This document shows positions 1 to 64,000 of a stretch of 64,000 nt of DNA, in pieces; position 1 is the first letter of the stretch, and every line of letters begins with the position of its first letter. The DNA comes from Rubripirellula amarantea (GTDB lineage Bacteria; Planctomycetota; Planctomycetia; Pirellulales; Pirellulaceae), in assembly GCF_007859865.1 (NCBI RefSeq), contig NZ_SJPI01000002.1:434001-498000 (forward strand), in the 5' to 3' direction. The position numbers and the translations under genes are program-made. The notes beneath the pieces were generated by a model that saw nothing but the letters and a program-made list of their open reading frames with translations, had not been told where the DNA came from and searched no databases.

Positions 1-1
1 A

Positions 2-2269
2 GAGCCGCCCGCCAATGCCATTAAACGCGCGGAGCATCAACGATCTAGTGAGGCCTTGCTTGACGAACCGAGCCAGTCCGTTTCGCAAGTCACTCAAGTG
101 TCGGGCGAAGGCGACCTGACAACCGAAACGTCAGCCGAGGTGCTTGAAGAGAAGCAGGTTGAGGTCGCGACTGAGCTACGTATCGCAATGTTGCAGGAAG
201 AGCAAAACGCAGCCAGCGATGGCGACGATTCCAAGTTGCCAACCGCCGACGCGAGTCGAGTGGATCTCCTCAAACAAATCGACGTGGTCATCGCTCAACA
301 GCAGTCGGCTACGTCGTCTAGTGAAGATCATTCATCGCAAGTGGAAGCTTTGAAGTCCACTTTGACCCGCTTGGCCGATGGTGAACTTGATTCCAAGCCA
401 CCCTATTCCATCATACTGCTTGACGGGTTGAAGGAATCGGCTCGCAACGCCAAATCGAAATTAGCTTCGGCCGAGTCATCGGTGGTGTCGGCGCGAGGCG
501 CCGCCGAGACGGCGAAGACGACGGCGGAAGAACGTGCTACGTCGTTGCGACAACTGCGGGAAAAAGCTGATGGTTCCAATGAAGCCGAGGTCCAGATTGC
601 AGAATTGGAACAAAAGCTAGCCGAAGAGATGCTTGTCTTGCGGCGTCAAGAGCTCTCCATCGCCGAAGCGAACCAAGTGGTCGCGAAGTTGCAACTTGAA
701 ATCGACGAGAAAAAGATTGCGATCGTTGGTGATCGCATCGTTTTCACGCAAGAGGATTTGACGTCAAAGCTCGCCGATTTGGATAAGAGCGAAGTAGAAC
801 TGAAACAACAGGCTGCCCGTCTGCAAACCGAATTGCAGTTTGCCGAGCGCCGATGGCTTGCGGCTCGCCAAGAAGCTGACGCTTCATCCGTGCTTAGCCC
901 CGAGTTGATCGAGCGGGTCGACTCTTTGAAGATTTCGCAGATGGCGATTCAGAACGAAATGTCGTTGACGAATCAACGTTTGCAGCGGCTTCCCTTATTG
1001 AAGAAGGCTTGGGAACGCCGATTTCTTGTCGTGGCTAACCAAGTCCAACGCAAGGAACGCAATGATTGGGCGGATGAGACGAATGAACAACTCGAGCAGA
1101 TCGCTCAGGATCGTCAAACTCGCCGGTTGAAGCTCGATGAGTTGCGAGTGAGCCAATCAACGGTCGACGCGAAGATCGATGCAGCCAATGGAAATGAAGA
1201 GGTGGCGCGTTGGTTAAGGGCCAAACGAGACGCCTATGACAAACAAGCCGAGGTGTACAGCAAGAGTCTGCTGGCACTTGATAGTTCTCGACGTACCCTT
1301 GAACGACTGAAAACCCAGATCGAAGGCGAGCCCGGGCGATCGGTTGGTGAGATCGCTGAAGATACATGGACTCAGGCAAAACGCCTTTGGAATTACGAAC
1401 TCACCTCCATCGAAGATACTTCGCTCACCGTGGGCAAGGTATGCAGCAGTATTTTGATGCTGTTCTTCGGGTTTCTGTTGGCACGATGGCTGAGTCATTG
1501 GGTGGGCGGTCGGCTCCCGAAGTGGGGCGTCGACGAAGCTGCTGCTGATGCTATTGAATCGCTTAGCTTTTACGCGTTGTTAATCACGCTGGGACTAACG
1601 GCGCTTCGCTACGCCAATGTGCCATTGACCGTTTTCACGTTTCTAGGCGGTGCGATCGCAATCGGAATCGGTTTTGGTAGCCAGAACATTCTAAACAACT
1701 TCATCAGTGGCTTGATCCTGCTGGCTGAACGCCCAATCAAAGTGGGTGACCTGATCAAAATTGGTGACACGCACGGCAACGTCACCAAAATCGGAGCACG
1801 AAGCACACAGATTCGTACCGGTGACAATCAAGACATCATTGTTCCGAACAGTAGCTTTCTGGAAAATGAAGTTACTAACCTGACTCGCCGAGACGATCGA
1901 CAACGAACCTCGATCACCATTGGTGTGGCGTACGGATCGGACTTGGATGCCGTGCTGCGATTGCTCGCGCGAGCGGCTTCGGAACAAAGTGGCGTATTGG
2001 AACGACCCAAGCCGATGGTTTGGTTCAATGACTTCGGCGACAACTCGCTCGTTTTTCAAGTTCACTTTTGGGTTCAGGCGAAGAACCTATCGCAGATGCG
2101 TATGATCGAAACGGGCGTACGATTAAAAATTGACGCGATGTTCCGCGAAGCTGAAATCGTGATTGCGTTCCCGCAACGTGACTTGCATATTCAGTCGCCA
2201 CGACCGATCGACTTTCGCTTGGTTACATCCGGACCAGACGACGCCGATTCACATTCAAGAGCAGCCTAA
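2..2269 (+). CDS. MscS-family mechanosensitive channel with long coiled-coil N-terminus (5' end outside window)
   Basis: The frame is open from the first bases, so the true start lies upstream; the first in-window start codon is a TTG at 56. Roughly the first 450 residues are Glu/Lys/Gln/Ala-rich with heptad-like spacing, as in the periplasmic region of large MscK/KefA-like channels. Hydrophobic segments follow around the stretches SSILMLFFGFLLARWL and FYALLITLGLTALRYA. The MscS pore helix is clear (AIAIGIGFGSQNILNNFISG, then ERPIKVGDLI), followed by the beta domain (VPNSSFLENEVTNLTRRD) and the alpha/beta C-terminal domain. Known for the family: tension-gated osmotic release valve in the inner membrane. 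The gene ends 367 bases before the convergent PEP-CTERM gene. Assignment to the family is firm; which subtype (MscK-like or other) is inference. Confidence 0.93.
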   Translation, partial: EPPANAIKRAEHQRSSEALLDEPSQSVSQVTQVSGEGDLTTETSAEVLEEKQVEVATELRIAMLQEEQNAASDGDDSKLPTADASRVDLLKQIDVVIAQQQSATSSSEDHSSQVEALKSTLTRLADGELDSKPPYSIILLDGLKESARNAKSKLASAESSVVSARGAAETAKTTAEERATSLRQLREKADGSNEAEVQIAELEQKLAEEMLVLRRQELSIAEANQVVAKLQLEIDEKKIAIVGDRIVFTQEDLTSKLADLDKSEVELKQQAARLQTELQFAERRWLAARQEADASSVLSPELIERVDSLKISQMAIQNEMSLTNQRLQRLPLLKKAWERRFLVVANQVQRKERNDWADETNEQLEQIAQDRQTRRLKLDELRVSQSTVDAKIDAANGNEEVARWLRAKRDAYDKQAEVYSKSLLALDSSRRTLERLKTQIEGEPGRSVGEIAEDTWTQAKRLWNYELTSIEDTSLTVGKVCSSILMLFFGFLLARWLSHWVGGRLPKWGVDEAAADAIESLSFYALLITLGLTALRYANVPLTVFTFLGGAIAIGIGFGSQNILNNFISGLILLAERPIKVGDLIKIGDTHGNVTKIGARSTQIRTGDNQDIIVPNSSFLENEVTNLTRRDDRQRTSITIGVAYGSDLDAVLRLLARAASEQSGVLERPKPMVWFNDFGDNSLVFQVHFWVQAKNLSQMRMIETGVRLKIDAMFREAEIVIAFPQRDLHIQSPRPIDFRLVTSGPDDADSHSRAA

Positions 2270-2575
2270 CGAGTCGTGGTCCGGTGATCGAATCAAGGCG
2301 AGCAATGTTGGACGTGGGTATGCTAAGTAAGGGACTGGTGTTGGACCTAAGTGTTAACGATCAGTTCAAGGTGAGGTTCGTTCTCTTAGAAGAAGAAAAG
2401 GTGTCCAACTCCTGTTCCTGTCCCGTCGATTACTTCGGTATTCGGCCAACTTGGAACTTGCCGGTTGAGCTGGTGCTGGATTAATCGATTCGAAGAAATG
2501 ATGATCAATGAGGATTAGCAAAGAGCAATCGATAGCGAGCTTCATTGAGTTTGGTTTTGGCCTGGAAGCTTAAGC
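2270..2575. other. Intergenic stretch, no supported gene
   Basis: Between the channel gene and the convergent PEP-CTERM gene there is only a 66-codon open frame (2284-2484, + strand) with no recognisable domain and no strong ribosome binding site. I see no RNA gene or repeat here apart from the terminator just to the right. Confidence 0.5.
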
Positions 2576-2610
2576 AAAAAAAAAGCGGTGATCCTGGGGA
2601 TCACCGCTTT
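2576..2610 (-). terminator. Rho-independent terminator of the PEP-CTERM gene at 2637-3314
   Basis: A perfect 13-bp inverted repeat (AAAGCGGTGATCC at 2582-2594, its complement at 2598-2610) encloses a 3-base loop. Read on the minus strand it runs straight into an uninterrupted T tract (A tract 2576-2584 on the plus strand). It lies 26 bases past the stop codon of the minus-strand gene. Confidence 0.93.
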
Positions 2611-2636
2611 CAAATTAGTTGGCTTTGATGCTTGAA

Positions 2637-3314
2637 CTAAGCGACTTGCTTGCGTCGACGCAAGACGAGGCCGACAACTCCAATCAATCCAAGTACCGCA
2701 TAGCTACTTGGTTCAGGAACAGCACTCACCGCGGAGAAGGTGCCAAACCCGTTAGGGCCTGAGAAATCACTGTCCGTGTAGGGAGTAATCGTGAAGTTAC
2801 CTGCGTCAACTACTCCAGCGGGGTTCGCAGCGGGGCTGCTACCGGTACGAATAGCAAAGCTATTCTCATAGAAGTTGGTGTCGCCTTGAGCGACCACTCC
2901 GAATGAATCCTGGATGTTACTGTAGTCATCGAGGCTGGTGTCAGCTGCGAATGCGATCCCGAGAATGTCATCGCCATTGACATTGGCAATGCCGTCTTCA
3001 AGACCGACGGTGAATCCAAAACCGTTCAGGATTGTTGTCGAAGTACCACCTCCAGACACATAGAAGTAGTCTCCCGCAGCCAAGGCTAGCGATGGCAACA
3101 CTACATTACTGTCGAAAGGGCCGGCACCATTCGTATCACGAACGATGCTGTAGACCGACAAATCCGCGATTGCGGAAGTGGCATACAATTCGATGGCTTT
3201 CGGGATTCCCCCCGACTGGGTGCCGTCAACAACTCCTGATATAACCAGGGCTGCTGAGGCATGGGTGTTGGCAAGCATGGCGATTGCCGCCATGGCCATA
3301 AAAAATCGTTTCAT
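2637..3314 (-). CDS. PEP-CTERM exported protein, lamin-tail-like
   Basis: A 225-residue protein starting with a Sec signal peptide (MKRFFMAMAAIAMLANTHASA). It ends with the PEP-CTERM sorting signal: VPEPSS, a hydrophobic helix YAVLGLIGVVGLVL and a terminal RRRK cluster. Known for this signal: recognised by exosortase/archaeosortase systems in bacteria making exopolysaccharide; no exosortase gene is visible in this window. The body (VISGVVDGTQSGGIPKAIEL through the central Gly/Asp-rich strands) resembles the lamin-tail-like beta fold seen in many secreted planctomycete proteins; that part is inference. It is monocistronic, with its own strong terminator downstream. The biological role is unknown. 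Confidence 0.88.
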   Translation of the reverse strand: MKRFFMAMAAIAMLANTHASAALVISGVVDGTQSGGIPKAIELYATSAIADLSVYSIVRDTNGAGPFDSNVVLPSLALAAGDYFYVSGGGTSTTILNGFGFTVGLEDGIANVNGDDILGIAFAADTSLDDYSNIQDSFGVVAQGDTNFYENSFAIRTGSSPAANPAGVVDAGNFTITPYTDSDFSGPNGFGTFSAVSAVPEPSSYAVLGLIGVVGLVLRRRKQVA

Positions 3315-3617
3315 CTCAATACTCCTAGGGTGCGCGAGCTCGTAGGAAAGAATTCTTCCTCGTCGTCCCCCAGAATATTCGATTCAGGATGCTGAACAAG
3401 CGTTATATTGCATGTAACCTACCTATTCACTAACTCTTAACGATGGGTGCGAACGTGCAGGAGTGTACGGAAGTGCCGTAGTCACTTTGGCAAGGGAAGG
3501 TCGCTTTCCCAAGCCATCAGATACGGGGCAGGATTGAGGGTATGGAACTCACGTTCTGGTCGATGTCGATTTCCCATGTGATATGCGCATCTGAAAAAAA
3601 AGTTTGAGAAATTTTGC
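3315..3617. other. Upstream region between two minus-strand genes
   Basis: This holds the presumed promoter region of the PEP-CTERM gene to the left and the downstream region of the frameshifted gene to the right. It contains an A-rich tract at 3595-3602. I see no convincing terminator, small RNA or extra gene; a 64-codon minus-strand frame at 3482-3676 shows no recognisable features. Confidence 0.4.
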
Positions 3618-4195
3618 TTATTGCGGTAGCCAGTTCGCGTTGACCACGTTGAGAAGGGGAAAGGTGAGCGGTTCAAGCGGCAATGAGGAGTCGATTGGCT
3701 CGTAGTCGCTTAGCTGATCTTGGGAGTCAATGATCGGGGATAGGGTCGAAAGAGGTTCGCCTTTCGCGAGCAATGCTTCTTGGATTTGTTTGGGAATAAG
3801 CGCGAGCCGAGTGGTGATGGAATCGCAACAGGCGATTTCGGCTTGGACGTTGGCCTGCAGGACGTATGACCAAGCGCGTTTCGTGTCACCTCGCCCCGAC
3901 CAAATCTTGGCAACCCGAGTCAGCCGTAGCGCGGCAAACCTGCTTGTTCGTAAGCAGCGGCTGCTAGATCCAGGGTGTTTGGAATTTCGCGGTAAGTTCC
4001 GGCTCTTCGTAAGTGCTTGGCTTCTTTGTCGAAATGCCACGCGGCATGAAGGTGTTCTCCCTTGGCCAAGTGAACCAAGGCTGCAACCCGTTGCAGTTCC
4101 ACTTGCATCGCCTCGCTGCAAACCTGACTTGCGAGTTCACACGCGCACGCCATCTGTCGGTTGAGGGTGTCTCGAAAACAATCTGACGCCTGCAC
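3618..4195 (-). pseudogene. Frameshifted hypothetical alpha-helical protein
   Basis: Two minus-strand frames look like two halves of one protein. The first half starts at ATG 4195 and reads helical, TPR-like sequence (AALVHLAKGEHLHAAWHF, then DLAAAAYEQAGLPRYG) before a TGA at 3920-3922. The second half continues in another frame from about 3925 (LTRVAKIWSGRGDTKRAWSY and onward) to a stop at 3618. Joining them by a one-base shift near 3925 gives a continuous Ala/Leu/Gln-rich helical protein of about 190 residues. Upstream of the junction the second frame is Arg/Ser-rich and looks like out-of-frame translation, which supports the break. It could be a genuine decayed gene or a sequencing indel. 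Function unknown. Confidence 0.6.
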
Positions 4196-4407
4196 ATTCT
4201 AACTACCGAGCCTGTCCATGTGAGCGTGAGCAAAGTTTTACTCTCAGCTGTTCAGCGCCGGACTAGGGGCACTGCTAGGGACACTGCTAGGACCGGTGTT
4301 GCAAAGGGAAAGCTGTAATGCGGATTAGATGAGGACGCGGCAAATCGTTCTTTCGATTGTGGTTGATCGGTTAAGACGATCTGGCGGTCGTGCGGCGAAG
4401 CGTTTGG

Positions 4408-5475
4408 CTACGAAGTGTGTTGGCCGCGGTATCGCATCTCGGGACGCTTCATTTGGGTGGCTTTCGTGAGTGTGACTCGCTGGGTGTAATCCGCGACGAT
4501 GAATAGAGTATCGCCCGCTCGAATATCCTGGTTGCTTTCAGGATTCCGCAGCAACGTGCCGTCTGCGCGTTGGATGGCGACGACCATCATTCCTCCTTCG
4601 CACGAGGATTGCAGTTCACTTAGCGAACTGCCGATCACGTTGCTGGCTGAGTCGATGGGGTATTCGTGAATCGACAAGCCAAGGCTATGCAAGTCCGACC
4701 GCAATCGTTCGCTTTGCTTAGGATCCGTCAGCAACGAAGCCGCGTTAGGACAGGAAATCATGTTGGCGATCTTGGAGGCACCAATCGCGGCAGGCAGGAC
4801 AATATGGTTGGCTCCGCTGCGAACAAGTTTGCGCTGCGTGGCCGTGGATTCCCCTCGGGCAATGATTTCAATCTCTTCGCTCAGTTCACGAGCGGTGAGT
4901 GTGATGAATACGTTCGCAGCGTCGTCGGGCAATACGGTCGCCAGCACTCTGGCTCGTTCAATGCCGGCCCGTTCCAGCGTTTCTTCTTCACCGGCGTTTC
5001 CGGTGACAACGAGGTAACCGAGTTCATCGGCCATCGCGATCCGCTCAGGGTTCGAATCGACACACACGAACGGTTCGTCGAGTTCCTTCAATTCGCTCGC
5101 CAGCATTTGGCCGACTCTTCCAAAGCCACAGATGATGACGTGACCGGTCGTTTGTTCAATTCCGCGACTCATTCTTCTGACTCCCAAAGCACGTTGAATT
5201 TCTCCTTCGGCGATCATCTGCACAAACCCACCCACGACGTAAATTCCCGAAGAACAGCCCGCGATGATGATGATCGCGGTGAAGAACTTTAGGCTCGGCG
5301 TGTTGATCGGCTGCACCTCGCCGTAGCCCACGCCAAAGATCGTGATCACGACCATGTACAGAGAATCGACAAGCGACCATCCTGCGATCGAATATCCGAT
5401 CACGGCGGCGATGCAGGTTGCGCAAAAGAAGCCCGCGCCGACAAGCATTTTGCGAAACGAAGACGTGTCGTGCAT
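4408..5475 (-). CDS. Two-TM potassium channel with RCK (TrkA-N/TrkA-C) gating domains
   Basis: A 355-residue protein. Residues about 10-30 (MLVGAGFFCATCIAAVIGY) and 60-85 are membrane helices flanking a pore loop with the filter-like sequence ITIFGVGYGE. A Rossmann RCK-N domain follows (HVIICGFGRVGQMLASEL; an acidic residue in the CVDSNPERI strand suits NAD/ATP-type ligands), and a C-terminal TrkA-C domain (DIRAGDTLFIVADYTQ) ends the protein. Known for the family: ligand-gated K+ conduction in the inner membrane. The filter reads G-V-G-Y-G where canonical channels have T-V-G-Y-G. The frame extends upstream to 5550, but the ATG at 5475 is preferred because it overlaps the stop of the upstream gene by one base (TGATG), implying translational coupling. 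Confidence 0.88.
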   Translation of the reverse strand: MHDTSSFRKMLVGAGFFCATCIAAVIGYSIAGWSLVDSLYMVVITIFGVGYGEVQPINTPSLKFFTAIIIIAGCSSGIYVVGGFVQMIAEGEIQRALGVRRMSRGIEQTTGHVIICGFGRVGQMLASELKELDEPFVCVDSNPERIAMADELGYLVVTGNAGEEETLERAGIERARVLATVLPDDAANVFITLTARELSEEIEIIARGESTATQRKLVRSGANHIVLPAAIGASKIANMISCPNAASLLTDPKQSERLRSDLHSLGLSIHEYPIDSASNVIGSSLSELQSSCEGGMMVVAIQRADGTLLRNPESNQDIRAGDTLFIVADYTQRVTLTKATQMKRPEMRYRGQHTS

Positions 5476-6902
5476 CACGCGGGTCGGAAAGCAAAGTAGT
5501 TCTTTTCTCGAATGACGGCGGCGACACAGGACGGTACCATCGATTCCCAAGTCGAATCCCCGTTCTTGATTCGTTGCAGCACATCACGAGAAAAGATTTT
5601 CAGGCACTCGGGGTCGTAATTATGAAGTGCCGAGATTCCGCCACGATCTTTCAGGTAGTTGTACAGGTTCTTCAATTCCGGTTTGATCTCGAGATTGTCG
5701 CACGTGATTAGTTCACCGGTTTCTGAATCGAGCAGCGGGTAGACGTAGATCTTCAGGTCGTTCTTAAATAGCCTTCCGAACGATTCCAGGATTCCACCCT
5801 GCAGTCCCGTGTAATACTGTTCGTCGAAGAGGTCCATCAGACTGCCGGCGCCCATCGTGATCGCGATGTTCTCTTTGGTGTAACGCGATAGATAGGCCGC
5901 AAGGCGGAAGTACTGAAAGTAGTCTGAGATCAAGACCGGCATGCCGCATGACGCCATCACATCGGCGCGAGCCAAGAAGTCTCGCATGTCAATCGAACCG
6001 GTCGACTTCAAGTTGTTCATCGTCAATTCCATGACTTGAACGACTTCTTTGTCCTTCACATTGGGGAGCTGCGAAAACTCATCGTGGGCACATTTCAGCA
6101 TGTCTAAGTTGACGTTGCACACCGGCCGAAAACTTCCTCGCTCGACCAAGATTGGCTTGCGGTAAAAGAACTCAGAGGGTTGAAGTACTTCACCGGCAGC
6201 CGAAAACATGGCCGCGCCAGTCAGACCTAGTTCCACCAGCTTGAGACTCATCAGGCGATTGTCGACGTGGCGAAACGCGATTCCTGAGAAGTCGATCATG
6301 TCGATTTCGATTCGCGATGTCGACAATCCATCAAGCAACGCGTTCACCAGAAGCTCTGGTTCGTGATAAAGATTGAACGCACCATGAATCAGGTTCACTC
6401 CAACGATGCCGAGCGCTTCTTGTTGCAAGGCAGCTTCGTCATCGAGCATTCGCACATGGATGATGATTTCGCTGTCTTCGTCTCGAGGGTGAGCTTGGAA
6501 CTTGATGCCCATCCAGCCATGGCACTCGTTGGTGCCGTGATAGTTGCGAGCGGAAACCGTATCCGCAAACGCGAAGAAGGCGGTCGTATCGCCACGGACA
6601 TCGCGCAGTCGTTCCAGGTTTAGCTCATGCTCGTAGTCGAGCATCGCTTGCAACCGTTCGCGGCAGACGTAGCGTGAGGCTCGTCCGTAGATCGCATCGC
6701 TGACCTTCATGTCGTAAGCCGACATGCTCTTAGCGATCGTTCCGGCACCCGCCCCGACGCGGAAGAACCAACGAACGACCTCCTGGCCCGCGCCGATCTC
6801 GGCAAACGTGCCGTAACGCCGCGCGTCCAGATTGACGTCGAGCGCCTTTTTGTGCGTGTCTAGTGTGGGAGGAGTGGGGCTCGTTGCCGATGAAAAGTGC
6901 AT
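5475..6902 (-). CDS. Conserved protein of unknown function, cotranslated with the K+ channel
   Basis: A protein of 475 residues when started at the ATG at 6902. The frame is open to 7013, but sequence that I recognise as conserved in the family begins just after 6902. Characteristic stretches are YGTFAEIGAGQEVVRWFFR, GTIAKSMSAYDMKVSDAIYG and NECHGWMGIKFQ. From memory, this matches a widespread family found in Bacteroidetes and others that databases label inconsistently (TonB-dependent receptor or nicotinate-nucleotide adenylyltransferase); I see no beta-barrel, signal peptide or adenylyltransferase HxGH motif, so neither label is supported here. No membrane segments are evident, so it is probably cytoplasmic. 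Its stop codon overlaps the start of the K+ channel gene by one base, which suggests the two products are made in fixed ratio and may work together. Confidence 0.8.
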   Translation of the reverse strand: MHFSSATSPTPPTLDTHKKALDVNLDARRYGTFAEIGAGQEVVRWFFRVGAGAGTIAKSMSAYDMKVSDAIYGRASRYVCRERLQAMLDYEHELNLERLRDVRGDTTAFFAFADTVSARNYHGTNECHGWMGIKFQAHPRDEDSEIIIHVRMLDDEAALQQEALGIVGVNLIHGAFNLYHEPELLVNALLDGLSTSRIEIDMIDFSGIAFRHVDNRLMSLKLVELGLTGAAMFSAAGEVLQPSEFFYRKPILVERGSFRPVCNVNLDMLKCAHDEFSQLPNVKDKEVVQVMELTMNNLKSTGSIDMRDFLARADVMASCGMPVLISDYFQYFRLAAYLSRYTKENIAITMGAGSLMDLFDEQYYTGLQGGILESFGRLFKNDLKIYVYPLLDSETGELITCDNLEIKPELKNLYNYLKDRGGISALHNYDPECLKIFSRDVLQRIKNGDSTWESMVPSCVAAVIREKNYFAFRPA

Positions 6903-7198
6903 GTCGTTGGGGACGCAGTGTCGTTGCCTGGGTAGCGGGCGGCCAGCATGCGTGCAATTGATAGCACTAATCGTGCCGTCAAATTGGAGATTCCCAATCG
7001 TAACGATATTCAAGGTTTAGCCGCGATTGAGCAGCATGCAAATGGTCGATCTGCCGAGATTTCAGGCATGAATGTGCCCGATTCCTATGCACGAAAGGGC
7101 TGGCGGGAGAGCTGACTCTGCTGAACGAGCGGTCTGTCATGGTCGCTACCATGCTGCGTCTTGAGACGGCACGGTTAAGGCTGGTAAGCAGCGGCACG

Positions 7199-7227
7199 AA
7201 AAAAGCCGGTCGAAACTCGACCGGCTT
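7199..7227 (-). terminator. Rho-independent terminator of the PEP-CTERM gene at 7275-7961
   Basis: An 11-bp perfect inverted repeat (AAGCCGGTCGA at 7203-7213, complement at 7217-7227) with a 3-base loop is followed on the minus strand by a run of six T (plus-strand A tract 7199-7204). It lies about 48 bases beyond the stop codon. Confidence 0.92.
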
Positions 7228-7274
7228 AGTTAGATGGGATCAGTGGCAAACGGAAGGTTTCCGTCGGGCAAAGA

Positions 7275-7961
7275 TTACGAGCTTCGTCGTTTTCGCCAGC
7301 AGGTAACGCCACCGAGCATGGCCAGGCTCATGAACGCCAGGGAAGACGGCTCGGGGACTGCCGTCAATTCGGTGAGACGTACGTTATCGACAAAGTAAGA
7401 GTTATTCGTGTCGTTGCCAAACCTCTGACCAGCGTTGAGCAATGCAACTCGGAATTGTTGCGTACCACTACCAATATCAGCGAGATCAAATGTTCCGCTG
7501 CCCACGTTTGTCAATGTGGCCAGATTAACCGAGAACGGTTGGTAAGCCGTTGTGCTGTTCAGCGTTCCTCGAAATGTTACATCGTTGAGGACGAGATCGT
7601 ATTGAGTACTAACTGAGAAAACGCCTGTATCGAGTCCTTCAACGCGAATATCGAACGACAGGTCATAATCGGCCGCATTGCCAGAGGTTGCTACATTGAC
7701 AGCCGATGACGATAGATTTGTGAAGTAGCTAACCGAAAACGGGTTGCCGGTGGTGTCAAAATCAACCTGCAGTGCCGTCGATCCATCGAGTCCAGTGGCA
7801 GCCGTGTATGACTTAGTAGAGATACCACCCGGGTCAGCTTGGTCGTAGTTAGCGTTTGACCCGCTGTTGTAATCGAGTTCATAGATAACGTCAGCGTAAG
7901 AGCTATTCGACGCGAACACGCTGGCGGCAAGTGCTGCACAGAGAGAGAGTTTTTTTAGCAT
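7275..7961 (-). CDS. PEP-CTERM exported protein
   Basis: A 228-residue protein with a signal peptide (MLKKLSLCAALAASVFASNS, cleavage near SYA-D), a beta-rich body and a C-terminal PEP-CTERM signal: VPEPSS, a hydrophobic stretch with an unusual SLAMLGGVTCW core, then RKRRSS. The body (FSVSYFTNLSSSAVNV, and a YFVDNVRLTEL strand near the end) resembles the jelly-roll carbohydrate-binding-like modules common in PEP-CTERM proteins, where a VDNVR strand closes the fold; that is inference. The gene is monocistronic with its own terminator. Specific role unknown. Confidence 0.87.
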   Translation of the reverse strand: MLKKLSLCAALAASVFASNSSYADVIYELDYNSGSNANYDQADPGGISTKSYTAATGLDGSTALQVDFDTTGNPFSVSYFTNLSSSAVNVATSGNAADYDLSFDIRVEGLDTGVFSVSTQYDLVLNDVTFRGTLNSTTAYQPFSVNLATLTNVGSGTFDLADIGSGTQQFRVALLNAGQRFGNDTNNSYFVDNVRLTELTAVPEPSSLAFMSLAMLGGVTCWRKRRSS

Positions 7962-8384
7962 GGACTATTGATCTGATCTGAGGATTCGGTTCTCGGCTAC
8001 TGAGAAATGGACGCTTCATGACTCGGCCTAATCAAATTGATTCAAGCTTTGTCGAGAAGCAATCAGCAGCAGGTTCGTGAACAACTACTAAGAACAGTGT
8101 CACCAAGAACAGAGTGCTTAGAAAACACTCGCCTCGTAGCAGTTCACTTTGGTTAGTTTATCTGCCTTCGTGGGTTCGTCCCCATCGAATGAGGCGGATT
8201 CCAATACGATTTGTGCGCGGAACCATTTTTATTAAGTTAATATCGTTCTTAGGGTGCAAAGGGTAATGATCAGGCGAGCTAAACAGAGTCGCCCATCGTC
8301 ATGCTGCCCATTATGTCACGCTTATGTGAAAGCATTGTCGCTTTTGCGTAATCGCCAAGCCAATTCTGTGAATCAGCCGAACTG
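7962..8384. other. Divergent intergenic region between a PEP-CTERM gene and the AraC regulator
   Basis: About 420 bases between divergently transcribed genes, expected to hold both promoters. It has A/T-rich stretches (for example around 8220-8250). I could not identify a confident promoter, operator or small gene; a minus-strand frame at 8311-8823 overlaps the AraC gene and is a shadow. Confidence 0.4.
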
Positions 8385-9266
8385 ATGAAACCAGCGTTTG
8401 AAAAACTAGTTCCACGAAGTGGTGAATCATTCCGCTGCTTCGACCGATCGGAATTGAGTTCGCCTGCGAAGTGGCACCGACACCCCGAGATAGAATTGAC
8501 CTACGTGCCCCGTGGTTCGGGATCTCGAATTGTGGGCGATCATATCGACAGTTACACCGATCGTGATTTAGTGCTGCTCGGATCAGAGCTTCCGCACACG
8601 TGGACTTCCGATGAGTACCTCGGACAGACCTACGATCGACACCATGCGATCGTGACGCAATTCCATCCCGAATTTCTAGGTTTTGAATTCTTTGCCTGTG
8701 GGGAAATGACGCAAGTCGCTGGGTTGCTGCAAAGATCTCAGCGGGGGATTTGGTTTCCTCCCAAAGTTGCGGCGTCCGTTGGGCAGAAGCTTGACAAGTT
8801 GATCGCCAGCGAAGGTGCGGCAAGGTTGCTCTTGCTGATTAGCATCTTGGACGAACTATCGCGTTGTGCTGACGCGGTAGCTTTGGCGACGGCAGCTTTC
8901 CGGGTTAGCTCGGGTGCAGCGACTGGCAGTGCAAGGGAAACACGAATCCAGAAAGTTTGTGATCACATCGGAGACCGTTTGGACGATCCCGAACTCACGT
9001 TAAAAAGTCTTGCTGAATTGGCGGGGATGAACTCATCGGCGTTCACACGGTTCTTCAAGCAATCGACCGGGCGGACACCGTCGGCCTATATCGGTGAATT
9101 GCGAATTGGCTTGGCGTGCCGTCTTCTTACGGATACCGACGACACGATACTGTCCATCTGTCACCAATCGGGCTTTTCGAACCTGTCCAACTTCAATCGT
9201 CGCTTTCAACAAATGCGGTCGATGACGCCCCGAGAATACCGATCAAACTTTCGAGTCGTCACCTAG
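8385..9266 (+). CDS. AraC-family transcriptional regulator
   Basis: A 293-residue protein. The N-terminal half has a cupin-type sensor core (KWHRHPEIELTYVPRGSGSR, then DLVLLGSELPHTW) as in AraC-type sugar sensors. The last 100 residues hold the two-helix-turn-helix AraC DNA-binding domain: LTLKSLAELAGMNSSAFTRF followed by FKQSTGRTPSAYIGELRIGL, and the second HTH ILSICHQSGFSNLSNFNRRF ending in MTPREYR. Known for the family: ligand-dependent activation of catabolic genes. It could control the xylan cluster starting at 10559, but the transposase lies between them, so that is inference only. The stop codon is followed directly by the tandem palindromic repeats. Confidence 0.93.
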   Translation: MKPAFEKLVPRSGESFRCFDRSELSSPAKWHRHPEIELTYVPRGSGSRIVGDHIDSYTDRDLVLLGSELPHTWTSDEYLGQTYDRHHAIVTQFHPEFLGFEFFACGEMTQVAGLLQRSQRGIWFPPKVAASVGQKLDKLIASEGAARLLLLISILDELSRCADAVALATAAFRVSSGAATGSARETRIQKVCDHIGDRLDDPELTLKSLAELAGMNSSAFTRFFKQSTGRTPSAYIGELRIGLACRLLTDTDDTILSICHQSGFSNLSNFNRRFQQMRSMTPREYRSNFRVVT

Positions 9267-9354
9267 GATTCGAAAAAGGTGTCCGGTACCGTTTCTGGGT
9301 TTCAGCGACAGATTCGAAAAAGGTGTCCGGTACCGTTTCTGGGTTTCAGCGACA
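9267..9354. repeat. Two perfect 44-bp tandem REP units
   Basis: The 44-bp unit at 9267-9310 is repeated exactly at 9311-9354. Each contains AAAAAGGTGTCCGGTACC followed by GTTT, with the palindromic core CCGGTACCG. The array starts at the base after the AraC stop codon and ends at the base before the stop codon of the convergent RAYT gene. Confidence 0.92.
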
Positions 9355-10038
9355 TCATTTCTTGATCGGATTCTTCCTTGGGCGTCCGCGAGGACGCATG
9401 GTGGACTCCAAATCGAACGTTCTGGCGATGTGCTCGACCCAAGTTTCCGTTCCGAAGGGGACTCCCCGTTTGGCACTCCAGTCTAGCTGGGTTCGCTCCG
9501 GTTCACTGAATTTCGTCGCAACGACCTGAGCCCATTTGGGCGTTCGGCGGATCGGCCAGGAAGACATCCGCTGCGAGAATGGCTTCGTCTTATGTTGCCA
9601 GTGGTGCAAGCTGCCAAATTTCCAGTCTTCGGGTTTCTTGCACAGTTTTGCTGCGTATGCATTTCGCTCGACGTACCGAGCGACCGTCAGAAAGTGTTCG
9701 TCGTCTTGGACGGGGAACGACTTGAACCGACCCTGGTAGACATGCCCCATTCCGGTTGTCTTGTAGTGGGCGTGATACCTTTGAGTGTGAGTCAATCCGA
9801 TGTAGTGGCCGAAGCGGCCCATTTCACCGTCCTCACCCGGGCGAACCAAGAGGTGATAGTGGTTTGGCATCAAGCAGTACGAAAAAAGTTCAATATTGAA
9901 TCGCTGCAAAGCCTCATCGAGGATCTTCTCAAACGCTTCGTAGTCCGCATCTTTTTCAAAGATGGTCGCCCGAAGGTTCGCTCGATTGAGCATGTGATAG
10001 CAGTGTCCAGCGGCATCGGCGCGCTTGGGGCGTCCCAT
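9355..10038 (-). CDS. REP-associated tyrosine transposase (RAYT, Y1_Tnp family)
   Basis: A 227-residue single-domain HUH enzyme. The signature MPNHYHLLV gives the metal-binding HUH pair His60 and His62. The catalytic Tyr is Tyr122 in ARYVERNAYAAKL, where the family usually reads YIHxNPxxAGL. GHVYQGRFKS is the usual conserved segment between them. The frame is open to 10125, but MGRPKRADAAG at 10038 matches the typical N-terminus of the family. Known for RAYTs: domesticated single-copy relatives of IS200/IS605 transposases that bind and process REP palindromes. Inverted GGTGTCCGGTACC-type repeats lie on both sides, as expected for a REP/RAYT unit. Confidence 0.92.
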   Translation of the reverse strand: MGRPKRADAAGHCYHMLNRANLRATIFEKDADYEAFEKILDEALQRFNIELFSYCLMPNHYHLLVRPGEDGEMGRFGHYIGLTHTQRYHAHYKTTGMGHVYQGRFKSFPVQDDEHFLTVARYVERNAYAAKLCKKPEDWKFGSLHHWQHKTKPFSQRMSSWPIRRTPKWAQVVATKFSEPERTQLDWSAKRGVPFGTETWVEHIARTFDLESTMRPRGRPRKNPIKK

Positions 10039-10106
10039 GAGACAAAGTCCAGCAAGAGGGAAATGATGTATCAACACCCAGCTTAAACGAAACGACCTCG
10101 CTGGCC

Positions 10107-10153
10107 AAAAAACGGTACCGGACACCTTTTTTCATCCGGACACCTTTTTTCAT
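10107..10153. repeat. REP copies upstream of the RAYT gene (inverted orientation)
   Basis: One full copy (AACGGTACCGGACACC then a T tract) and an adjoining partial copy (CCGGACACC then a T tract and CAT). They are in opposite orientation to the tandem pair at 9267-9354, so the transposase gene is bracketed by inverted repeats. Confidence 0.88.
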
Positions 10154-13828
<3,675 letters not shown>

Positions 13829-13882
13829 GCCATCTCGCCCATAGATCACTGCAACTTCCCAAACCACATCGGATATCGCCGT

Positions 13883-16198
13883 ATGTTATTTCAATCGATT
13901 GTTTTCTTTTGCTGCATCGCGTTGTCCGCCACGTTCACGCTGGGCCAAGAAAATACTTCGCCAAAGCAAAGCTCCGAAAGTTTGACAGGCACGTGGCATT
14001 GCCAATTCGATTCACCGTTCGGGTTGCAGACTTACCACCTCCATGTTGCGATTAATGACGCCGGCGATGCAACAGCGCACGCGGAAGTAGATGCTCGCGA
14101 CGAAGTGCGGAAAGTCGAGTTCGTCAATGTGAAGGTCGACAACGATTCACTCAGCTTTGCGGAGGTACGGCAGTTCGGCGACCAAGTGTTTCGTATTGAG
14201 TACAGCGGCGAACGCAAAAAAAAGGACCTCGCGATAACGAGGTCGTTTGGAGAGCGGGGCGGCCAGAAGTCGCTTGCCACGCGTGAGCTTCCCAAGCCAC
14301 CACCGAAAGAAGATCCTGCTCCGGTGGTCGAAGTCAAAATCGATCGCCTTATCAAGGACGCATTCAAAGACTCGTTCTTGGTCGGCATGGCCGGTGACCT
14401 TCCTTCGCGTTATTCAGAGGAGGAGTTGAAACTAGCGGCAGAGCATTTCGCCGCGATCACTCCCGAAAACTGCATGAAGCCCGAGCGAGTTCACCCGGCC
14501 GAAGATCGTTGGGATTTTGAGCGGACCGATGCTTTGGTGCAGTGGGCCGAAAAGAACGACATGACCATCCACGGCCACACCTTGGTTTGGCATGCGCAGA
14601 CGCCCAATTGGTTCTTCGAGGGGCGTGATCCCGAGACGGTCAAGCGGCGGATGAAACAACATATTGAAACGCTTGCGGGACGGTACAAAGGGAAGTTGCA
14701 GAGTTGGGATGTGGTCAATGAAGCCATCAACGATGGTGGGAACTCTGAAACCGCGAAGACAGAGAATCTACGCAACTCGGATTGGTTGCAAACGCTCGGC
14801 CCCGAGTTTCTCACTTTGGCATTCAAGTTTGCTCGACAGGCAGATCCCGATGCTGTGCTCTACTACAACGACTACAACATCGAATCGGGACCCAAGCATG
14901 CAAGTTCGATGGTGCTGCTTGAACGACTGGTTGCCGATGGTGCTCCCATCGATGCCGTCGGCATACAAGGGCATTGGCGAAGCGGGCGGGTTCCTTTCGA
15001 AGACATCGAAAAAGCGATCACCGACTATGCATCGCTTGGACTGAAAGTCAGTATCACGGAACTCGACGTTACAATCCGTGGTGAATCCGGCGGACAATTC
15101 GGAAGACGACGGTTTCGAAGTTCTACACCTCCTTCACTCAACGATTTGAATGCCCAAGCTGATGACTATGCCCGCCTGTTTGCGATCTTCAAAAAGCACG
15201 AAGACGTCATCGAACGCGTTACTTTCTGGGGCTTGAACGATCGACGAACTTGGCGGTGGGGGCAACATCCGCTTCTCTTTGACGGTAACAACAATCCTAA
15301 GCCAGCGTATGCCAGTATTGTGGCGTTGGCAGATAGCGATGACGATGCTGCCAAGAAAGCCCCCGAACCGCCCAAGAACGTGAAGATTGAAGACGGTGGT
15401 CAGGGTGATTATTCAGCGATCGTAACGGAAGCACCAACACTTGCAGGAATGACGATTTATCGCCCGGAGGATTTGTCTGCTTTTGCAGGCGAAAAGAAGC
15501 TGCCAGTACTTCTATGGGGAAATGGAGCGTGTGCGAACACGACGGAGGAACACAAGAACTTTCTCAGCGAGATTGCATCGCACGGATTCATTGTTCTCGG
15601 CATTGGACCGCTGGATCAGTTGCAACAGCGAAACGAGACATCTCGTCAGCGGACGAATTCTTCTCAATTGGTTGCTGCCTTGGACTGGATTATCGCACAG
15701 GACACCGATGAAAACAGCATCTACTGCGGAAAGATTGATACGACCAAAGTCGCCGCGATGGGAATGTCATGTGGTGGACTGCAAGCCATCGAAATCTCGG
15801 ACGATCCCCGAGTCACAACGACGGTTGTTTGCAACAGTGGCGTATTACCCTCTCGCTCACCGATGGCTGCGATGCCGATCCTGACGAAGGAAGACCTCAA
15901 AAAGTTTCACGGTCCCGTCCTGTACATTATGGGCGGCCCTTCCGACATCGCCTACAAGAACGCGATGGACGATTTTTCCCGAGTCGATCATGTGCCCATC
16001 GTAATGACCAACTTAGACGTCGGGCACGAAGGAACCTACCGTCAGCCGCACGGCGGCGAATACTCCTCCGTTGCCCTCGCTTGGCTCAACTGGCAGCTCA
16101 AAGACGATAAGGCTTCCGCGAAGATGTTCGTTGGCGACGATAGTCAATTGAAACGCAATCCGGATTGGACGATCGACACGAAGAACTTGGAACAGTAG
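13883..16198 (+). CDS. GH10 endo-xylanase fused to a C-terminal alpha/beta hydrolase
   Basis: A 771-residue protein with a signal peptide (about 1-21). Residues about 30-135 form the beta domain also present in the preceding esterase. The GH10 barrel covers about 155-485: TPENCMKPERVHP, HGHTLVWHAQTPNWF, acid/base Glu280 in WDVVNEAI and nucleophile Glu393 in SITELDVTI. The rest is an alpha/beta hydrolase (about 495-770) with Ser629 in GMSCGG and a possible catalytic His in LDVGHEGTY. Known for GH10: hydrolysis of beta-1,4-xylan backbones. The C-terminal hydrolase may be an esterase acting on side groups; that is inference. It is probably co-transcribed with the upstream esterase. Confidence 0.93.
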   Translation: MLFQSIVFFCCIALSATFTLGQENTSPKQSSESLTGTWHCQFDSPFGLQTYHLHVAINDAGDATAHAEVDARDEVRKVEFVNVKVDNDSLSFAEVRQFGDQVFRIEYSGERKKKDLAITRSFGERGGQKSLATRELPKPPPKEDPAPVVEVKIDRLIKDAFKDSFLVGMAGDLPSRYSEEELKLAAEHFAAITPENCMKPERVHPAEDRWDFERTDALVQWAEKNDMTIHGHTLVWHAQTPNWFFEGRDPETVKRRMKQHIETLAGRYKGKLQSWDVVNEAINDGGNSETAKTENLRNSDWLQTLGPEFLTLAFKFARQADPDAVLYYNDYNIESGPKHASSMVLLERLVADGAPIDAVGIQGHWRSGRVPFEDIEKAITDYASLGLKVSITELDVTIRGESGGQFGRRRFRSSTPPSLNDLNAQADDYARLFAIFKKHEDVIERVTFWGLNDRRTWRWGQHPLLFDGNNNPKPAYASIVALADSDDDAAKKAPEPPKNVKIEDGGQGDYSAIVTEAPTLAGMTIYRPEDLSAFAGEKKLPVLLWGNGACANTTEEHKNFLSEIASHGFIVLGIGPLDQLQQRNETSRQRTNSSQLVAALDWIIAQDTDENSIYCGKIDTTKVAAMGMSCGGLQAIEISDDPRVTTTVVCNSGVLPSRSPMAAMPILTKEDLKKFHGPVLYIMGGPSDIAYKNAMDDFSRVDHVPIVMTNLDVGHEGTYRQPHGGEYSSVALAWLNWQLKDDKASAKMFVGDDSQLKRNPDWTIDTKNLEQ

Positions 16199-16394
16199 CC
16201 CGCATCAATCTGAATGATCATGCAGCGTTATGAGCAGGAATCTGGGCCTGCTTCATTACTATTCAGGCGGCATGCCGCAGCTGCAGAATCTGCTAGACCG
16301 ACCGACTTATCGGATACTCCACAATCTGATTGGGCGGTCCTAGATCCGACGTTGGCATTCCCTCGAATAGACCATTTAAGTACTGGAGTCATCT

Positions 16395-17405
16395 GTGAAA
16401 AATCGAAATACAAGAATCGTAGACTTTCGCTTGTTTAGAAAGGTCAAGACAACTTTGTACTGTGTGTCGTTATCGTCAGCGTGCTTTCTCTCAATACTTG
16501 CGCCAGCAATAGCTCAGGAAGCGGCAAGTCCAAATGCACCGGAGCAAAACACTCCGAGAGATGCCATGACGTCGATCGAAATCCCCGCACAGCCCAACGC
16601 CATCGAGTTGGGAACTGGTCCATTGCCCGGCGCCGAAACGCCCGAGTCCTGGCACAGTCAATACGGTAGCAAGTTCGCGCGCAACGTTACTGTGGCCACG
16701 TTGACTCCCTTTCTACCTGATCCTGGGAAGGCGACCGGCGCGGCTGTGATTGTTGCACCAGGAGGAGGTTTCAGGACGTTGTCAATGGAAAATGAAGGTT
16801 GGCAGGTCGCCGAGGCGCTCGCCGCCAAAGGCGTGGCGGCTTTTGTGCTCAAGTATCGTCTTAACCAGACTGCTGCGGATCTAAATGAGTTCGCAGATCC
16901 TACTCGCCCCCGGCCTAGGAGTGGGCCGCGGTCAGGGCGTCCGACACCGACAGAGATGACCGCTCGTATTGCACCGCAAGTCGCCGATGCGAACGCCGCT
17001 TTCGCGCTCATTCGCGAGAATTCCGAGAAATGGCATGTGGATCCAGACCGCATCGGCATGATCGGATTCTCTGCTGGCGCGATGCTCACCATGACAACAA
17101 CGCTGAGCGAAGGGGAAAGCAAGCCCGCATTCATCGCCAGCATCTATGGCGGACTGAATGCGGTTGAAGTTCCCGCCGATGCACCGCCCCTATTCGTTGC
17201 TATTGCAGCCGATGACCCACTTTTCCCTGTTGGCTTTGGCCTGATTGAGAACTGGCGTAAAGCAAATCGCGCTGTTGAATTGCATTACTACGAACAAGGC
17301 GGGCACGGCTTTGGCATGTACCAGAAATCCACTACCAGCACCGGATGGTTCGATGCCTATGTACGATGGCTCGGAATGCATGGTTATCTGAAGCCGGCGA
17401 GCTAG
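16395..17405 (+). CDS. Secreted alpha/beta hydrolase (esterase) of the xylan cluster
   Basis: A 336-residue protein starting at GTG 16395 with CTGGAG a few bases upstream as ribosome binding site. It has an N-terminal signal segment (VKTTLYCVSLSSACFLSILA, cleavage near AIA-Q). The hydrolase core shows the oxyanion segment VIVAPGGGF, a nucleophile Ser in GMIGFSAGA, an acid in AIAADDPLFP and a His in EQGGHGFGMY, typical of the BD-FAE/acetyl-esterase family. An Arg/Pro/Ser-rich loop (PTRPRPRSGPRSGRPTP) is inserted before the nucleophile. It lies 196 bases after the xylanase, so it is probably part of the same functional cluster, as a likely acetyl- or feruloyl-esterase. Confidence 0.87.
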   Translation: MKNRNTRIVDFRLFRKVKTTLYCVSLSSACFLSILAPAIAQEAASPNAPEQNTPRDAMTSIEIPAQPNAIELGTGPLPGAETPESWHSQYGSKFARNVTVATLTPFLPDPGKATGAAVIVAPGGGFRTLSMENEGWQVAEALAAKGVAAFVLKYRLNQTAADLNEFADPTRPRPRSGPRSGRPTPTEMTARIAPQVADANAAFALIRENSEKWHVDPDRIGMIGFSAGAMLTMTTTLSEGESKPAFIASIYGGLNAVEVPADAPPLFVAIAADDPLFPVGFGLIENWRKANRAVELHYYEQGGHGFGMYQKSTTSTGWFDAYVRWLGMHGYLKPAS

Positions 17406-17526
17406 GACTTAGATATTAGGTGCCAGCGGCTGGCTTAACTTCAGTCAATAGCGAGTGGTGGCTGGGGAAGCCCGGACGCCCCTGGAACGATCACCGCGAC
17501 ACCTTTTCTTCCCCTTTCTCTTCCCC

Positions 17527-17562
17527 AAAACGGTACCGGACACCTTTTTTCTACCCGGACAC
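17527..17562. repeat. REP palindrome copy
   Basis: AACGGTACCGGACACC followed by a T tract and then a partial CCCGGACAC, the same arrangement as the copy upstream of the RAYT gene. It lies downstream of the xylan-cluster esterase. Confidence 0.87.
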
Positions 17563-17582
17563 AGCCTCCTGCACAAACCTGA

Positions 17583-17729
17583 CCACAGCAACTGCCTCCC
17601 CGCTATGATGCGGACTACATTGCCCAGTGGGACAAGTATTCGATCGACGCCTACTTCCGTCGATCAGGATGGAACCGTTCCATAGCGACGACTGATGTCG
17701 CCTCGCAACCTCTGATCGCCGATGACTAA
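17583..17729 (+). pseudogene. Possible gene remnant (3' end only)
   Basis: A frame between a TGA at 17580 and a TAA at 17727 reads strongly protein-like sequence (LPPRYDADYIAQWDKYSIDA, then YFRRSGWNRSIATTDVASQP) but has no start codon with ribosome binding site. It directly follows a REP copy. I do not recognise the family. The rest of 17406-17989 holds nothing else I can support except the ribosome binding site of the sigma factor gene. Confidence 0.4.
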
Positions 17730-17989
17730 TCGGCTGCCGATAGTCCCGGCAACTTGACCCTCACCCGAGCAGAAGCAACGTTGTTCGATGAATGGATCCC
17801 GGTTTCATTGCTTTTCGTGGTTGCACAACAGTATGGAGTGTCCTCACTTTCACAAACCGTCGCTGAGTAGCCTTACAATTGTCCGGCCTAAGCCCACTTT
17901 TGCTCTAAGAATCTTTTTCCTGTTATCACGCAGTATCCGCGCCCCAATTACGGCGTGACAGCGATTGATAAGAATGAGGACCATTGTTG

Positions 17990-18592
17990 ATGACTATGAA
18001 CGAGGATGAAATCCGATGCCTTCTGGCACTCGCCACAGCGGGTGACGACTCAGCTTTGGGCCAACTTCTCGAGCAATATCGGCCTTTGTTAACCCGGATG
18101 ACCCAACAGCAGTTACCCAACGACCTCCAGCCTCGTGTCGGAAATTCCGATGCGGTCCAAGTGTCGTGCCTATCGGCGATCCGCAGCATCAAGAATTTCG
18201 ATGGAAATGATCCGGCCGAGTTCATCGCTTGGCTGACGAAGCTACATCACGACAATTTGCAAGACATTCGCCGCGATCACATCGACCGTGACAAGCGATC
18301 CACCCGCCGCGAAACCTCCGGTTCCAACCTTGTCTTTCGCGATGAACGGCAACAAACCGGATCAGCATGGACGATCCAGAGAGAGGACCGCCAAGCGGTG
18401 TTGGACGCACTCGACGCTCTCCCTGAAAACCAAGCACAGGTCATTCGAATGCGGCATATGGACGGCATGAAATTGAAGGAAATCGCTGAGGTTGTCGACC
18501 GAAGCCCTGCGGCCGTTGCGGGTCTTTTGAAACGCGGACTGAAAACGCTCCGAGAACACTTTGACGGCACGAACTCATCAAAGACGCAATGA
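17990..18592 (+). CDS. ECF-type RNA polymerase sigma factor
   Basis: A protein of about 200 residues with sigma region 2 (LEQYRPLLTRMTQQQLPNDL, SDAVQVSCLSAIRSIKNFDG, FIAWLTKLHHDNLQDIRRDH) and region 4 (LDALPENQAQVIRMRHMDGM, then LKEIAEVVDRSPAAVAGLLK). The pattern fits planctomycete ECF groups that sit beside Ser/Thr kinases. A TTG at 17984 opens the frame, but the ATG at 17990 with GAGGA at 17975-17979 is the better start. The stop overlaps the kinase start as ATGA (18589-18592), so the two are translationally coupled. No anti-sigma factor gene is seen; family knowledge suggests such sigmas may be controlled through the adjacent kinase by phosphorylation. Confidence 0.92.
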   Translation: MTMNEDEIRCLLALATAGDDSALGQLLEQYRPLLTRMTQQQLPNDLQPRVGNSDAVQVSCLSAIRSIKNFDGNDPAEFIAWLTKLHHDNLQDIRRDHIDRDKRSTRRETSGSNLVFRDERQQTGSAWTIQREDRQAVLDALDALPENQAQVIRMRHMDGMKLKEIAEVVDRSPAAVAGLLKRGLKTLREHFDGTNSSKTQ

Positions 18593-21500
18593 ACAATCCA
18601 CCGCAAGACTCCGCTGGACAAAGCCAGCTCGACATCTTGATCGCTGAGTACATCAGCCAGCTCGACGACAGTGTCGAAGTGAATGTCAAAGAGTTTCTCA
18701 AGCCTTATCCTGAGCTCGCTGACGAATTCCATGCTTATCTGCGCAACGCCGAACTTGCGGATGTGATCGCGACGGAGCAGAGCCAACCCGAAGCGGAGGC
18801 TTCACAAGACACGACGCCGTCCATGGCGGTCGACGAAACACACGCCACCCGTCCGAATCGACCCGAGTATGATGCTTCTCGCACATTGGATTCGAGCCAT
18901 TCGGTCGCTGCGGAACTGGACGATCGACTTCCTCGCCCGTTCGGAAAGTACACGCTTGAGCGACTACTGGGACGCGGCGCAATGGGTTGTGTTTATCTGG
19001 CGGAAGATCCGGAACTGAAACGCAAGATTGCAATCAAAATTCCCAAGTTCTCCGGCGACGCTGATTCCAGCACCATGTTGGAGCGTTTCGCTCGCGAGGC
19101 TCGTTCGGCCGCCGCGATCGAGCATCCTAACATCTGTCCGGTTTATGAAGTTGGCCAACATGAAGGGCAATCCTTCATCGCCATGATGTTGGTCACCGGC
19201 AAACCGCTCGGTGAATTGATTCGAGGTACCAACGGACTGAGTCCTCGCGTAGCGATCAACTTCATTCGCAAGATCACCTTGGCGTTGGCCTAAGCCCACG
19301 ATCGCGGCATCATCCACCGCGACCTGAAGCCAAGCAACGTGATGATCAATCAGCGGAATGAGCCGATTGTCATGGACTTTGGACTCGCTCGCGAAATCAA
19401 TAACGACGGCGAAGAAAAGCTTACACAAGACGGAACGATCATCGGCACTCCGACGTACATGTCACCCGAACAGGTCGACGGGGTGCAAAGCAAAGTCAAG
19501 GCCGCCAGCGATATCTATAGCCTCGGTGTTGTCTTTTACGAGCTGCTAACCGGCCAAATCCCTTTCCAGGGAACAATCCTCTCGGTCATGCACCAGATCG
19601 CAACCAAGCCACCACGCCGACCGACGACCATTCGCTCGGATCTTTCACCGGCGATTGAAGAAGTCTGTTTGAAGATGATGGCCAAGCAACCCGGCCAACG
19701 ATACAAGTCCATGCACGAAGTGGCAGAAACGCTGGCGGCCTTGTTGCGAGGTGGTGACCAAACCGTTGTCACCACGACACCGCTCACTGGCGATCAACTC
19801 AAGGCGCAGGCCGACCAAGTTCACTCCTTGATCAAAGCATCGAATTGGCCTGCAGCTGAACAATTGCTTGTCCAGATGGAATCCAATGAATCACCGATCG
19901 CGGCCAACTACGCGGCATGGGCGACCGAGCAATTAGTCACGGTGCGTGAGACATTGAACCAGAAGCGGATTCAAGGAAACGCGGCTTTCCAACAAGCCCA
20001 GTCTAGGATGAAGCGGCACGACTACGTTGGTGCAATGGAGCTAATTTCAAGCACACCGAAGTCAGTACGAACGCCTGCAGCAAATACGCTGCTGAAAAAC
20101 GCGATTGAAGCTCAAACGCAAGTCGACGCTTTATTCAAGCAAATCTACCGTAACCTAAGCAACGGCCGGCTAAGTGAAACGCTTCCACATTTGCAGCGAC
20201 TTCTCGAACTCAAGCCTGACGACCTGGTCGCCCAGCACTTGTTTCGCAAATACAAATGGCAGTCGCGGTTCGGGGCACCCGCTGGTTGGCTCGCCGACGC
20301 CTTCGCTCCCACACAATTGCAAGTCACTCGCCCTACTTACGAAGAACCGTTCCTAAGAAAATGGATCGGGATCGCCACTCTCGTCTTTGGCCTCTTCGCG
20401 ATCGCGACCGCCGCAGCCGTCACGATCTACATCAACCAAAACGGCAAGCAGAGAGTAGCGACCAGGGGGACTGATGAAAGGCTCGAAGGTGGCGACACCG
20501 AAACAGCAATGGAAAACGAATCTCCGTTGCCACGAGAGAAGTCACAGGCGACTTCCCATGGTGCGTCCGAACCCCATGCTGAAATTGGAAAAGCGAAAAG
20601 CGCCCCTAGCCCCATCGTTTCTCCAGGTCTCCTCGCGGAGGATTCCGAAGCCAACGACTCCCGCAACCTTTCGTTCGATGACGCGCAATACTTGGGAGTG
20701 TTAAAAGGCCAGAATGGCCCCTTGTGGTCACCGGCCTTTAGCCACGATAGCAAGATGATCGTGGGTGTGAGTGAACCCAAACAAGAGATTTACGTTTGGG
20801 ACACGCAGACTGGCGAACAGCTTCATGCCGTCCGTCTCGAGAATGCTCAAGCTGCAAGAACGGCGTTGTCGGCAAATAATCGGCTGTTCGTCCCTACACA
20901 CGCGTCGTTAAAGATTATTGATCTTGCGACAATGAAAACCAGGGAGTCATTAGAGTATCCGAGGACTTTTAATTGCAATGCTGCCGTTTCACCGGATGGA
21001 CGCTACCTGGCAATGGTTTCAAGCAGACAGCCCGCCAGAATTTGGACGCAGAGAGCAGACGGCGCGTATCAATTGGCTCACATCATTCCCAGACAGAGTT
21101 ATGGACACACCGTTGCCTACATTCACGATCCACCACGTTTTCTGATCGCCGGATCAGAAAAACCATTCGAGATTGTCTCGCTGGGCGAAAAAATCAAATC
21201 GGCAACGTTGCCTCACCCCGAGTTGTCGCAAAGCTTTTGTTTTAATCTTCGAATTTCATCCGATCATAAGAGTTTCCTCCAGCATCCGGGGGGAGAAAAA
21301 TGGTACGTTCGATCCGTCAAGAGTGGTGACATCCTTCGCACCTTGCGAATCGATGCAGAACGACTCGAGTTGCATCCAGACGAGAAGCACCTTCTTGGAG
21401 TTGTAGATGGACTGGGACTCGGCATCTTTAGCATTCAGAGTAGCGAGCTCGTCTCGCTTCTCCCGCTTCCTAAGGAAGCCGTCGGAATTACGCCACGCTG

Positions 21501-22641
21501 GCGGACAGCCGTATCCCCAAACGGCCGATACGCCGTCACCACCGGCATTGGATATGATGATCCAGATTCGCCAGAAAAGAAGTACATCAACGTTGATAGT
21601 TCGGTTCACTTGTGGGAGCTCCCAAGTGTGATGTGGCTAGAGGCAGAGGAGCGAGGAAGTGCCTCTGACATGAATGGCGATTCTACAAAACAACCCAGCG
21701 TTCCTCCGCTAAATGTCCCAAGTCTTGAATCGAGAGACACACAACCCTCACCAGATCTGTGGCCGTTTGATGCGACTGAAGCGAAGCGACGACAGGAAGC
21801 TGCTGCTAAAGATCTTGGAATCCCTATTGAATACACCAATTCGATTGGGATGAAGTTTCGGCTGATTCCGGCAGGTGAGTTCTTGATGGGATCGCCCGAA
21901 TCGGAGGCCAATCGAAAAAGTGACGAGCAACAACATCATGTTCGAATCACCAAACCATTTTACTTGGGTGTGACAGAAGTAACCCAGGGCCAATGGGTGG
22001 AAGTCATGTCGACCGCAAGTTGGAAGAGACGCTTGCTTGCTTCGGGGTTGATGAACATTGCTGTAGGAACGATCTACAAAAACGACGCATTGACGTTTTG
22101 TAAGAAGCTAAGTCGTAAGGACGAGAGTTACCGTTTGCCGACCGAAGCAGAGTGGGAGTACGCGTGTCGCGCGGGAACAGCAACGGCTTATCATTTCGGG
22201 GACGACCCTGCGTTACTTAATCAGTACGGGCATGTAAAATCGACCGGGTACAACAGCGACTACCGATACATCCACAGCTTTTCACACCCCGTTGGAACGA
22301 AGAAACCAAACCCCTTTGGCATCTTTGATATGTACGGGAACGCCCAAGAATACTGCAGTGACCTCTACAGCAAGACTTACTACGTCGAGTCTGAATTGGT
22401 AAATCCTTCTGGCCCGAAAACAGGCGGCGTGGTTCTACGTGGAGGTGACCGAAAGAAAGACGCATCGACTTATCGATCCGCGGCTCGTTCGACACGCCCC
22501 CAAGCTGCTTCGAAGTTCTCCGGAGGATTCCCCTACATGCGCAACGGTGGCTATACCTCGGGTGACCAAAGGGGCTTTCGCCTTGTTCTTGAGGTCAAGA
22601 AGGTATCCGACGGCGTCGCGAGTCCCAAGGATCCAAAATAG
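18589..22641 (+). pseudogene. Ser/Thr kinase / TM / beta-propeller / FGE-like fusion interrupted by an in-frame TAA
   Basis: One continuous reading frame of 1350 codons broken only by TAA at 19291-19293 (codon 235). The N-lobe precedes the stop (GRGAMGCVYLAEDPELKRKI, ATP Lys150). The catalytic loop IIHRDLKPSN (Asp245) and DFGLA (Asp263) follow it immediately. Families usually have Tyr, Glu or Gln at the stop position (LAxAH), so a single-base change explains it. Downstream come a TPR-like helical part, one TM helix (LVFGLFAIATAAAVTIYI), WD40-like beta-propeller repeats and a C-terminal sulfatase-modifying-factor-like domain (IGMKFRLIPAGEFLMGSPES, RLPTEAEWEYACRAG, DMYGNAQEY, RGGDRKKDAS) without the catalytic cysteines of true FGE. 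Restart at ATG 19339 would lack the catalytic loop. Recent pseudogene, readthrough or sequence error cannot be separated here. Confidence 0.88.
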
Positions 22642-22682
22642 GGTTTAGGTTTTCCATCTGATTCCGAATCAATCGACCACTC

Positions 22683-23999
22683 GTGCAACAGCAACCCTAC
22701 ATGTTTCATCATTCCAACACTTCAATGGCTGGACTTATTGTCAGTCAGGGCCGTGATACGGGGCGCTGCATCTACGGCGGGTTTTCCAACTCCATCTCTC
22801 TTGGAAGATCGCCCGAATGCGATTTCCAACTTCACGATCCTGCCGTTTCGCGGGTGCACTGTCATTTGCAAACCATCGATGGCACCACCCTGCTTCGAGA
22901 TGCCGATAGCCGTTGGGGGACGTTCGTCAATGGATTGCAGGTCGAAGAGCGGATGCTGGCCATCGGGGATCGAGTGCTTGTTGGTGAAACCGAATTGCTG
23001 GTCACCCACAGTGATACCGAGGCGAACAGGTCGACGGTCTTTCCCTTAGGGCGCAACCACACGGCGACACGGACGACGAATCACGTCGCGAAATCGCAAA
23101 CCGCTTCAGAAGACGCCCTTCGTGATGACGAGCAAGTTCTTGCGCTACTGGGAAACTCGTATCTGAACTACGAACTGATTCGCCTCATCGCAACGTCAGC
23201 CACCGGAGCCACGTTTGAAGCTCTCGACACGGTGAGCAATCAAGTGGTTGCGTTAAAAATATTCTGGCCACAGCTACTCATTCGCCCGAACGAGCGAACA
23301 CGCTTTGTACGAGCAATGAAATCAGCGATCGAGGTGAATCATCCCAAAGTCGTCCGTGTTCTCAATGCTGGCCGACACCGCGGTACTTGCTTCACAGCAA
23401 GCGAATTGGTCATCGGTGAATCGGTGTCGGCTCTGATCGGGCGGATAGGCATCTGCGGCATGCTGGATTGGCGACGCGTGTTGCGGATTGGAATCGATGC
23501 GGCCGAAGCACTGACCGCCGCTCACGCCCATGGACTTCTACATCGCAATATAACGCCCCGCAATTTGCTCATTCGCACACAAGACGACACCGTCAAACTG
23601 AACGATCTGGTCATTGCGAAAGCAGTCAACTCAACCCACGGAGAAAAACTCACGATAGCTGGCGAATTGCTAGGCGACCTGCTCTACATGTCGCCCGAAC
23701 AGTTGACCAGTGAACGACCACTCGACGCACGCAGTGACATCTATAGTCTCGGTGCGTCACTGTACGCGATGCTGACCGGACGACCGCCTTTAGAAGGTCG
23801 CAACCGCAACGAAACGATGCAGTGGATCGAAGTCGAAAAACCACAACCGCCAACTACCCATCACCTGTCTGTTTCACCGCTCTTTGAGGGTGCAGTGATG
23901 CGAATGTTGGAGAAGCGCCCTGACGACCGGCACCCCAGCGCAGCCGAATTGCTTCGTGAATTTCAACGGGTGGCGCAATACGAGAACGTCTCGGTCTAG
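22683..23999 (+). CDS. FHA-domain protein with a kinase domain lacking the HRD aspartate (predicted pseudokinase)
   Basis: A protein of up to 438 residues from GTG 22683; ATG codons at 22701 and 22725 are alternatives. Residues about 17-115 are an FHA phosphopeptide-binding domain (SISLGRSPECDFQLHDPAVS, RVHCHLQ, SRWGTFVNG). Residues about 160-430 are a Hanks-type kinase fold: Lys192 is kept in VVALKIF, but the glycine loop is poor (IATSATGATF), HRD is HRN (Asn289 in LLHRNITPRN), and DFG is DLV (Asp308). YMSPEQ and DIYSLGASLYAML are normal. Known for such losses: catalytically weak or dead kinases acting as scaffolds. It lies 41 bases after the interrupted kinase gene, probably in the same operon, and may bind phosphorylated partners through FHA. 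Confidence 0.87.
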   Translation: MQQQPYMFHHSNTSMAGLIVSQGRDTGRCIYGGFSNSISLGRSPECDFQLHDPAVSRVHCHLQTIDGTTLLRDADSRWGTFVNGLQVEERMLAIGDRVLVGETELLVTHSDTEANRSTVFPLGRNHTATRTTNHVAKSQTASEDALRDDEQVLALLGNSYLNYELIRLIATSATGATFEALDTVSNQVVALKIFWPQLLIRPNERTRFVRAMKSAIEVNHPKVVRVLNAGRHRGTCFTASELVIGESVSALIGRIGICGMLDWRRVLRIGIDAAEALTAAHAHGLLHRNITPRNLLIRTQDDTVKLNDLVIAKAVNSTHGEKLTIAGELLGDLLYMSPEQLTSERPLDARSDIYSLGASLYAMLTGRPPLEGRNRNETMQWIEVEKPQPPTTHHLSVSPLFEGAVMRMLEKRPDDRHPSAAELLREFQRVAQYENVSV

Positions 24000-24276
24000 C
24001 AAAGTGCTGCAGAGTCTGTAGCCGGTGTCAGGTTTTGGTCTTCGGTTTTCAGCTTCTCTCGTCTCGCATATTGCCGCGAGAACTGAAGATTGAGGGAGAG
24101 TTCGGGTAGGGCGAGTGCTCGTCACGCACGATCCACCTAATACCCACAAACAAGCGTGGAGATGCGTGGTGAGCACGCACCGAACTTGTCTTTGGAACTC
24201 TATCAATGCGATTGGGTGTGTCACTCCGAACGCAGGTTAGAGCCGCCTTCGACCCGAGCTAACTGCTAGGACGTTG

Positions 24277-24320
24277 GCCCAATTAAAGGTGGCCCAATTA
24301 AAGGTGGCCGGTACCGTTTG
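24277..24320. repeat. REP copy with a short tandem leader
   Basis: The 15-mer GGCCCAATTAAAGGT occurs twice in tandem from 24277, followed by GGCCGGTACCGTTTG. The latter matches the CCGGTACCG core of the REP family but has GGTGGCC in place of GGTGTCC. Confidence 0.75.
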
Positions 24321-24786
24321 TTCACCATCGTTTGATCAGGGGCGCTTGCGATCTTGATTGACGCGTGTTCGCAATGGTCGCTGAACTGCGTCGCGGTGGT
24401 TAAGTGGACGTGGTTATGTGGCGGTGGTTATGTGGCGGTGGTTATGTGGCGGTGGTTATGTGGACGTGGTTATGTGGACGTAGTTAAGTGGAAGTGGAGT
24501 AATCGCTTGGATCGTTGTGACGTGAAATGCGGATGGTTGGCGGTTTGCTGTAGTGCCATTGCGGTGGGCACTCGCGTGCGCAAGATCTATGCAGTTGCCA
24601 AGGCGAGGGTGTCTGCTTCTAGCGGTTGAAGGAAATCCAGCGATTTTTTGCGACAAATATTCATCTTGATGGCTTCCTGGGTGCCGTCGGCACACTCATG
24701 GAATTCCCTGGGAATGATGACGATATTTGGTCGGAATGCCTCAAGTTGCGTTGGTGAGTGACCGCAACGAATCGCAATGGATTGGT
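24308..24786. repeat. Direct duplication, copy 1 (about 0.48 kb)
   Basis: Begins at CCGGTACCGTTTGTTCACC and ends at CGCAATGGATTGG. It matches 24841-25262 almost base for base, apart from scattered substitutions and the number of 14-bp tandem units inside. Both copies start at a REP core. The only open frames are on the minus strand and show no recognisable domain (for example FRPNIVIIPREFHECADGTQ). The whole interval 24000-25399 has no supported gene. Confidence 0.9.
24396..24493. repeat. 14-bp tandem array, 7 units
   Basis: Units of the form GTGGTTATGTGGCG or GTGGTTATGTGGAC, seven in a row with one to three mismatches, inside copy 1 of the duplication. Confidence 0.9.
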
Positions 24787-24852
24787 GAAGAAAAGGTGTG
24801 GTGAAGAAAAGGTGTCCGGTACCGGGTGAAGAAAAGGTGTCCGGTACCGTTT
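24784..24852. repeat. REP cluster at the junction of the two duplicated blocks
   Basis: Three successive units each starting GGTGAAGAAAAGGTGT; the last two continue into CCGGTACCG. The final core forms the left end of duplication copy 2. Confidence 0.88.
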
Positions 24853-25262
24853 GTTCACCATCGTTTGATGAGGGGCGCTCGCGATCTTGATTGACGCGTG
24901 TTCGCAATGGTCGCTGAACTGCGTCGCGGTGGTTAAGTGGCGGTGGTTATGTGGACGTGGTTAAGTGGAGGTGGAGTAATCGCTTGGATCGTTGTGACGT
25001 GAAATGCGGATGGTTGGCGGTTTGCTGTAGTGCCATTGCGGTGGGCACTCGCGTGCGCAAGATCTATGCAGTTGCCAGGGCGAGGGTGTCTGCTTCTAGC
25101 GGTTGAAGGAAATCAATCGATTTTTTGCGACAGATATTCATCTTGATGGCTTCCTGGGTGCCGTCGGCACACTCATGGAATTCCCTGGGAATTATGACGA
25201 TATTTGGTCGGAATGCCTCAAGTTGCGTTGGTGAGTGACCGCAACGAATCGCAATGGATTGG
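24841..25262. repeat. Direct duplication, copy 2 (about 0.42 kb)
   Basis: Second copy of the block at 24308-24786, in the same orientation. It is shorter because its internal 14-bp array at 24929-24970 has three units instead of seven. Confidence 0.9.
24929..24970. repeat. 14-bp tandem array, 3 units
   Basis: GTGGTTAAGTGGCG, GTGGTTATGTGGAC and GTGGTTAAGTGGAG in a row, the counterpart of the seven-unit array in the other duplicated block. Confidence 0.88.
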
Positions 25263-25399
25263 ATCTTGCGTCGCTGGGTATCCGGGGACGGGCCCGACGT
25301 TTGCGTTTAAAGAAGGCTCCCGCACTCGGGGTCAACCTGAGCTGAGACTCGCTTGAGTTTGAAGCTGGTTCCCCGCCCATTTTCTATCAGGAGTCTCCC

Positions 25400-27658
25400 G
25401 TGAGTACGACACTTACTCCGCCGGCAAAGTCTGGCCAAGCATTCTCAGGTTCAGCGTCCGGCACCAACCATGCCAACGGTGCCGGGTCGCCTCGCCAATC
25501 CGCTCTGGCCGCCGCAATCAACTACGCGATTTCTTCGCCGCCGGTAGACTTTGAAGACGTTCCGCCGCAGGAATACTACGCGGCCAACGTGTTTACCAAG
25601 TCAGTGATGAAAGATCGGTTGCCCAAGTCGGTCTACAAGTCGTTGATGATGACGATCGAATCAGGCGAGAAGCTTGACCCATCATCCGCTGACATTGTCG
25701 CTTCGGCGATGAAGGATTGGGCTGTCGAGAAAGGTGCCACTCACTACGCGCACATCTTTTACCCACTCACCGGATCAACCGCCGAAAAGCACGACAGCTT
25801 TCTGTCGCCGACAAGTGACGGCAGCACGCTGAGTGAATTCAGCGGCAAACAACTCGTGCAGGGTGAACCGGACGGATCGAGTTTTCCAACCGGCGGAATT
25901 CGTGTGACGTCGCAAGCGCGTGGCTACACGATTTGGGACGTCACCAGTCCCGCCTACATTCTTGAAAATCCCAACGGGACGACGCTTTGTATTCCCACGG
26001 CGTTTGTTTCTTGGTCTGGCGAAGCGTTGGACAAGAAGACGCCGGTGCTTCGTTCGATGCAAGCACTTAACTTGCAAGCTCAGCGTGTATTGAAGCTGTT
26101 TGGTCACGCCGATGGTGCCTTCGTTGCCTCGACGGCTGGTCCCGAGCAGGAATACTTCCTGATCGATCGTCACTTCTACTTCGCTCGTACCGATCTGGTC
26201 ACTGCCGGGCGAACCCTGTTTGGATGTAAGCCACCCAAGGGACAAGAGTTCGACGATCACTACTTTGGCCACATCCCTGAACGCGTGCTGGCTTTCATGT
26301 TGGATGCCGAACGGCAGTTGTTCAAGCTTGGGATTCCGGTCAAGACACGGCACAACGAAGTCGCGCCAGGGCAATTCGAAGTTGCGCCGGTGTTTGAATC
26401 CGCGAACTTGGCGGCCGATCACCAGCAGCAAATGATGAGCACGTTGACCAAGACGGCTGAGAAATACGGCATGGCTTGCTTGATGCATGAGAAGCCGTTT
26501 GCAGGCGTGAACGGATCTGGCAAACATGTCAATTGGTCGTTGGGCAGTAGTTCGCAAGGCAACATGCTCGACCCCGGAGAAACACCTCATGAGAATGCAC
26601 AGTTTCTCGTTTTTTGTGCTGCCGTGATTCGAGCGGTCTATCGACATCAAGGATTGCTGCGAGCGGTCGTTGCGTCCGCTGGCAACGATCATCGACTCGG
26701 CGCCAACGAAGCTCCTCCGGCGATCATCTCTATTTTCTTGGGTGACCAGTTGACTGATGTGTTTAACCAGATCAAGAACGGGGGCGCAAGCTCGTCGATC
26801 AAATCGGGAACCTTGACCGTGGGAGTCGATGTACTGCCTCCATTGCCAAAGGATTCGGGAGATCGAAATCGCACTAGCCCGTTTGCGTTCACCGGAAACC
26901 GATTCGAGTTTCGCGCGGTCGGTTCCGAGCAATCCATCGCCGGTCCGTTGGTGGCGATGAACACCATCATCGCGGAGTCGGTGGATTACTGCGCAACGAA
27001 ACTCGAAGAGGCGACGCAGGGAGATCCGGATGCTCTTAACGAAGCGATCCAGTCTCTGCTGACTGAGATCATCACCGAATGTTCAAGTGTTCTGTTTGAT
27101 GGCGACGGGTATTCCCAAGAGTGGCACGAAGAGGCCGCTCGTCGCGGGTTGAAGAATCTGCCAACCGCTGCCGATGCGTTTCCCGAATTGGTGAAGCCAG
27201 TAGTCGAAGACTTGTTCGAGAAGTACGGCGTGTTGTCTAAGCGTGAATTGCATAGTCGCTTTGAGACGTATCAAGAACAGTACTGTTTAAAGGTGGACGT
27301 TGAAGCCAACCTGGTAATCAGCATGGCCAAACGCCAGATTTTCCCAGCGGCGATCCGTTACCAGTCGGAATTGGCGTCCACGTGTGCGAACCTGAAGTTG
27401 GTCGGGTACGAGTTTGATACCGACACCTTGGACTCGTTGACTTCGCTCGTCAAAGCGTTGCAAGACAGCGTAGCGGCGCTCGAGTACGCGGTAGCCGATG
27501 AGCAGGCTAGCACGATGGCCGACGAAGTACGTCATCGCTGTGACGTGGTGTTGCCGTCGATGCTGGCCGTTCGTCAGTGTGTCGATGCCTTGGAAGGCGT
27601 TGTGGCTGACGATTTGTGGCCGCTGCCGACTTACCAGGAAATGCTATTCATCAAATAG
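25400..27658 (+). CDS. glnN: Glutamine synthetase type III
   Basis: A 752-residue protein, the usual length for GSIII and far longer than GSI (about 470). It starts at GTG 25400 with CAGGAG about 7 bases upstream. GSIII features: the N-terminal motif ending [40 protein letters not shown]; the catalytic-region segments [11 protein letters not shown] and [20 protein letters not shown]; the ATP-site segment [10 protein letters not shown]; and [20 protein letters not shown]. Known reaction: ATP-dependent amidation of glutamate with ammonium, in the cytoplasm, as a dodecamer. No regulatory gene is adjacent, and I see no glutamine riboswitch or clear NtrC-type site upstream; the upstream kilobase is repeats. 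Confidence 0.97.
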
Positions 27659-27691
27659 CGTTCGCAAATTGGCCTGATGTGCACGACGGGC

Positions 27692-28144
27692 CTAATGTGC
27701 ACGACTTGCTGCGGCGGCTTTTCGTCGTCGCACCTCAATCGCGAACAGTCCCATGCACCCGAGCAGTGCCAGCAAACTCGGTTCAGGCACTGCTGCTGCG
27801 TTAATGGTTCCGTTGAGCGTTAGGTCAGCGGTGCCATTGGTGCCGAATGCTTGGCCGATGCCGATGCGGGTCATGGGATTGGCACCGGAGTTGTGAACAT
27901 AGATTCGGAATTCGGCGATGTCTCCTGCGGCAACGTTTTGCAGTCCGCTCGCGCCCGAGAAGTCAAAGGTGCCCGTTCCGGTGATCAATCCTGCAGCCGC
28001 CGCGGTACCGCTGATGCTGTCGATCACGTCAGTGCTGGTGAAACCGGTAAGGCTTGATAGAAGCGAAAACTCCGCCTTGGCGGGTTGAACGTTCGCTTGG
28101 ATCAAGTACGGGCTAGCAACCATGAGGTAGCAACCAGGTGGCAA
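27692..28144 (-). CDS. PEP-CTERM protein lacking a signal peptide, probably 5'-truncated
   Basis: The 150-residue frame ends with a good PEP-CTERM signal (VPEPSLLALLGCMGLFAIEV then RRRK). The body (TFDFSGASGLQNVAAGDIAE, FRIYVHNSGANPMTRIGIGQ) is typical of beta-rich PEP-CTERM proteins. No signal peptide is present: the first codons read MPPGCYLMVASPYLIQANVQ, and the frame upstream of 28144 is open but not signal-like. It is therefore likely a remnant whose 5' part was lost. It converges on the glutamine synthetase gene with a 33-bp gap. Confidence 0.6.
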   Translation of the reverse strand: MPPGCYLMVASPYLIQANVQPAKAEFSLLSSLTGFTSTDVIDSISGTAAAAGLITGTGTFDFSGASGLQNVAAGDIAEFRIYVHNSGANPMTRIGIGQAFGTNGTADLTLNGTINAAAVPEPSLLALLGCMGLFAIEVRRRKAAAASRAH

Positions 28145-28434
28145 CCGGTGAGCAAAACTGGGTGAGCAAACACGAATCGTCCAGAAGCGAACGCAAACGG
28201 ATGAGGTGTGTACATCGTTTCAGCGGTGCGTTCGACTTGGAATCGCCCAACGCCGGGACCGTCGAGTTCTACCCTTGAGACGCTCGATCAGGAGTTTTCT
28301 GATACGATTCTCACGTCGGCCGAACCGTTATCGGGAAAAGGCTAATCGCAAACCAAGAAACGGGGCCGGCGCTCGAAAGACCTACATTGATCAACATTAT
28401 CAGTCTTCGATTTTGCTCCGAGAATGGCGTCCCG

Positions 28435-29385
28435 ATGAAAAAATCCTCTGTCTTTGCCCTCCACGTTGGCACCGTTTGGTTGGCATTAAGTTCGGTGGGA
28501 TGTGGGCTGATAGCAAGCATGGTGGCTGAAACGGCGAAACGGACCGAGTCAATCGAAGTTCCGTTGCCCGAGTCTGGCAAGTGCGTCATCAAGACGGTCA
28601 ACGGCGGAATTGAGTGCCTTTGGTCAGACGTCGATGCGATCGAGGTTCAGGCGGTGGTCCATGGTCGAGGCCGTACGATCGAAGCAGCCCAAGAGAATCT
28701 TGATCTGATTGAATTGCAAACGGGCGTCAACGACGGCGAAGCGTTCATTCGCGTTGCGGTTCCCATTGGGATTAGTGGCGGAGCGTCGTTGGTGGTCACG
28801 TTGCCTAAGTCGTTAGAGGTCGAGGCAACTTCGACCAATGGAGCGATCCGGACAGACGGAATCGTGGGGGGAATGACGGCCAAGACGAGCAACGGCAAGA
28901 TCGAAATCAAGAATGCGAAAGGTGTCGTGCATGCCAACTCGTCCAACGGCAATATCACCGTTGACGGAGATCATTTGAAGGACCTGCAGGTTCAAACCAG
29001 CAATGGCAGGGTGGAGGTTTCGGGAAACCTCGAGCCTGGTGATCACTCGGTGAATACAAGCAATGGAGCGATTCATGTTAGACTGTTCGAAGGAGCGTCG
29101 CCGGAGGGGGCGACGAGTGTGACCGCAACGACGAGCAACGGTAAAGTTATCGTTAACGGATCGAAAGTGAAATCGGGATCGAGCCATCAACTCGCAGAAG
29201 GCAAGACCGCTGCGACGCTGCGGCTCACCACCAGCAACGGTTCGATTGATGTATCCTCGGTACCGAGCGAACTTGCAAACTCAGAAACCGCTGACAACGC
29301 TGACAACGCAGATCATTCGAAGTCGCTCGCCCCTGCTCCCGACGCTCCTGCGCCGCCGGCTACTCCTTCGGTTGTAGCGGAATAG
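28435..29385 (+). CDS. DUF4097-like lipoprotein with repeated T/S-x-N-G strands
   Basis: A 316-residue protein from ATG 28435 (the frame opens at 28387, but MKKSSVFALHVGTVWLALSS followed by VGCG is a lipoprotein signal with a lipobox Cys). The body is a right-handed beta-helix-like series of short turns, each with the motif TSNG or a variant (STNGAIRT, TSNGKIEIK, SSNGNITV, TSNGRVEVS, TSNGAIHV, TSNGKVIV, TSNGSIDV), as in DUF4097/DUF4098 adhesin-like proteins. The C-terminus is low-complexity (ADNADNADHS and Pro/Ala-rich). It is followed after 7 bases by the first ABC ATPase, so it is probably the first gene of the ABC operon. Envelope-anchored; role unknown. Confidence 0.85.
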   Translation: MKKSSVFALHVGTVWLALSSVGCGLIASMVAETAKRTESIEVPLPESGKCVIKTVNGGIECLWSDVDAIEVQAVVHGRGRTIEAAQENLDLIELQTGVNDGEAFIRVAVPIGISGGASLVVTLPKSLEVEATSTNGAIRTDGIVGGMTAKTSNGKIEIKNAKGVVHANSSNGNITVDGDHLKDLQVQTSNGRVEVSGNLEPGDHSVNTSNGAIHVRLFEGASPEGATSVTATTSNGKVIVNGSKVKSGSSHQLAEGKTAATLRLTTSNGSIDVSSVPSELANSETADNADNADHSKSLAPAPDAPAPPATPSVVAE

Positions 29386-29392
29386 ATCAGCA

Positions 29393-30370
29393 TTGAGCGA
29401 ATCCAGCGGAATTGTTGAGCTTCAAGGCGTCAGCAAACGATACGGCAACATCGACGCGCTGCGTGATGTGTCGCTGAACATTCCCAAGGGAGTGACAGGG
29501 TTGCTTGGTCCCAACGGGTCGGGCAAGAGTACGTTGATCAAGTCGTTGCTGGGACTGTTGCACGTTCAAACAGGCCACGGTCGGGTGCTCGATTTTCAAT
29601 GGCCTCGCGATGCCAGGATCATACGCGATCACATTGGCTATCTTCCCGAGGATGATTGCTACGTCGCGGGTCTCGTGGGGATTGAGTCGGTCACGCTGAT
29701 GGCACGATTATCCGGGCTATCGTCGAAGGAAGGCCTACGGCGTTCGCACGAAATGATGGACTACTGCGGGTTTGGCGAAGAACGCTACCGCGAAGTGGAA
29801 TCGTATTCGACCGGCATGCGGCAAAAATTGAAGTTTGCGCAGGCGTTGGTTCATGACCCGCCGCTGTTAATTCTGGATGAGCCGACGACGGGGCTCGATC
29901 CCGATCAACGTCTCGCAATGTTGCGTCGGATTCGAAACTTGGCGACCGAGCACTGCAAGTCCGTGATCCTGTCCACTCATATTTTGCCCGATGTTCGAAG
30001 TGTTTGTGATCACGTGGTCATCCTGGTCGGCGGAACGGTTCGCGTTGAAAGTTCGCTTGAACAGCTCAGTCGACCCGCGGAACCCACCATGCATGTTTCG
30101 ACCGTCAACGATCCAACCGATCTCATCTCGCGATTGCAGACTGCGGGATACACCGTTCATCAAGACACCGAAAGTTATGGATTGCGAGTGGAAGGCATTG
30201 AGCAGAAAAACGCCAGCAAGATTTGGGAACTGGCGGCTGAGACAAACACGGGCATTCGTCGGCTCGAACCAGCGGTCAATTCGCTCGACCAAATTTTCAT
30301 GGACGTCGCGACCGGTAGTTCGGTGACGCCTGCGTCGATGGTTGCGGAGGCCGACGATGCCTGTTCATGA
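29393..30370 (+). CDS. ABC transporter ATP-binding protein
   Basis: A 325-residue protein starting at TTG 29393. Walker A is GLLGPNGSGKSTL, the signature is YSTGMRQKLKFAQA (degenerate for LSGGQ), Walker B is LLILDEPTTGLDP and the switch His is in ILSTHIL. The C-terminal extension of about 90 residues is typical of the CcmA/NatA-type exporters that pair with ABC-2 permeases. It lies 7 bases after the lipoprotein gene and overlaps the next permease gene by 14 bases. Substrate unknown. Confidence 0.94.
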   Translation: MSESSGIVELQGVSKRYGNIDALRDVSLNIPKGVTGLLGPNGSGKSTLIKSLLGLLHVQTGHGRVLDFQWPRDARIIRDHIGYLPEDDCYVAGLVGIESVTLMARLSGLSSKEGLRRSHEMMDYCGFGEERYREVESYSTGMRQKLKFAQALVHDPPLLILDEPTTGLDPDQRLAMLRRIRNLATEHCKSVILSTHILPDVRSVCDHVVILVGGTVRVESSLEQLSRPAEPTMHVSTVNDPTDLISRLQTAGYTVHQDTESYGLRVEGIEQKNASKIWELAAETNTGIRRLEPAVNSLDQIFMDVATGSSVTPASMVAEADDACS

Positions 30371-31349
30371 TCTCGGTTATCGCCCGTGGCGAGGCCAGCG
30401 GATGGCTCGTTGGCTAAGGCCATGGGTGGTCGCTCGCAGCAGCATTTCATTGGTTTGGCGACGTCGTTGGTTACGAACAATGTTGATGCTTGCTTGGCTG
30501 CCGGTGGTTTTTCCCGCGTTGGGAATTTTTGCGTTCGAGTATTCATCGACAGATCCCGGCATGCAGCGTGCGATTTTCCAGATCGCCCGTGGTCCGCTCA
30601 ATCAACCTGAGCTTGCTCAGCAGATCATCGAGAATCCTGAAGAGGCCAGGCACCAAGTTTGGTCGTCGTTGATCCTGACGTTTTTTCGGTATCCTCAATT
30701 GGTTGCGATGGTAGTGTTGATCGGGTTGATCGCACCGATGTTGGTTTCATACGATCTACGGACGAAAGCTTACTTGATGTACTTTTCGCGGCCGCTATCT
30801 CCGTCGCAATACATCCTTGGTAAGTCCGCGGTGATTTGGTTTCTGCTGGCAATGATTGCAACGTTGCCTGCGTTGTTGGTTTATGTGCTCGGAGTGCTGT
30901 TGTCGCCCGATCTTTCGGTCGTGATGCAGACATGGGACGTGCCGCTTCGCATTCTTGGTGCGTCGGCGGTCTTGATGATTCCCACAACGGCGCTGGCGAT
31001 CGCGTATTCGTCGTTGACATCGGAAAGCCGTTACGCCACGTTCGCTTGGTTCGCCACTTGGGCGATGGGGTTCGTTGCTTATCAGGTGCTGACTTCAACG
31101 ACCGCCGTGGTAGCGTCGGCGGAGCAGAATCGAACGCGGGGAAGACGTCGGTGGGAAAACATAGAGTTCGACGCCGATCGTTACCGATTGCTATCTCCTT
31201 ACCACACCTTGGGGAAGGTCGAATCTTGGGTGTTCGGTCTGGACACGTCTGCGGCGAGCGTCGTTCCGGCGGTCCTAGTGCTGGTAGCGATCACCGTGAT
31301 CTCGTTTTGGATGGTCCGTCGTCGAGTCATCGCGAGGCTAAGTGTTTAG
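30357..31349 (+). CDS. ABC-2 type permease
   Basis: A 330-residue membrane protein. The frame opens at TTG 30342, but ATG 30357 (MPVHDLGYRPWRGQ) has GGAGG 6 bases upstream inside the preceding gene. About six hydrophobic segments are seen (for example TMLMLAWLPVVFPALGIFAF, LVAMVVLIGLIAPMLVSYDL, AVLMIPTTALAIAYSSL). The phrase AYLMYFSRPLSPSQYILGK between segments is characteristic of ABC-2 subunits, as is the C-terminal helix VVPAVLVLVAITVISFWMV. It overlaps the first ATPase gene and is followed 2 bases later by the second. Confidence 0.9.
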   Translation: MPVHDLGYRPWRGQRMARWLRPWVVARSSISLVWRRRWLRTMLMLAWLPVVFPALGIFAFEYSSTDPGMQRAIFQIARGPLNQPELAQQIIENPEEARHQVWSSLILTFFRYPQLVAMVVLIGLIAPMLVSYDLRTKAYLMYFSRPLSPSQYILGKSAVIWFLLAMIATLPALLVYVLGVLLSPDLSVVMQTWDVPLRILGASAVLMIPTTALAIAYSSLTSESRYATFAWFATWAMGFVAYQVLTSTTAVVASAEQNRTRGRRRWENIEFDADRYRLLSPYHTLGKVESWVFGLDTSAASVVPAVLVLVAITVISFWMVRRRVIARLSV

Positions 31350-31351
31350 TG

Positions 31352-32287
31352 ATGATTGAGTTGAACCATGTCAGCAAGATGTACGGAAACGTCGTCGGAG
31401 TTAACGACTTAACGCTCGAGATTCCAACGGGAGCGTTCGGATTGATTGGCCCGAACGGTTCGGGCAAAACGACGCTGATTAACCTACTAATTGGTCATTT
31501 CCGTCCGACCTTGGGAACCCTTCGCGTATTCGATTGCGATCCCGCCAGCGATCGTCGTTTGCTCAGGCGGATCGGTCTGTGTCCGGCGTCCGATGTGCTG
31601 TACCCCAACGTCTCGGCAATCGAGTGGGTGACCTATCAAGTGAGGCTGCATGGCATTGCCCGAACCGAAAGCCGATCGCTTGCCGAAACGGCTCTTGAAA
31701 CTGTTGGTATGACGGACGCGATGCATCGACCGATGGGGACGTATTCGTTGGGCATGCGTCAACGAACGAAGATTGCCCAGGCGATCGCGCATGATCCCGA
31801 TTTGCTGATTCTGGATGAGCCTTACAACGGGCTCGATCCGGTCGGTCGCAACGACATGACACGGTTACTGAAGGAATGGACCGACAACGGACGCGGGTTA
31901 ATCTTTGCCAGTCATGTGTTGCAAGAGATCGAATCGGTGACGTCGTCGTTCTTGCTGATCCACGGCGGTCGTCTACTCGCTTCGGGTACGGCTGATGAGA
32001 TTGAATCGTTGCTGGCGGAGACTCCTCAAGAAATTTGCCTGGTCGGAAACGACGTCGCTAAGTTGATACACCGCTTCGCCGACGTCGATTGGGTGGATGC
32101 GATGGATTGGAATCAAACCAAGGACGAATTGCGAGTATCGCTGCGAGAGCCCATGGAGTTCTACGATCGGATCGCAACGTGGATACGTGACGATAGGTTA
32201 ACCATTTCCCAGTTGCGAACACCCAATGGAAACTTGGAAGCAGTCTTTGAGTCACTGTTGCGCCGACATCGGGGAGAGGCTCCATGA
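31352..32287 (+). CDS. ABC transporter ATP-binding protein (second)
   Basis: A 311-residue protein from ATG 31352, 2 bases after the permease stop; the frame runs open far upstream to 30836, but that is shadow sequence of the permease. Walker A is GLIGPNGSGKTTL, the signature YSLGMRQRTKIAQA, Walker B LLILDEPYNGLDP and the switch His in IFASHVL. A C-terminal regulatory extension is present. It overlaps the next permease gene by ATGA at 32284-32287, indicating translational coupling. Confidence 0.94.
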   Translation: MIELNHVSKMYGNVVGVNDLTLEIPTGAFGLIGPNGSGKTTLINLLIGHFRPTLGTLRVFDCDPASDRRLLRRIGLCPASDVLYPNVSAIEWVTYQVRLHGIARTESRSLAETALETVGMTDAMHRPMGTYSLGMRQRTKIAQAIAHDPDLLILDEPYNGLDPVGRNDMTRLLKEWTDNGRGLIFASHVLQEIESVTSSFLLIHGGRLLASGTADEIESLLAETPQEICLVGNDVAKLIHRFADVDWVDAMDWNQTKDELRVSLREPMEFYDRIATWIRDDRLTISQLRTPNGNLEAVFESLLRRHRGEAP

Positions 32288-33078
32288 ATCGTTTGACGCT
32301 TCCTTTGGACATCATGCGGTTTGAGCTTCGTCGCTCGTTCACACCGGGACGAATGGCGATGTGGTTGGTGCTTGTCGCTTTCCCGATCGCAATCGTTGCG
32401 GCGATGCGTGGGATCGCCAACGCAGCATTAGCGGACAGAGCCGACCCATCTGATTTCATAGAACCGTTTGGCTTTACGCTCTACTTTTTGGTTCCCGAAG
32501 TCACATGCTTGCTAGGGTTGCTACTGTGGGCAACTCCCGCGATCAGTACCGAGATTGAAGGCCAGACCTGGATTTATCTCGCCATGCGTCGGTCCGGCCG
32601 GCGAGTGGTCCTGTTTGGAAAGTATTTAACTGCGGTGGCTTGGACCCTGTCGGCGGCATTGATCGCCACGGCGGTCTGCGTCCTTATCATCGGCACGCCC
32701 GAGATGATGAAGATGTGGTGGGTGATGAGCGGATTGGTAGTGCTTTCTTGTTTCTCGCACGCCGCCATTTTTCTGCTGATCGGAACCTTCTTTTATCGAC
32801 GCACAATGGTCAGCGCGGTGGTGTACACGATGGTAGTCGAGTACGGCTTGTCGTTCGTCCCCGCGCTGGTCAACAAGTTCACGATCAACTATCGCTTGCG
32901 AGGCTTATTGGCGAACGGAATGGAGTGGGACGATGTGCGTACCAACGCAGAGAACATCTTTGGAACTGAGCCTTCATCGACTCACTTGTTAGTGCTGGCC
33001 GCCTTCACGGTGACGATGCTCGGTCTTGCGCTCTATCGAGTCGAACATGCAGAGTATCCGACTCAGCAAGAAGGATGA
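32284..33078 (+). CDS. ABC-2 type permease (second)
   Basis: A 264-residue protein with about six membrane segments (MWLVLVAFPIAIVAAM, FTLYFLVPEVTCLLGLLLWA, LSAALIATAVCVLIIG, GLVVLSCFSHAAIFLLIGTF, SAVVYTMVVEYGLSFVPALV and LVLAAFTVTMLGLALY). IEGQTWIYLAMRRSGRRVVL matches the ABC-2 pattern also seen in the first permease. This is the last gene of a compact five-gene operon (lipoprotein, ATPase, permease, ATPase, permease), which probably forms a four-subunit transporter. Substrate unknown. Confidence 0.9.
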   Translation: MNRLTLPLDIMRFELRRSFTPGRMAMWLVLVAFPIAIVAAMRGIANAALADRADPSDFIEPFGFTLYFLVPEVTCLLGLLLWATPAISTEIEGQTWIYLAMRRSGRRVVLFGKYLTAVAWTLSAALIATAVCVLIIGTPEMMKMWWVMSGLVVLSCFSHAAIFLLIGTFFYRRTMVSAVVYTMVVEYGLSFVPALVNKFTINYRLRGLLANGMEWDDVRTNAENIFGTEPSSTHLLVLAAFTVTMLGLALYRVEHAEYPTQQEG

Positions 33079-33388
33079 CCGCTGAAACGCGAGCGAGTCA
33101 TAGGCTGACAACTCGCAAACCGTTTAAGCGAGATGTAACACAGCCAGCGAATCGAGCTCGAGCTACACGGCGGTTGGGACGGCGATCGTCGAACGTTCTT
33201 TCAAGAGCTCCTTTTGTTGGCAAGACTGCAGTTGCCAAAGTGGGAACCGGTGCGGGTGGACTAGGGTTGAAGCAATCCGCTCTTGTTTATGCTGACCCGC
33301 GGTGACCGACTTCGACGCTGCGTAGGATAGTTTTCGTTCCAAGGTCTCGGCAAGGACGACCAATCCATTCATCGCAACAATCGCCGCG
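33079..33388. other. Intergenic region, nothing recognised
   Basis: Between the ABC operon and the convergent HNH-like gene. Open frames here (for example 33075-33305) have Arg-rich, low-information translations. No terminator hairpin with a T tract was seen. Confidence 0.35.
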
Positions 33389-33847
33389 TCAAGCTTTCAG
33401 GACGACGAGGTACTGGCCACCGCTCGACGTGATTTGGTGGGTCAAGCTTAGGTTGGGTGATAACCTTGAGATTCGATCAATCAACCATGCAGCCGTTTCT
33501 TCGGCGTCGGCTTTGGTCGGGCAGCGAGCCATGGTTTCGCGTCCGCCCTTGCGTTCGAGTCGGTCGGTAGCCGCGATGATGGACGCTGGGTCCACGACGA
33601 TCAGGTGGTCAGGCCACTTCACGACCGGATCGCTTGTCCCTTTGCCCGTATTGCAACTCTTGTGAGCGAGTCGATCAGGCGGCAAAGCAGACTTGTCTTG
33701 TTTCAATTTCTTGGCACGGGCCTTGGTGAGTCGCGAATCTACCGTGGCACTGCGCGGATCATTCGTTGCCATGTCGCGGTCGACCGGTTCATCGCACAAC
33801 CAACATCGCCACCCATCCGCTTCGCCTACTTCGTCGAGGTGTCCCAT
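33389..33847 (-). CDS. Small HNH-nuclease-like zinc-binding protein
   Basis: A 152-residue protein starting at ATG 33847 with AAGGA about 6 bases upstream. The N-terminal half has a CxxC knuckle (WRCWLCDEPVD), a central charged segment (SATVDSRLTKARAKKLKQDK) and a second pair in LAHKSCNTGKG. This spacing and the HKxCNxxKG ending are reminiscent of HNH endonuclease folds, where the last His/Asn/Cys closes the beta-beta-alpha metal finger. The usual D-H pair is replaced by ATVDS, so catalysis is uncertain. The C-terminal half (MARCPTKADAEETAAWLIDR, ITSSGGQYLVVLKA) looks like a small separate alpha/beta domain. Function unknown. Confidence 0.6.
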   Translation of the reverse strand: MGHLDEVGEADGWRCWLCDEPVDRDMATNDPRSATVDSRLTKARAKKLKQDKSALPPDRLAHKSCNTGKGTSDPVVKWPDHLIVVDPASIIAATDRLERKGGRETMARCPTKADAEETAAWLIDRISRLSPNLSLTHQITSSGGQYLVVLKA

Positions 33848-34093
33848 CGGTGTTCCTTAGCGCTGTGAAATTCTGCCGCCCCGCGCAGGTGAGCCATGCG
33901 GTTGTTTGCGTGGAGCTAAATTCACTCTCGGTTGAGGTGATTCGCAGCAGTCTGGCACAGATTGGGAAAGGCGAGTATCCCGAGCTCAGAATATTGATCA
34001 CGCAAAAGCGACGCAGCACGGACGGCTTGCGTGCGGGGGACGTCGGGGATATGCTGATGTAGAACATCACGAAGCCTTTACGGAAAACACGCT

Positions 34094-34537
34094 ATGCCAT
34101 TCTTAATGATCAACCTCGACGACCTTGGCGATTGCCAACGCGGAGTCCGACAATTACGCGAGCGACTGCGGCGTGCCGGTGTTGATCCACAGCCAGGGGA
34201 CAAAGGCGGCAACAAAACATCTGCGGACAAGCAGGGACCGGCCGCGTTGCCACTAAACCAAAAATTGCATCGCATCAGTCAGCGCGGGGTCTGGCGGTTT
34301 ATCTCTGGCATCGCCCGACTCGACGAATCCCCTCGTTCGCTCGCTGAACTCGACGAGGCGCTATCGCTGCAGCCCAACAAGATGCGGTCGACGAAAGCCA
34401 TCTTCGCGAAGCTGGAGAACCGATTCGATATCCGGTTCCTGCGATTGGCTGAAGAAGCGGGCGATGACGAAGCAGGCAATCCTCGCTACATCATGCCCCC
34501 GCGGATTCGCAAAGCCGTACGCGAAATGGCGGGTTAG
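34094..34537 (+). CDS. Small conserved protein of unknown function, possible winged-helix fold
   Basis: A 147-residue protein. The N-terminal part (MPFLMINLDDLGDCQRGVRQ and a charged Lys/Gly linker) is followed by a well-structured domain: HRISQRGVWRFISGIARL, SLAELDEALSLQPNKMRSTK, AIFAKLENRFDIRFLRLAEE, NPRYIMPPRIRKAVREM. Helix pattern and spacing suggest a winged helix-turn-helix, which is inference. A second copy of this C-terminal domain exists at 41899-42189. The two differ mostly at third codon positions while the proteins are nearly identical, so the domain has been under selection. Confidence 0.65.
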   Translation: MPFLMINLDDLGDCQRGVRQLRERLRRAGVDPQPGDKGGNKTSADKQGPAALPLNQKLHRISQRGVWRFISGIARLDESPRSLAELDEALSLQPNKMRSTKAIFAKLENRFDIRFLRLAEEAGDDEAGNPRYIMPPRIRKAVREMAG

Positions 34538-34811
34538 TTCAAAAGCGTTGTCGTTGAAGTTTGTTGCTGAAGATTGAGTACAGGTCGATCGCAGCATGGG
34601 CTACTAGCGACGGTGTATGATGTCCCAAGTGGATCCGACTGGCTCCTTGCGTCGCTAGCTAATAGTGCCGGTCGCTTCTATAGACAGTCGCTTACATATG
34701 CGCTCGCTCTCATAGACGCTCGCTCACAAAGACGGTCCGCCGCGTGAAGCAAATCGTTCTTCAAAGCCCTGGCGTGACCCGCCGCATTCATTTTGCATCA
34801 CGGAACGAACG

Positions 34812-36422
34812 ATGAAATTTGCGTTGGTAGTGGTTGTCGGTTTAGGGTTGTCGGCATCTTTCGTAGGAAAGGTGCTTGCCGCTGAGGTTCCGCCGCCCAA
34901 CGTTGTCGTGATCTACACGGACGATCAAGGTTACGGGGACATCAGTGCAACCAATCCGCGATCCCGGTTTCAAACACCCCATCTTGATCGCTTGGCTGCG
35001 GAGGGGATGGTGTTCACCGACGGGCATAGTTCCGATACGGTTTGCACACCGTCGCGGTACTCTTTGCTAACGGGGCGTTACAGTTGGCGGACAACGCTGA
35101 AGCGAGGTGTCCTGGGTTCCGATGGTGATTGTTTGATCGCCGAAGATCGAATGACCGTTGCTTCGCTATTTCAAGACAACGGCTACCAAACCGCGATGTT
35201 TGGTAAGTGGCACCTGCAGATGCAGTTTCCCGGAACCTTCGGCAAACGTGATTGGACTCAGCCGATCACTGACGGGCCCAACGAGCACGGATTTGACCAC
35301 TTCTTTGGTATTCCTGCTTCGATGAACTTCGGTGTTCTCGCCTTCGTCGAGAATAGTCATGTGGTTCAACCACCGTCACTTTGGACTCACAAGAAGTCAT
35401 CGCGCGGGCGAGATACGTTTCGCTTCATGCCCCCGTACGACACGCACCGCCAAAGCAAAACGGACATCGAAGTCGCTCCGTCGTTTCGCGACGACATATG
35501 TTTGAAGGTATGCACTGAAAAGACAGTAGAGTTCATCGAAAGACAATCGGGCTCAGCCAAATCCGGTAGCCCGTTTTTTGTGTACTTTGCGTTGAACTCG
35601 CCACACTTACCTCACTGCACGTCGCCGGAGTTCATCGGCAAGAGCAAGGTGGGAGCGTACGGTGATTTCATGATGGAAACCGATCACCGAGTAGGCGAAG
35701 TGCTCGAAGCGTTGGACCAACATGGTTTGACTGATAACACGCTCGTATTTTTCAGCAGCGACAATGGTGCCGAAAACGGATATGACAAGCGGCTAAAACC
35801 TTACGGTCATTCCAGCAAAGGAAACTTCAGAGGTGGCAAGCGTGACATCTACGAGGGAGGTCACCGTGTCCCGTTTTTGATGCGCTGGCCAACCGTGATC
35901 AAGGCAGGACGAACCTGCGACGAACCGGTTGGGCAAATTGATTTGTTAGCGACTTGCGCCGACTTACTAGGCGTTGAACTGCCTGATGATGCAGGCGAAG
36001 ACAGTGTCAGCCTACTACCGGCGATGCGAAGCGACGACTATCCGAAACCACTGCGTGGACCAATGATGCACCACTCGGGAAGCGGCCACTTCGCCATTCG
36101 CGAAGGGCGTTGGAAGCTAAATTTGTTTCGCGGTTCAGGCGGAAGTCTTAAGCCAGTTTTTGGTAAGACCAGCCCAGGGGAACAACCGTTTGAGTTGTAC
36201 GACTTAGAAAAAGACGTCAGCGAAACGAACGACGTATGTGCGCAGCACCCTGACGTTGTTGCGCGACTAACATCAATAGCCACCCAGATTGTTGGGGACG
36301 GACGCAGCACACCGGGAAGCCCTCAACTCAACGACGGTCTCAAGCACTGGCCACAACTCACCTGGATTCCCCAGGCAACCGAACCCGCTCAAGTCAAGCA
36401 GCACTCGAAGAGGGCTGATTAG
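34812..36422 (+). CDS. Secreted arylsulfatase (type I, Cys-type)
   Basis: A 536-residue protein with a signal peptide (FALVVVVGLGLSASFVGKVL, cleavage near AA-E). The N-terminal metal site is YTDDQGYGD. The formylglycine motif is CTPSR with Cys78, followed by SLLTGRY. GKWHLQ, HLPH and SSDNGAENG give further conserved catalytic and metal residues. Known for the family: hydrolysis of sulfate esters after conversion of the Cys to formylglycine by an FGE-type or anSME enzyme; no dedicated maturase is seen in this window. Length is normal. The likely substrate is a sulfated polysaccharide, by analogy with marine planctomycetes. Confidence 0.95.
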   Translation: MKFALVVVVGLGLSASFVGKVLAAEVPPPNVVVIYTDDQGYGDISATNPRSRFQTPHLDRLAAEGMVFTDGHSSDTVCTPSRYSLLTGRYSWRTTLKRGVLGSDGDCLIAEDRMTVASLFQDNGYQTAMFGKWHLQMQFPGTFGKRDWTQPITDGPNEHGFDHFFGIPASMNFGVLAFVENSHVVQPPSLWTHKKSSRGRDTFRFMPPYDTHRQSKTDIEVAPSFRDDICLKVCTEKTVEFIERQSGSAKSGSPFFVYFALNSPHLPHCTSPEFIGKSKVGAYGDFMMETDHRVGEVLEALDQHGLTDNTLVFFSSDNGAENGYDKRLKPYGHSSKGNFRGGKRDIYEGGHRVPFLMRWPTVIKAGRTCDEPVGQIDLLATCADLLGVELPDDAGEDSVSLLPAMRSDDYPKPLRGPMMHHSGSGHFAIREGRWKLNLFRGSGGSLKPVFGKTSPGEQPFELYDLEKDVSETNDVCAQHPDVVARLTSIATQIVGDGRSTPGSPQLNDGLKHWPQLTWIPQATEPAQVKQHSKRAD

Positions 36423-36633
36423 ATCCTGCATCGAAGCTCGTAGGTCATAAGGGGAAGATCGGCGAGGCTGCGCAAGCTGAGTGGAAGGCTATCGTTCAAT
36501 CGAGGTCAGTTGAGCAACAATCGCTTGCCTTGAACGTAGTGGAGCGTTAGTATCCCCCTGCCAGGGTGAGTTGTTCGCGCCTACGTCGATGCGTGAGCTG
36601 GCTTCCAAATACTTTGTATACCGTAGGTGTGCC

Positions 36634-39600
36634 ATGAATAGTGCTCGCGATCGAAGGTTTTCTCGCTCACTCCATTCATCGCGACGGTCGCGGCAATCAC
36701 CGCGAATTCGTCTTGCAGCGTTCGAAACGCTTGAACCTCGGAGGCTTTTGGCTGCCGAGATTCTGGATTCCATTGCAGGCGAACCCTCGCTCGCCGCATT
36801 CGAAAGTGTTATCCCCGGATCTAATGATCGCTTAACGTATAGCGACGTTTCGTATCGAGGAGATCGAAAAGAACCGGCGCAAGCGGGAATAGAGATATTG
36901 GCGATTGTTCAACCCGACAGTGAGTTTCGACTCGTGGAGGTCAAGCATGGAATAGCCAGCAGTCACGCAAGGTTCGAACAAGTTGTTGATGGCATACCAG
37001 TGTACGGTTCGTTTGCGTCTGTGCACCTGGGGCGCGATGGAGAAGTGCAAACTCTGCATGTTGATGCGCGGCCGGAGTTGGCGAGCCTGAAAGTAGAGAC
37101 ACCGAAGCTTGACATTGAAAATGCGACCGCGATCGCGATCAATAAGAACGGCGTAATCACCACTCGCTCACCAACTACCGGCAACTTGGTGTGGTATCCG
37201 GCAAAGGATGGCGGTGCGATGTTAGCGTGGGAAACTACAATCACGTCCAGTGTGCCGGTAGGCGATTTCCATACAGTGGTCAGCGCCGACACGGGTGAAG
37301 TGCTGTTTAAAGAGAATCGAGCTGTATTTGCAACGGGGACTGGAGACGTATTCTTACCCAATCCGTATCAAACCCAAGGCAGTGGTAGCGGACTGGCAGA
37401 CAATAGCGATGCGAATAGTGCAGCGTTGTCATCACAGCTTGTTTCCGTAACGCTTGAAAGACTTGATGCCGGAACCGGATTGCTTAAAGGTGAATGGGTT
37501 GACCTATCGACGTTGAATAGTTCAACACTTGCCGATGTTGACGCCGACGAAGCGACGCGAGTTTACGAGTACGATCGGGATGATCCACGTTTCGAACAAG
37601 TGGTGATTTATCACGCGATTGATTCCATTCAAGCGTACATCCACTCGCTTGGGTTTGATGATGACGTCGGGACACCCAACGGCATCCGTGATTTTCCAAC
37701 GTTGGCTAACGCTCATTGGGACAACGACGATCAATCGTTTTACTCCACAGCGGATGATGCAGTTCACTTTGGCGATGGAGGTGTTGACGATGGCGAGGAT
37801 GCTGACATCATTGCGCATGAATATGGTCATGCAATTCAACACGACCAAAACTCCAACTGGGGTGGCGGCGAAATGGGGGCGATGGGGGAAGGGTTCGGCG
37901 ACTATCTAGCCGCAAGTTTTTATGCTGGTGCGGGGGATTCCAACTATCAGTCGAGTGATGAAGCCTGCGTGGGCGAGTGGGACGCGACTTCGTATAGTGG
38001 ATCAAACCCTCCCTGCCTAAGACGCGTCGATGGCAACAAGATGTACCCCGACGACTTGGTTGGCCAGGTCCACGCCGACGGTGAAATTTGGTCTGCTGCG
38101 CTTTGGGAAATCCGCGCTGCCCTTGGAGCGTTGATAACCGACCAGCTCGTGTTGGAGCACCACTTTGCTTTACCCGCAGGTGCCACGATGCCGATTGCTG
38201 CGCAGGCGATGCTAACAGCCGACGCCAACTTGAACGGCGGCGTCAACCAAGCGGTGATTCGACAGGTGTTTTTATCACGCGGGATACTGCAAGCCACGCC
38301 AGCCGGGATTGTAAGCTTGGATCGTGACACCTATGACGTCGGCGATACGTTAACGATCGAAGTCGCAGATACGGATCTAAGCGGCAGCGGAACCGTCAAC
38401 GTGGTCGTGACAACCGACGCGGGCGATTCAGAAACGATAACTCTGACGGAATCCGGCGGCACATTTATTGGAACAATAGCTTCGACGTCTGGTGCAATCG
38501 TCCAGGACAATGGAAGTTTGGAAGCAGCGGGTGAAGATGTAGTCACGGTCACCTATTCGGATGCCGACGACGGCACTGGCAACCCTGCGGTGGTTGACGA
38601 TAGCGCTACCTTCTTGGAGTTCGACGTTGTTTTCAACGCTGACTTCTCCAATGAGATTGGAGATCCTGATGACGAAGGATTTGCAATCTCGGGTAGTGCA
38701 AACCAGTGGGAGCTTTCGACCGGCCGTGGATCGGACACGGGGCACAGTAGCGACGACAGCTTTTACTTCGGATCTGGCGAAGGTGCGACCGGAGGAGGTT
38801 CCTACGCCAATGACCAAGACGGCACTATTACATCGCCCCTAATCGACCTGACCCAAGCAACGATAGCCGAGTTGAGCTTCAATCACTTCCTGGAATCGGA
38901 AGCCGGCTATGACTTTGCCTCCGTCAGCATTGTCCAAGCCGGGACGGAGCACCTGATCGCTAAGTCGGGTGATGGGACACTTCCGATAGCCACTTCGGGT
39001 TTTGAGAGCCTTTCGCTTGACATATCCGCGTACGTTGGCGAAACAATTCAGGTTGCCTTTCGGTTCACCTCCGACTTCAGCATCACAAACGAGGGTTGGT
39101 ATGTGGACGACGTCGTTGTCCGGGCTGACGTTCCCGTCACTGAGAACGACTTTGGCGATGCACCTAATGTTTATCCAACGACTCTTCAAGACAACGGTGC
39201 TCATCACCTAGCCATCGGCCCCCTTTTGGGACCTAGTCGCGACGTCGAAGCGAATGGTCAACCAACGCTCGCGGCCGACGGTGATGGTGCGGACGAAGAC
39301 GGAGTGAGCTTTGGGTTGCTACGCATTGGCAATGTGGATGCGGAAGTCGACATCGACTTGCAAGGCGAGCCGAACGCAATGCTGGATGCTTGGATCGATT
39401 TTGATTCCAACGGAACCTGGGATGCCTCAGAACAAATTTTTGACAGCACGCAGATTTCTAACGGATTACAAACGCTCACTTTCGCGGTTCCCGAAACGGC
39501 GCTGATCGGTGATACGTACGCTCGCGTGCGAGTGAGTTCAGCGGGTGACTTAGAACCCACCGGATTCGCCCCCGATGGCGAGGTTGAAGACTATCTGGTC

Positions 39601-41319
39601 ACGATCGCGGATTTCTTCGCTAAGGATGACGTGGCCACGACTATCGAAACAGCGCCCGTGGAAATTTCAGCACTGGCGAATGACCAACCTTCGGATCAGC
39701 TGCAGATTGTGGCGGCGACTTCACCCACGAACGGAACTTTGATTCAAAACGGCGATGGCACTTTTACATACCAAGCCAATCCGGGCTTCGTTGGTACAGA
39801 TTCGTTCGAATACACGGTTGCGTTTACCAATGCCGAACTGATCAACCCTACGCCCAACGGCGGTGACCGCTACGGCTATTCGGTCGGTATCGACGGAGAT
39901 TACGCCATCGTGGGAGCGTATTACGATGACCCGAATGGATTGTCGAATGCGGGCACTGCGTTCGTCTACCATCGCACAAGCAACTCGGACTGGACTCAGA
40001 TGGCGCAGCTCAATGGAGACTTGAATTCCGATGATGAACAGAGTTACTTCGGTTGGAGTGTCGCGATCAGTGGCGACACCGTAGTCGTCGGTGCTCAAGG
40101 CGATGGCGACAAGGGGTTTCGCTCGGGCGCCGCTTACATCTTTGACCGGAACGAGGGTGGGACGGACAATTGGGGAAGAGTCGCTAAAGTTTATGGCGAC
40201 GATACCGACAAGAGCGACTTCTTTGGTCGGTCCATCGACATCGATAGTGACACGGTTGTTGTTGGCGCTAGCATCGCATCACCATTGGGCGCGGCCTCTG
40301 GTTCAGCCTACGTGTTTGATCGCAATCAAGGTGGATCTAATGCGTGGGGACAGACCAAGCAACTGCTCGGTAGCACGCAAGCCGCAGGTGACCGATTCGG
40401 TCAATCGGTATCCATTGACCATGATCGCGTCGCAGTCGGTGCATTCCGGCATGATGGGGCTGGAACAGATAGCGGGGCGGCCTACGTATTCGTTCGCAAC
40501 CGCTACGGTGCAGACAATTGGGGTGAACTTTCTGCCATCGAAGCTCCCGATGCAGCGGCTGCGGACAACTTTGGATACAGCGTCTCGATCAAGGGAGGGA
40601 GCCTCGCGGTCGGTGCGCCGCTTGATGATGAAGGTGGTCAAAATCAAGTCGGCTCTGTCTACATGCTGGGACAGAATACGGGCGGCAGCAACAACTGGGG
40701 CCAAGTTACCAAACTTCTCGCGAGCGATGCTACGGCCGGCGATCGCCTGGGCTGGTCCGTCGACTTTGATGGGACGCGGGTGATAACGGGCGCTCCGCTG
40801 GCTGACGTGTTTGGCGACTCGTCCGGAAGAGCGTATTTGTTTAGCAAGATCAATGGCGTGTGGTCTCAGTCACGAATACTGAGCAGTGACGAAGTCAGCT
40901 TGCGGGATCAATACGGAATTGGCGTTGCGCTCGATGGCAACATCGCCCTGGTCGGTTCCTGGCTCGACAACCGCCCCCACAACAACTCCGGCGGTGCGTA
41001 CTCCTTTGACCTACGCACCGACACGGCAAGAGTGTGGGTTAACGTAGATGCCGCGTCCGTGAAGTTCAATTTTTCTAATATTGTATTGGCGAAGGATGAG
41101 AGCGAACGGAACGTGGCGCCCGAATTGGTTGTGCAATCAAAGGATGCCTGGGAACCATGGAGCGATCGGAAGCGAAGAGGTTCAGCTCTCAATTCTCATA
41201 GCGTCGACGAAGTATTCACAAAGTTCGTTCAAAGAAGTGGTAGGGCAGATCCAAACGTTCTGTTGGATGAGGACAACATAAATGCCGAAGCGTTGCGAGA
41301 TCTGGGCATCGCGAATTAG
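36634..41319 (+). CDS. Giant secreted M36-like metalloprotease with GEVED domain and FG-GAP propeller
   Basis: A 1561-residue protein from ATG 36634 (the frame opens at 36571). The N-terminus has a basic stretch then FETLEPRRLLAA, the LEPR-XLL signature of large planctomycete surface proteins. Order: FTP/PepSY-like propeptide (FEQVVDGIPVYGSFASVHL); fungalysin-like protease with HEYGH (His395, Glu396, His399) and GEGFGDYLAASF; an immunoglobulin-like strand region; a jelly-roll ending NEGWYVDDVVV; a GEVED domain (AWIDFDSNGTWDASEQIFDS, ending GEVEDYLVTI); a cadherin/VCBS-like repeat (NGDGTFTYQANPGFVGTDSF); seven FG-GAP repeats (about 1080-1467); and a 90-residue tail shared with the next giant protein. 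Probable surface or extracellular protease; substrate unknown. Confidence 0.88.
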   Translation: MNSARDRRFSRSLHSSRRSRQSPRIRLAAFETLEPRRLLAAEILDSIAGEPSLAAFESVIPGSNDRLTYSDVSYRGDRKEPAQAGIEILAIVQPDSEFRLVEVKHGIASSHARFEQVVDGIPVYGSFASVHLGRDGEVQTLHVDARPELASLKVETPKLDIENATAIAINKNGVITTRSPTTGNLVWYPAKDGGAMLAWETTITSSVPVGDFHTVVSADTGEVLFKENRAVFATGTGDVFLPNPYQTQGSGSGLADNSDANSAALSSQLVSVTLERLDAGTGLLKGEWVDLSTLNSSTLADVDADEATRVYEYDRDDPRFEQVVIYHAIDSIQAYIHSLGFDDDVGTPNGIRDFPTLANAHWDNDDQSFYSTADDAVHFGDGGVDDGEDADIIAHEYGHAIQHDQNSNWGGGEMGAMGEGFGDYLAASFYAGAGDSNYQSSDEACVGEWDATSYSGSNPPCLRRVDGNKMYPDDLVGQVHADGEIWSAALWEIRAALGALITDQLVLEHHFALPAGATMPIAAQAMLTADANLNGGVNQAVIRQVFLSRGILQATPAGIVSLDRDTYDVGDTLTIEVADTDLSGSGTVNVVVTTDAGDSETITLTESGGTFIGTIASTSGAIVQDNGSLEAAGEDVVTVTYSDADDGTGNPAVVDDSATFLEFDVVFNADFSNEIGDPDDEGFAISGSANQWELSTGRGSDTGHSSDDSFYFGSGEGATGGGSYANDQDGTITSPLIDLTQATIAELSFNHFLESEAGYDFASVSIVQAGTEHLIAKSGDGTLPIATSGFESLSLDISAYVGETIQVAFRFTSDFSITNEGWYVDDVVVRADVPVTENDFGDAPNVYPTTLQDNGAHHLAIGPLLGPSRDVEANGQPTLAADGDGADEDGVSFGLLRIGNVDAEVDIDLQGEPNAMLDAWIDFDSNGTWDASEQIFDSTQISNGLQTLTFAVPETALIGDTYARVRVSSAGDLEPTGFAPDGEVEDYLVTIADFFAKDDVATTIETAPVEISALANDQPSDQLQIVAATSPTNGTLIQNGDGTFTYQANPGFVGTDSFEYTVAFTNAELINPTPNGGDRYGYSVGIDGDYAIVGAYYDDPNGLSNAGTAFVYHRTSNSDWTQMAQLNGDLNSDDEQSYFGWSVAISGDTVVVGAQGDGDKGFRSGAAYIFDRNEGGTDNWGRVAKVYGDDTDKSDFFGRSIDIDSDTVVVGASIASPLGAASGSAYVFDRNQGGSNAWGQTKQLLGSTQAAGDRFGQSVSIDHDRVAVGAFRHDGAGTDSGAAYVFVRNRYGADNWGELSAIEAPDAAAADNFGYSVSIKGGSLAVGAPLDDEGGQNQVGSVYMLGQNTGGSNNWGQVTKLLASDATAGDRLGWSVDFDGTRVITGAPLADVFGDSSGRAYLFSKINGVWSQSRILSSDEVSLRDQYGIGVALDGNIALVGSWLDNRPHNNSGGAYSFDLRTDTARVWVNVDAASVKFNFSNIVLAKDESERNVAPELVVQSKDAWEPWSDRKRRGSALNSHSVDEVFTKFVQRSGRADPNVLLDEDNINAEALRDLGIAN

Positions 41320-41859
41320 ACAGTCGATCAGTGCGAACAGTTTGGCGGGAATTGTCGGTCGAACCACGTTGTCGGAATACTCGTTTAGGCCTTTGAGGGA
41401 TTCTTTGCGGGAAGGTGTTCGCAAACGAGAAAAATGTTTCGTCGGCCATTGATTCGGCGAACGCCAGCGATAGAGTGGATGACGTAACGAATCGAAGTTG
41501 TAGTTTAACTTGTTTCGGCTACCTCCTATCTTGAACACTTCTCCTCCGCGTTGATGCCAAACAGCTGGTAGGCAAGGTCCATCTTAGGTTGCGTTCTTTG
41601 CGTTTCCTATTTTTCCAAGGCCTTTCCATGTCGATCGTATCCGCGCTGCGCAATTCTTGCTCGAAAAAAGTTTTGGTTCCGTTAGCAAGTCTCAAGGCAG
41701 GTCACTGGTTCCCGCCAAGCTTAGCAAGCGCATCAAGCGATTGATGATTATCGAAACGTTGGAATCTCGTGAGCTTTTAACGGCCGCGACAGGAGACCAC
41801 CGGTTTTTTGGTGCGATCGCGAATCCTGGTCAAACCGACACATTTGAGTTTTCGTTGGC
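41058..41859. repeat. 0.8-kb direct repeat, copy A
   Basis: Starts within the C-terminal tail of the first giant gene (CGTGAAGTTCAATTTTTC), continues through the intergenic DNA and ends in a copy of the first about 70 codons of the third giant gene. It matches 48832-49624 nearly base for base with a few indels. The spacing between copies is 7774 bases. The intergenic part 41320-41627 contains no gene of its own. Confidence 0.92.
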
Positions 41860-42189
41860 GGCAACAAAACATCTGCGGACAAGCAGGGACCGGCCGCGTT
41901 GCCGCTGAACAAAAAATTGCATCGCATCAGTCAGCGCGGGGTTTGGCGGTTCATCTCAGGCATCGCCCGACTCGACGAGACGCCTCGTTCACTTGCTGAA
42001 CTTGATGAAGCACTGTCACTGCAGCCGAACAAAATGCGATCCACCAAGGCGATCTTTGCAAAGCTAGAAAACCGCTTCGACATCCGCTTCCTGCGCTTGG
42101 CCGAAGAAGGCGGCGACGATCAAGCAGGTAACCCACGCTACATCATGCCCCCAAGAATCCGCAAAGCCGTCCGCGAAATGGTCGGCTAA
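41628..42189 (+). pseudogene. Chimeric relic: N-terminus of the third giant gene joined to the C-terminal half of the 34.1-kb gene
   Basis: From ATG 41628 the sequence copies the start of the gene at 49404 (MSIVSALRNSCSKK, LESRELLTAATGDHRFFGAI), but indels shift the frame. At 41857-41859 it switches abruptly to sequence matching 34205 onward, and the first 47 bases are identical to that gene. The joined parts are in different frames, so no fusion protein is made. A 96-codon frame from TTG 41899 still encodes the conserved C-terminal domain (HRISQRGVWRFISGIARL through IRKAVREMVG) and could be translated separately. No ribosome binding site is evident for it. Confidence 0.85.
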
Positions 42190-42556
42190 CTTGCCGAAAT
42201 CGTCGGGTAAGTTGCAACGAAGAGACTTCTTGGTTTACTGCCGAGAGATAGGCCGACAAGCAAACTTCCTCGTTGGCTGGTCTCACAGTTTGCATGGCCG
42301 AAGTGAAAGTTTGAAAGTTCGAGCGACAAAACGCTTTGACTGCATGCTGCTTTCACGCGGATTTTACTTGCCATGCGATCTTCGAATCCGCGAGCACTCG
42401 CTCGTGAAAACGTCTTGAACAGCTGTCGTACGCGCTTCGCGTTTCTGCCTCCCACAGGGGTACATTGCTAGCGGAGGGGGGGTATAGTGTACGGGCTTTA
42501 AGCTGTAGTTCGGGTTTACGGGCAAAACCTTTTCAAGACACGTTGGGATCTCTGGG
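42190..42556. other. Intergenic region upstream of the second giant gene
   Basis: Contains a G-rich run at 42474-42482 followed by TATAGTG, which may belong to the promoter of the gene at 42557. No supported gene, RNA or terminator is seen. Confidence 0.35.
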
Positions 42557-45500
42557 ATGGCACCTCGGTCAATCAAACTAGTTCGGCGTCAACGATATCG
42601 CCGCGCACTGATAGCTCGTCACGCACTGCCATTTCGGCGCGCACTGAAATGTGAATTGCTGGAGCGTCGAGATCTCTTAGCAGGATCGCTCGAGTCGTTT
42701 TGCCCCGATTCCGATCACGGCGAAACCTTCGTTGTATCCGCCGTCGAGTCTCAATACTTTGCCGCGGACTCAGCCTCGTTGAACGCCGGTATTCAGCTGA
42801 TGATTGATTCGTCCGACGAGGATGATCTCTACTTTGAAGGCCACCCTGATTCTCACCATCACGATGAACACCATCACGAAGAGTTCGGTGATCTAGAGGC
42901 CGTGGCGTTGTCCGACGGCATCGAGTTCTACCGAGCCAACGGTCGTTTTACGACCACGGCAACTGACGGAAGCGGGCTAACCTTCGGCGACCCGGCGACA
43001 TTGACGTGGGGATTCGTCAATGACGGGACTAGCATTCCCGGGGGGGCTGTTCCAGGCGAGGTCACGGCTCCGAGTGACCTGATTGCATTTCTCGGCGGGA
43101 TCTATGGAGTTACCACGAACGATACGAACTATCAGGATGAGCCATGGTTTCCACTGATTGAGTCGACCTTTGATCGTTGGGAAGAACTTTCCGGGGTGAC
43201 CTACGTTTACGAACCGAACGATGATGGTGCGTCGTTCCCTGGTTCACCAGGAGTGCTAGGCGTTCGTCCCGATATTCGTCTCTCTGGCCATGCGTTGGAC
43301 GGCAATTCCAATGTGCTTGCCTACAACAGCAGTCCGAATCTCGGTGACATGGTCATCGACACCACTGATTCGGTCTACAGCAATACGTCGTTGAACTCAC
43401 GGCGGCTAAGAACGATTGTTGCCCATGAGCACGGCCACGGACTTGGGCTCAGTCACGTCGTTTCGAATAACGCGTCGTTTCTGATGGAGCCATCTTTGAA
43501 TGTTGGATTTGATGGTCCGCAGCTTGATGACATCTACGGCATCCAACGTCTTTATGGCGATGCGCTCGAACCAAATGATTCGCTATCGGATGCCACCGAC
43601 CTCGGAGTGATAGCGACGGGCGGTTCCATCGATCTTGGGGGTGATGCCACCGATACGGTGGTCGATATTTCTGATACGGGATTCTTAACGGTCGACGACC
43701 AATCCGATCTCGACATGTATGCTTTCACGATTGATGCAGCGTCTGATGTGACCGTGACAGTCACGCCAGTCGGACCGACGTACAACGAAGGCCCGCAGGG
43801 CGGTGTTCAGGCACCCTACGATTTGCTCACTCGTGCAGATCTTATTCTCGATTTGCTCGACGCCAGCGGAAACGTGATCTCGAGTAGTGACATCAGCGGT
43901 CTCGGAGGGGCTGAGTCGATCAATTCAATCTTGCCTCAGGCAGGAACCTATCATGCTGCGATTTCTACCGAGACCGCGCTGGCTCAGTTCTATGAACTAT
44001 CGATCGACGTAGTGACGACACCGGCAGTCAACGTTCGACCTGACGTCGCGGGATCGAATTTGCGCGAGGGCGGGGCCGTGGAGTCGTATCAACTATTCTT
44101 AGGCACGACTCCGAACGGCGAAGTGGAAGTGACCGCGACGGCGGATGATCAGCTCGAGATCAGCCTGGACGCGATCGAGTTCTCGCAATCATTGACGGTG
44201 ATTGCGAACGATGAAACACCCATCGATATCTTCGTTCGTGCCGTCGATGACAACATTTTTGAAGGAAGCCACACCGGAACCATCCAGCATCAAATCACTT
44301 CCACTTTCGATGAAACGGACTATCCGCTTTCACTTAGTGTCGCGCCGCTGCAAGTGAGCATCGACGATAACGAACTGGGCAGTTGGCAACCGGTAGCGCC
44401 AGACGCGGGGCAAATTCTCAAGAGCGTTGGCAATGAAGGTTCGCTTTCAGATGCAACTGACGTTCGTTTTTTCAATTTTGAACTCAACGCGGGGGAAACT
44501 CTCGCAGTGACGGCTCAACCGGACACCAACGAAACGCTCATTGTAGAGTGGCTGGGAGTATCACCGCCGGTTAGTTCGCCTGCACCAGGATCCGACGTCG
44601 TCATGACTTCGACGGTGGCGCTATCGACGGGGGTGCAGCAACTCAAGGTGACTGGAAGTGGCGCGACCGATTTCACTCTGGATGCTTGGCGGAATGCTGT
44701 TTTAGAAGACCTGCATAGTGATTCAAGTATGGCCACCCCTTTGCCTCTTGTGGCTGGCTTAGGTGTGGTCGATGTGAACCCGAACAATGCGGCGGTCTAT
44801 GGGGTCATTGGCAAATCAGAGGCAGCGCCGGGAACGACCGTTGAGTTAGTCCAAAGAAGCGCGCCAACCGAGTTTGTTGACCTGTCGTTGCTGCCCGCGT
44901 CCAACACGTTCATGCTTAACAACAACTCATCGTTGTCGACTTCGATTTCAGTGGGTAACGAGGTCTTCCCTGCGGGAGTGTGGAAGATGTATGACAATGG
45001 CAGTTTGATTCCGACAACCGACTTAACGATCCCGTTGTTTCAGGACAACACCGCGATTCCGAACTCAGGGATCGACACTGCCATGATCCCGTTTTGGGAC
45101 GATCTCGATGCAAGCCTTATTTACTACGACGAGATCGTAATCGACGGAATTCCTGCGTTTGTGGTTCAATGGCAGGATCGTCCGCATCGCAGTTTCGGTG
45201 GCGCGGTAACGTTCCAAGTTCAGGTCTTTGATAGCGGTCCCCTCTTGGCTAAGTATGCCTATCAAGACGTGTTCTTTGGGAATGCAAGTGTTGATCAAGG
45301 AGCTTCGGCTACGGTGGGCTTTCAGTCTGATAGCACGACAGCCGTCTCAGTTAGTACAAACTCTGCGTCGCTTAATGACGGAGACGTCGTGGACGTTCAG
45401 TTCGCGCTAGAACCAGATGTGGATGCGTACTCTATTGATTGGACTGGCAAGGTGGGGACGACAGTCGATGTCGTCTTGGAAGCACTTGGCACCGAGAGTT

Positions 45501-48500
45501 ACGCAGGCGCCGAGTTGCAGATCATTGGTCCCGATGGCACGACCGTATTGGCCTCGGGTGTGAGCGACGGTTTGAGCGCCGGCGTTTCGACGGATCATGA
45601 CTTGGCAATTTTCGACTTTGTTGTTCCCGCCGATGGTGTTTATTACGTTCGGCTTAGTGCGGCGTTGCAATCGGAGTATTCGATTACGGTTGCCGAGTCC
45701 GTGGTGGTCGATACCGAGCCTAATGACGCAGTGTCTGCACTCCGAACCGTACCGAGTGATGGACATGCGATGGGATCGCTTAGTGCAAGCACCGATGCAG
45801 AAGACCGGTATTCTGTTTCGCTCGCTGCGAATGAGACGCTGCTCGTTCGGACAGCAACGCCACTTGATCAGTTCGAGTCGGTTGGCAATTCGCTGGATCC
45901 GAGACTGACGATCATCGCGCCGGATCAAGCCACCGTGGTCGCTGATGATGCTGATACGGTGGACGGCAGAAATGCCGAAGTTGTTTTCACCGCCGTCACG
46001 GCGGGTGTTTATACGATTGTCGTGCAAGCAGAAGGGGGTGACGGGGATTATCAGTTGCTTTCGCAATCAAATCCTGTGTTGCCAGGTGAAGTAACCGTCA
46101 ATCTTCCAAGCGGCAGTAGCAACGACGTTACCGTAACACTCAACGGCAGCGACGTTGAGATCCTTGACAATTCAAATGGGGGCAGCGTGCTTGATTCAGT
46201 CGCACTTGCATCTGCCCACTCCCTGGTGATCAACGGTGGCAACCAAGACGATACTCTTACCTTCGACTTTTCGTCTGGCTTCTTTCGCTTTCGTGATGGA
46301 ATAGCGTTCAACGATCCAAGTGGAACGGATGAACTGGTCGTTGTGGGAACCGGTGCGTCGGGGGCAACCTACCAATCGGCGGGCAGCACGCTTGGCAACG
46401 CGAGTTTGGTGTTGCAGAACGGGGCCCAGCAATCACTGATCGCGTTCACTGGCATCGAGCCAATCGAGGTGTCCAATGTGCAGTCCTTTGAGGTCACCGG
46501 AACTCTCGATGTTGGATCGGACTCACTCGTTGTCAGTTCAGCGACATCGCTAAACCTTTCGGGGCTAACGACGATTGACGCGGGCGGAACGCTAAGTGCG
46601 ACTTCCTTATCGTTAGAATCCGGCGAAACGATCACGGCAAATGGAGGCATGATATCTGCCAGGTTCGAAGGCGCCGCTGGGTCGCAGTTGAATGTCACCG
46701 ACGATGCTTTCATCGGAGACGCGGCTTCGCCGAATGGTTTTGAGATGCTGGGGGAATTGGTGGTCGCGGGAAACACGACCCTTGAGCTTCTGGATTCCAA
46801 TGCTGTCGAACTCGGGATGCAAACAACGCTGGGAGGCGGAGGGAATAGTGCAACCGTGGTCGCAGCCAACGGTTTCGCGTTGTTAGCCGGACAATCGGTC
46901 AGTGGATACGGAACTCTTGATTCCCCGGATCAGATTGGTCAACGCATACGCAACAATGGTTCCATCGTAGGGAACAGTCTTGCCGAGCCTGTGACTATTT
47001 CCGGCTTCCTGGACGGTATCGGTTCACTAAGCAATGTGCGGTTAACAGGCACGTACAGCCCCGGCGCTAGTCCAGCGCAGGTTAGCAATGGTAGCGTCGA
47101 ATACACGGCAACCAGCAACACGTTGATGGAGGTCGGTGGTTTAGTACCAGGCGTCGATCACGATCAGGTCAATCACAACGGCAGCGTCACGTTGAGCGGC
47201 AATCTGTCCGTTTCTTTGATTGACCAATACGTACCAAATGTGGGTGACTCATTCACTTTGATGACCGCAACCTCAGGATTTTCAGGATCCTTTAATTCCG
47301 TCGATCTTCCCTTCGCAGAAGCAGGACAAACATGGGCCCTGGTCGTCGAAGGCAATCAGCTTGACTTGCACCTCGAGCTCGATCTGCCAATCGCAGTGGA
47401 TGACCTGGCGATCACGACGGAAGCGAATCCTGTTGTCGTTTCAGTGTTATCAAACGACGAACCCGCGGGCGATCTAGAGATCATCGAGTACACAACACCG
47501 GGAAATGGTGCGGTAGTGAGCAATGGCGATGGCACCTTCACCTACACACCGGACGTCGGCTTTACTGGCACTGACTCGTTCGACTATACGATCGCGATGA
47601 ATGACGTTGAGTTGATCGGATCGGAGGCAAGTAGCGGTGATCGGTTTGGATTCTCTGTCGATATTGATGGAGACTATGCTGTTGTCGGCGCTTACCTGGA
47701 CGATCCCAATGGCTTAGCCAACGCCGGTTCTGCTTTCGTTTACCAGCGAACCGGTGATGCCAGTTGGACGCAGGTTGCGCAGCTAAACGGCGACCTGGAT
47801 TCCACCGACGCTCAATCACAGTTTGGTTGGAGTGTCGCGATCGATGGAGATGTCGTCGTTGTCGCGGCCCAAGCGGATCGCGACATCGGGTTCCGCTCCG
47901 GCGCCGCTTATATCTTTGGACGCGATATCGGCGGTGCCGACAATTGGGGCCGCATCACAAAGATTGTTGGCAGCGATACCGCCAAACGTGACCTGTTTGG
48001 TCGATCGGTCGACGTCTCTGGCAATACCGTCGTCGTCGGGGCAAGCGTCGCCGATCCCGTCGGTATCTCCTCTGGAGCGGCCTATGTGTTTGAGCGTGAT
48101 CATGGCGGCACGGACAATTGGGGAGAGGTCAAAAAGCTGATCGGAAGTACCCAATTGGCCGGCGATCGGTTTGGTCAATCGGTTTCGATCGACGCTGACC
48201 GAATCGCGGTTGGGGCATTCCGCCATAACGGATCGGCGAGCGATACCGGTGCTGTCTATGTCTTTGATCGCGACCAGGGCGGAACTGAAAACTGGGGTGA
48301 GGTCGCAGCCCTTGAAGCGGGTGACGGATCAGCAAACGACCAATTTGGCTTCAGTGTCAGCGTCGATGGAACTTTGGTTGCGGTGGGCGCGCCCTTGGAC
48401 GATACCGGTGGCTCGAATCAACTCGGTAGCGTTTACGTGTTTTCGCGGGATGAAGGTGGTGCCAACAATTGGGGCCAAACCACCAAATTGCTCGCCAGCG

Positions 48501-49093
48501 ACGGTGCGGCAGGCGACCGTTTGGGAATGTCAGTCGCCATTGACGGTTCACGGATTGTCTCCGGTGCGATCCAAGCCGACATCGGTGGCGATCGTTCGGG
48601 CAGCGCTTACCTGTTTGAAAACGCGGCCAACACCTGGACGCAAACCCGTGTACTGACGAACGAACAAGTCACCAAGGCCGACGAGTACGGTGTCAGCATC
48701 GCCATCGACGGCGATGTGGCAGTGATTGGATCATGGCTAGATAATCGACCCGGCAATAATACTGGCGGCGCCTATGCGTTTGACCTACGCACCGACACGG
48801 CAACAGTGTGGGTGGAAGTTGATACCGCGCTCGTGAAGTTCAATTTTTCTAATATTGTATTGGCGAAGGATGAGAGCGAACGGAACGTGGCGCCCGAATT
48901 GGTTGTGCAATCAAAGGATGCCTGGGAACCATGGAGCGATCGGAAGCGAAGAGGTTCAGCTCTCAATTCTCATAGCGTCGACGAAGTATTCACAAAGTTC
49001 GTTCAAAGAAGTGGTAGCGCAGATCCAAACGTTCTGTTGGATGCGGACAACATAAATGCCGAAGCGTTGCGAGATCTGGGCATCGCGAATTGA
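42557..49093 (+). CDS. Giant secreted M10 matrixin-like metalloprotease with FG-GAP propeller
   Basis: A 2178-residue protein with a basic N-terminus and the LEPR-XLL-like signature LLERRDLLAGS. A His-rich stretch (HPDSHHHDEHHHEEF, about residues 95-110) precedes the protease domain, which carries the complete zinc motif HEHGHGLGLSH (His290, Glu291, His294, His300), then FLMEPSLN as Met-turn region and DDIYGIQRLYG. Downstream are pre-peptidase/PPC-like beta domains (NDSLSDATDLGV, LDMYAFTIDAASDVTVTV), a Calx-beta-like region, autotransporter-like strands (ITANGGMISARFEGAAGSQL), a cadherin/VCBS-like repeat (NGDGTFTYTPDVGFTGTDSF), seven FG-GAP repeats (about 1694-2081) and the tail shared with the first giant protein. 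Probable extracellular protease and surface structure. Confidence 0.88.
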   Translation: MAPRSIKLVRRQRYRRALIARHALPFRRALKCELLERRDLLAGSLESFCPDSDHGETFVVSAVESQYFAADSASLNAGIQLMIDSSDEDDLYFEGHPDSHHHDEHHHEEFGDLEAVALSDGIEFYRANGRFTTTATDGSGLTFGDPATLTWGFVNDGTSIPGGAVPGEVTAPSDLIAFLGGIYGVTTNDTNYQDEPWFPLIESTFDRWEELSGVTYVYEPNDDGASFPGSPGVLGVRPDIRLSGHALDGNSNVLAYNSSPNLGDMVIDTTDSVYSNTSLNSRRLRTIVAHEHGHGLGLSHVVSNNASFLMEPSLNVGFDGPQLDDIYGIQRLYGDALEPNDSLSDATDLGVIATGGSIDLGGDATDTVVDISDTGFLTVDDQSDLDMYAFTIDAASDVTVTVTPVGPTYNEGPQGGVQAPYDLLTRADLILDLLDASGNVISSSDISGLGGAESINSILPQAGTYHAAISTETALAQFYELSIDVVTTPAVNVRPDVAGSNLREGGAVESYQLFLGTTPNGEVEVTATADDQLEISLDAIEFSQSLTVIANDETPIDIFVRAVDDNIFEGSHTGTIQHQITSTFDETDYPLSLSVAPLQVSIDDNELGSWQPVAPDAGQILKSVGNEGSLSDATDVRFFNFELNAGETLAVTAQPDTNETLIVEWLGVSPPVSSPAPGSDVVMTSTVALSTGVQQLKVTGSGATDFTLDAWRNAVLEDLHSDSSMATPLPLVAGLGVVDVNPNNAAVYGVIGKSEAAPGTTVELVQRSAPTEFVDLSLLPASNTFMLNNNSSLSTSISVGNEVFPAGVWKMYDNGSLIPTTDLTIPLFQDNTAIPNSGIDTAMIPFWDDLDASLIYYDEIVIDGIPAFVVQWQDRPHRSFGGAVTFQVQVFDSGPLLAKYAYQDVFFGNASVDQGASATVGFQSDSTTAVSVSTNSASLNDGDVVDVQFALEPDVDAYSIDWTGKVGTTVDVVLEALGTESYAGAELQIIGPDGTTVLASGVSDGLSAGVSTDHDLAIFDFVVPADGVYYVRLSAALQSEYSITVAESVVVDTEPNDAVSALRTVPSDGHAMGSLSASTDAEDRYSVSLAANETLLVRTATPLDQFESVGNSLDPRLTIIAPDQATVVADDADTVDGRNAEVVFTAVTAGVYTIVVQAEGGDGDYQLLSQSNPVLPGEVTVNLPSGSSNDVTVTLNGSDVEILDNSNGGSVLDSVALASAHSLVINGGNQDDTLTFDFSSGFFRFRDGIAFNDPSGTDELVVVGTGASGATYQSAGSTLGNASLVLQNGAQQSLIAFTGIEPIEVSNVQSFEVTGTLDVGSDSLVVSSATSLNLSGLTTIDAGGTLSATSLSLESGETITANGGMISARFEGAAGSQLNVTDDAFIGDAASPNGFEMLGELVVAGNTTLELLDSNAVELGMQTTLGGGGNSATVVAANGFALLAGQSVSGYGTLDSPDQIGQRIRNNGSIVGNSLAEPVTISGFLDGIGSLSNVRLTGTYSPGASPAQVSNGSVEYTATSNTLMEVGGLVPGVDHDQVNHNGSVTLSGNLSVSLIDQYVPNVGDSFTLMTATSGFSGSFNSVDLPFAEAGQTWALVVEGNQLDLHLELDLPIAVDDLAITTEANPVVVSVLSNDEPAGDLEIIEYTTPGNGAVVSNGDGTFTYTPDVGFTGTDSFDYTIAMNDVELIGSEASSGDRFGFSVDIDGDYAVVGAYLDDPNGLANAGSAFVYQRTGDASWTQVAQLNGDLDSTDAQSQFGWSVAIDGDVVVVAAQADRDIGFRSGAAYIFGRDIGGADNWGRITKIVGSDTAKRDLFGRSVDVSGNTVVVGASVADPVGISSGAAYVFERDHGGTDNWGEVKKLIGSTQLAGDRFGQSVSIDADRIAVGAFRHNGSASDTGAVYVFDRDQGGTENWGEVAALEAGDGSANDQFGFSVSVDGTLVAVGAPLDDTGGSNQLGSVYVFSRDEGGANNWGQTTKLLASDGAAGDRLGMSVAIDGSRIVSGAIQADIGGDRSGSAYLFENAANTWTQTRVLTNEQVTKADEYGVSIAIDGDVAVIGSWLDNRPGNNTGGAYAFDLRTDTATVWVEVDTALVKFNFSNIVLAKDESERNVAPELVVQSKDAWEPWSDRKRRGSALNSHSVDEVFTKFVQRSGSADPNVLLDADNINAEALRDLGIAN

Positions 49094-49624
49094 GGCGGTC
49101 GATCAGTGCGAATAGTTTGGCGGGAATTGTCGGTCTGACCACGTTGGCCGGGATACTCGTTTATGCATTTGAAGGATTCTGTGTGGGAAAGCATTCGCAA
49201 ACGAGAAAAATGTTTCGTCGGCCATTGATTCGGCGAACGCCAGCGATAGAGTGGATGACGTAACGAATCGAAGTTGTAGTTTAACTTGTTTCGGCTACCT
49301 CCTATCTTGAACACTTCTCCTCCGCGTTGATGCCAAACAGCTGGTAGGCAAGGTCCATCTTAGGTTGCGTTTTTTGCGTTTCCTATTTTTCCAAGGCCTT
49401 TCCATGTCGATCGTATCCGCGCTGCGCAATTCTTGCTCGAAAAGAGATTTCTGTTCCGTTAGCAAGTCACTGGTTCCGATCAAACCTATCAAACGCATCA
49501 AGCGATTGATGATTATCGAAATGTTGGAATCTCGTGAGCTTTTAACGGCCGCGACAGGAGACCACCGATTTTTTGGTGCAATCGCGAATCCTGGTCAAAC
49601 GGACACGTTTGAGTTTTCGTTGGC
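48832..49624. repeat. 0.8-kb direct repeat, copy B
   Basis: Counterpart of 41058-41859: the tail of the second giant gene, the intergenic DNA 49094-49403 (no gene of its own) and the first about 70 codons of the third giant gene. Here the downstream gene is intact, so this copy is probably the parental arrangement. Confidence 0.92.
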
Positions 49625-52600
49625 CGCGCCGCAACAGTTGTGGTTTGATACGCTCACCAATGACGCAAACATCTCATGGTCCATGGAAGGTGGGCAAGGG
49701 GCAGTTGCATCGTATGCGTTCTCGAATGACGACCAGGTCTTTGGCACTCAACCAGCAGGCGATTACACGGTCACCGTTTCGGGCAACGCTGACTACACCG
49801 GTTCTTATGCGTTTTGTGTTCTGGAAATGTCAACCTTAGCGACTTCGATCGCCGTGGATACAACGATCAATGGAGTCGTCGACCCAACCATCACCGCTAA
49901 TCTTTACAGTTTTGCTGGGACGGCCGGGACCAGTGTTTACGTCGAATCGCTGAGCAACACGACTACTGATCTCAATGGCTATACGGCATCATGGTACGTT
50001 TACGATCACTATGGTACTCAGTTGGCTTCCAACTATTACTTCGCGAATGACCTCGGTCGCATCGACTTGCCAATTACGGGGACGTACACGATTGCCATTC
50101 AAGGCAATATCAATGCGACAGGGGGAACCGAAACTTACGCGTTGAAAGTTTATTCTGTCGCTGACACAACGACGGCGTTTACGCTTGGCACCGCCGTAGC
50201 GGGCAACACGACGGCTCCCGGCCAAGCGAATGAGTACACGTTCACTCTCGCCTCACCCACCAGTCTGTACTTCGACAGCCAAACCAATGACGGCAGCCTT
50301 CACTGGAGTCTGAAGGGGCCACAAGGAAACGTGGTGAGTCCAACTTCGTTTAACTACGACGACAATGTGATCGGCCTGATGCCAGCGGGCACTTACACGC
50401 TGACCGTCAATCGCAACGACGCAACCACGGGCGGCTACGCATTCAATCTGATCGACCTGGCAAATGCGACCGCGATTACGACCGGAAGCGTAGGCACCCC
50501 GGCCGGTCCGACGGTCACGGGAACACTGAGCCCCGCTGAATCGGCCAAGGCTTACAAGTTCACGGGTATCGCTGGCAATCGCTTGTTGTTCAACAACATC
50601 AACACCTCGGGCGACAGTGCACACTGGATACTGCTCGATCCATACAACAACGTCGTGTTCGATGACTACACGAGCACCGATCAAAGCAACGTTGTGATCT
50701 CGGCCAGTGGCACGTACACGTTGGTGATGGCGGGATACCTTGGCAACACGGTTGCGCCGTCGTTTGATTTCCAAATCAACTATCAATCGAACACCACGCC
50801 ACCAACCATTCCCGGAACGGTCATCACACTCGGAACCGTCAAAAATGGAACCATTCCTGCTGGTGGCATTAGTTTTTATAAGTTCACGCTAGCCAGTCCC
50901 ACGCAGTTGTACTTTGATGCTCGAACCGACAACACCAGTCTCGGCTGGACCTTGATCGGGCCGCAAGGAACCGTGATCAACTCTTACCCATTAGGTGCCT
51001 ATTACGAAAACACCGGCGATGTTTTCATCGGGCTGATGCCCGCAGGCACCTATGCGCTGCAAATCGCTGGACCCGCTTCGACTGCTTTTTCATTCAACAT
51101 GCTCGATGTGGGCGTGGCAACGAGCGTCACCCTTGATACTCCAGTGAGTAGTTCGGTATCGGCACGCGCAACCAAGCTCTATCGATTTGCGGGCACTGCT
51201 GGCACCGCCGTTTATGTTGATGTAACAACAAGTTCAAACAATCTCGAATGGAGGTTGTACGACCCGTTTGGAAATGTGGTTCCGATTGAGGGACCGGCAA
51301 CCTCGGTGGGGCGTTTTGAGTTACTCGCAACTGGTGACTACACGCTTGCCGCGGTAAGCGATCTTTACGCGACAGGATCATCAAACTTTACCTTCAACGT
51401 TGAGAACGTCGTTGACACAACAACGGCGTTAACCTTGGGTGTTCCCGTGACCGGCACTATTTCAGTGCCTTCCCAAGTGAAGGACTATAGCTTTACGTTA
51501 ACGCAGCCCACGCGATTGTGGTTTGATATTCAGTCGGTAGACAGCTTTGAAAATTATTGGCAGTTGATCGGACCGCTGGGCAACGTTGTCGCTGGCACAT
51601 GGTTTGCCTATGACGACACAGACATCGGTCTTCAACCAGCGGGCGACTACACGTTGCAGTTAACGAGATCGTACAACACGACCGGCAGCTTTAGCTTCAA
51701 TCTGCTTGACGTCGCTACAGCATCCAGTCTTACGATTGGAACGCAGCAGAACGACACTCTGGTTGGTCCCGTCACCAAGCTCTACAAGTTCACGGGAACA
51801 GCGGGGACGAGTCTGTATGTTGATTCCGTCAGTGATTCGACAAATGATCCCAACGGATACGCGGCGTCATGGTGTTTGTACGATCCCTATGGAACTCAGT
51901 TAGTCACAAATGCGTTTATCTATGACCTTGGACGCTTTGATCTTGAAACCAGCGGGCCGTACACACTTGCGGTGATCGGGCATCTGAATTCCATCGGCAC
52001 CGAGTCGATTGCATTTAAGGTCTCAAGCACCGCCGACACAACCACGGCGCTGACTTTGGGAACACCGGTCACAGGAAACATTGCAACGCCTGGTCAGATC
52101 GACAAATACACGTTCACGCTCGGCGCTCCGGCTCAGCTTTGGTTCGATAGTCAGTCGGGTACTGCCTATCAAACCAATTGGCAGTTGGTCGGGCCGCAAG
52201 GCAACGTGGTAAGTAGCACCTACTTCAATTACGACGATCACATCATCGGCCTCATACCGGCGGGTGACTACACGCTGGAAGTGAATGAATCAGGCGGAGC
52301 CACTGGGACTTACGCATTCAATTTGTTGGACTACGCCGCTGCGATGAACCTAACGCTGGGTACCCCCGTCAGCGACACCCTCGTTGGTCCGGCGACGAAG
52401 CTTTATCAGTTTGCTGGCACGGCTGGTACGAGCGTGTTTGGCAACTCAATTAGCGATACGACTGACGATCCCAATGGATACACTGCTGGCTGGAAAGTCT
52501 ACGATCAGTACGGAACGCTTGTCGGACAAGCATCGTATCTAGCCAACGACATCGGCCGCATCGACCTGCCAACGACGGGAACGTACACGGTGGTCATCCA

Positions 52601-55600
52601 GGGCAACTACAATTCCACGGGAACCGAAACTTTCACGTTCAATGTCTCATCGATCACCGACTCGACGACGCCCCTGACACTGGGCAGCGCTGCGACTGGC
52701 AATACAGCGATGCCAGGGCAAGTGAACAAGTACACGTTTACCCTCGGTGCCCCCACCTCGCTCTACTTTGACGTCCAGACGTACGACACCAGTCTTTATT
52801 GGAGTTTGACCGGACCACAAGGACAAGTTGTCAATCAAACATGGTTCTACTACGACGATCAAGTGATCGGATTAGTGCCTGCTGGCAACTACACGTTGAC
52901 GCTGGAGCGATCCGACGACAGCACCGGAAATTATGCCTTCAACATGCTTGACTTCGCCAATGCAACCGCGATTACCACCGGCACCTCGGGCACTCCGGCT
53001 GGACCCACGGTATCGGGTTCGTTGAATCCTGCGGAATCGGCCAAGGCTTACAAATTTACTGGCGTCGCAGGCAATCGCTTGTTGTTCAACAACATCACCA
53101 ACTCGGGCAATCCGGCCAACTGGATTTTGCTGGATCCGTACAACAATGTTGTCTTCAACGACAGTATTGCTAACGATCAAAGCACGGTGATCATGACCGC
53201 TAGTGGCACCTACACGTTGGTCATGACTGGCCAACTGGGCAACACGATTTCGCCAGCGTTCAGTTTCCAAATCAACTACGAATCCAACGTCACCCCACCC
53301 GCCATTCCAGGCACGACGATTACGTTGGGAACCGCCAGAACCGGTACGATTCCGGCTGGTTTGACTAGCTTTTTTAAGTTCACGGTTGCGAGTCCGACTC
53401 GGCTGTTCTTTGATAGTCGGACCGCTGACAACAATCTGACTTGGAATTTGATTGGTCCCCAAGGTACCGTGGTCAATTCCTACTACTTTGGCCCCTACAA
53501 CGAAAGCACAGGTGATTTATCGATCGGCTTGATGCCGGCTGGTACTTATGCATTGCAAGTCTCTGGACCCTCCGGCACCCCATTCGCATTCAACATGCTC
53601 GATGTCGGTGCGGCGACCAGCGTGACGCTTGGCGCGACCACCAGCAGTTCGGTAGCAGTTCGTACGGCGAAGCTATACAAGTTCGGCGGCACCGAAGGAG
53701 ACAACGTCTACCTCAGTTCCACCACGAATTCGACTACGACCGAGTGGGCTTTGTTTGATCCTTATGGCAATCAATTGTCAAACGCGACGATGCCCAACGC
53801 CCTTGGCCGTTTTGAACTTCCGTCGACAGGTGACTACACCGTTGCCATCCAAAGCAATGGCTATGCGACAAGCACGGCGAACTTCGCCTTCAAAGTTCAA
53901 CCGGTGACGGACCAGACGTCACCGTTGACGTTGGGCACTCCCGTCACGGGTAGCATTACCGAGCCTGCTCAGGTCAGCCGATACACGTTCACGCTCTCGA
54001 CGCCGAAGCAGCTCTGGTTTGATAGCCGAACGGACGATGCCAGCCAAATCGTTTGGAGCCTTAAGGGACCGCAAGGAACCGTCGTCGCAGTTAACTACTT
54101 TAGCTACGATGACCAGGTCATCGGATTGATGCCAGCAGGTGACTACGTGTTAGAAGTCTCGAGGCCCGACGACAGCCTTGGAGCGTTCGCGTTTAACTTG
54201 CTGGATCATGCCGCAGCAACGAACCTGACCTTAGGGCTGCCCGTCACCGATAGCATAGTCGGTCCCGTGACCAAACTATATCAGTTCGCGGGAACCGCCG
54301 GAACGAGCGTATTTGTTGATTCGATTAGCGACACTACGAATGATCCCAATGGCTACACCGCATCGTGGATCGTGGTGGACAAATTCGGTGCCGTTGTGGC
54401 GTCGAACAGCTACTTGAGCAACGATCTTAGTCGCATCAACATGAATTCGACGGGCATGTACACGTTGGTGGTTCAGGGAAGCCTCTTTTCGACGGGCACC
54501 GAGAGCTTCTCGTTCAATGTTCGCAGCGTCAGCGATGACGATCGTCAACTTTGGGGAACCCCTGGAAGCGATTCGATGGTGGTTGAGTACCTCGGTGCTA
54601 CGACACGTGATGTCTATCTGAACGGCTATCTGGCCGGAACGCTGTACGGTGTCGAACCGTTGACGCTTGATGGCAAGGCTGACACGGATTCGCTTAGCGT
54701 GATCGGAACCAGCGCCGCGGATGCTTTCGCAATCACGCCGACGGAAGTCAACCTGGGCTCGGTTTCCAACTTGGTGGCGGACATCGAAAGCCGCAGCGTT
54801 AACGGTGGATCCGGGGCAGATACGTTTAGCTACTCAGGCAGCAACCCCGATCTAACGCTGTTGGGTGGCGCAGGTCTTGATACGTTTAGTCCTGGCAACG
54901 CAGCGACAGTCTACAGCATCGACGGCGGCGCAAACGGTGCCACCATCAACTACTCCGCAAGTACTGTCGGAGTGGTGGTGGATCTTGCCGGTAGCATCCT
55001 CACGGGCGTCACACAGTTTTCCAACGTCACCGGTGTAGTGGGAAGTCCGCAAAGTGATGCGCCGATCGGTGCCTCGTTTGGCAAAACGGCACTCGAAGAC
55101 ACTGCCTATACGTTCACAGTCGCCGACTTTGCCTTCACCGACCCGGGCGACGTTCCCGCTCACGCATTGCAAGCCGTCAAGATAGCGACGCTGCCTGCCG
55201 CAGGCGTATTGACCAACAACTCCGTTGCCGCTGTCGCTGGAGACAGTGTCTCGGCGGCCGACATTGTGGCTGGCAATTTTAAGTTCACTAGCGCAATCAA
55301 TGCGAGTGGCCCGACGTACGCCAGCTTTACGTTCCGAATTCAAGATAACGGGGGAACAGCAAGCGGCGGACTAGACTTGGACCCAACGGCTCGAACGGTG
55401 TCCATCGCGGTCGCACCCGTCAATGATCCACCGGTACAAACCGCTGGTACGGTATCGCCGTTAAGTGTGCTTGAAGATTCCCCGATCACGACCTTTGGAC
55501 TGACTGGATTGACGTTTGGGGCTGGTGGCGGTAGCGATGAATCGACTCAAACGCTGACTTACAAAGTAACGGAAATTCCCGCGTCGATCGGTGGCGTCTA

Positions 55601-58205
55601 CTTGAGCGACAACACCACGGCGGTGGTGCTCAATAGCACCTATAGCATCTCGCAAATTCAAGGCATGAAGTTCCTGCCACTTTCCAATGCAAACGGTGCG
55701 GACAATTTCGTGGTTTCCGTTGCAGACAACGGCGGCACGACCAATGGCGGTGTCGATACACTGTTGGTCACGATTCCGGTCACCGTGACATCGGTCAACG
55801 ATGCACCCATGGGCGTCGCAACCTCCGTTTTATTGCCTGAGGACACGAGCTACACCTTCAGTCTCAGCGACTTCACCTTTGCCGAAGCGTCGGACAATCC
55901 TGCCAACGCTCTGCTCGCGGTAAAGTTGACAACGATCCCGGCTGTGGGAAGCATTACCAACGACAACGTTCCTGTCGTGGCGGGTAATAATGTATCAGTT
56001 AGCGACATCGTATCCGGTAAACTCAAGTTCACTCCGGTGCCAAACGCCAATGGAACGTCCTACGCAGGCTTCACGTTCCAAGTGCAAGACGACGGTGGAA
56101 CGGCCAACGGAGGAATCGACTTGGATTCAACGCCTAAAGCGTTTTCGTTGAACGTCACGTCAGTCAATGACGCACCGCTGGGAACATCAAACGTCATCAA
56201 CCTGTCGGCTACTGGCGTTTATACGTTCGTCGCCAACGACTTTGGGTTCAGCGATCCCAACGATTCGCCGGCTGACTCGTTCTTGGCGGTCAAGATCACA
56301 ACGCTTCCGAGCTCAGGAGCCTTGACCAACAACGACGTTGCGGTCACACCTGGGACTAGTGTCTTGGTCAGCGACATCGCTACCGGGAAATTCAAGTTCA
56401 CCTCGATAGGATCGAGTTCAGCGACCTTTATGTTCCAGGTTCAAGATGATGGTGGAGTGACCAACGGCGGCGCGGATACTGATTCGAACGCAAAGTCAAT
56501 CTCACTGGTGTCTGCTTTTGTTGCTGTCAATGACTCTGAATTTGCTGGCACCGCACTTCCAGCCTACGTGTCGGTACTCGACAATGATATCCCAAGTGGT
56601 GTGCTGCAAGTGATCGGTGCTACCAACGCTGCCAATGGTTCAGTCACGGTCGTTGGCAGCGATGTCGTATACACATCCAACCCAGGCTTTACTGGAACTG
56701 ATTCGTTTGACTACACGATGGCTTTGCAGGACGCTGAACTTGTCAGTTCGGCTGCCAGCAGTGGAGATCGGTTTGGGTATTCCGTCGACGTTGATGGCGA
56801 CTACGCAGTCGTGGGAGCCTACCTTGACGATCCGAGCGGGCGAACCAACGCGGGCTCGGTGTTCATCTACCGTCGCACCGGTCCCACCACTTGGACTCAA
56901 GTCAAACTGCTCAACGGCGACCTGAACGTAGATGACGCCCAAAGCTATTTCGGTTGGAGTGTTGCGATCAGTGGCGACACGGTGGTCGTTGGTGCGCAAG
57001 CGGACCGAGACAATGGCTTCAAAGCGGGTGCGGTTTACGTGTTTGATCGCAACGAAGGCGGGGCAGACAACTGGGGCCGTGTTGCCAAGATTTATGGTAG
57101 TGACACAGACAAAAACGACTACTTCGGTCGATCCATCGACATCAGCGGCGATACCATCGTCGTCGGTGCAAGTATCTGTGGTTCGTTGGGTGCAGCCGCT
57201 GGCGCTGCGTATGTGTTCCAACGTAATCAAGGCGGTACGAATGCTTGGGGCCAGACAAAGAAACTGGTCGGCAGCACTCAAGCCGCTGGCGATCGCTTTG
57301 GTCAATCAGTTTCGATCGACAACAACACGATCGTCGTGGGAGCATTCCAAAATGACGTTGTCGCCAACAACGCGGGCGCCGTGTTTGTGTTTGACCGGGA
57401 TACTGGCGGCGCGAATAACTGGGGTGAGCAAAAGGCGGTTTACGCAGTTGATGCAAGCGCAGTCGACTACTTCGGCTATTCGGTAGCCGTGTCAAACGGC
57501 GTGATAGCTATCGGAACCCCGCTCGATGACGAACCTGGCAAGAACCAAACCGGATCGGTCTATGTGATCAGTCAAAACCAAGGCGGAACCAACAACTGGG
57601 GACAAACGGCACGGCTATTGACGGCCAACCCAGTCGCCGGTGATCGCTTGGGATGGTCCGTCGCCATTGACGGTAATCGGATCGTCTCGGGCGCCATTCA
57701 AGCCGACATCGGTGGCGACCGTTCGGGTAGCGCCTACCTGTTTGAAAACGTCGCTAGCACATGGTCGCAAACGCGAGTGCTGGTCAACGACAAAGTCACG
57801 ACCGCCGACGAGTACGGTGTCAGCATCGCTCTAGACGGCGACATGGCGATCGTCGGATCGTGGCTAGACAATCGACCGGTCAACAATTCTGGTGGCGCTT
57901 ACGCGTTTGACCTTCGCACCGACACCGCGACCGTCACGGTTGACGTCTCTTCACCTCCGTCTGAGGTGCCATCAGTCGTATCGTCGAATTTGGCTGGTGG
58001 CGAAAGCGATGATCTGGTGATGTCGGTCTTGTCCGATGCGCAGGCGTCGCCAGTCGCGACTAACCAGCCATTGAGGCATCAAGCCATGAAACCTCTTGAA
58101 GCAGAACAGGTCGACTTCCTATTCACGTCGGATGCAATTGACACCCGAGAAGAAAATGTCGTCCTTCTTAGTGCCGTTGCGCTAGGATTAGAGTTTTTTT
58201 GGTAA
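49404..58205 (+). CDS. Giant secreted beta-repeat protein with VCBS/cadherin-like repeats and FG-GAP propeller
   Basis: About 2933 residues from ATG 49404 (AAGG about 9 bases upstream; the frame opens at TTG 49365). LEPR-XLL-like signature: MLESRELLTAATGDH. Residues about 60-1710 form eight two-part beta units. The first half ends in a motif such as FNYDDHIIGLIPAGDYTLEV; the second half contains KLYQFAGTAGTSVFV and NDLGRIDLPTTGTYT. These resemble bacterial pre-peptidase C-terminal domains. Then come a calcium-binding-like segment (NGGSGADTFSYSGSNPDLTL), several cadherin/VCBS-like repeats (EDTAYTFTVADFAFTDPGDV and relatives, each ending VNDAP or similar) and seven FG-GAP repeats (about 2454-2838). 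The unique C-terminus ends in SAVALGLEFFW. No enzyme domain is seen, so an adhesin or surface-layer role is likely. Confidence 0.87.
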   Translation: MSIVSALRNSCSKRDFCSVSKSLVPIKPIKRIKRLMIIEMLESRELLTAATGDHRFFGAIANPGQTDTFEFSLAAPQQLWFDTLTNDANISWSMEGGQGAVASYAFSNDDQVFGTQPAGDYTVTVSGNADYTGSYAFCVLEMSTLATSIAVDTTINGVVDPTITANLYSFAGTAGTSVYVESLSNTTTDLNGYTASWYVYDHYGTQLASNYYFANDLGRIDLPITGTYTIAIQGNINATGGTETYALKVYSVADTTTAFTLGTAVAGNTTAPGQANEYTFTLASPTSLYFDSQTNDGSLHWSLKGPQGNVVSPTSFNYDDNVIGLMPAGTYTLTVNRNDATTGGYAFNLIDLANATAITTGSVGTPAGPTVTGTLSPAESAKAYKFTGIAGNRLLFNNINTSGDSAHWILLDPYNNVVFDDYTSTDQSNVVISASGTYTLVMAGYLGNTVAPSFDFQINYQSNTTPPTIPGTVITLGTVKNGTIPAGGISFYKFTLASPTQLYFDARTDNTSLGWTLIGPQGTVINSYPLGAYYENTGDVFIGLMPAGTYALQIAGPASTAFSFNMLDVGVATSVTLDTPVSSSVSARATKLYRFAGTAGTAVYVDVTTSSNNLEWRLYDPFGNVVPIEGPATSVGRFELLATGDYTLAAVSDLYATGSSNFTFNVENVVDTTTALTLGVPVTGTISVPSQVKDYSFTLTQPTRLWFDIQSVDSFENYWQLIGPLGNVVAGTWFAYDDTDIGLQPAGDYTLQLTRSYNTTGSFSFNLLDVATASSLTIGTQQNDTLVGPVTKLYKFTGTAGTSLYVDSVSDSTNDPNGYAASWCLYDPYGTQLVTNAFIYDLGRFDLETSGPYTLAVIGHLNSIGTESIAFKVSSTADTTTALTLGTPVTGNIATPGQIDKYTFTLGAPAQLWFDSQSGTAYQTNWQLVGPQGNVVSSTYFNYDDHIIGLIPAGDYTLEVNESGGATGTYAFNLLDYAAAMNLTLGTPVSDTLVGPATKLYQFAGTAGTSVFGNSISDTTDDPNGYTAGWKVYDQYGTLVGQASYLANDIGRIDLPTTGTYTVVIQGNYNSTGTETFTFNVSSITDSTTPLTLGSAATGNTAMPGQVNKYTFTLGAPTSLYFDVQTYDTSLYWSLTGPQGQVVNQTWFYYDDQVIGLVPAGNYTLTLERSDDSTGNYAFNMLDFANATAITTGTSGTPAGPTVSGSLNPAESAKAYKFTGVAGNRLLFNNITNSGNPANWILLDPYNNVVFNDSIANDQSTVIMTASGTYTLVMTGQLGNTISPAFSFQINYESNVTPPAIPGTTITLGTARTGTIPAGLTSFFKFTVASPTRLFFDSRTADNNLTWNLIGPQGTVVNSYYFGPYNESTGDLSIGLMPAGTYALQVSGPSGTPFAFNMLDVGAATSVTLGATTSSSVAVRTAKLYKFGGTEGDNVYLSSTTNSTTTEWALFDPYGNQLSNATMPNALGRFELPSTGDYTVAIQSNGYATSTANFAFKVQPVTDQTSPLTLGTPVTGSITEPAQVSRYTFTLSTPKQLWFDSRTDDASQIVWSLKGPQGTVVAVNYFSYDDQVIGLMPAGDYVLEVSRPDDSLGAFAFNLLDHAAATNLTLGLPVTDSIVGPVTKLYQFAGTAGTSVFVDSISDTTNDPNGYTASWIVVDKFGAVVASNSYLSNDLSRINMNSTGMYTLVVQGSLFSTGTESFSFNVRSVSDDDRQLWGTPGSDSMVVEYLGATTRDVYLNGYLAGTLYGVEPLTLDGKADTDSLSVIGTSAADAFAITPTEVNLGSVSNLVADIESRSVNGGSGADTFSYSGSNPDLTLLGGAGLDTFSPGNAATVYSIDGGANGATINYSASTVGVVVDLAGSILTGVTQFSNVTGVVGSPQSDAPIGASFGKTALEDTAYTFTVADFAFTDPGDVPAHALQAVKIATLPAAGVLTNNSVAAVAGDSVSAADIVAGNFKFTSAINASGPTYASFTFRIQDNGGTASGGLDLDPTARTVSIAVAPVNDPPVQTAGTVSPLSVLEDSPITTFGLTGLTFGAGGGSDESTQTLTYKVTEIPASIGGVYLSDNTTAVVLNSTYSISQIQGMKFLPLSNANGADNFVVSVADNGGTTNGGVDTLLVTIPVTVTSVNDAPMGVATSVLLPEDTSYTFSLSDFTFAEASDNPANALLAVKLTTIPAVGSITNDNVPVVAGNNVSVSDIVSGKLKFTPVPNANGTSYAGFTFQVQDDGGTANGGIDLDSTPKAFSLNVTSVNDAPLGTSNVINLSATGVYTFVANDFGFSDPNDSPADSFLAVKITTLPSSGALTNNDVAVTPGTSVLVSDIATGKFKFTSIGSSSATFMFQVQDDGGVTNGGADTDSNAKSISLVSAFVAVNDSEFAGTALPAYVSVLDNDIPSGVLQVIGATNAANGSVTVVGSDVVYTSNPGFTGTDSFDYTMALQDAELVSSAASSGDRFGYSVDVDGDYAVVGAYLDDPSGRTNAGSVFIYRRTGPTTWTQVKLLNGDLNVDDAQSYFGWSVAISGDTVVVGAQADRDNGFKAGAVYVFDRNEGGADNWGRVAKIYGSDTDKNDYFGRSIDISGDTIVVGASICGSLGAAAGAAYVFQRNQGGTNAWGQTKKLVGSTQAAGDRFGQSVSIDNNTIVVGAFQNDVVANNAGAVFVFDRDTGGANNWGEQKAVYAVDASAVDYFGYSVAVSNGVIAIGTPLDDEPGKNQTGSVYVISQNQGGTNNWGQTARLLTANPVAGDRLGWSVAIDGNRIVSGAIQADIGGDRSGSAYLFENVASTWSQTRVLVNDKVTTADEYGVSIALDGDMAIVGSWLDNRPVNNSGGAYAFDLRTDTATVTVDVSSPPSEVPSVVSSNLAGGESDDLVMSVLSDAQASPVATNQPLRHQAMKPLEAEQVDFLFTSDAIDTREENVVLLSAVALGLEFFW
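49590..54530 (+). repeat. Higher-order internal duplication in the giant gene (period about 2.49 kb)
   Basis: The eight beta units fall into two blocks of four, with unit 1 like 5, 2 like 6, 3 like 7 and 4 like 8. For example, the unit with AITTGSVGTPAGPTVTG recurs as AITTGTSGTPAGPTVSG, and the unit with TGDVFIGLMPAGTYALQ as TGDLSIGLMPAGTYALQ. Matching positions are about 2490 bases apart (50218 and 52707; 51470 and 53964). Confidence 0.85.
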
Positions 58206-58420
58206 AGTCAATTCTAATACAAATTAAATAGGCCGATTGAGCGTTTGTTATCTCGCAACGTCTGATCAATTCGTGTCTCTATGTCGCCAGTGCTCGTACC
58301 CAACCTGGGTGACTGGTGCGTTTGGCTATCGGGGCAACAAAGTCCCCAATCACTTCAGATAAGTCAAGTTCGCTACAATGGCTTCTGCGATATTTGCTTT
58401 CGTATTCCTGGGTGAAATGC

Positions 58421-59926
58421 ATGAGACGTTCTTTGAGTTGTTTGGTGGTTTGGTTGGTTGTGGTGGGTGTCGCTAATGCGATGAGTCCTTTGAAGTCTGG
58501 ATTTGCGGAGCGTGATATTACGCCGGAGATTGGGATGGAATGTCCCGGCGGCTATGGCAAAGCATTTCATCGGGTTTTGCATGATCCTTGCAAGGTTCGT
58601 GCCGCAGTGTTTGATGACGGCGAGAAACGAGTCGCCATCGTTTGCGTCGATGCGTTGGTAATTCATCGTGTGCTAGTGCATGCTGCTCGTGAGCGAATTC
58701 AAACGAGGTGCGGAATCGAAGCAGGAGCGATTCTGATCCATGCAACTCATTCGCATTCGTCGGGACCAACGGGGATGATTTACCCGGGCGAATATGATCA
58801 TGCATCGCCGATGGTCCAAGATCTGGCATATCGTCAATCGTCCACCGCAAACTTGGACTACGTTCAGCATGTCGAAAACCAAATCGTCGACTGTGTCGTC
58901 GATGCGGATGCAAATCGCGAAGAATGCACCTACAGCATTGGTCGCGGTCATGAAGAACAAGTGGCATTTAATCGTCGCTTTTTCATGGCCAACGGGATCA
59001 CTCAAACGCACCCGAGGCCGGGTAACCCAGACATTCTTGGCGTCGCTGGTCCGACTGACCCCGAAGTGGGAGTAATCGGCGTGTGGGACCGCGAAGGCAA
59101 TCTCGAGGGTTGTATTGTCAATTTCGTCTGCCATGCAACGACCAGTCCCCCGGGAATATCCGCGAACTACATCTACTTCGTTGAAAAGGTAATTCGCGGC
59201 ACCTTTGGCGATGATTGCGTGCTCGTGTTCCTGGCTGGTGCCTCAGGCGATGTCACTCAGGTTGACAACATGGCCACGCAGGTGGCGCGTGATCCCGCGG
59301 ATTCGTCTCGCTTTGTCGGCGGCAGTGTCGGTGCCGAAGCGGTTAAGGTGCTGCTTCGCGAACCTCGTGGCGATAACGCGAACTTGGCGTTCCAATCGAA
59401 GTTGCTGATTATAAAGCGTCGCCCGCCAAGTGCCGAACGAGTGGCTCGTAGTCACGAACTTGTTTCGCAAGAACCCAGTGCGGTTGGAAAGACAGTTTGG
59501 ACGTTTGCAAAAGAGATCGTGCTGCTCGATGCGAAGCTCAAGAAGGAACCGGAAGTCGAGGTTGAAGTGCAGGCGATTCAAATCGGCCCAGCGGTGTTTT
59601 TGACGGACCCGGCGGAGTTCTTTTGTCAGTTTGGGTTGGATATCAAAGCTCGCAGTCACTTTCCGTTTACATTTCCCGTTTCGCTTGCCAACGGCTGCGT
59701 AGGCTATGTGCCGACTCAAGAGGCCTTTGGCAAACGGGGCGGAGGCTACGAAACTCGCTTGACCAGCTACAGCAATTTGGAAATCACCGCAGGTAGTCAA
59801 ATGGTGGATGCCGCGATCGAGCTGGCGTCGGCTTTATCGCCCGGCGAAATTCCCAAACGCAGTCCTGCCCCACCCTTTCGCAGCAGCGCTTGGGACTATG
59901 GCTCGGTTTCACCAGAGCTGGATTGA
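58421..59926 (+). CDS. Neutral/alkaline ceramidase-like secreted hydrolase
   Basis: A 501-residue protein from ATG 58421 (MRRSLSCLVVWLVVVGVANA is a signal peptide; the frame extends up to 58316). Ceramidase-family features are GFAERDITPEIGMECPGGYG, the metal-site segment HATHSHSSGPTG, FNRRFFMANG, VNFVCHATTSP and FLAGASGDVTQVDN. Known for the family: zinc-dependent amidohydrolases of N-acyl sphingosine. Planctomycete homologues are numerous, usually lack the C-terminal Ig-like domain and are annotated only as ceramidase domain proteins, so the real substrate is uncertain. It stands apart from the giant genes by a 215-bp gap without recognisable features. Confidence 0.85.
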   Translation: MRRSLSCLVVWLVVVGVANAMSPLKSGFAERDITPEIGMECPGGYGKAFHRVLHDPCKVRAAVFDDGEKRVAIVCVDALVIHRVLVHAARERIQTRCGIEAGAILIHATHSHSSGPTGMIYPGEYDHASPMVQDLAYRQSSTANLDYVQHVENQIVDCVVDADANREECTYSIGRGHEEQVAFNRRFFMANGITQTHPRPGNPDILGVAGPTDPEVGVIGVWDREGNLEGCIVNFVCHATTSPPGISANYIYFVEKVIRGTFGDDCVLVFLAGASGDVTQVDNMATQVARDPADSSRFVGGSVGAEAVKVLLREPRGDNANLAFQSKLLIIKRRPPSAERVARSHELVSQEPSAVGKTVWTFAKEIVLLDAKLKKEPEVEVEVQAIQIGPAVFLTDPAEFFCQFGLDIKARSHFPFTFPVSLANGCVGYVPTQEAFGKRGGGYETRLTSYSNLEITAGSQMVDAAIELASALSPGEIPKRSPAPPFRSSAWDYGSVSPELD

Positions 59927-60004
59927 GTTCACGCCAATCGTGTGGTTTGATCGCGTCATTCACGGCGCCTCGTATGTGTCTTGGGACACGAAATCTCAAT
60001 CTGG

Positions 60005-60220
60005 CTAGTCAACGGGTTCGCCGACGGCTTTGTTGATCAGTAATGATGAGAACGCGATGGCGACGAACAATGGAAAGGTATGAGCGAGCATGCGAAGGAA
60101 GTTGGCGCGACCTTCGGTGATGCTGTCGGTGATCAGCGGCAAAACAAATGAGGCAAGCATGGCAGCGGTCAAAAGAGCTGCGTTGGATGCAATCAGTGTG
60201 CTTTTCTTTGCGCGGTTCAT
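60005..60220 (-). CDS. Small membrane protein, two predicted TM helices
   Basis: A 71-residue protein (MNRAKKSTLIASNAALLTAA at the start) with hydrophobic segments NAALLTAAMLASFVLPLI and FPLFVAIAFSSLLINKAV separated by a short polar loop. The positively charged N-terminus suggests it faces the cytoplasm. It lies in the gap between the ceramidase-like gene and the second sulfatase, on the opposite strand. I do not recognise the family. The regular hydrophobic pattern and good start make it more likely real than a random frame. Confidence 0.55.
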   Translation of the reverse strand: MNRAKKSTLIASNAALLTAAMLASFVLPLITDSITEGRANFLRMLAHTFPLFVAIAFSSLLINKAVGEPVD

Positions 60221-60418
60221 GGGGTTGATCCGGAGGTGCGGGCGAGTCTTCAGAAATCATAGCCACTCACGCTGACGGATGCGAACCGAAGAGACGAGCC
60301 GCTCATCGGGGCCAACGTAGTGGCAAACGTGAGTTAGAATGAGCGAGCGTTGCCAGTATTGGTGGTCGCAGTCGAACGCGTCTTTTGCAGTCTTTCTACT
60401 CTTTCGAGTCAGTACATC

Positions 60419-61882
60419 ATGCTAACTCTTCACCGATTTATCCTTGTCGCGTTAGCATTTGCCGCACTTTCGCCTGTATTGAATGCGGCGGAGCGTCCTC
60501 ACATCGTTTTCTTATTGGCGGACGATCAGAATACATTGTCGGCGGGGTGCTACGGCAATCCGGAAGTTCAAACTCCACAGATGGATCGGTTGGCAAAAGA
60601 TGGCGTTGTGTTTGATCGGCACTACAACACAACATCCATCTGCATGGCCAGCCGCGCAAGTATTTTCACCGGGATGTACGAGTACAAGACGGGAACGAAC
60701 TTTCTCCATGGCGACATGAAGCAGGAAGTTTGGGAACGTTCCTATCCGGTGCTGTTGAAAGAGGCAGGCTACCTAACCGCTTTCGCGGGCAAGTTTGGGA
60801 TCGAAGTCGAAGGTCGTGGTCTTTGCGAAGTTGACTTTGATCTGTGGGGCGGAGCACCCGGGCAATCGTCGTACGTCACCAAGAAGAATGAATCGATGGC
60901 GAAGTACGCGAAAGAGTATCCTCATTCGACGCTTTCCTACGGAGCGTTCGGGCAAGATGCGATTAAAGAAGCGATCAAGCAAGAAAAACCGCTATGCCTG
61001 TCGATCAGCTTCAAGGCTCCTCACAAACCAGCCACCCCCGACCCACGGTTTGATCACGTTTACGCCGGCAAGTCGTTCACCAAGCCCGCGAACTTCGGCC
61101 GCGAAGCAGGCGAACACCTTGCTGCACAAAGCAAGTTGGGGCGTGAGTTCCGTCAGTTCACTGAATGGAAATACGACACGGACTACGATGGTGAAATGGC
61201 GAAGTACTTTCAACAGGTTTACGCCATTGATGTGGCCGTGGGGATGATTCGCGATGAGTTGGACCGGCAAGGCATCGCTGACAACACCGTTATTATTTAC
61301 ACCAGCGACAACGGGTACATTTGCGGGTCGCACGGATACGCATCCAAGGAATTGCCGATGGAGGAGTCTTCGCGTGTGCCACTGATCGTTTTTGATCCTC
61401 GCAGTCCCACCTCGGGGAAAGAACAGCGATGTGCCGCACTGACTGGGAACATCGACTTCGCACCAACGATACTGGAACTTGCTGGATTGCCAGTCCCCGA
61501 AAATATGGACGGTGTCAGTCTATTGCCGCTACTGAAGGACACGACTGCGGACGTTCGAGAACAGTTGGCGTTCATTAACGTTTTTGATCTAAAGACAAGT
61601 TGCTTGAGCGTTTTTACCAAGCAGATGAAGTACACGTATTGGTGGTATTCGGAACCGCAGATGCCCCCGTCGGAGGAACTGTTTAGCTCTGATGCTGATC
61701 CTTACGAGATGGTTAATCTCGCCGGCAGTTCGGGGGCAGAGATCTCACTTCGTGACATGCGAGCTCGCTATGACGTTGAACTTGAAAAGTGGAAACGCAA
61801 CGCGGTTCCGTACAACGATTACCAACGGTATGGAGTGTTGTTCGACCGGACACTACCGCCGGCTGATAAGGTAATTGAGTAG
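60419..61882 (+). CDS. Secreted sulfatase (type I, Cys-type, CxASR)
   Basis: A 487-residue protein from ATG 60419 (signal peptide [20 protein letters not shown]; the frame opens at 60350). Metal site: [13 protein letters not shown]. Formylglycine motif: CMASR with Cys75, a variant of C/S-x-P/A-x-R, followed by [13 protein letters not shown]. Other conserved parts are [39 protein letters not shown] and [13 protein letters not shown]. The sequence belongs to a different sulfatase subfamily from the enzyme at 34812. It probably acts on sulfated polysaccharides outside the cytoplasm. Confidence 0.94.
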
Positions 61883-61996
61883 TCGAGAAGGTCGTTGTCG
61901 CGATGAGTGATTCGAGTTTGTTCGCTGCTCACGATGGTCGCAATCGACACGCGTCGCCACCTAATTTCATCGTAGCGAGCGTAATTGAGTGAGTGA

Positions 61997-64000
61997 TCAC
62001 TTCATTTGACGGTCTTCTTTGCCCTCACCCGCTTCGACCACGATGGCGGAATGTTCGAGTAGCTTCTCGGCCTTCACGTTAACGGCGTAGCAACGTGTTT
62101 GGCAAAGGCCGCACCCGACGCAAGCATCCTCTAGGACGATGGGAGCTAGAAATCCGGTGCCTTCGATGGGCAGACCATTTTCGTCGGTCTGCGTTCCCAC
62201 CTGGGTGTACTCAATGGCGTGGTAGCCTGCGGCGTTGCACTCCTGGACACACAAATCGCAATCACCGGTGCCGGCATAGGGCAAGCAGGTGGCTTCGTTG
62301 ACGATCGCTAGCCCCATTCGCGTGACCTTCTTTTCCTCGATGGGAAGAGGCCGAATGGCGCCGGTTGGACAAACTTGACCGCACGCATTGCAGCTCGATT
62401 CACAACCAGCCCAGTCAGCGTTCACCAACGGTGCCCACAACCCTTCAAGTCCCTGCTCGAATCCCTCGGGCTGCAGCACGTTGTTGGGGCAGGCCTTGAA
62501 ACACTCGCCGCAACGAATGCACATCTCCAAGAACTCTTTTTCTGGAACGCTACCCGGCGGTCGAACTGGACGCACCGAATCAGGATCGTCGAGACTTGCG
62601 CCAAACGCTTTGGCCGTTGCAGCAATCGTGATGCCTCCGACCGATGCGGCCGTGCCGCCTGCGGCCAACGAAAGAAATCCGCGACGACCCAGCGCGGTTT
62701 CATGAGTGGGGGGATCATCTTCGATCTTCAGTTCCACCACGTTCCATCGCTCAACAAACTTGATCGCATGGGTGGGGCAAACGCCGCCGCAGGATTGGCA
62801 CATCGTGCAGTCCGACGTCCGAGTCGTGAAGTCGGGCTTGATCGCATCAAAGGGACATATCTCAACGCACTTGTTGCAGTTGATGCATGACGATTCCACC
62901 TTTCGTTCGGTCACGCGAAACAAATTGCCTAGTGAAAAAACGGCTCCGCTTGGACACACGTACTTGCACCAAAATCGGGGACGAAGGAAACCGAGGCCTA
63001 ACACGGCGGCAAACATCACCAAGGACAGGACCTGGCCCCAACCGATCGCAGGCACCAAGTGCCAACCACGCGTCGATCCACTGACCAACGGGTCCACCGC
63101 GAACAGCATTGCCCGAGTGATTACGGGAATCGCAGAGAACAAACCCGACACTAAAACACCGCAAACGGCCGCCACCAGCGTGCCCGCGAGCAAGTAGTAC
63201 TTGATGTGAACCCACCAGCCATCGCCGGGAACTCGAAACCGTTTCGTTCGACTACCGATTGCCCAGTCAAACAAATCAATGGTCGTTCCGAGCGGACACA
63301 GGTAGCCACAGAATCCTCGCGGGATCAAGACGCAAACGATAAGGATCACCGCAGCAAACGCCAACGACCAAACCCAACTGCGTGACGCGATCGCAGTCGA
63401 GATGCTGACCAGCGGATCGATGATCAAGAACGTTTCCGCGTGGACGATCTCTTTGTCGGCGAGATTATTGGCGTAGTGAGACGGCCACGCTTGAGGTTCT
63501 CGTTCGTAAAGGCGAAACGATCCTGATCCGGTGAAGAACGCGTCCATGACTTCAGGTGTCAGTTCACCCTGTAAGTTCAACCACACCTGTTCTCGTCCGC
63601 CGCCGACCTTCTCGAACGCAGCGATGCACGTCACGTCTTCATCGCGAGATGCAGCCCGTGCGATTGCTTCATCGGCGACGTAAAGCGTTCCTTTTCGATC
63701 GTTAACCCAATCGTCGGTCACGCTTGAGCTTTCCTCGGACGATTCGATATCGTCTGATGCGTTGTTGGATTCAGGCGACCGTGCCAGAACGAAATATCCA
63801 GTGTCCTCGTCAATCGTTTCGAATGCCCAGTTCGACGACGTGAGCGGCGGGGGCGCGGGTTTGGCGCTGTAGGGCCAGCAAACATAAAAGAACAGCGCTA
63901 AGAAAGTGACCAAGCAAACGCTTTGGCAAACTCGGCGCACGGGTGATGCCAACCAAGATCGTCCCAAACGGCGCAAAGTTTTTCGAAGCAGACCTCGACG
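61997..64000 (-). CDS. Membrane-bound polyferredoxin, NapH-NapG-like fusion (5' end probably outside window)
   Basis: The frame is open to the window end; a TTG at 63976 is the first possible start in the window, but no stop separates it from the edge. The N-terminal half has membrane helices (VCLVTFLALFFYVCWPY, VWSLAFAAVILIVCVLIP and two more) and the NapH/NosR-type motif GFCGYLCPLG paired with FWCKYVCPSGAVFSL. Two 4Fe-4S clusters follow (CINCNKCVEICP, CTMCQSCGGVCP). At about residue 431 a twin-arginine-like segment (RRGFLSLAAGGTAASVGG) starts a NapG-like half with further cluster motifs (CIRCGECFKACP, CNACGQVCP, CDLCVQECN, CVGCGLCQTRC). Inferred role: quinol-linked electron transfer to periplasmic acceptors. 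No reductase gene is visible. Confidence 0.9.
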   Translation of the reverse strand, partial: RRGLLRKTLRRLGRSWLASPVRRVCQSVCLVTFLALFFYVCWPYSAKPAPPPLTSSNWAFETIDEDTGYFVLARSPESNNASDDIESSEESSSVTDDWVNDRKGTLYVADEAIARAASRDEDVTCIAAFEKVGGGREQVWLNLQGELTPEVMDAFFTGSGSFRLYEREPQAWPSHYANNLADKEIVHAETFLIIDPLVSISTAIASRSWVWSLAFAAVILIVCVLIPRGFCGYLCPLGTTIDLFDWAIGSRTKRFRVPGDGWWVHIKYYLLAGTLVAAVCGVLVSGLFSAIPVITRAMLFAVDPLVSGSTRGWHLVPAIGWGQVLSLVMFAAVLGLGFLRPRFWCKYVCPSGAVFSLGNLFRVTERKVESSCINCNKCVEICPFDAIKPDFTTRTSDCTMCQSCGGVCPTHAIKFVERWNVVELKIEDDPPTHETALGRRGFLSLAAGGTAASVGGITIAATAKAFGASLDDPDSVRPVRPPGSVPEKEFLEMCIRCGECFKACPNNVLQPEGFEQGLEGLWAPLVNADWAGCESSCNACGQVCPTGAIRPLPIEEKKVTRMGLAIVNEATCLPYAGTGDCDLCVQECNAAGYHAIEYTQVGTQTDENGLPIEGTGFLAPIVLEDACVGCGLCQTRCYAVNVKAEKLLEHSAIVVEAGEGKEDRQMK

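Follow-up and report, generated by a model that had tools for sequence, protein, structure and literature searches.

A C-terminal cassette with a propeller apparently nested in an Ig domain is carried behind different fronts by eighteen proteins of Rubripirellula amarantea

Three neighbouring genes of Rubripirellula amarantea, here called A, B and C, raise the question of why proteins with such different fronts should end in the same way, and whether the common end belongs to these genes or to a larger set. All three are open reading frames on the + strand of the window, that is, the whole stretch of 64,000 nucleotides analysed here (contig NZ_SJPI01000002.1, positions 434,001 to 498,000), and each has the cassette that is our subject at its C-terminal end. 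Gene A (36571..41319) encodes 1582 aa. An earlier note on this DNA began it at 36634, which is an internal ATG; the ORF begins at 36571, and ATG codons at 36589 and 36634 are alternatives. By Pfam its front has FTP, M36, InhA-like MAM and GEVED domains, of which the M36 (fungalysin) domain covers residues 409-572 (37795..38286) and has the HExxH motif, as HEYGH, by eye. Gene B (42557..49093, 2178 aa) has an M10 (matrixin) domain at residues 243-334 (43283..43558; HExxHxxGxxH by eye) and two PPC stretches. The front of gene C (49365..58205, 2946 aa) has Cadherin_3, Big_9 and Cadherin_4 matches and a long repeat array. The claim that the three fronts are distinct is upheld by Pfam for the M36 domain of A and the M10 domain of B, but the ‘PPC-like array’ described for C is not supported by Pfam, which assigns none of that array to PPC. 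Sulfatase genes flank the A-C cluster on both sides, and the gene downstream of C has a weak ceramidase match, below the cut-off.

The common end of the three proteins includes a propeller of seven repeats, at 39826..41013 in A, 47600..48787 in B and 56727..57914 in C. The earlier note had counted seven FG-GAP repeats per gene. The count is correct, as PF14312 matches seven times in each of A, B and C (Pfam, E 1e-86, 3e-94 and 2e-85, respectively), but the family is FG-GAP_2 and not classic FG-GAP, for which (PF01839) no match was found in A, B or C with 150 of 167 candidates scored. The propeller coding regions are also similar at the DNA level, as had been stated: A and B are 71% identical over 1468 bp, a value partly due to a recent copy, B and C 69% over 1261 bp, and A and C 65% over 1290 bp. 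For gene B, the one propeller whose structure was predicted, the model has the integrin-alpha fold. A Foldseek search with it gave 284 hits at E 0.001 or better, the best at E 9e-17; the best 50 of the 284 are all integrin structures by title, and the TM score to the target reaches 0.68 among the 50 listed.

What precedes the propeller had been described as a cadherin/VCBS-like repeat. It is better described as the opening part of an Ig domain, which resumes after the propeller. In A, B and C the Pfam match to Big_9 halts at position 74-75 of 89, which indicates that the end of the domain is missing before the propeller. This first part lies at 39619..39819 in A and 56520..56723 in C, from Pfam and the junction alignment, and at 47381..47596 in B, from Pfam and the AF2 model. 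The proposed last strand of the split domain comes after the propeller, and reads RTDTARVWVNV... in A (41014..41055) and RTDTATVTVDV... in C (57915..57956), both assigned from sequence, and RTDTATVWVEV... in B (48788..48829), where the AF2 model and a truncation control were also used. In all eighteen proteins of the set described below the order is the same: Big_9 up to DSFDYT or a variant of it (D[SAT]FxY...), then a propeller of 388-397 residues, then a strand like RTDTATVTVTV. In intact Ig domains of this genome and of relatives such a strand comes after a DSFTYT-like run and a short hairpin, and in the cassette the Big_9 domain is complete only when the post-propeller strand is counted. 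Several stand-alone propellers of other bacteria (for example L054, L059, L068 and L073) stop within about 4 residues of the last blade strand, which suggests that the extra strand is probably not part of the propeller itself.

Two further analyses bear on the split. An HMM was built from 19 intact Ig domains, and the first part of each cassette was joined to every 14-mer downstream of it, giving 426-523 alternatives per protein. The true post-propeller 14-mer was unbeaten by alternatives more than 4 residues away in 12 of the 18 proteins. In C1_2446712, A, B and C2_1421375 a few distant segments scored better, with at most 11 better pieces in all, and in C2_1374336 and C2_1387768 the test gave no support. 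The AF2 model was made from the gene B cassette aligned with those of A and C and with 45 outside relatives (45 of the 63 outside stretches listed), and has a pLDDT of 89.7 and a pTM of 0.86. As assigned by DSSP, the model comprises the strands of the Ig domain, a short strand (79-81), the blades and then a long strand (474-483). In the truncation control, which lacks the first Ig part, the pLDDT of the whole model was 92.7 and the propeller blocks stayed at 90 or above, and the long strand after blade 7 was gone, a short strand at 405-408 standing in its place. The fall in pLDDT at this point was moderate: control block 401-410, equivalent to residues 477-486 of the full model, has a pLDDT of 54, against 84 (471-480) and 67 (481-490) in the full model. 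From DSSP, the sequence and this one truncation control we infer how the strands of the nested Ig domain would pair. Taken together, the Big_9 part, the propeller and the post-propeller strand look like one composite unit, an Ig domain split by a propeller, a reading that is supported but not proved.

The unit is not confined to genes A, B and C. In the R. amarantea genome we found 128 FG-GAP_2 matches on two contigs (150 of 176 candidates scored), and these resolve into eighteen ORFs with seven matches each, plus two weak matches inside an ORF of 14314 aa. This pattern of eighteen times seven indicates that the repeat number is beyond chance. The three proteins of the earlier note all belong, and the true set has eighteen members. 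The shortest of the ORFs has 610 aa and the longest 14314 aa, and the cassette is C-terminal in all eighteen. Nearly 490 residues of it can be aligned, and the stretch after it varies in length and sequence. The cassettes are 56-80% identical to one another, with 116 alignment columns invariant across the eighteen. General recent homogenisation of the cassettes was considered and is ruled out by this range of identity, long recent blocks being present in two pairs only. The named front domains of the set are M36, M10, PL8 lyase, GH10 with PA14 and CBM_4_9, PKD, PPC and LTD, in a Pfam scan that covered 15 of the 18 members in full, the last 1673 aa of C2_1374336 and the two largest giants except for their interiors. 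Six members have mutually related fronts (41-63% identity). Three giants of the family (4465, 11073 and 14314 aa) adjoin one another at G000:C2:1373979-1464088, and five further members lie within one 24-kb stretch.

The earlier note had proposed monophyly of the propellers as a test of its idea, and in a quick tree the eighteen form a single clade, on one side of a branch with SH-aLRT 100 against 45 outside propellers, the same 45 as were aligned for the structure model. Our comparisons further show that fronts and propellers have separate histories. The front of C2_270865 is 71% identical to part of the gene C front (240 aa), and its propeller groups with those of C1_2446712 and C2_1374336. 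The fronts of C1_3517648 and C2_1374336 are 57% identical. In AU tests of groups picked after the front comparison and the propeller grouping, trees that held the C2_270865 propeller with that of gene C were rejected (p 5e-5), as were those with the propellers of C1_3517648 and C2_1374336 as sisters (p 2e-74); the propellers of A and B held as sisters were not rejected (p 0.07). In the cases tested the fronts thus shuffle with respect to the propellers, and the idea of a constant propeller behind different fronts gains support.

Recombination may be one way in which this has come about, and the window holds footprints of it. A block of 858 columns (41005..41859, + strand) is 93.5% identical to 48779-49624 and takes in the end of blade 7, the tail, the intergenic stretch and the first codons of gene C. 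Upstream of it the identity of the A and B propellers is 52-75% per 60-base window, climbing to 80% at the block edge, and within it the tail of gene A (41056..41319) is near-identical to that of gene B by sequence comparison. In the gap between A and B there is also a scar (41857..42181, + strand), an 86% copy of 34205-34529, and this source overlaps a 147-aa ORF that has no Pfam match over the cut-off. Seen as a whole, the gap (41320-42556) is a patchwork of copies, some of 49098-49627 and some of 34205-34529. Elsewhere in the genome, C1_3527395 and C1_3532703 have 361 bp in common at 90% across the last blade and the tail. We infer that gene B was inserted between A and C by recombination via the cassette end, the order of events being likewise a reconstruction from the sequence.

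At the position of the propeller some related proteins have an end of dockerin type instead. A relative of the gene B front in the congener G012 (65% over 1364 columns) has a dockerin-like pair by eye at its end and has no propeller; Pfam finds neither FG-GAP_2 nor Dockerin_1 in it, and the dockerin-like ends of G012 and of a second congener, G021, gave no PF00404 match at E 0.05. Within R. amarantea, the front of C1_3644933 matches L181 at 39% over 1190 columns, and L181 ends in two Dockerin_1 stretches (E 7e-12). Among 21 congeners the PL8 front had no match and the gene C front no full relative with another C-terminal end, only one partial match to a 310-aa part in G013. The M36 part of gene A likewise had no full relative with another end in the congeners, its matches lying mainly in the GEVED region. 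The swapping of a whole end therefore rests on two cases. The best reading of these data is that the cassette can take the place of a dockerin and spreads by recombination. A further pair, C2_278707 and a GH10 protein of G021, was rejected as close orthologues; they match at 26% over 1278 aligned columns and are similar in architecture only.

The L-E-x-R-x-L-L signature that had been reported for the three genes was found again, as LEPRRLL in A, LERRDLL in B and LESRELL in C, with a basic leader by eye. By regex it is present in 15 of the 18 cassette proteins, once as LERRRML. The motif is thus common to these fifteen and to the LEPR-XLL / Planc_extracel proteins, and it carries no information on the C-terminal cassette. 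The corresponding models (NF012209, PF07595) matched only gene A of the three, below their curated cut-offs in the Pfam and NCBIfam scans, where B and C had no match; in the genome search gene A was above the LEPR-8K cut-off. That profile search was too insensitive, and a degenerate LEPR pattern gave 62 matches against 33 for a backward control, so that many single LEPR matches, and some of the 30 ORFs kept, must be due to chance. In the three members without the motif the start of the front is missing, or the front is divided between ORFs. C2_270865 (region G000:C2:270505-273153) has a front without its start; C2_365489 (region C2:365216-368101) has a leader-like stretch in a separate ORF of 42 aa just upstream; in both the cassette is open and has seven repeats. 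In C1_3532703 (G000:C1:3529353-3534151; L036, L037) the front and the cassette are separate ORFs, of 1007 and 610 aa, in different frames, which may be either a genuine break or a sequencing error.

For the other LEPR-type proteins of the genome we sampled 40 regions, a part of the sites, and kept 30 ORFs, of which 26 are closed. By regex, 10 of these 26 non-family ORFs have dockerin-like repeats within their last 300 aa and the 18 cassette proteins have none, and PF00404 (Dockerin_1) had no match in the 15 cassette proteins scanned in full. Seven of the ten ORFs with dockerin-like ends (set L160-L198) terminate in the residues LF, as do the relative of gene B in G012 and two of the 18 cassette proteins. 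At E 0.1 the C-terminal ends of A, B and C matched no NCBIfam model of a sorting domain (T9SS or PEP-CTERM); in the front of gene A there are weak matches, below the cut-off, to choice-of-anchor J and to a T9SS-dependent M36 model.

We propose that the cassette, shared by eighteen proteins, is an interchangeable retention module that keeps secreted enzymes close to the cell, a proposal that we consider to have an even chance of being right. It would consist of an Ig domain of the Big_9 type and, inserted in the last hairpin of this domain, a closed seven-bladed propeller of integrin type, followed by a variable tail. The first Ig part would join the front to the propeller, and the strand right after it would close blade 7; after the last blade the chain would return to complete the Ig domain, and the propeller would be held by both its ends. 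The propeller would then bind to something in the surface or matrix of the producing cell itself, an exopolysaccharide being the likeliest candidate, and the proteases, lyases and xylanases would stay close by. Other LEPR proteins in this genus have a dockerin-type module at the corresponding position, and a new front would enter the set whenever recombination between two cassettes exchanges the part upstream. Export, surface retention and the ligand are predictions. Anchoring appears to be the most likely role because one constant module is combined with many activities, is C-terminal and stands in place of a dockerin-type end. The front families M36, M10, PL8 and GH10 are enzymes acting on extracellular polymers. 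A precedent for the role is the propeller of the Vibrio proteins Bap1 and RbmC, which binds the exopolysaccharide VPS (PMC10102183), a conserved propeller there tying variable domains to the organism's own exopolysaccharide. Bap1 and RbmC, however, are two adhesins and not enzymes, the likeness drawn here is one of role, and the available text of that paper does not describe a propeller within an Ig domain.

Other explanations of a constant end have to be weighed against anchoring. The propeller could act like a carbohydrate-binding module and target a substrate outside the cell, such as an algal or animal polysaccharide or a matrix protein, instead of holding the protein to its own cell. Integrin propellers do bind external ligands, as the available text of PMC3192720 has it, and the PL8 and GH10 fronts act on polysaccharides. 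A module for the substrate would, however, be expected to vary with the enzyme, and here a near-constant one accompanies proteases, a lyase and a xylanase with different substrates, in the position of the dockerin-type end of some relatives; we regard outside targeting as rather unlikely. The position of the cassette at the C-terminus of all eighteen proteins, behind different fronts, is also what would be seen if it were an export or sorting signal for a secretion machine, comparable to T9SS C-terminal domains, and took no part in binding once the protein is mature. But about 490 alignable residues and seven full blades far exceed what a signal needs, and what lies past the cassette varies in length and sequence, which makes this explanation improbable.

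The cassette might, finally, be a passenger of repetitive genes as these duplicate and recombine, in an ordinary family expansion in which no common function was selected. The recombination footprints at A/B and at C1_3527395/C1_3532703 are in keeping with this, as are the three members whose front is incomplete or split between ORFs. Those same three members nevertheless keep an open cassette frame with seven repeats, and 116 alignment columns are invariant across the eighteen; an expansion of this kind we consider improbable. Returning to anchoring, we speculate, as a doubtful extension of it, that each species of the genus tags much of its giant secretome with a C-terminal cassette of its own, a badge matched to a species-specific receptor or exopolysaccharide. 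A region of G021 is of interest here (C24:28003-64868; L151, L152), where seven tandem LEPR proteins in 37 kb share a GEVED / Ig-like / dockerin-like cassette that is 60-91% identical over the last 300 aa; Pfam gives GEVED in the two members scanned, and Big_5 weakly in one. A second species of the genus thus has multiple copies of a cassette of another kind. If the badge reading were true, the enzymes of one species would be kept by that species, with fronts entering and leaving by recombination at the cassette, and it would become testable by what means bacteria on surfaces keep their secreted enzymes from being lost to neighbours.

The three genes had been put forward as a candidate for an undescribed system, which needs qualification. 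Bacterial integrin-type propellers have already been described (PMC3192720), and the present one resembles them in its seven repeats and in the integrin titles of the best 50 of its 284 Foldseek hits. It differs from them, as far as the available text goes, in being apparently nested in an Ig domain, in its FG-GAP_2 subtype and in its eighteen copies behind different fronts; the main text of that paper does not contain the word ‘cadherin’, and ‘inserted’ is used there of the I or A domain of integrins. Giant proteins of planctomycetes that have domains of adhesion type have likewise been described (PMC7717043, PMC11573180). The Dockerin_1 ends of such proteins (PMC11573180) share with the cassette the C-terminal place in LEPR-type proteins of this genome, but a dockerin is a short EF-hand pair. 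Other FG-GAP_2 propellers, in bacteria and within the Planctomycetota, belong to the same repeat family, some with seven repeats in a row by regex, but in many cases the protein is short and has its propeller close to the N-terminus, and a split Big_9 was seen in none of the ORFs inspected. Such a cassette is named nowhere among the matches listed from the open-licence PMC literature, where we also found no paper on LEPR-XLL and planctomycetes. What is new is not the propeller but its arrangement, a known propeller in an apparently nested, amplified and front-swapping C-terminal cassette. An integrin-type propeller here serves as an end module that can be exchanged, and it seems to lie within an Ig domain; the cassette offers a concrete unit with which to test how giant secreted enzymes are retained by planctomycetes close to their cells.

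In R. amarantea the cassette profile scores 861-944 bits. No full cassette was found in 59 nearby genomes, 21 of them congeners, with up to 23 candidates scored (best 182 bits, in G044; best congener 130 bits, in G009), or in a phylum sample of 391 other Planctomycetota genomes, a few of which also belong to the nearby set, with the top three candidates per genome scored (best 286 bits), and the counts of both surveys are lower bounds. Among FG-GAP_2 relatives, a set that may omit records near the R. amarantea genome, no ORF with a split Ig domain was flagged in 80 of 109 loci by regex and junction inspection, and no split Big_9 was seen in ten of the regions with long or Ig-overlapping profile matches. 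The best reading of these surveys is that the cassette is lineage-specific, so far seen only in the R. amarantea genome. The surveys also turned up giants of other kinds. In genus g46 (G128, G239, G296, G357, G408, G442 and G446; L212-L218) there are proteins of thousands of residues with at least one FG-GAP_2 propeller amid stretches that are Calx-beta-like by eye, so that the same propeller is put to use in another way; that of G239 was considered as a full cassette and rejected, its upstream stretch being Calx-beta-like by eye and without a split Big_9. In G376 (L204, L221) a propeller lies, by eye, between the two halves of an apparent cadherin-type repeat, so that nesting may have arisen there independently.
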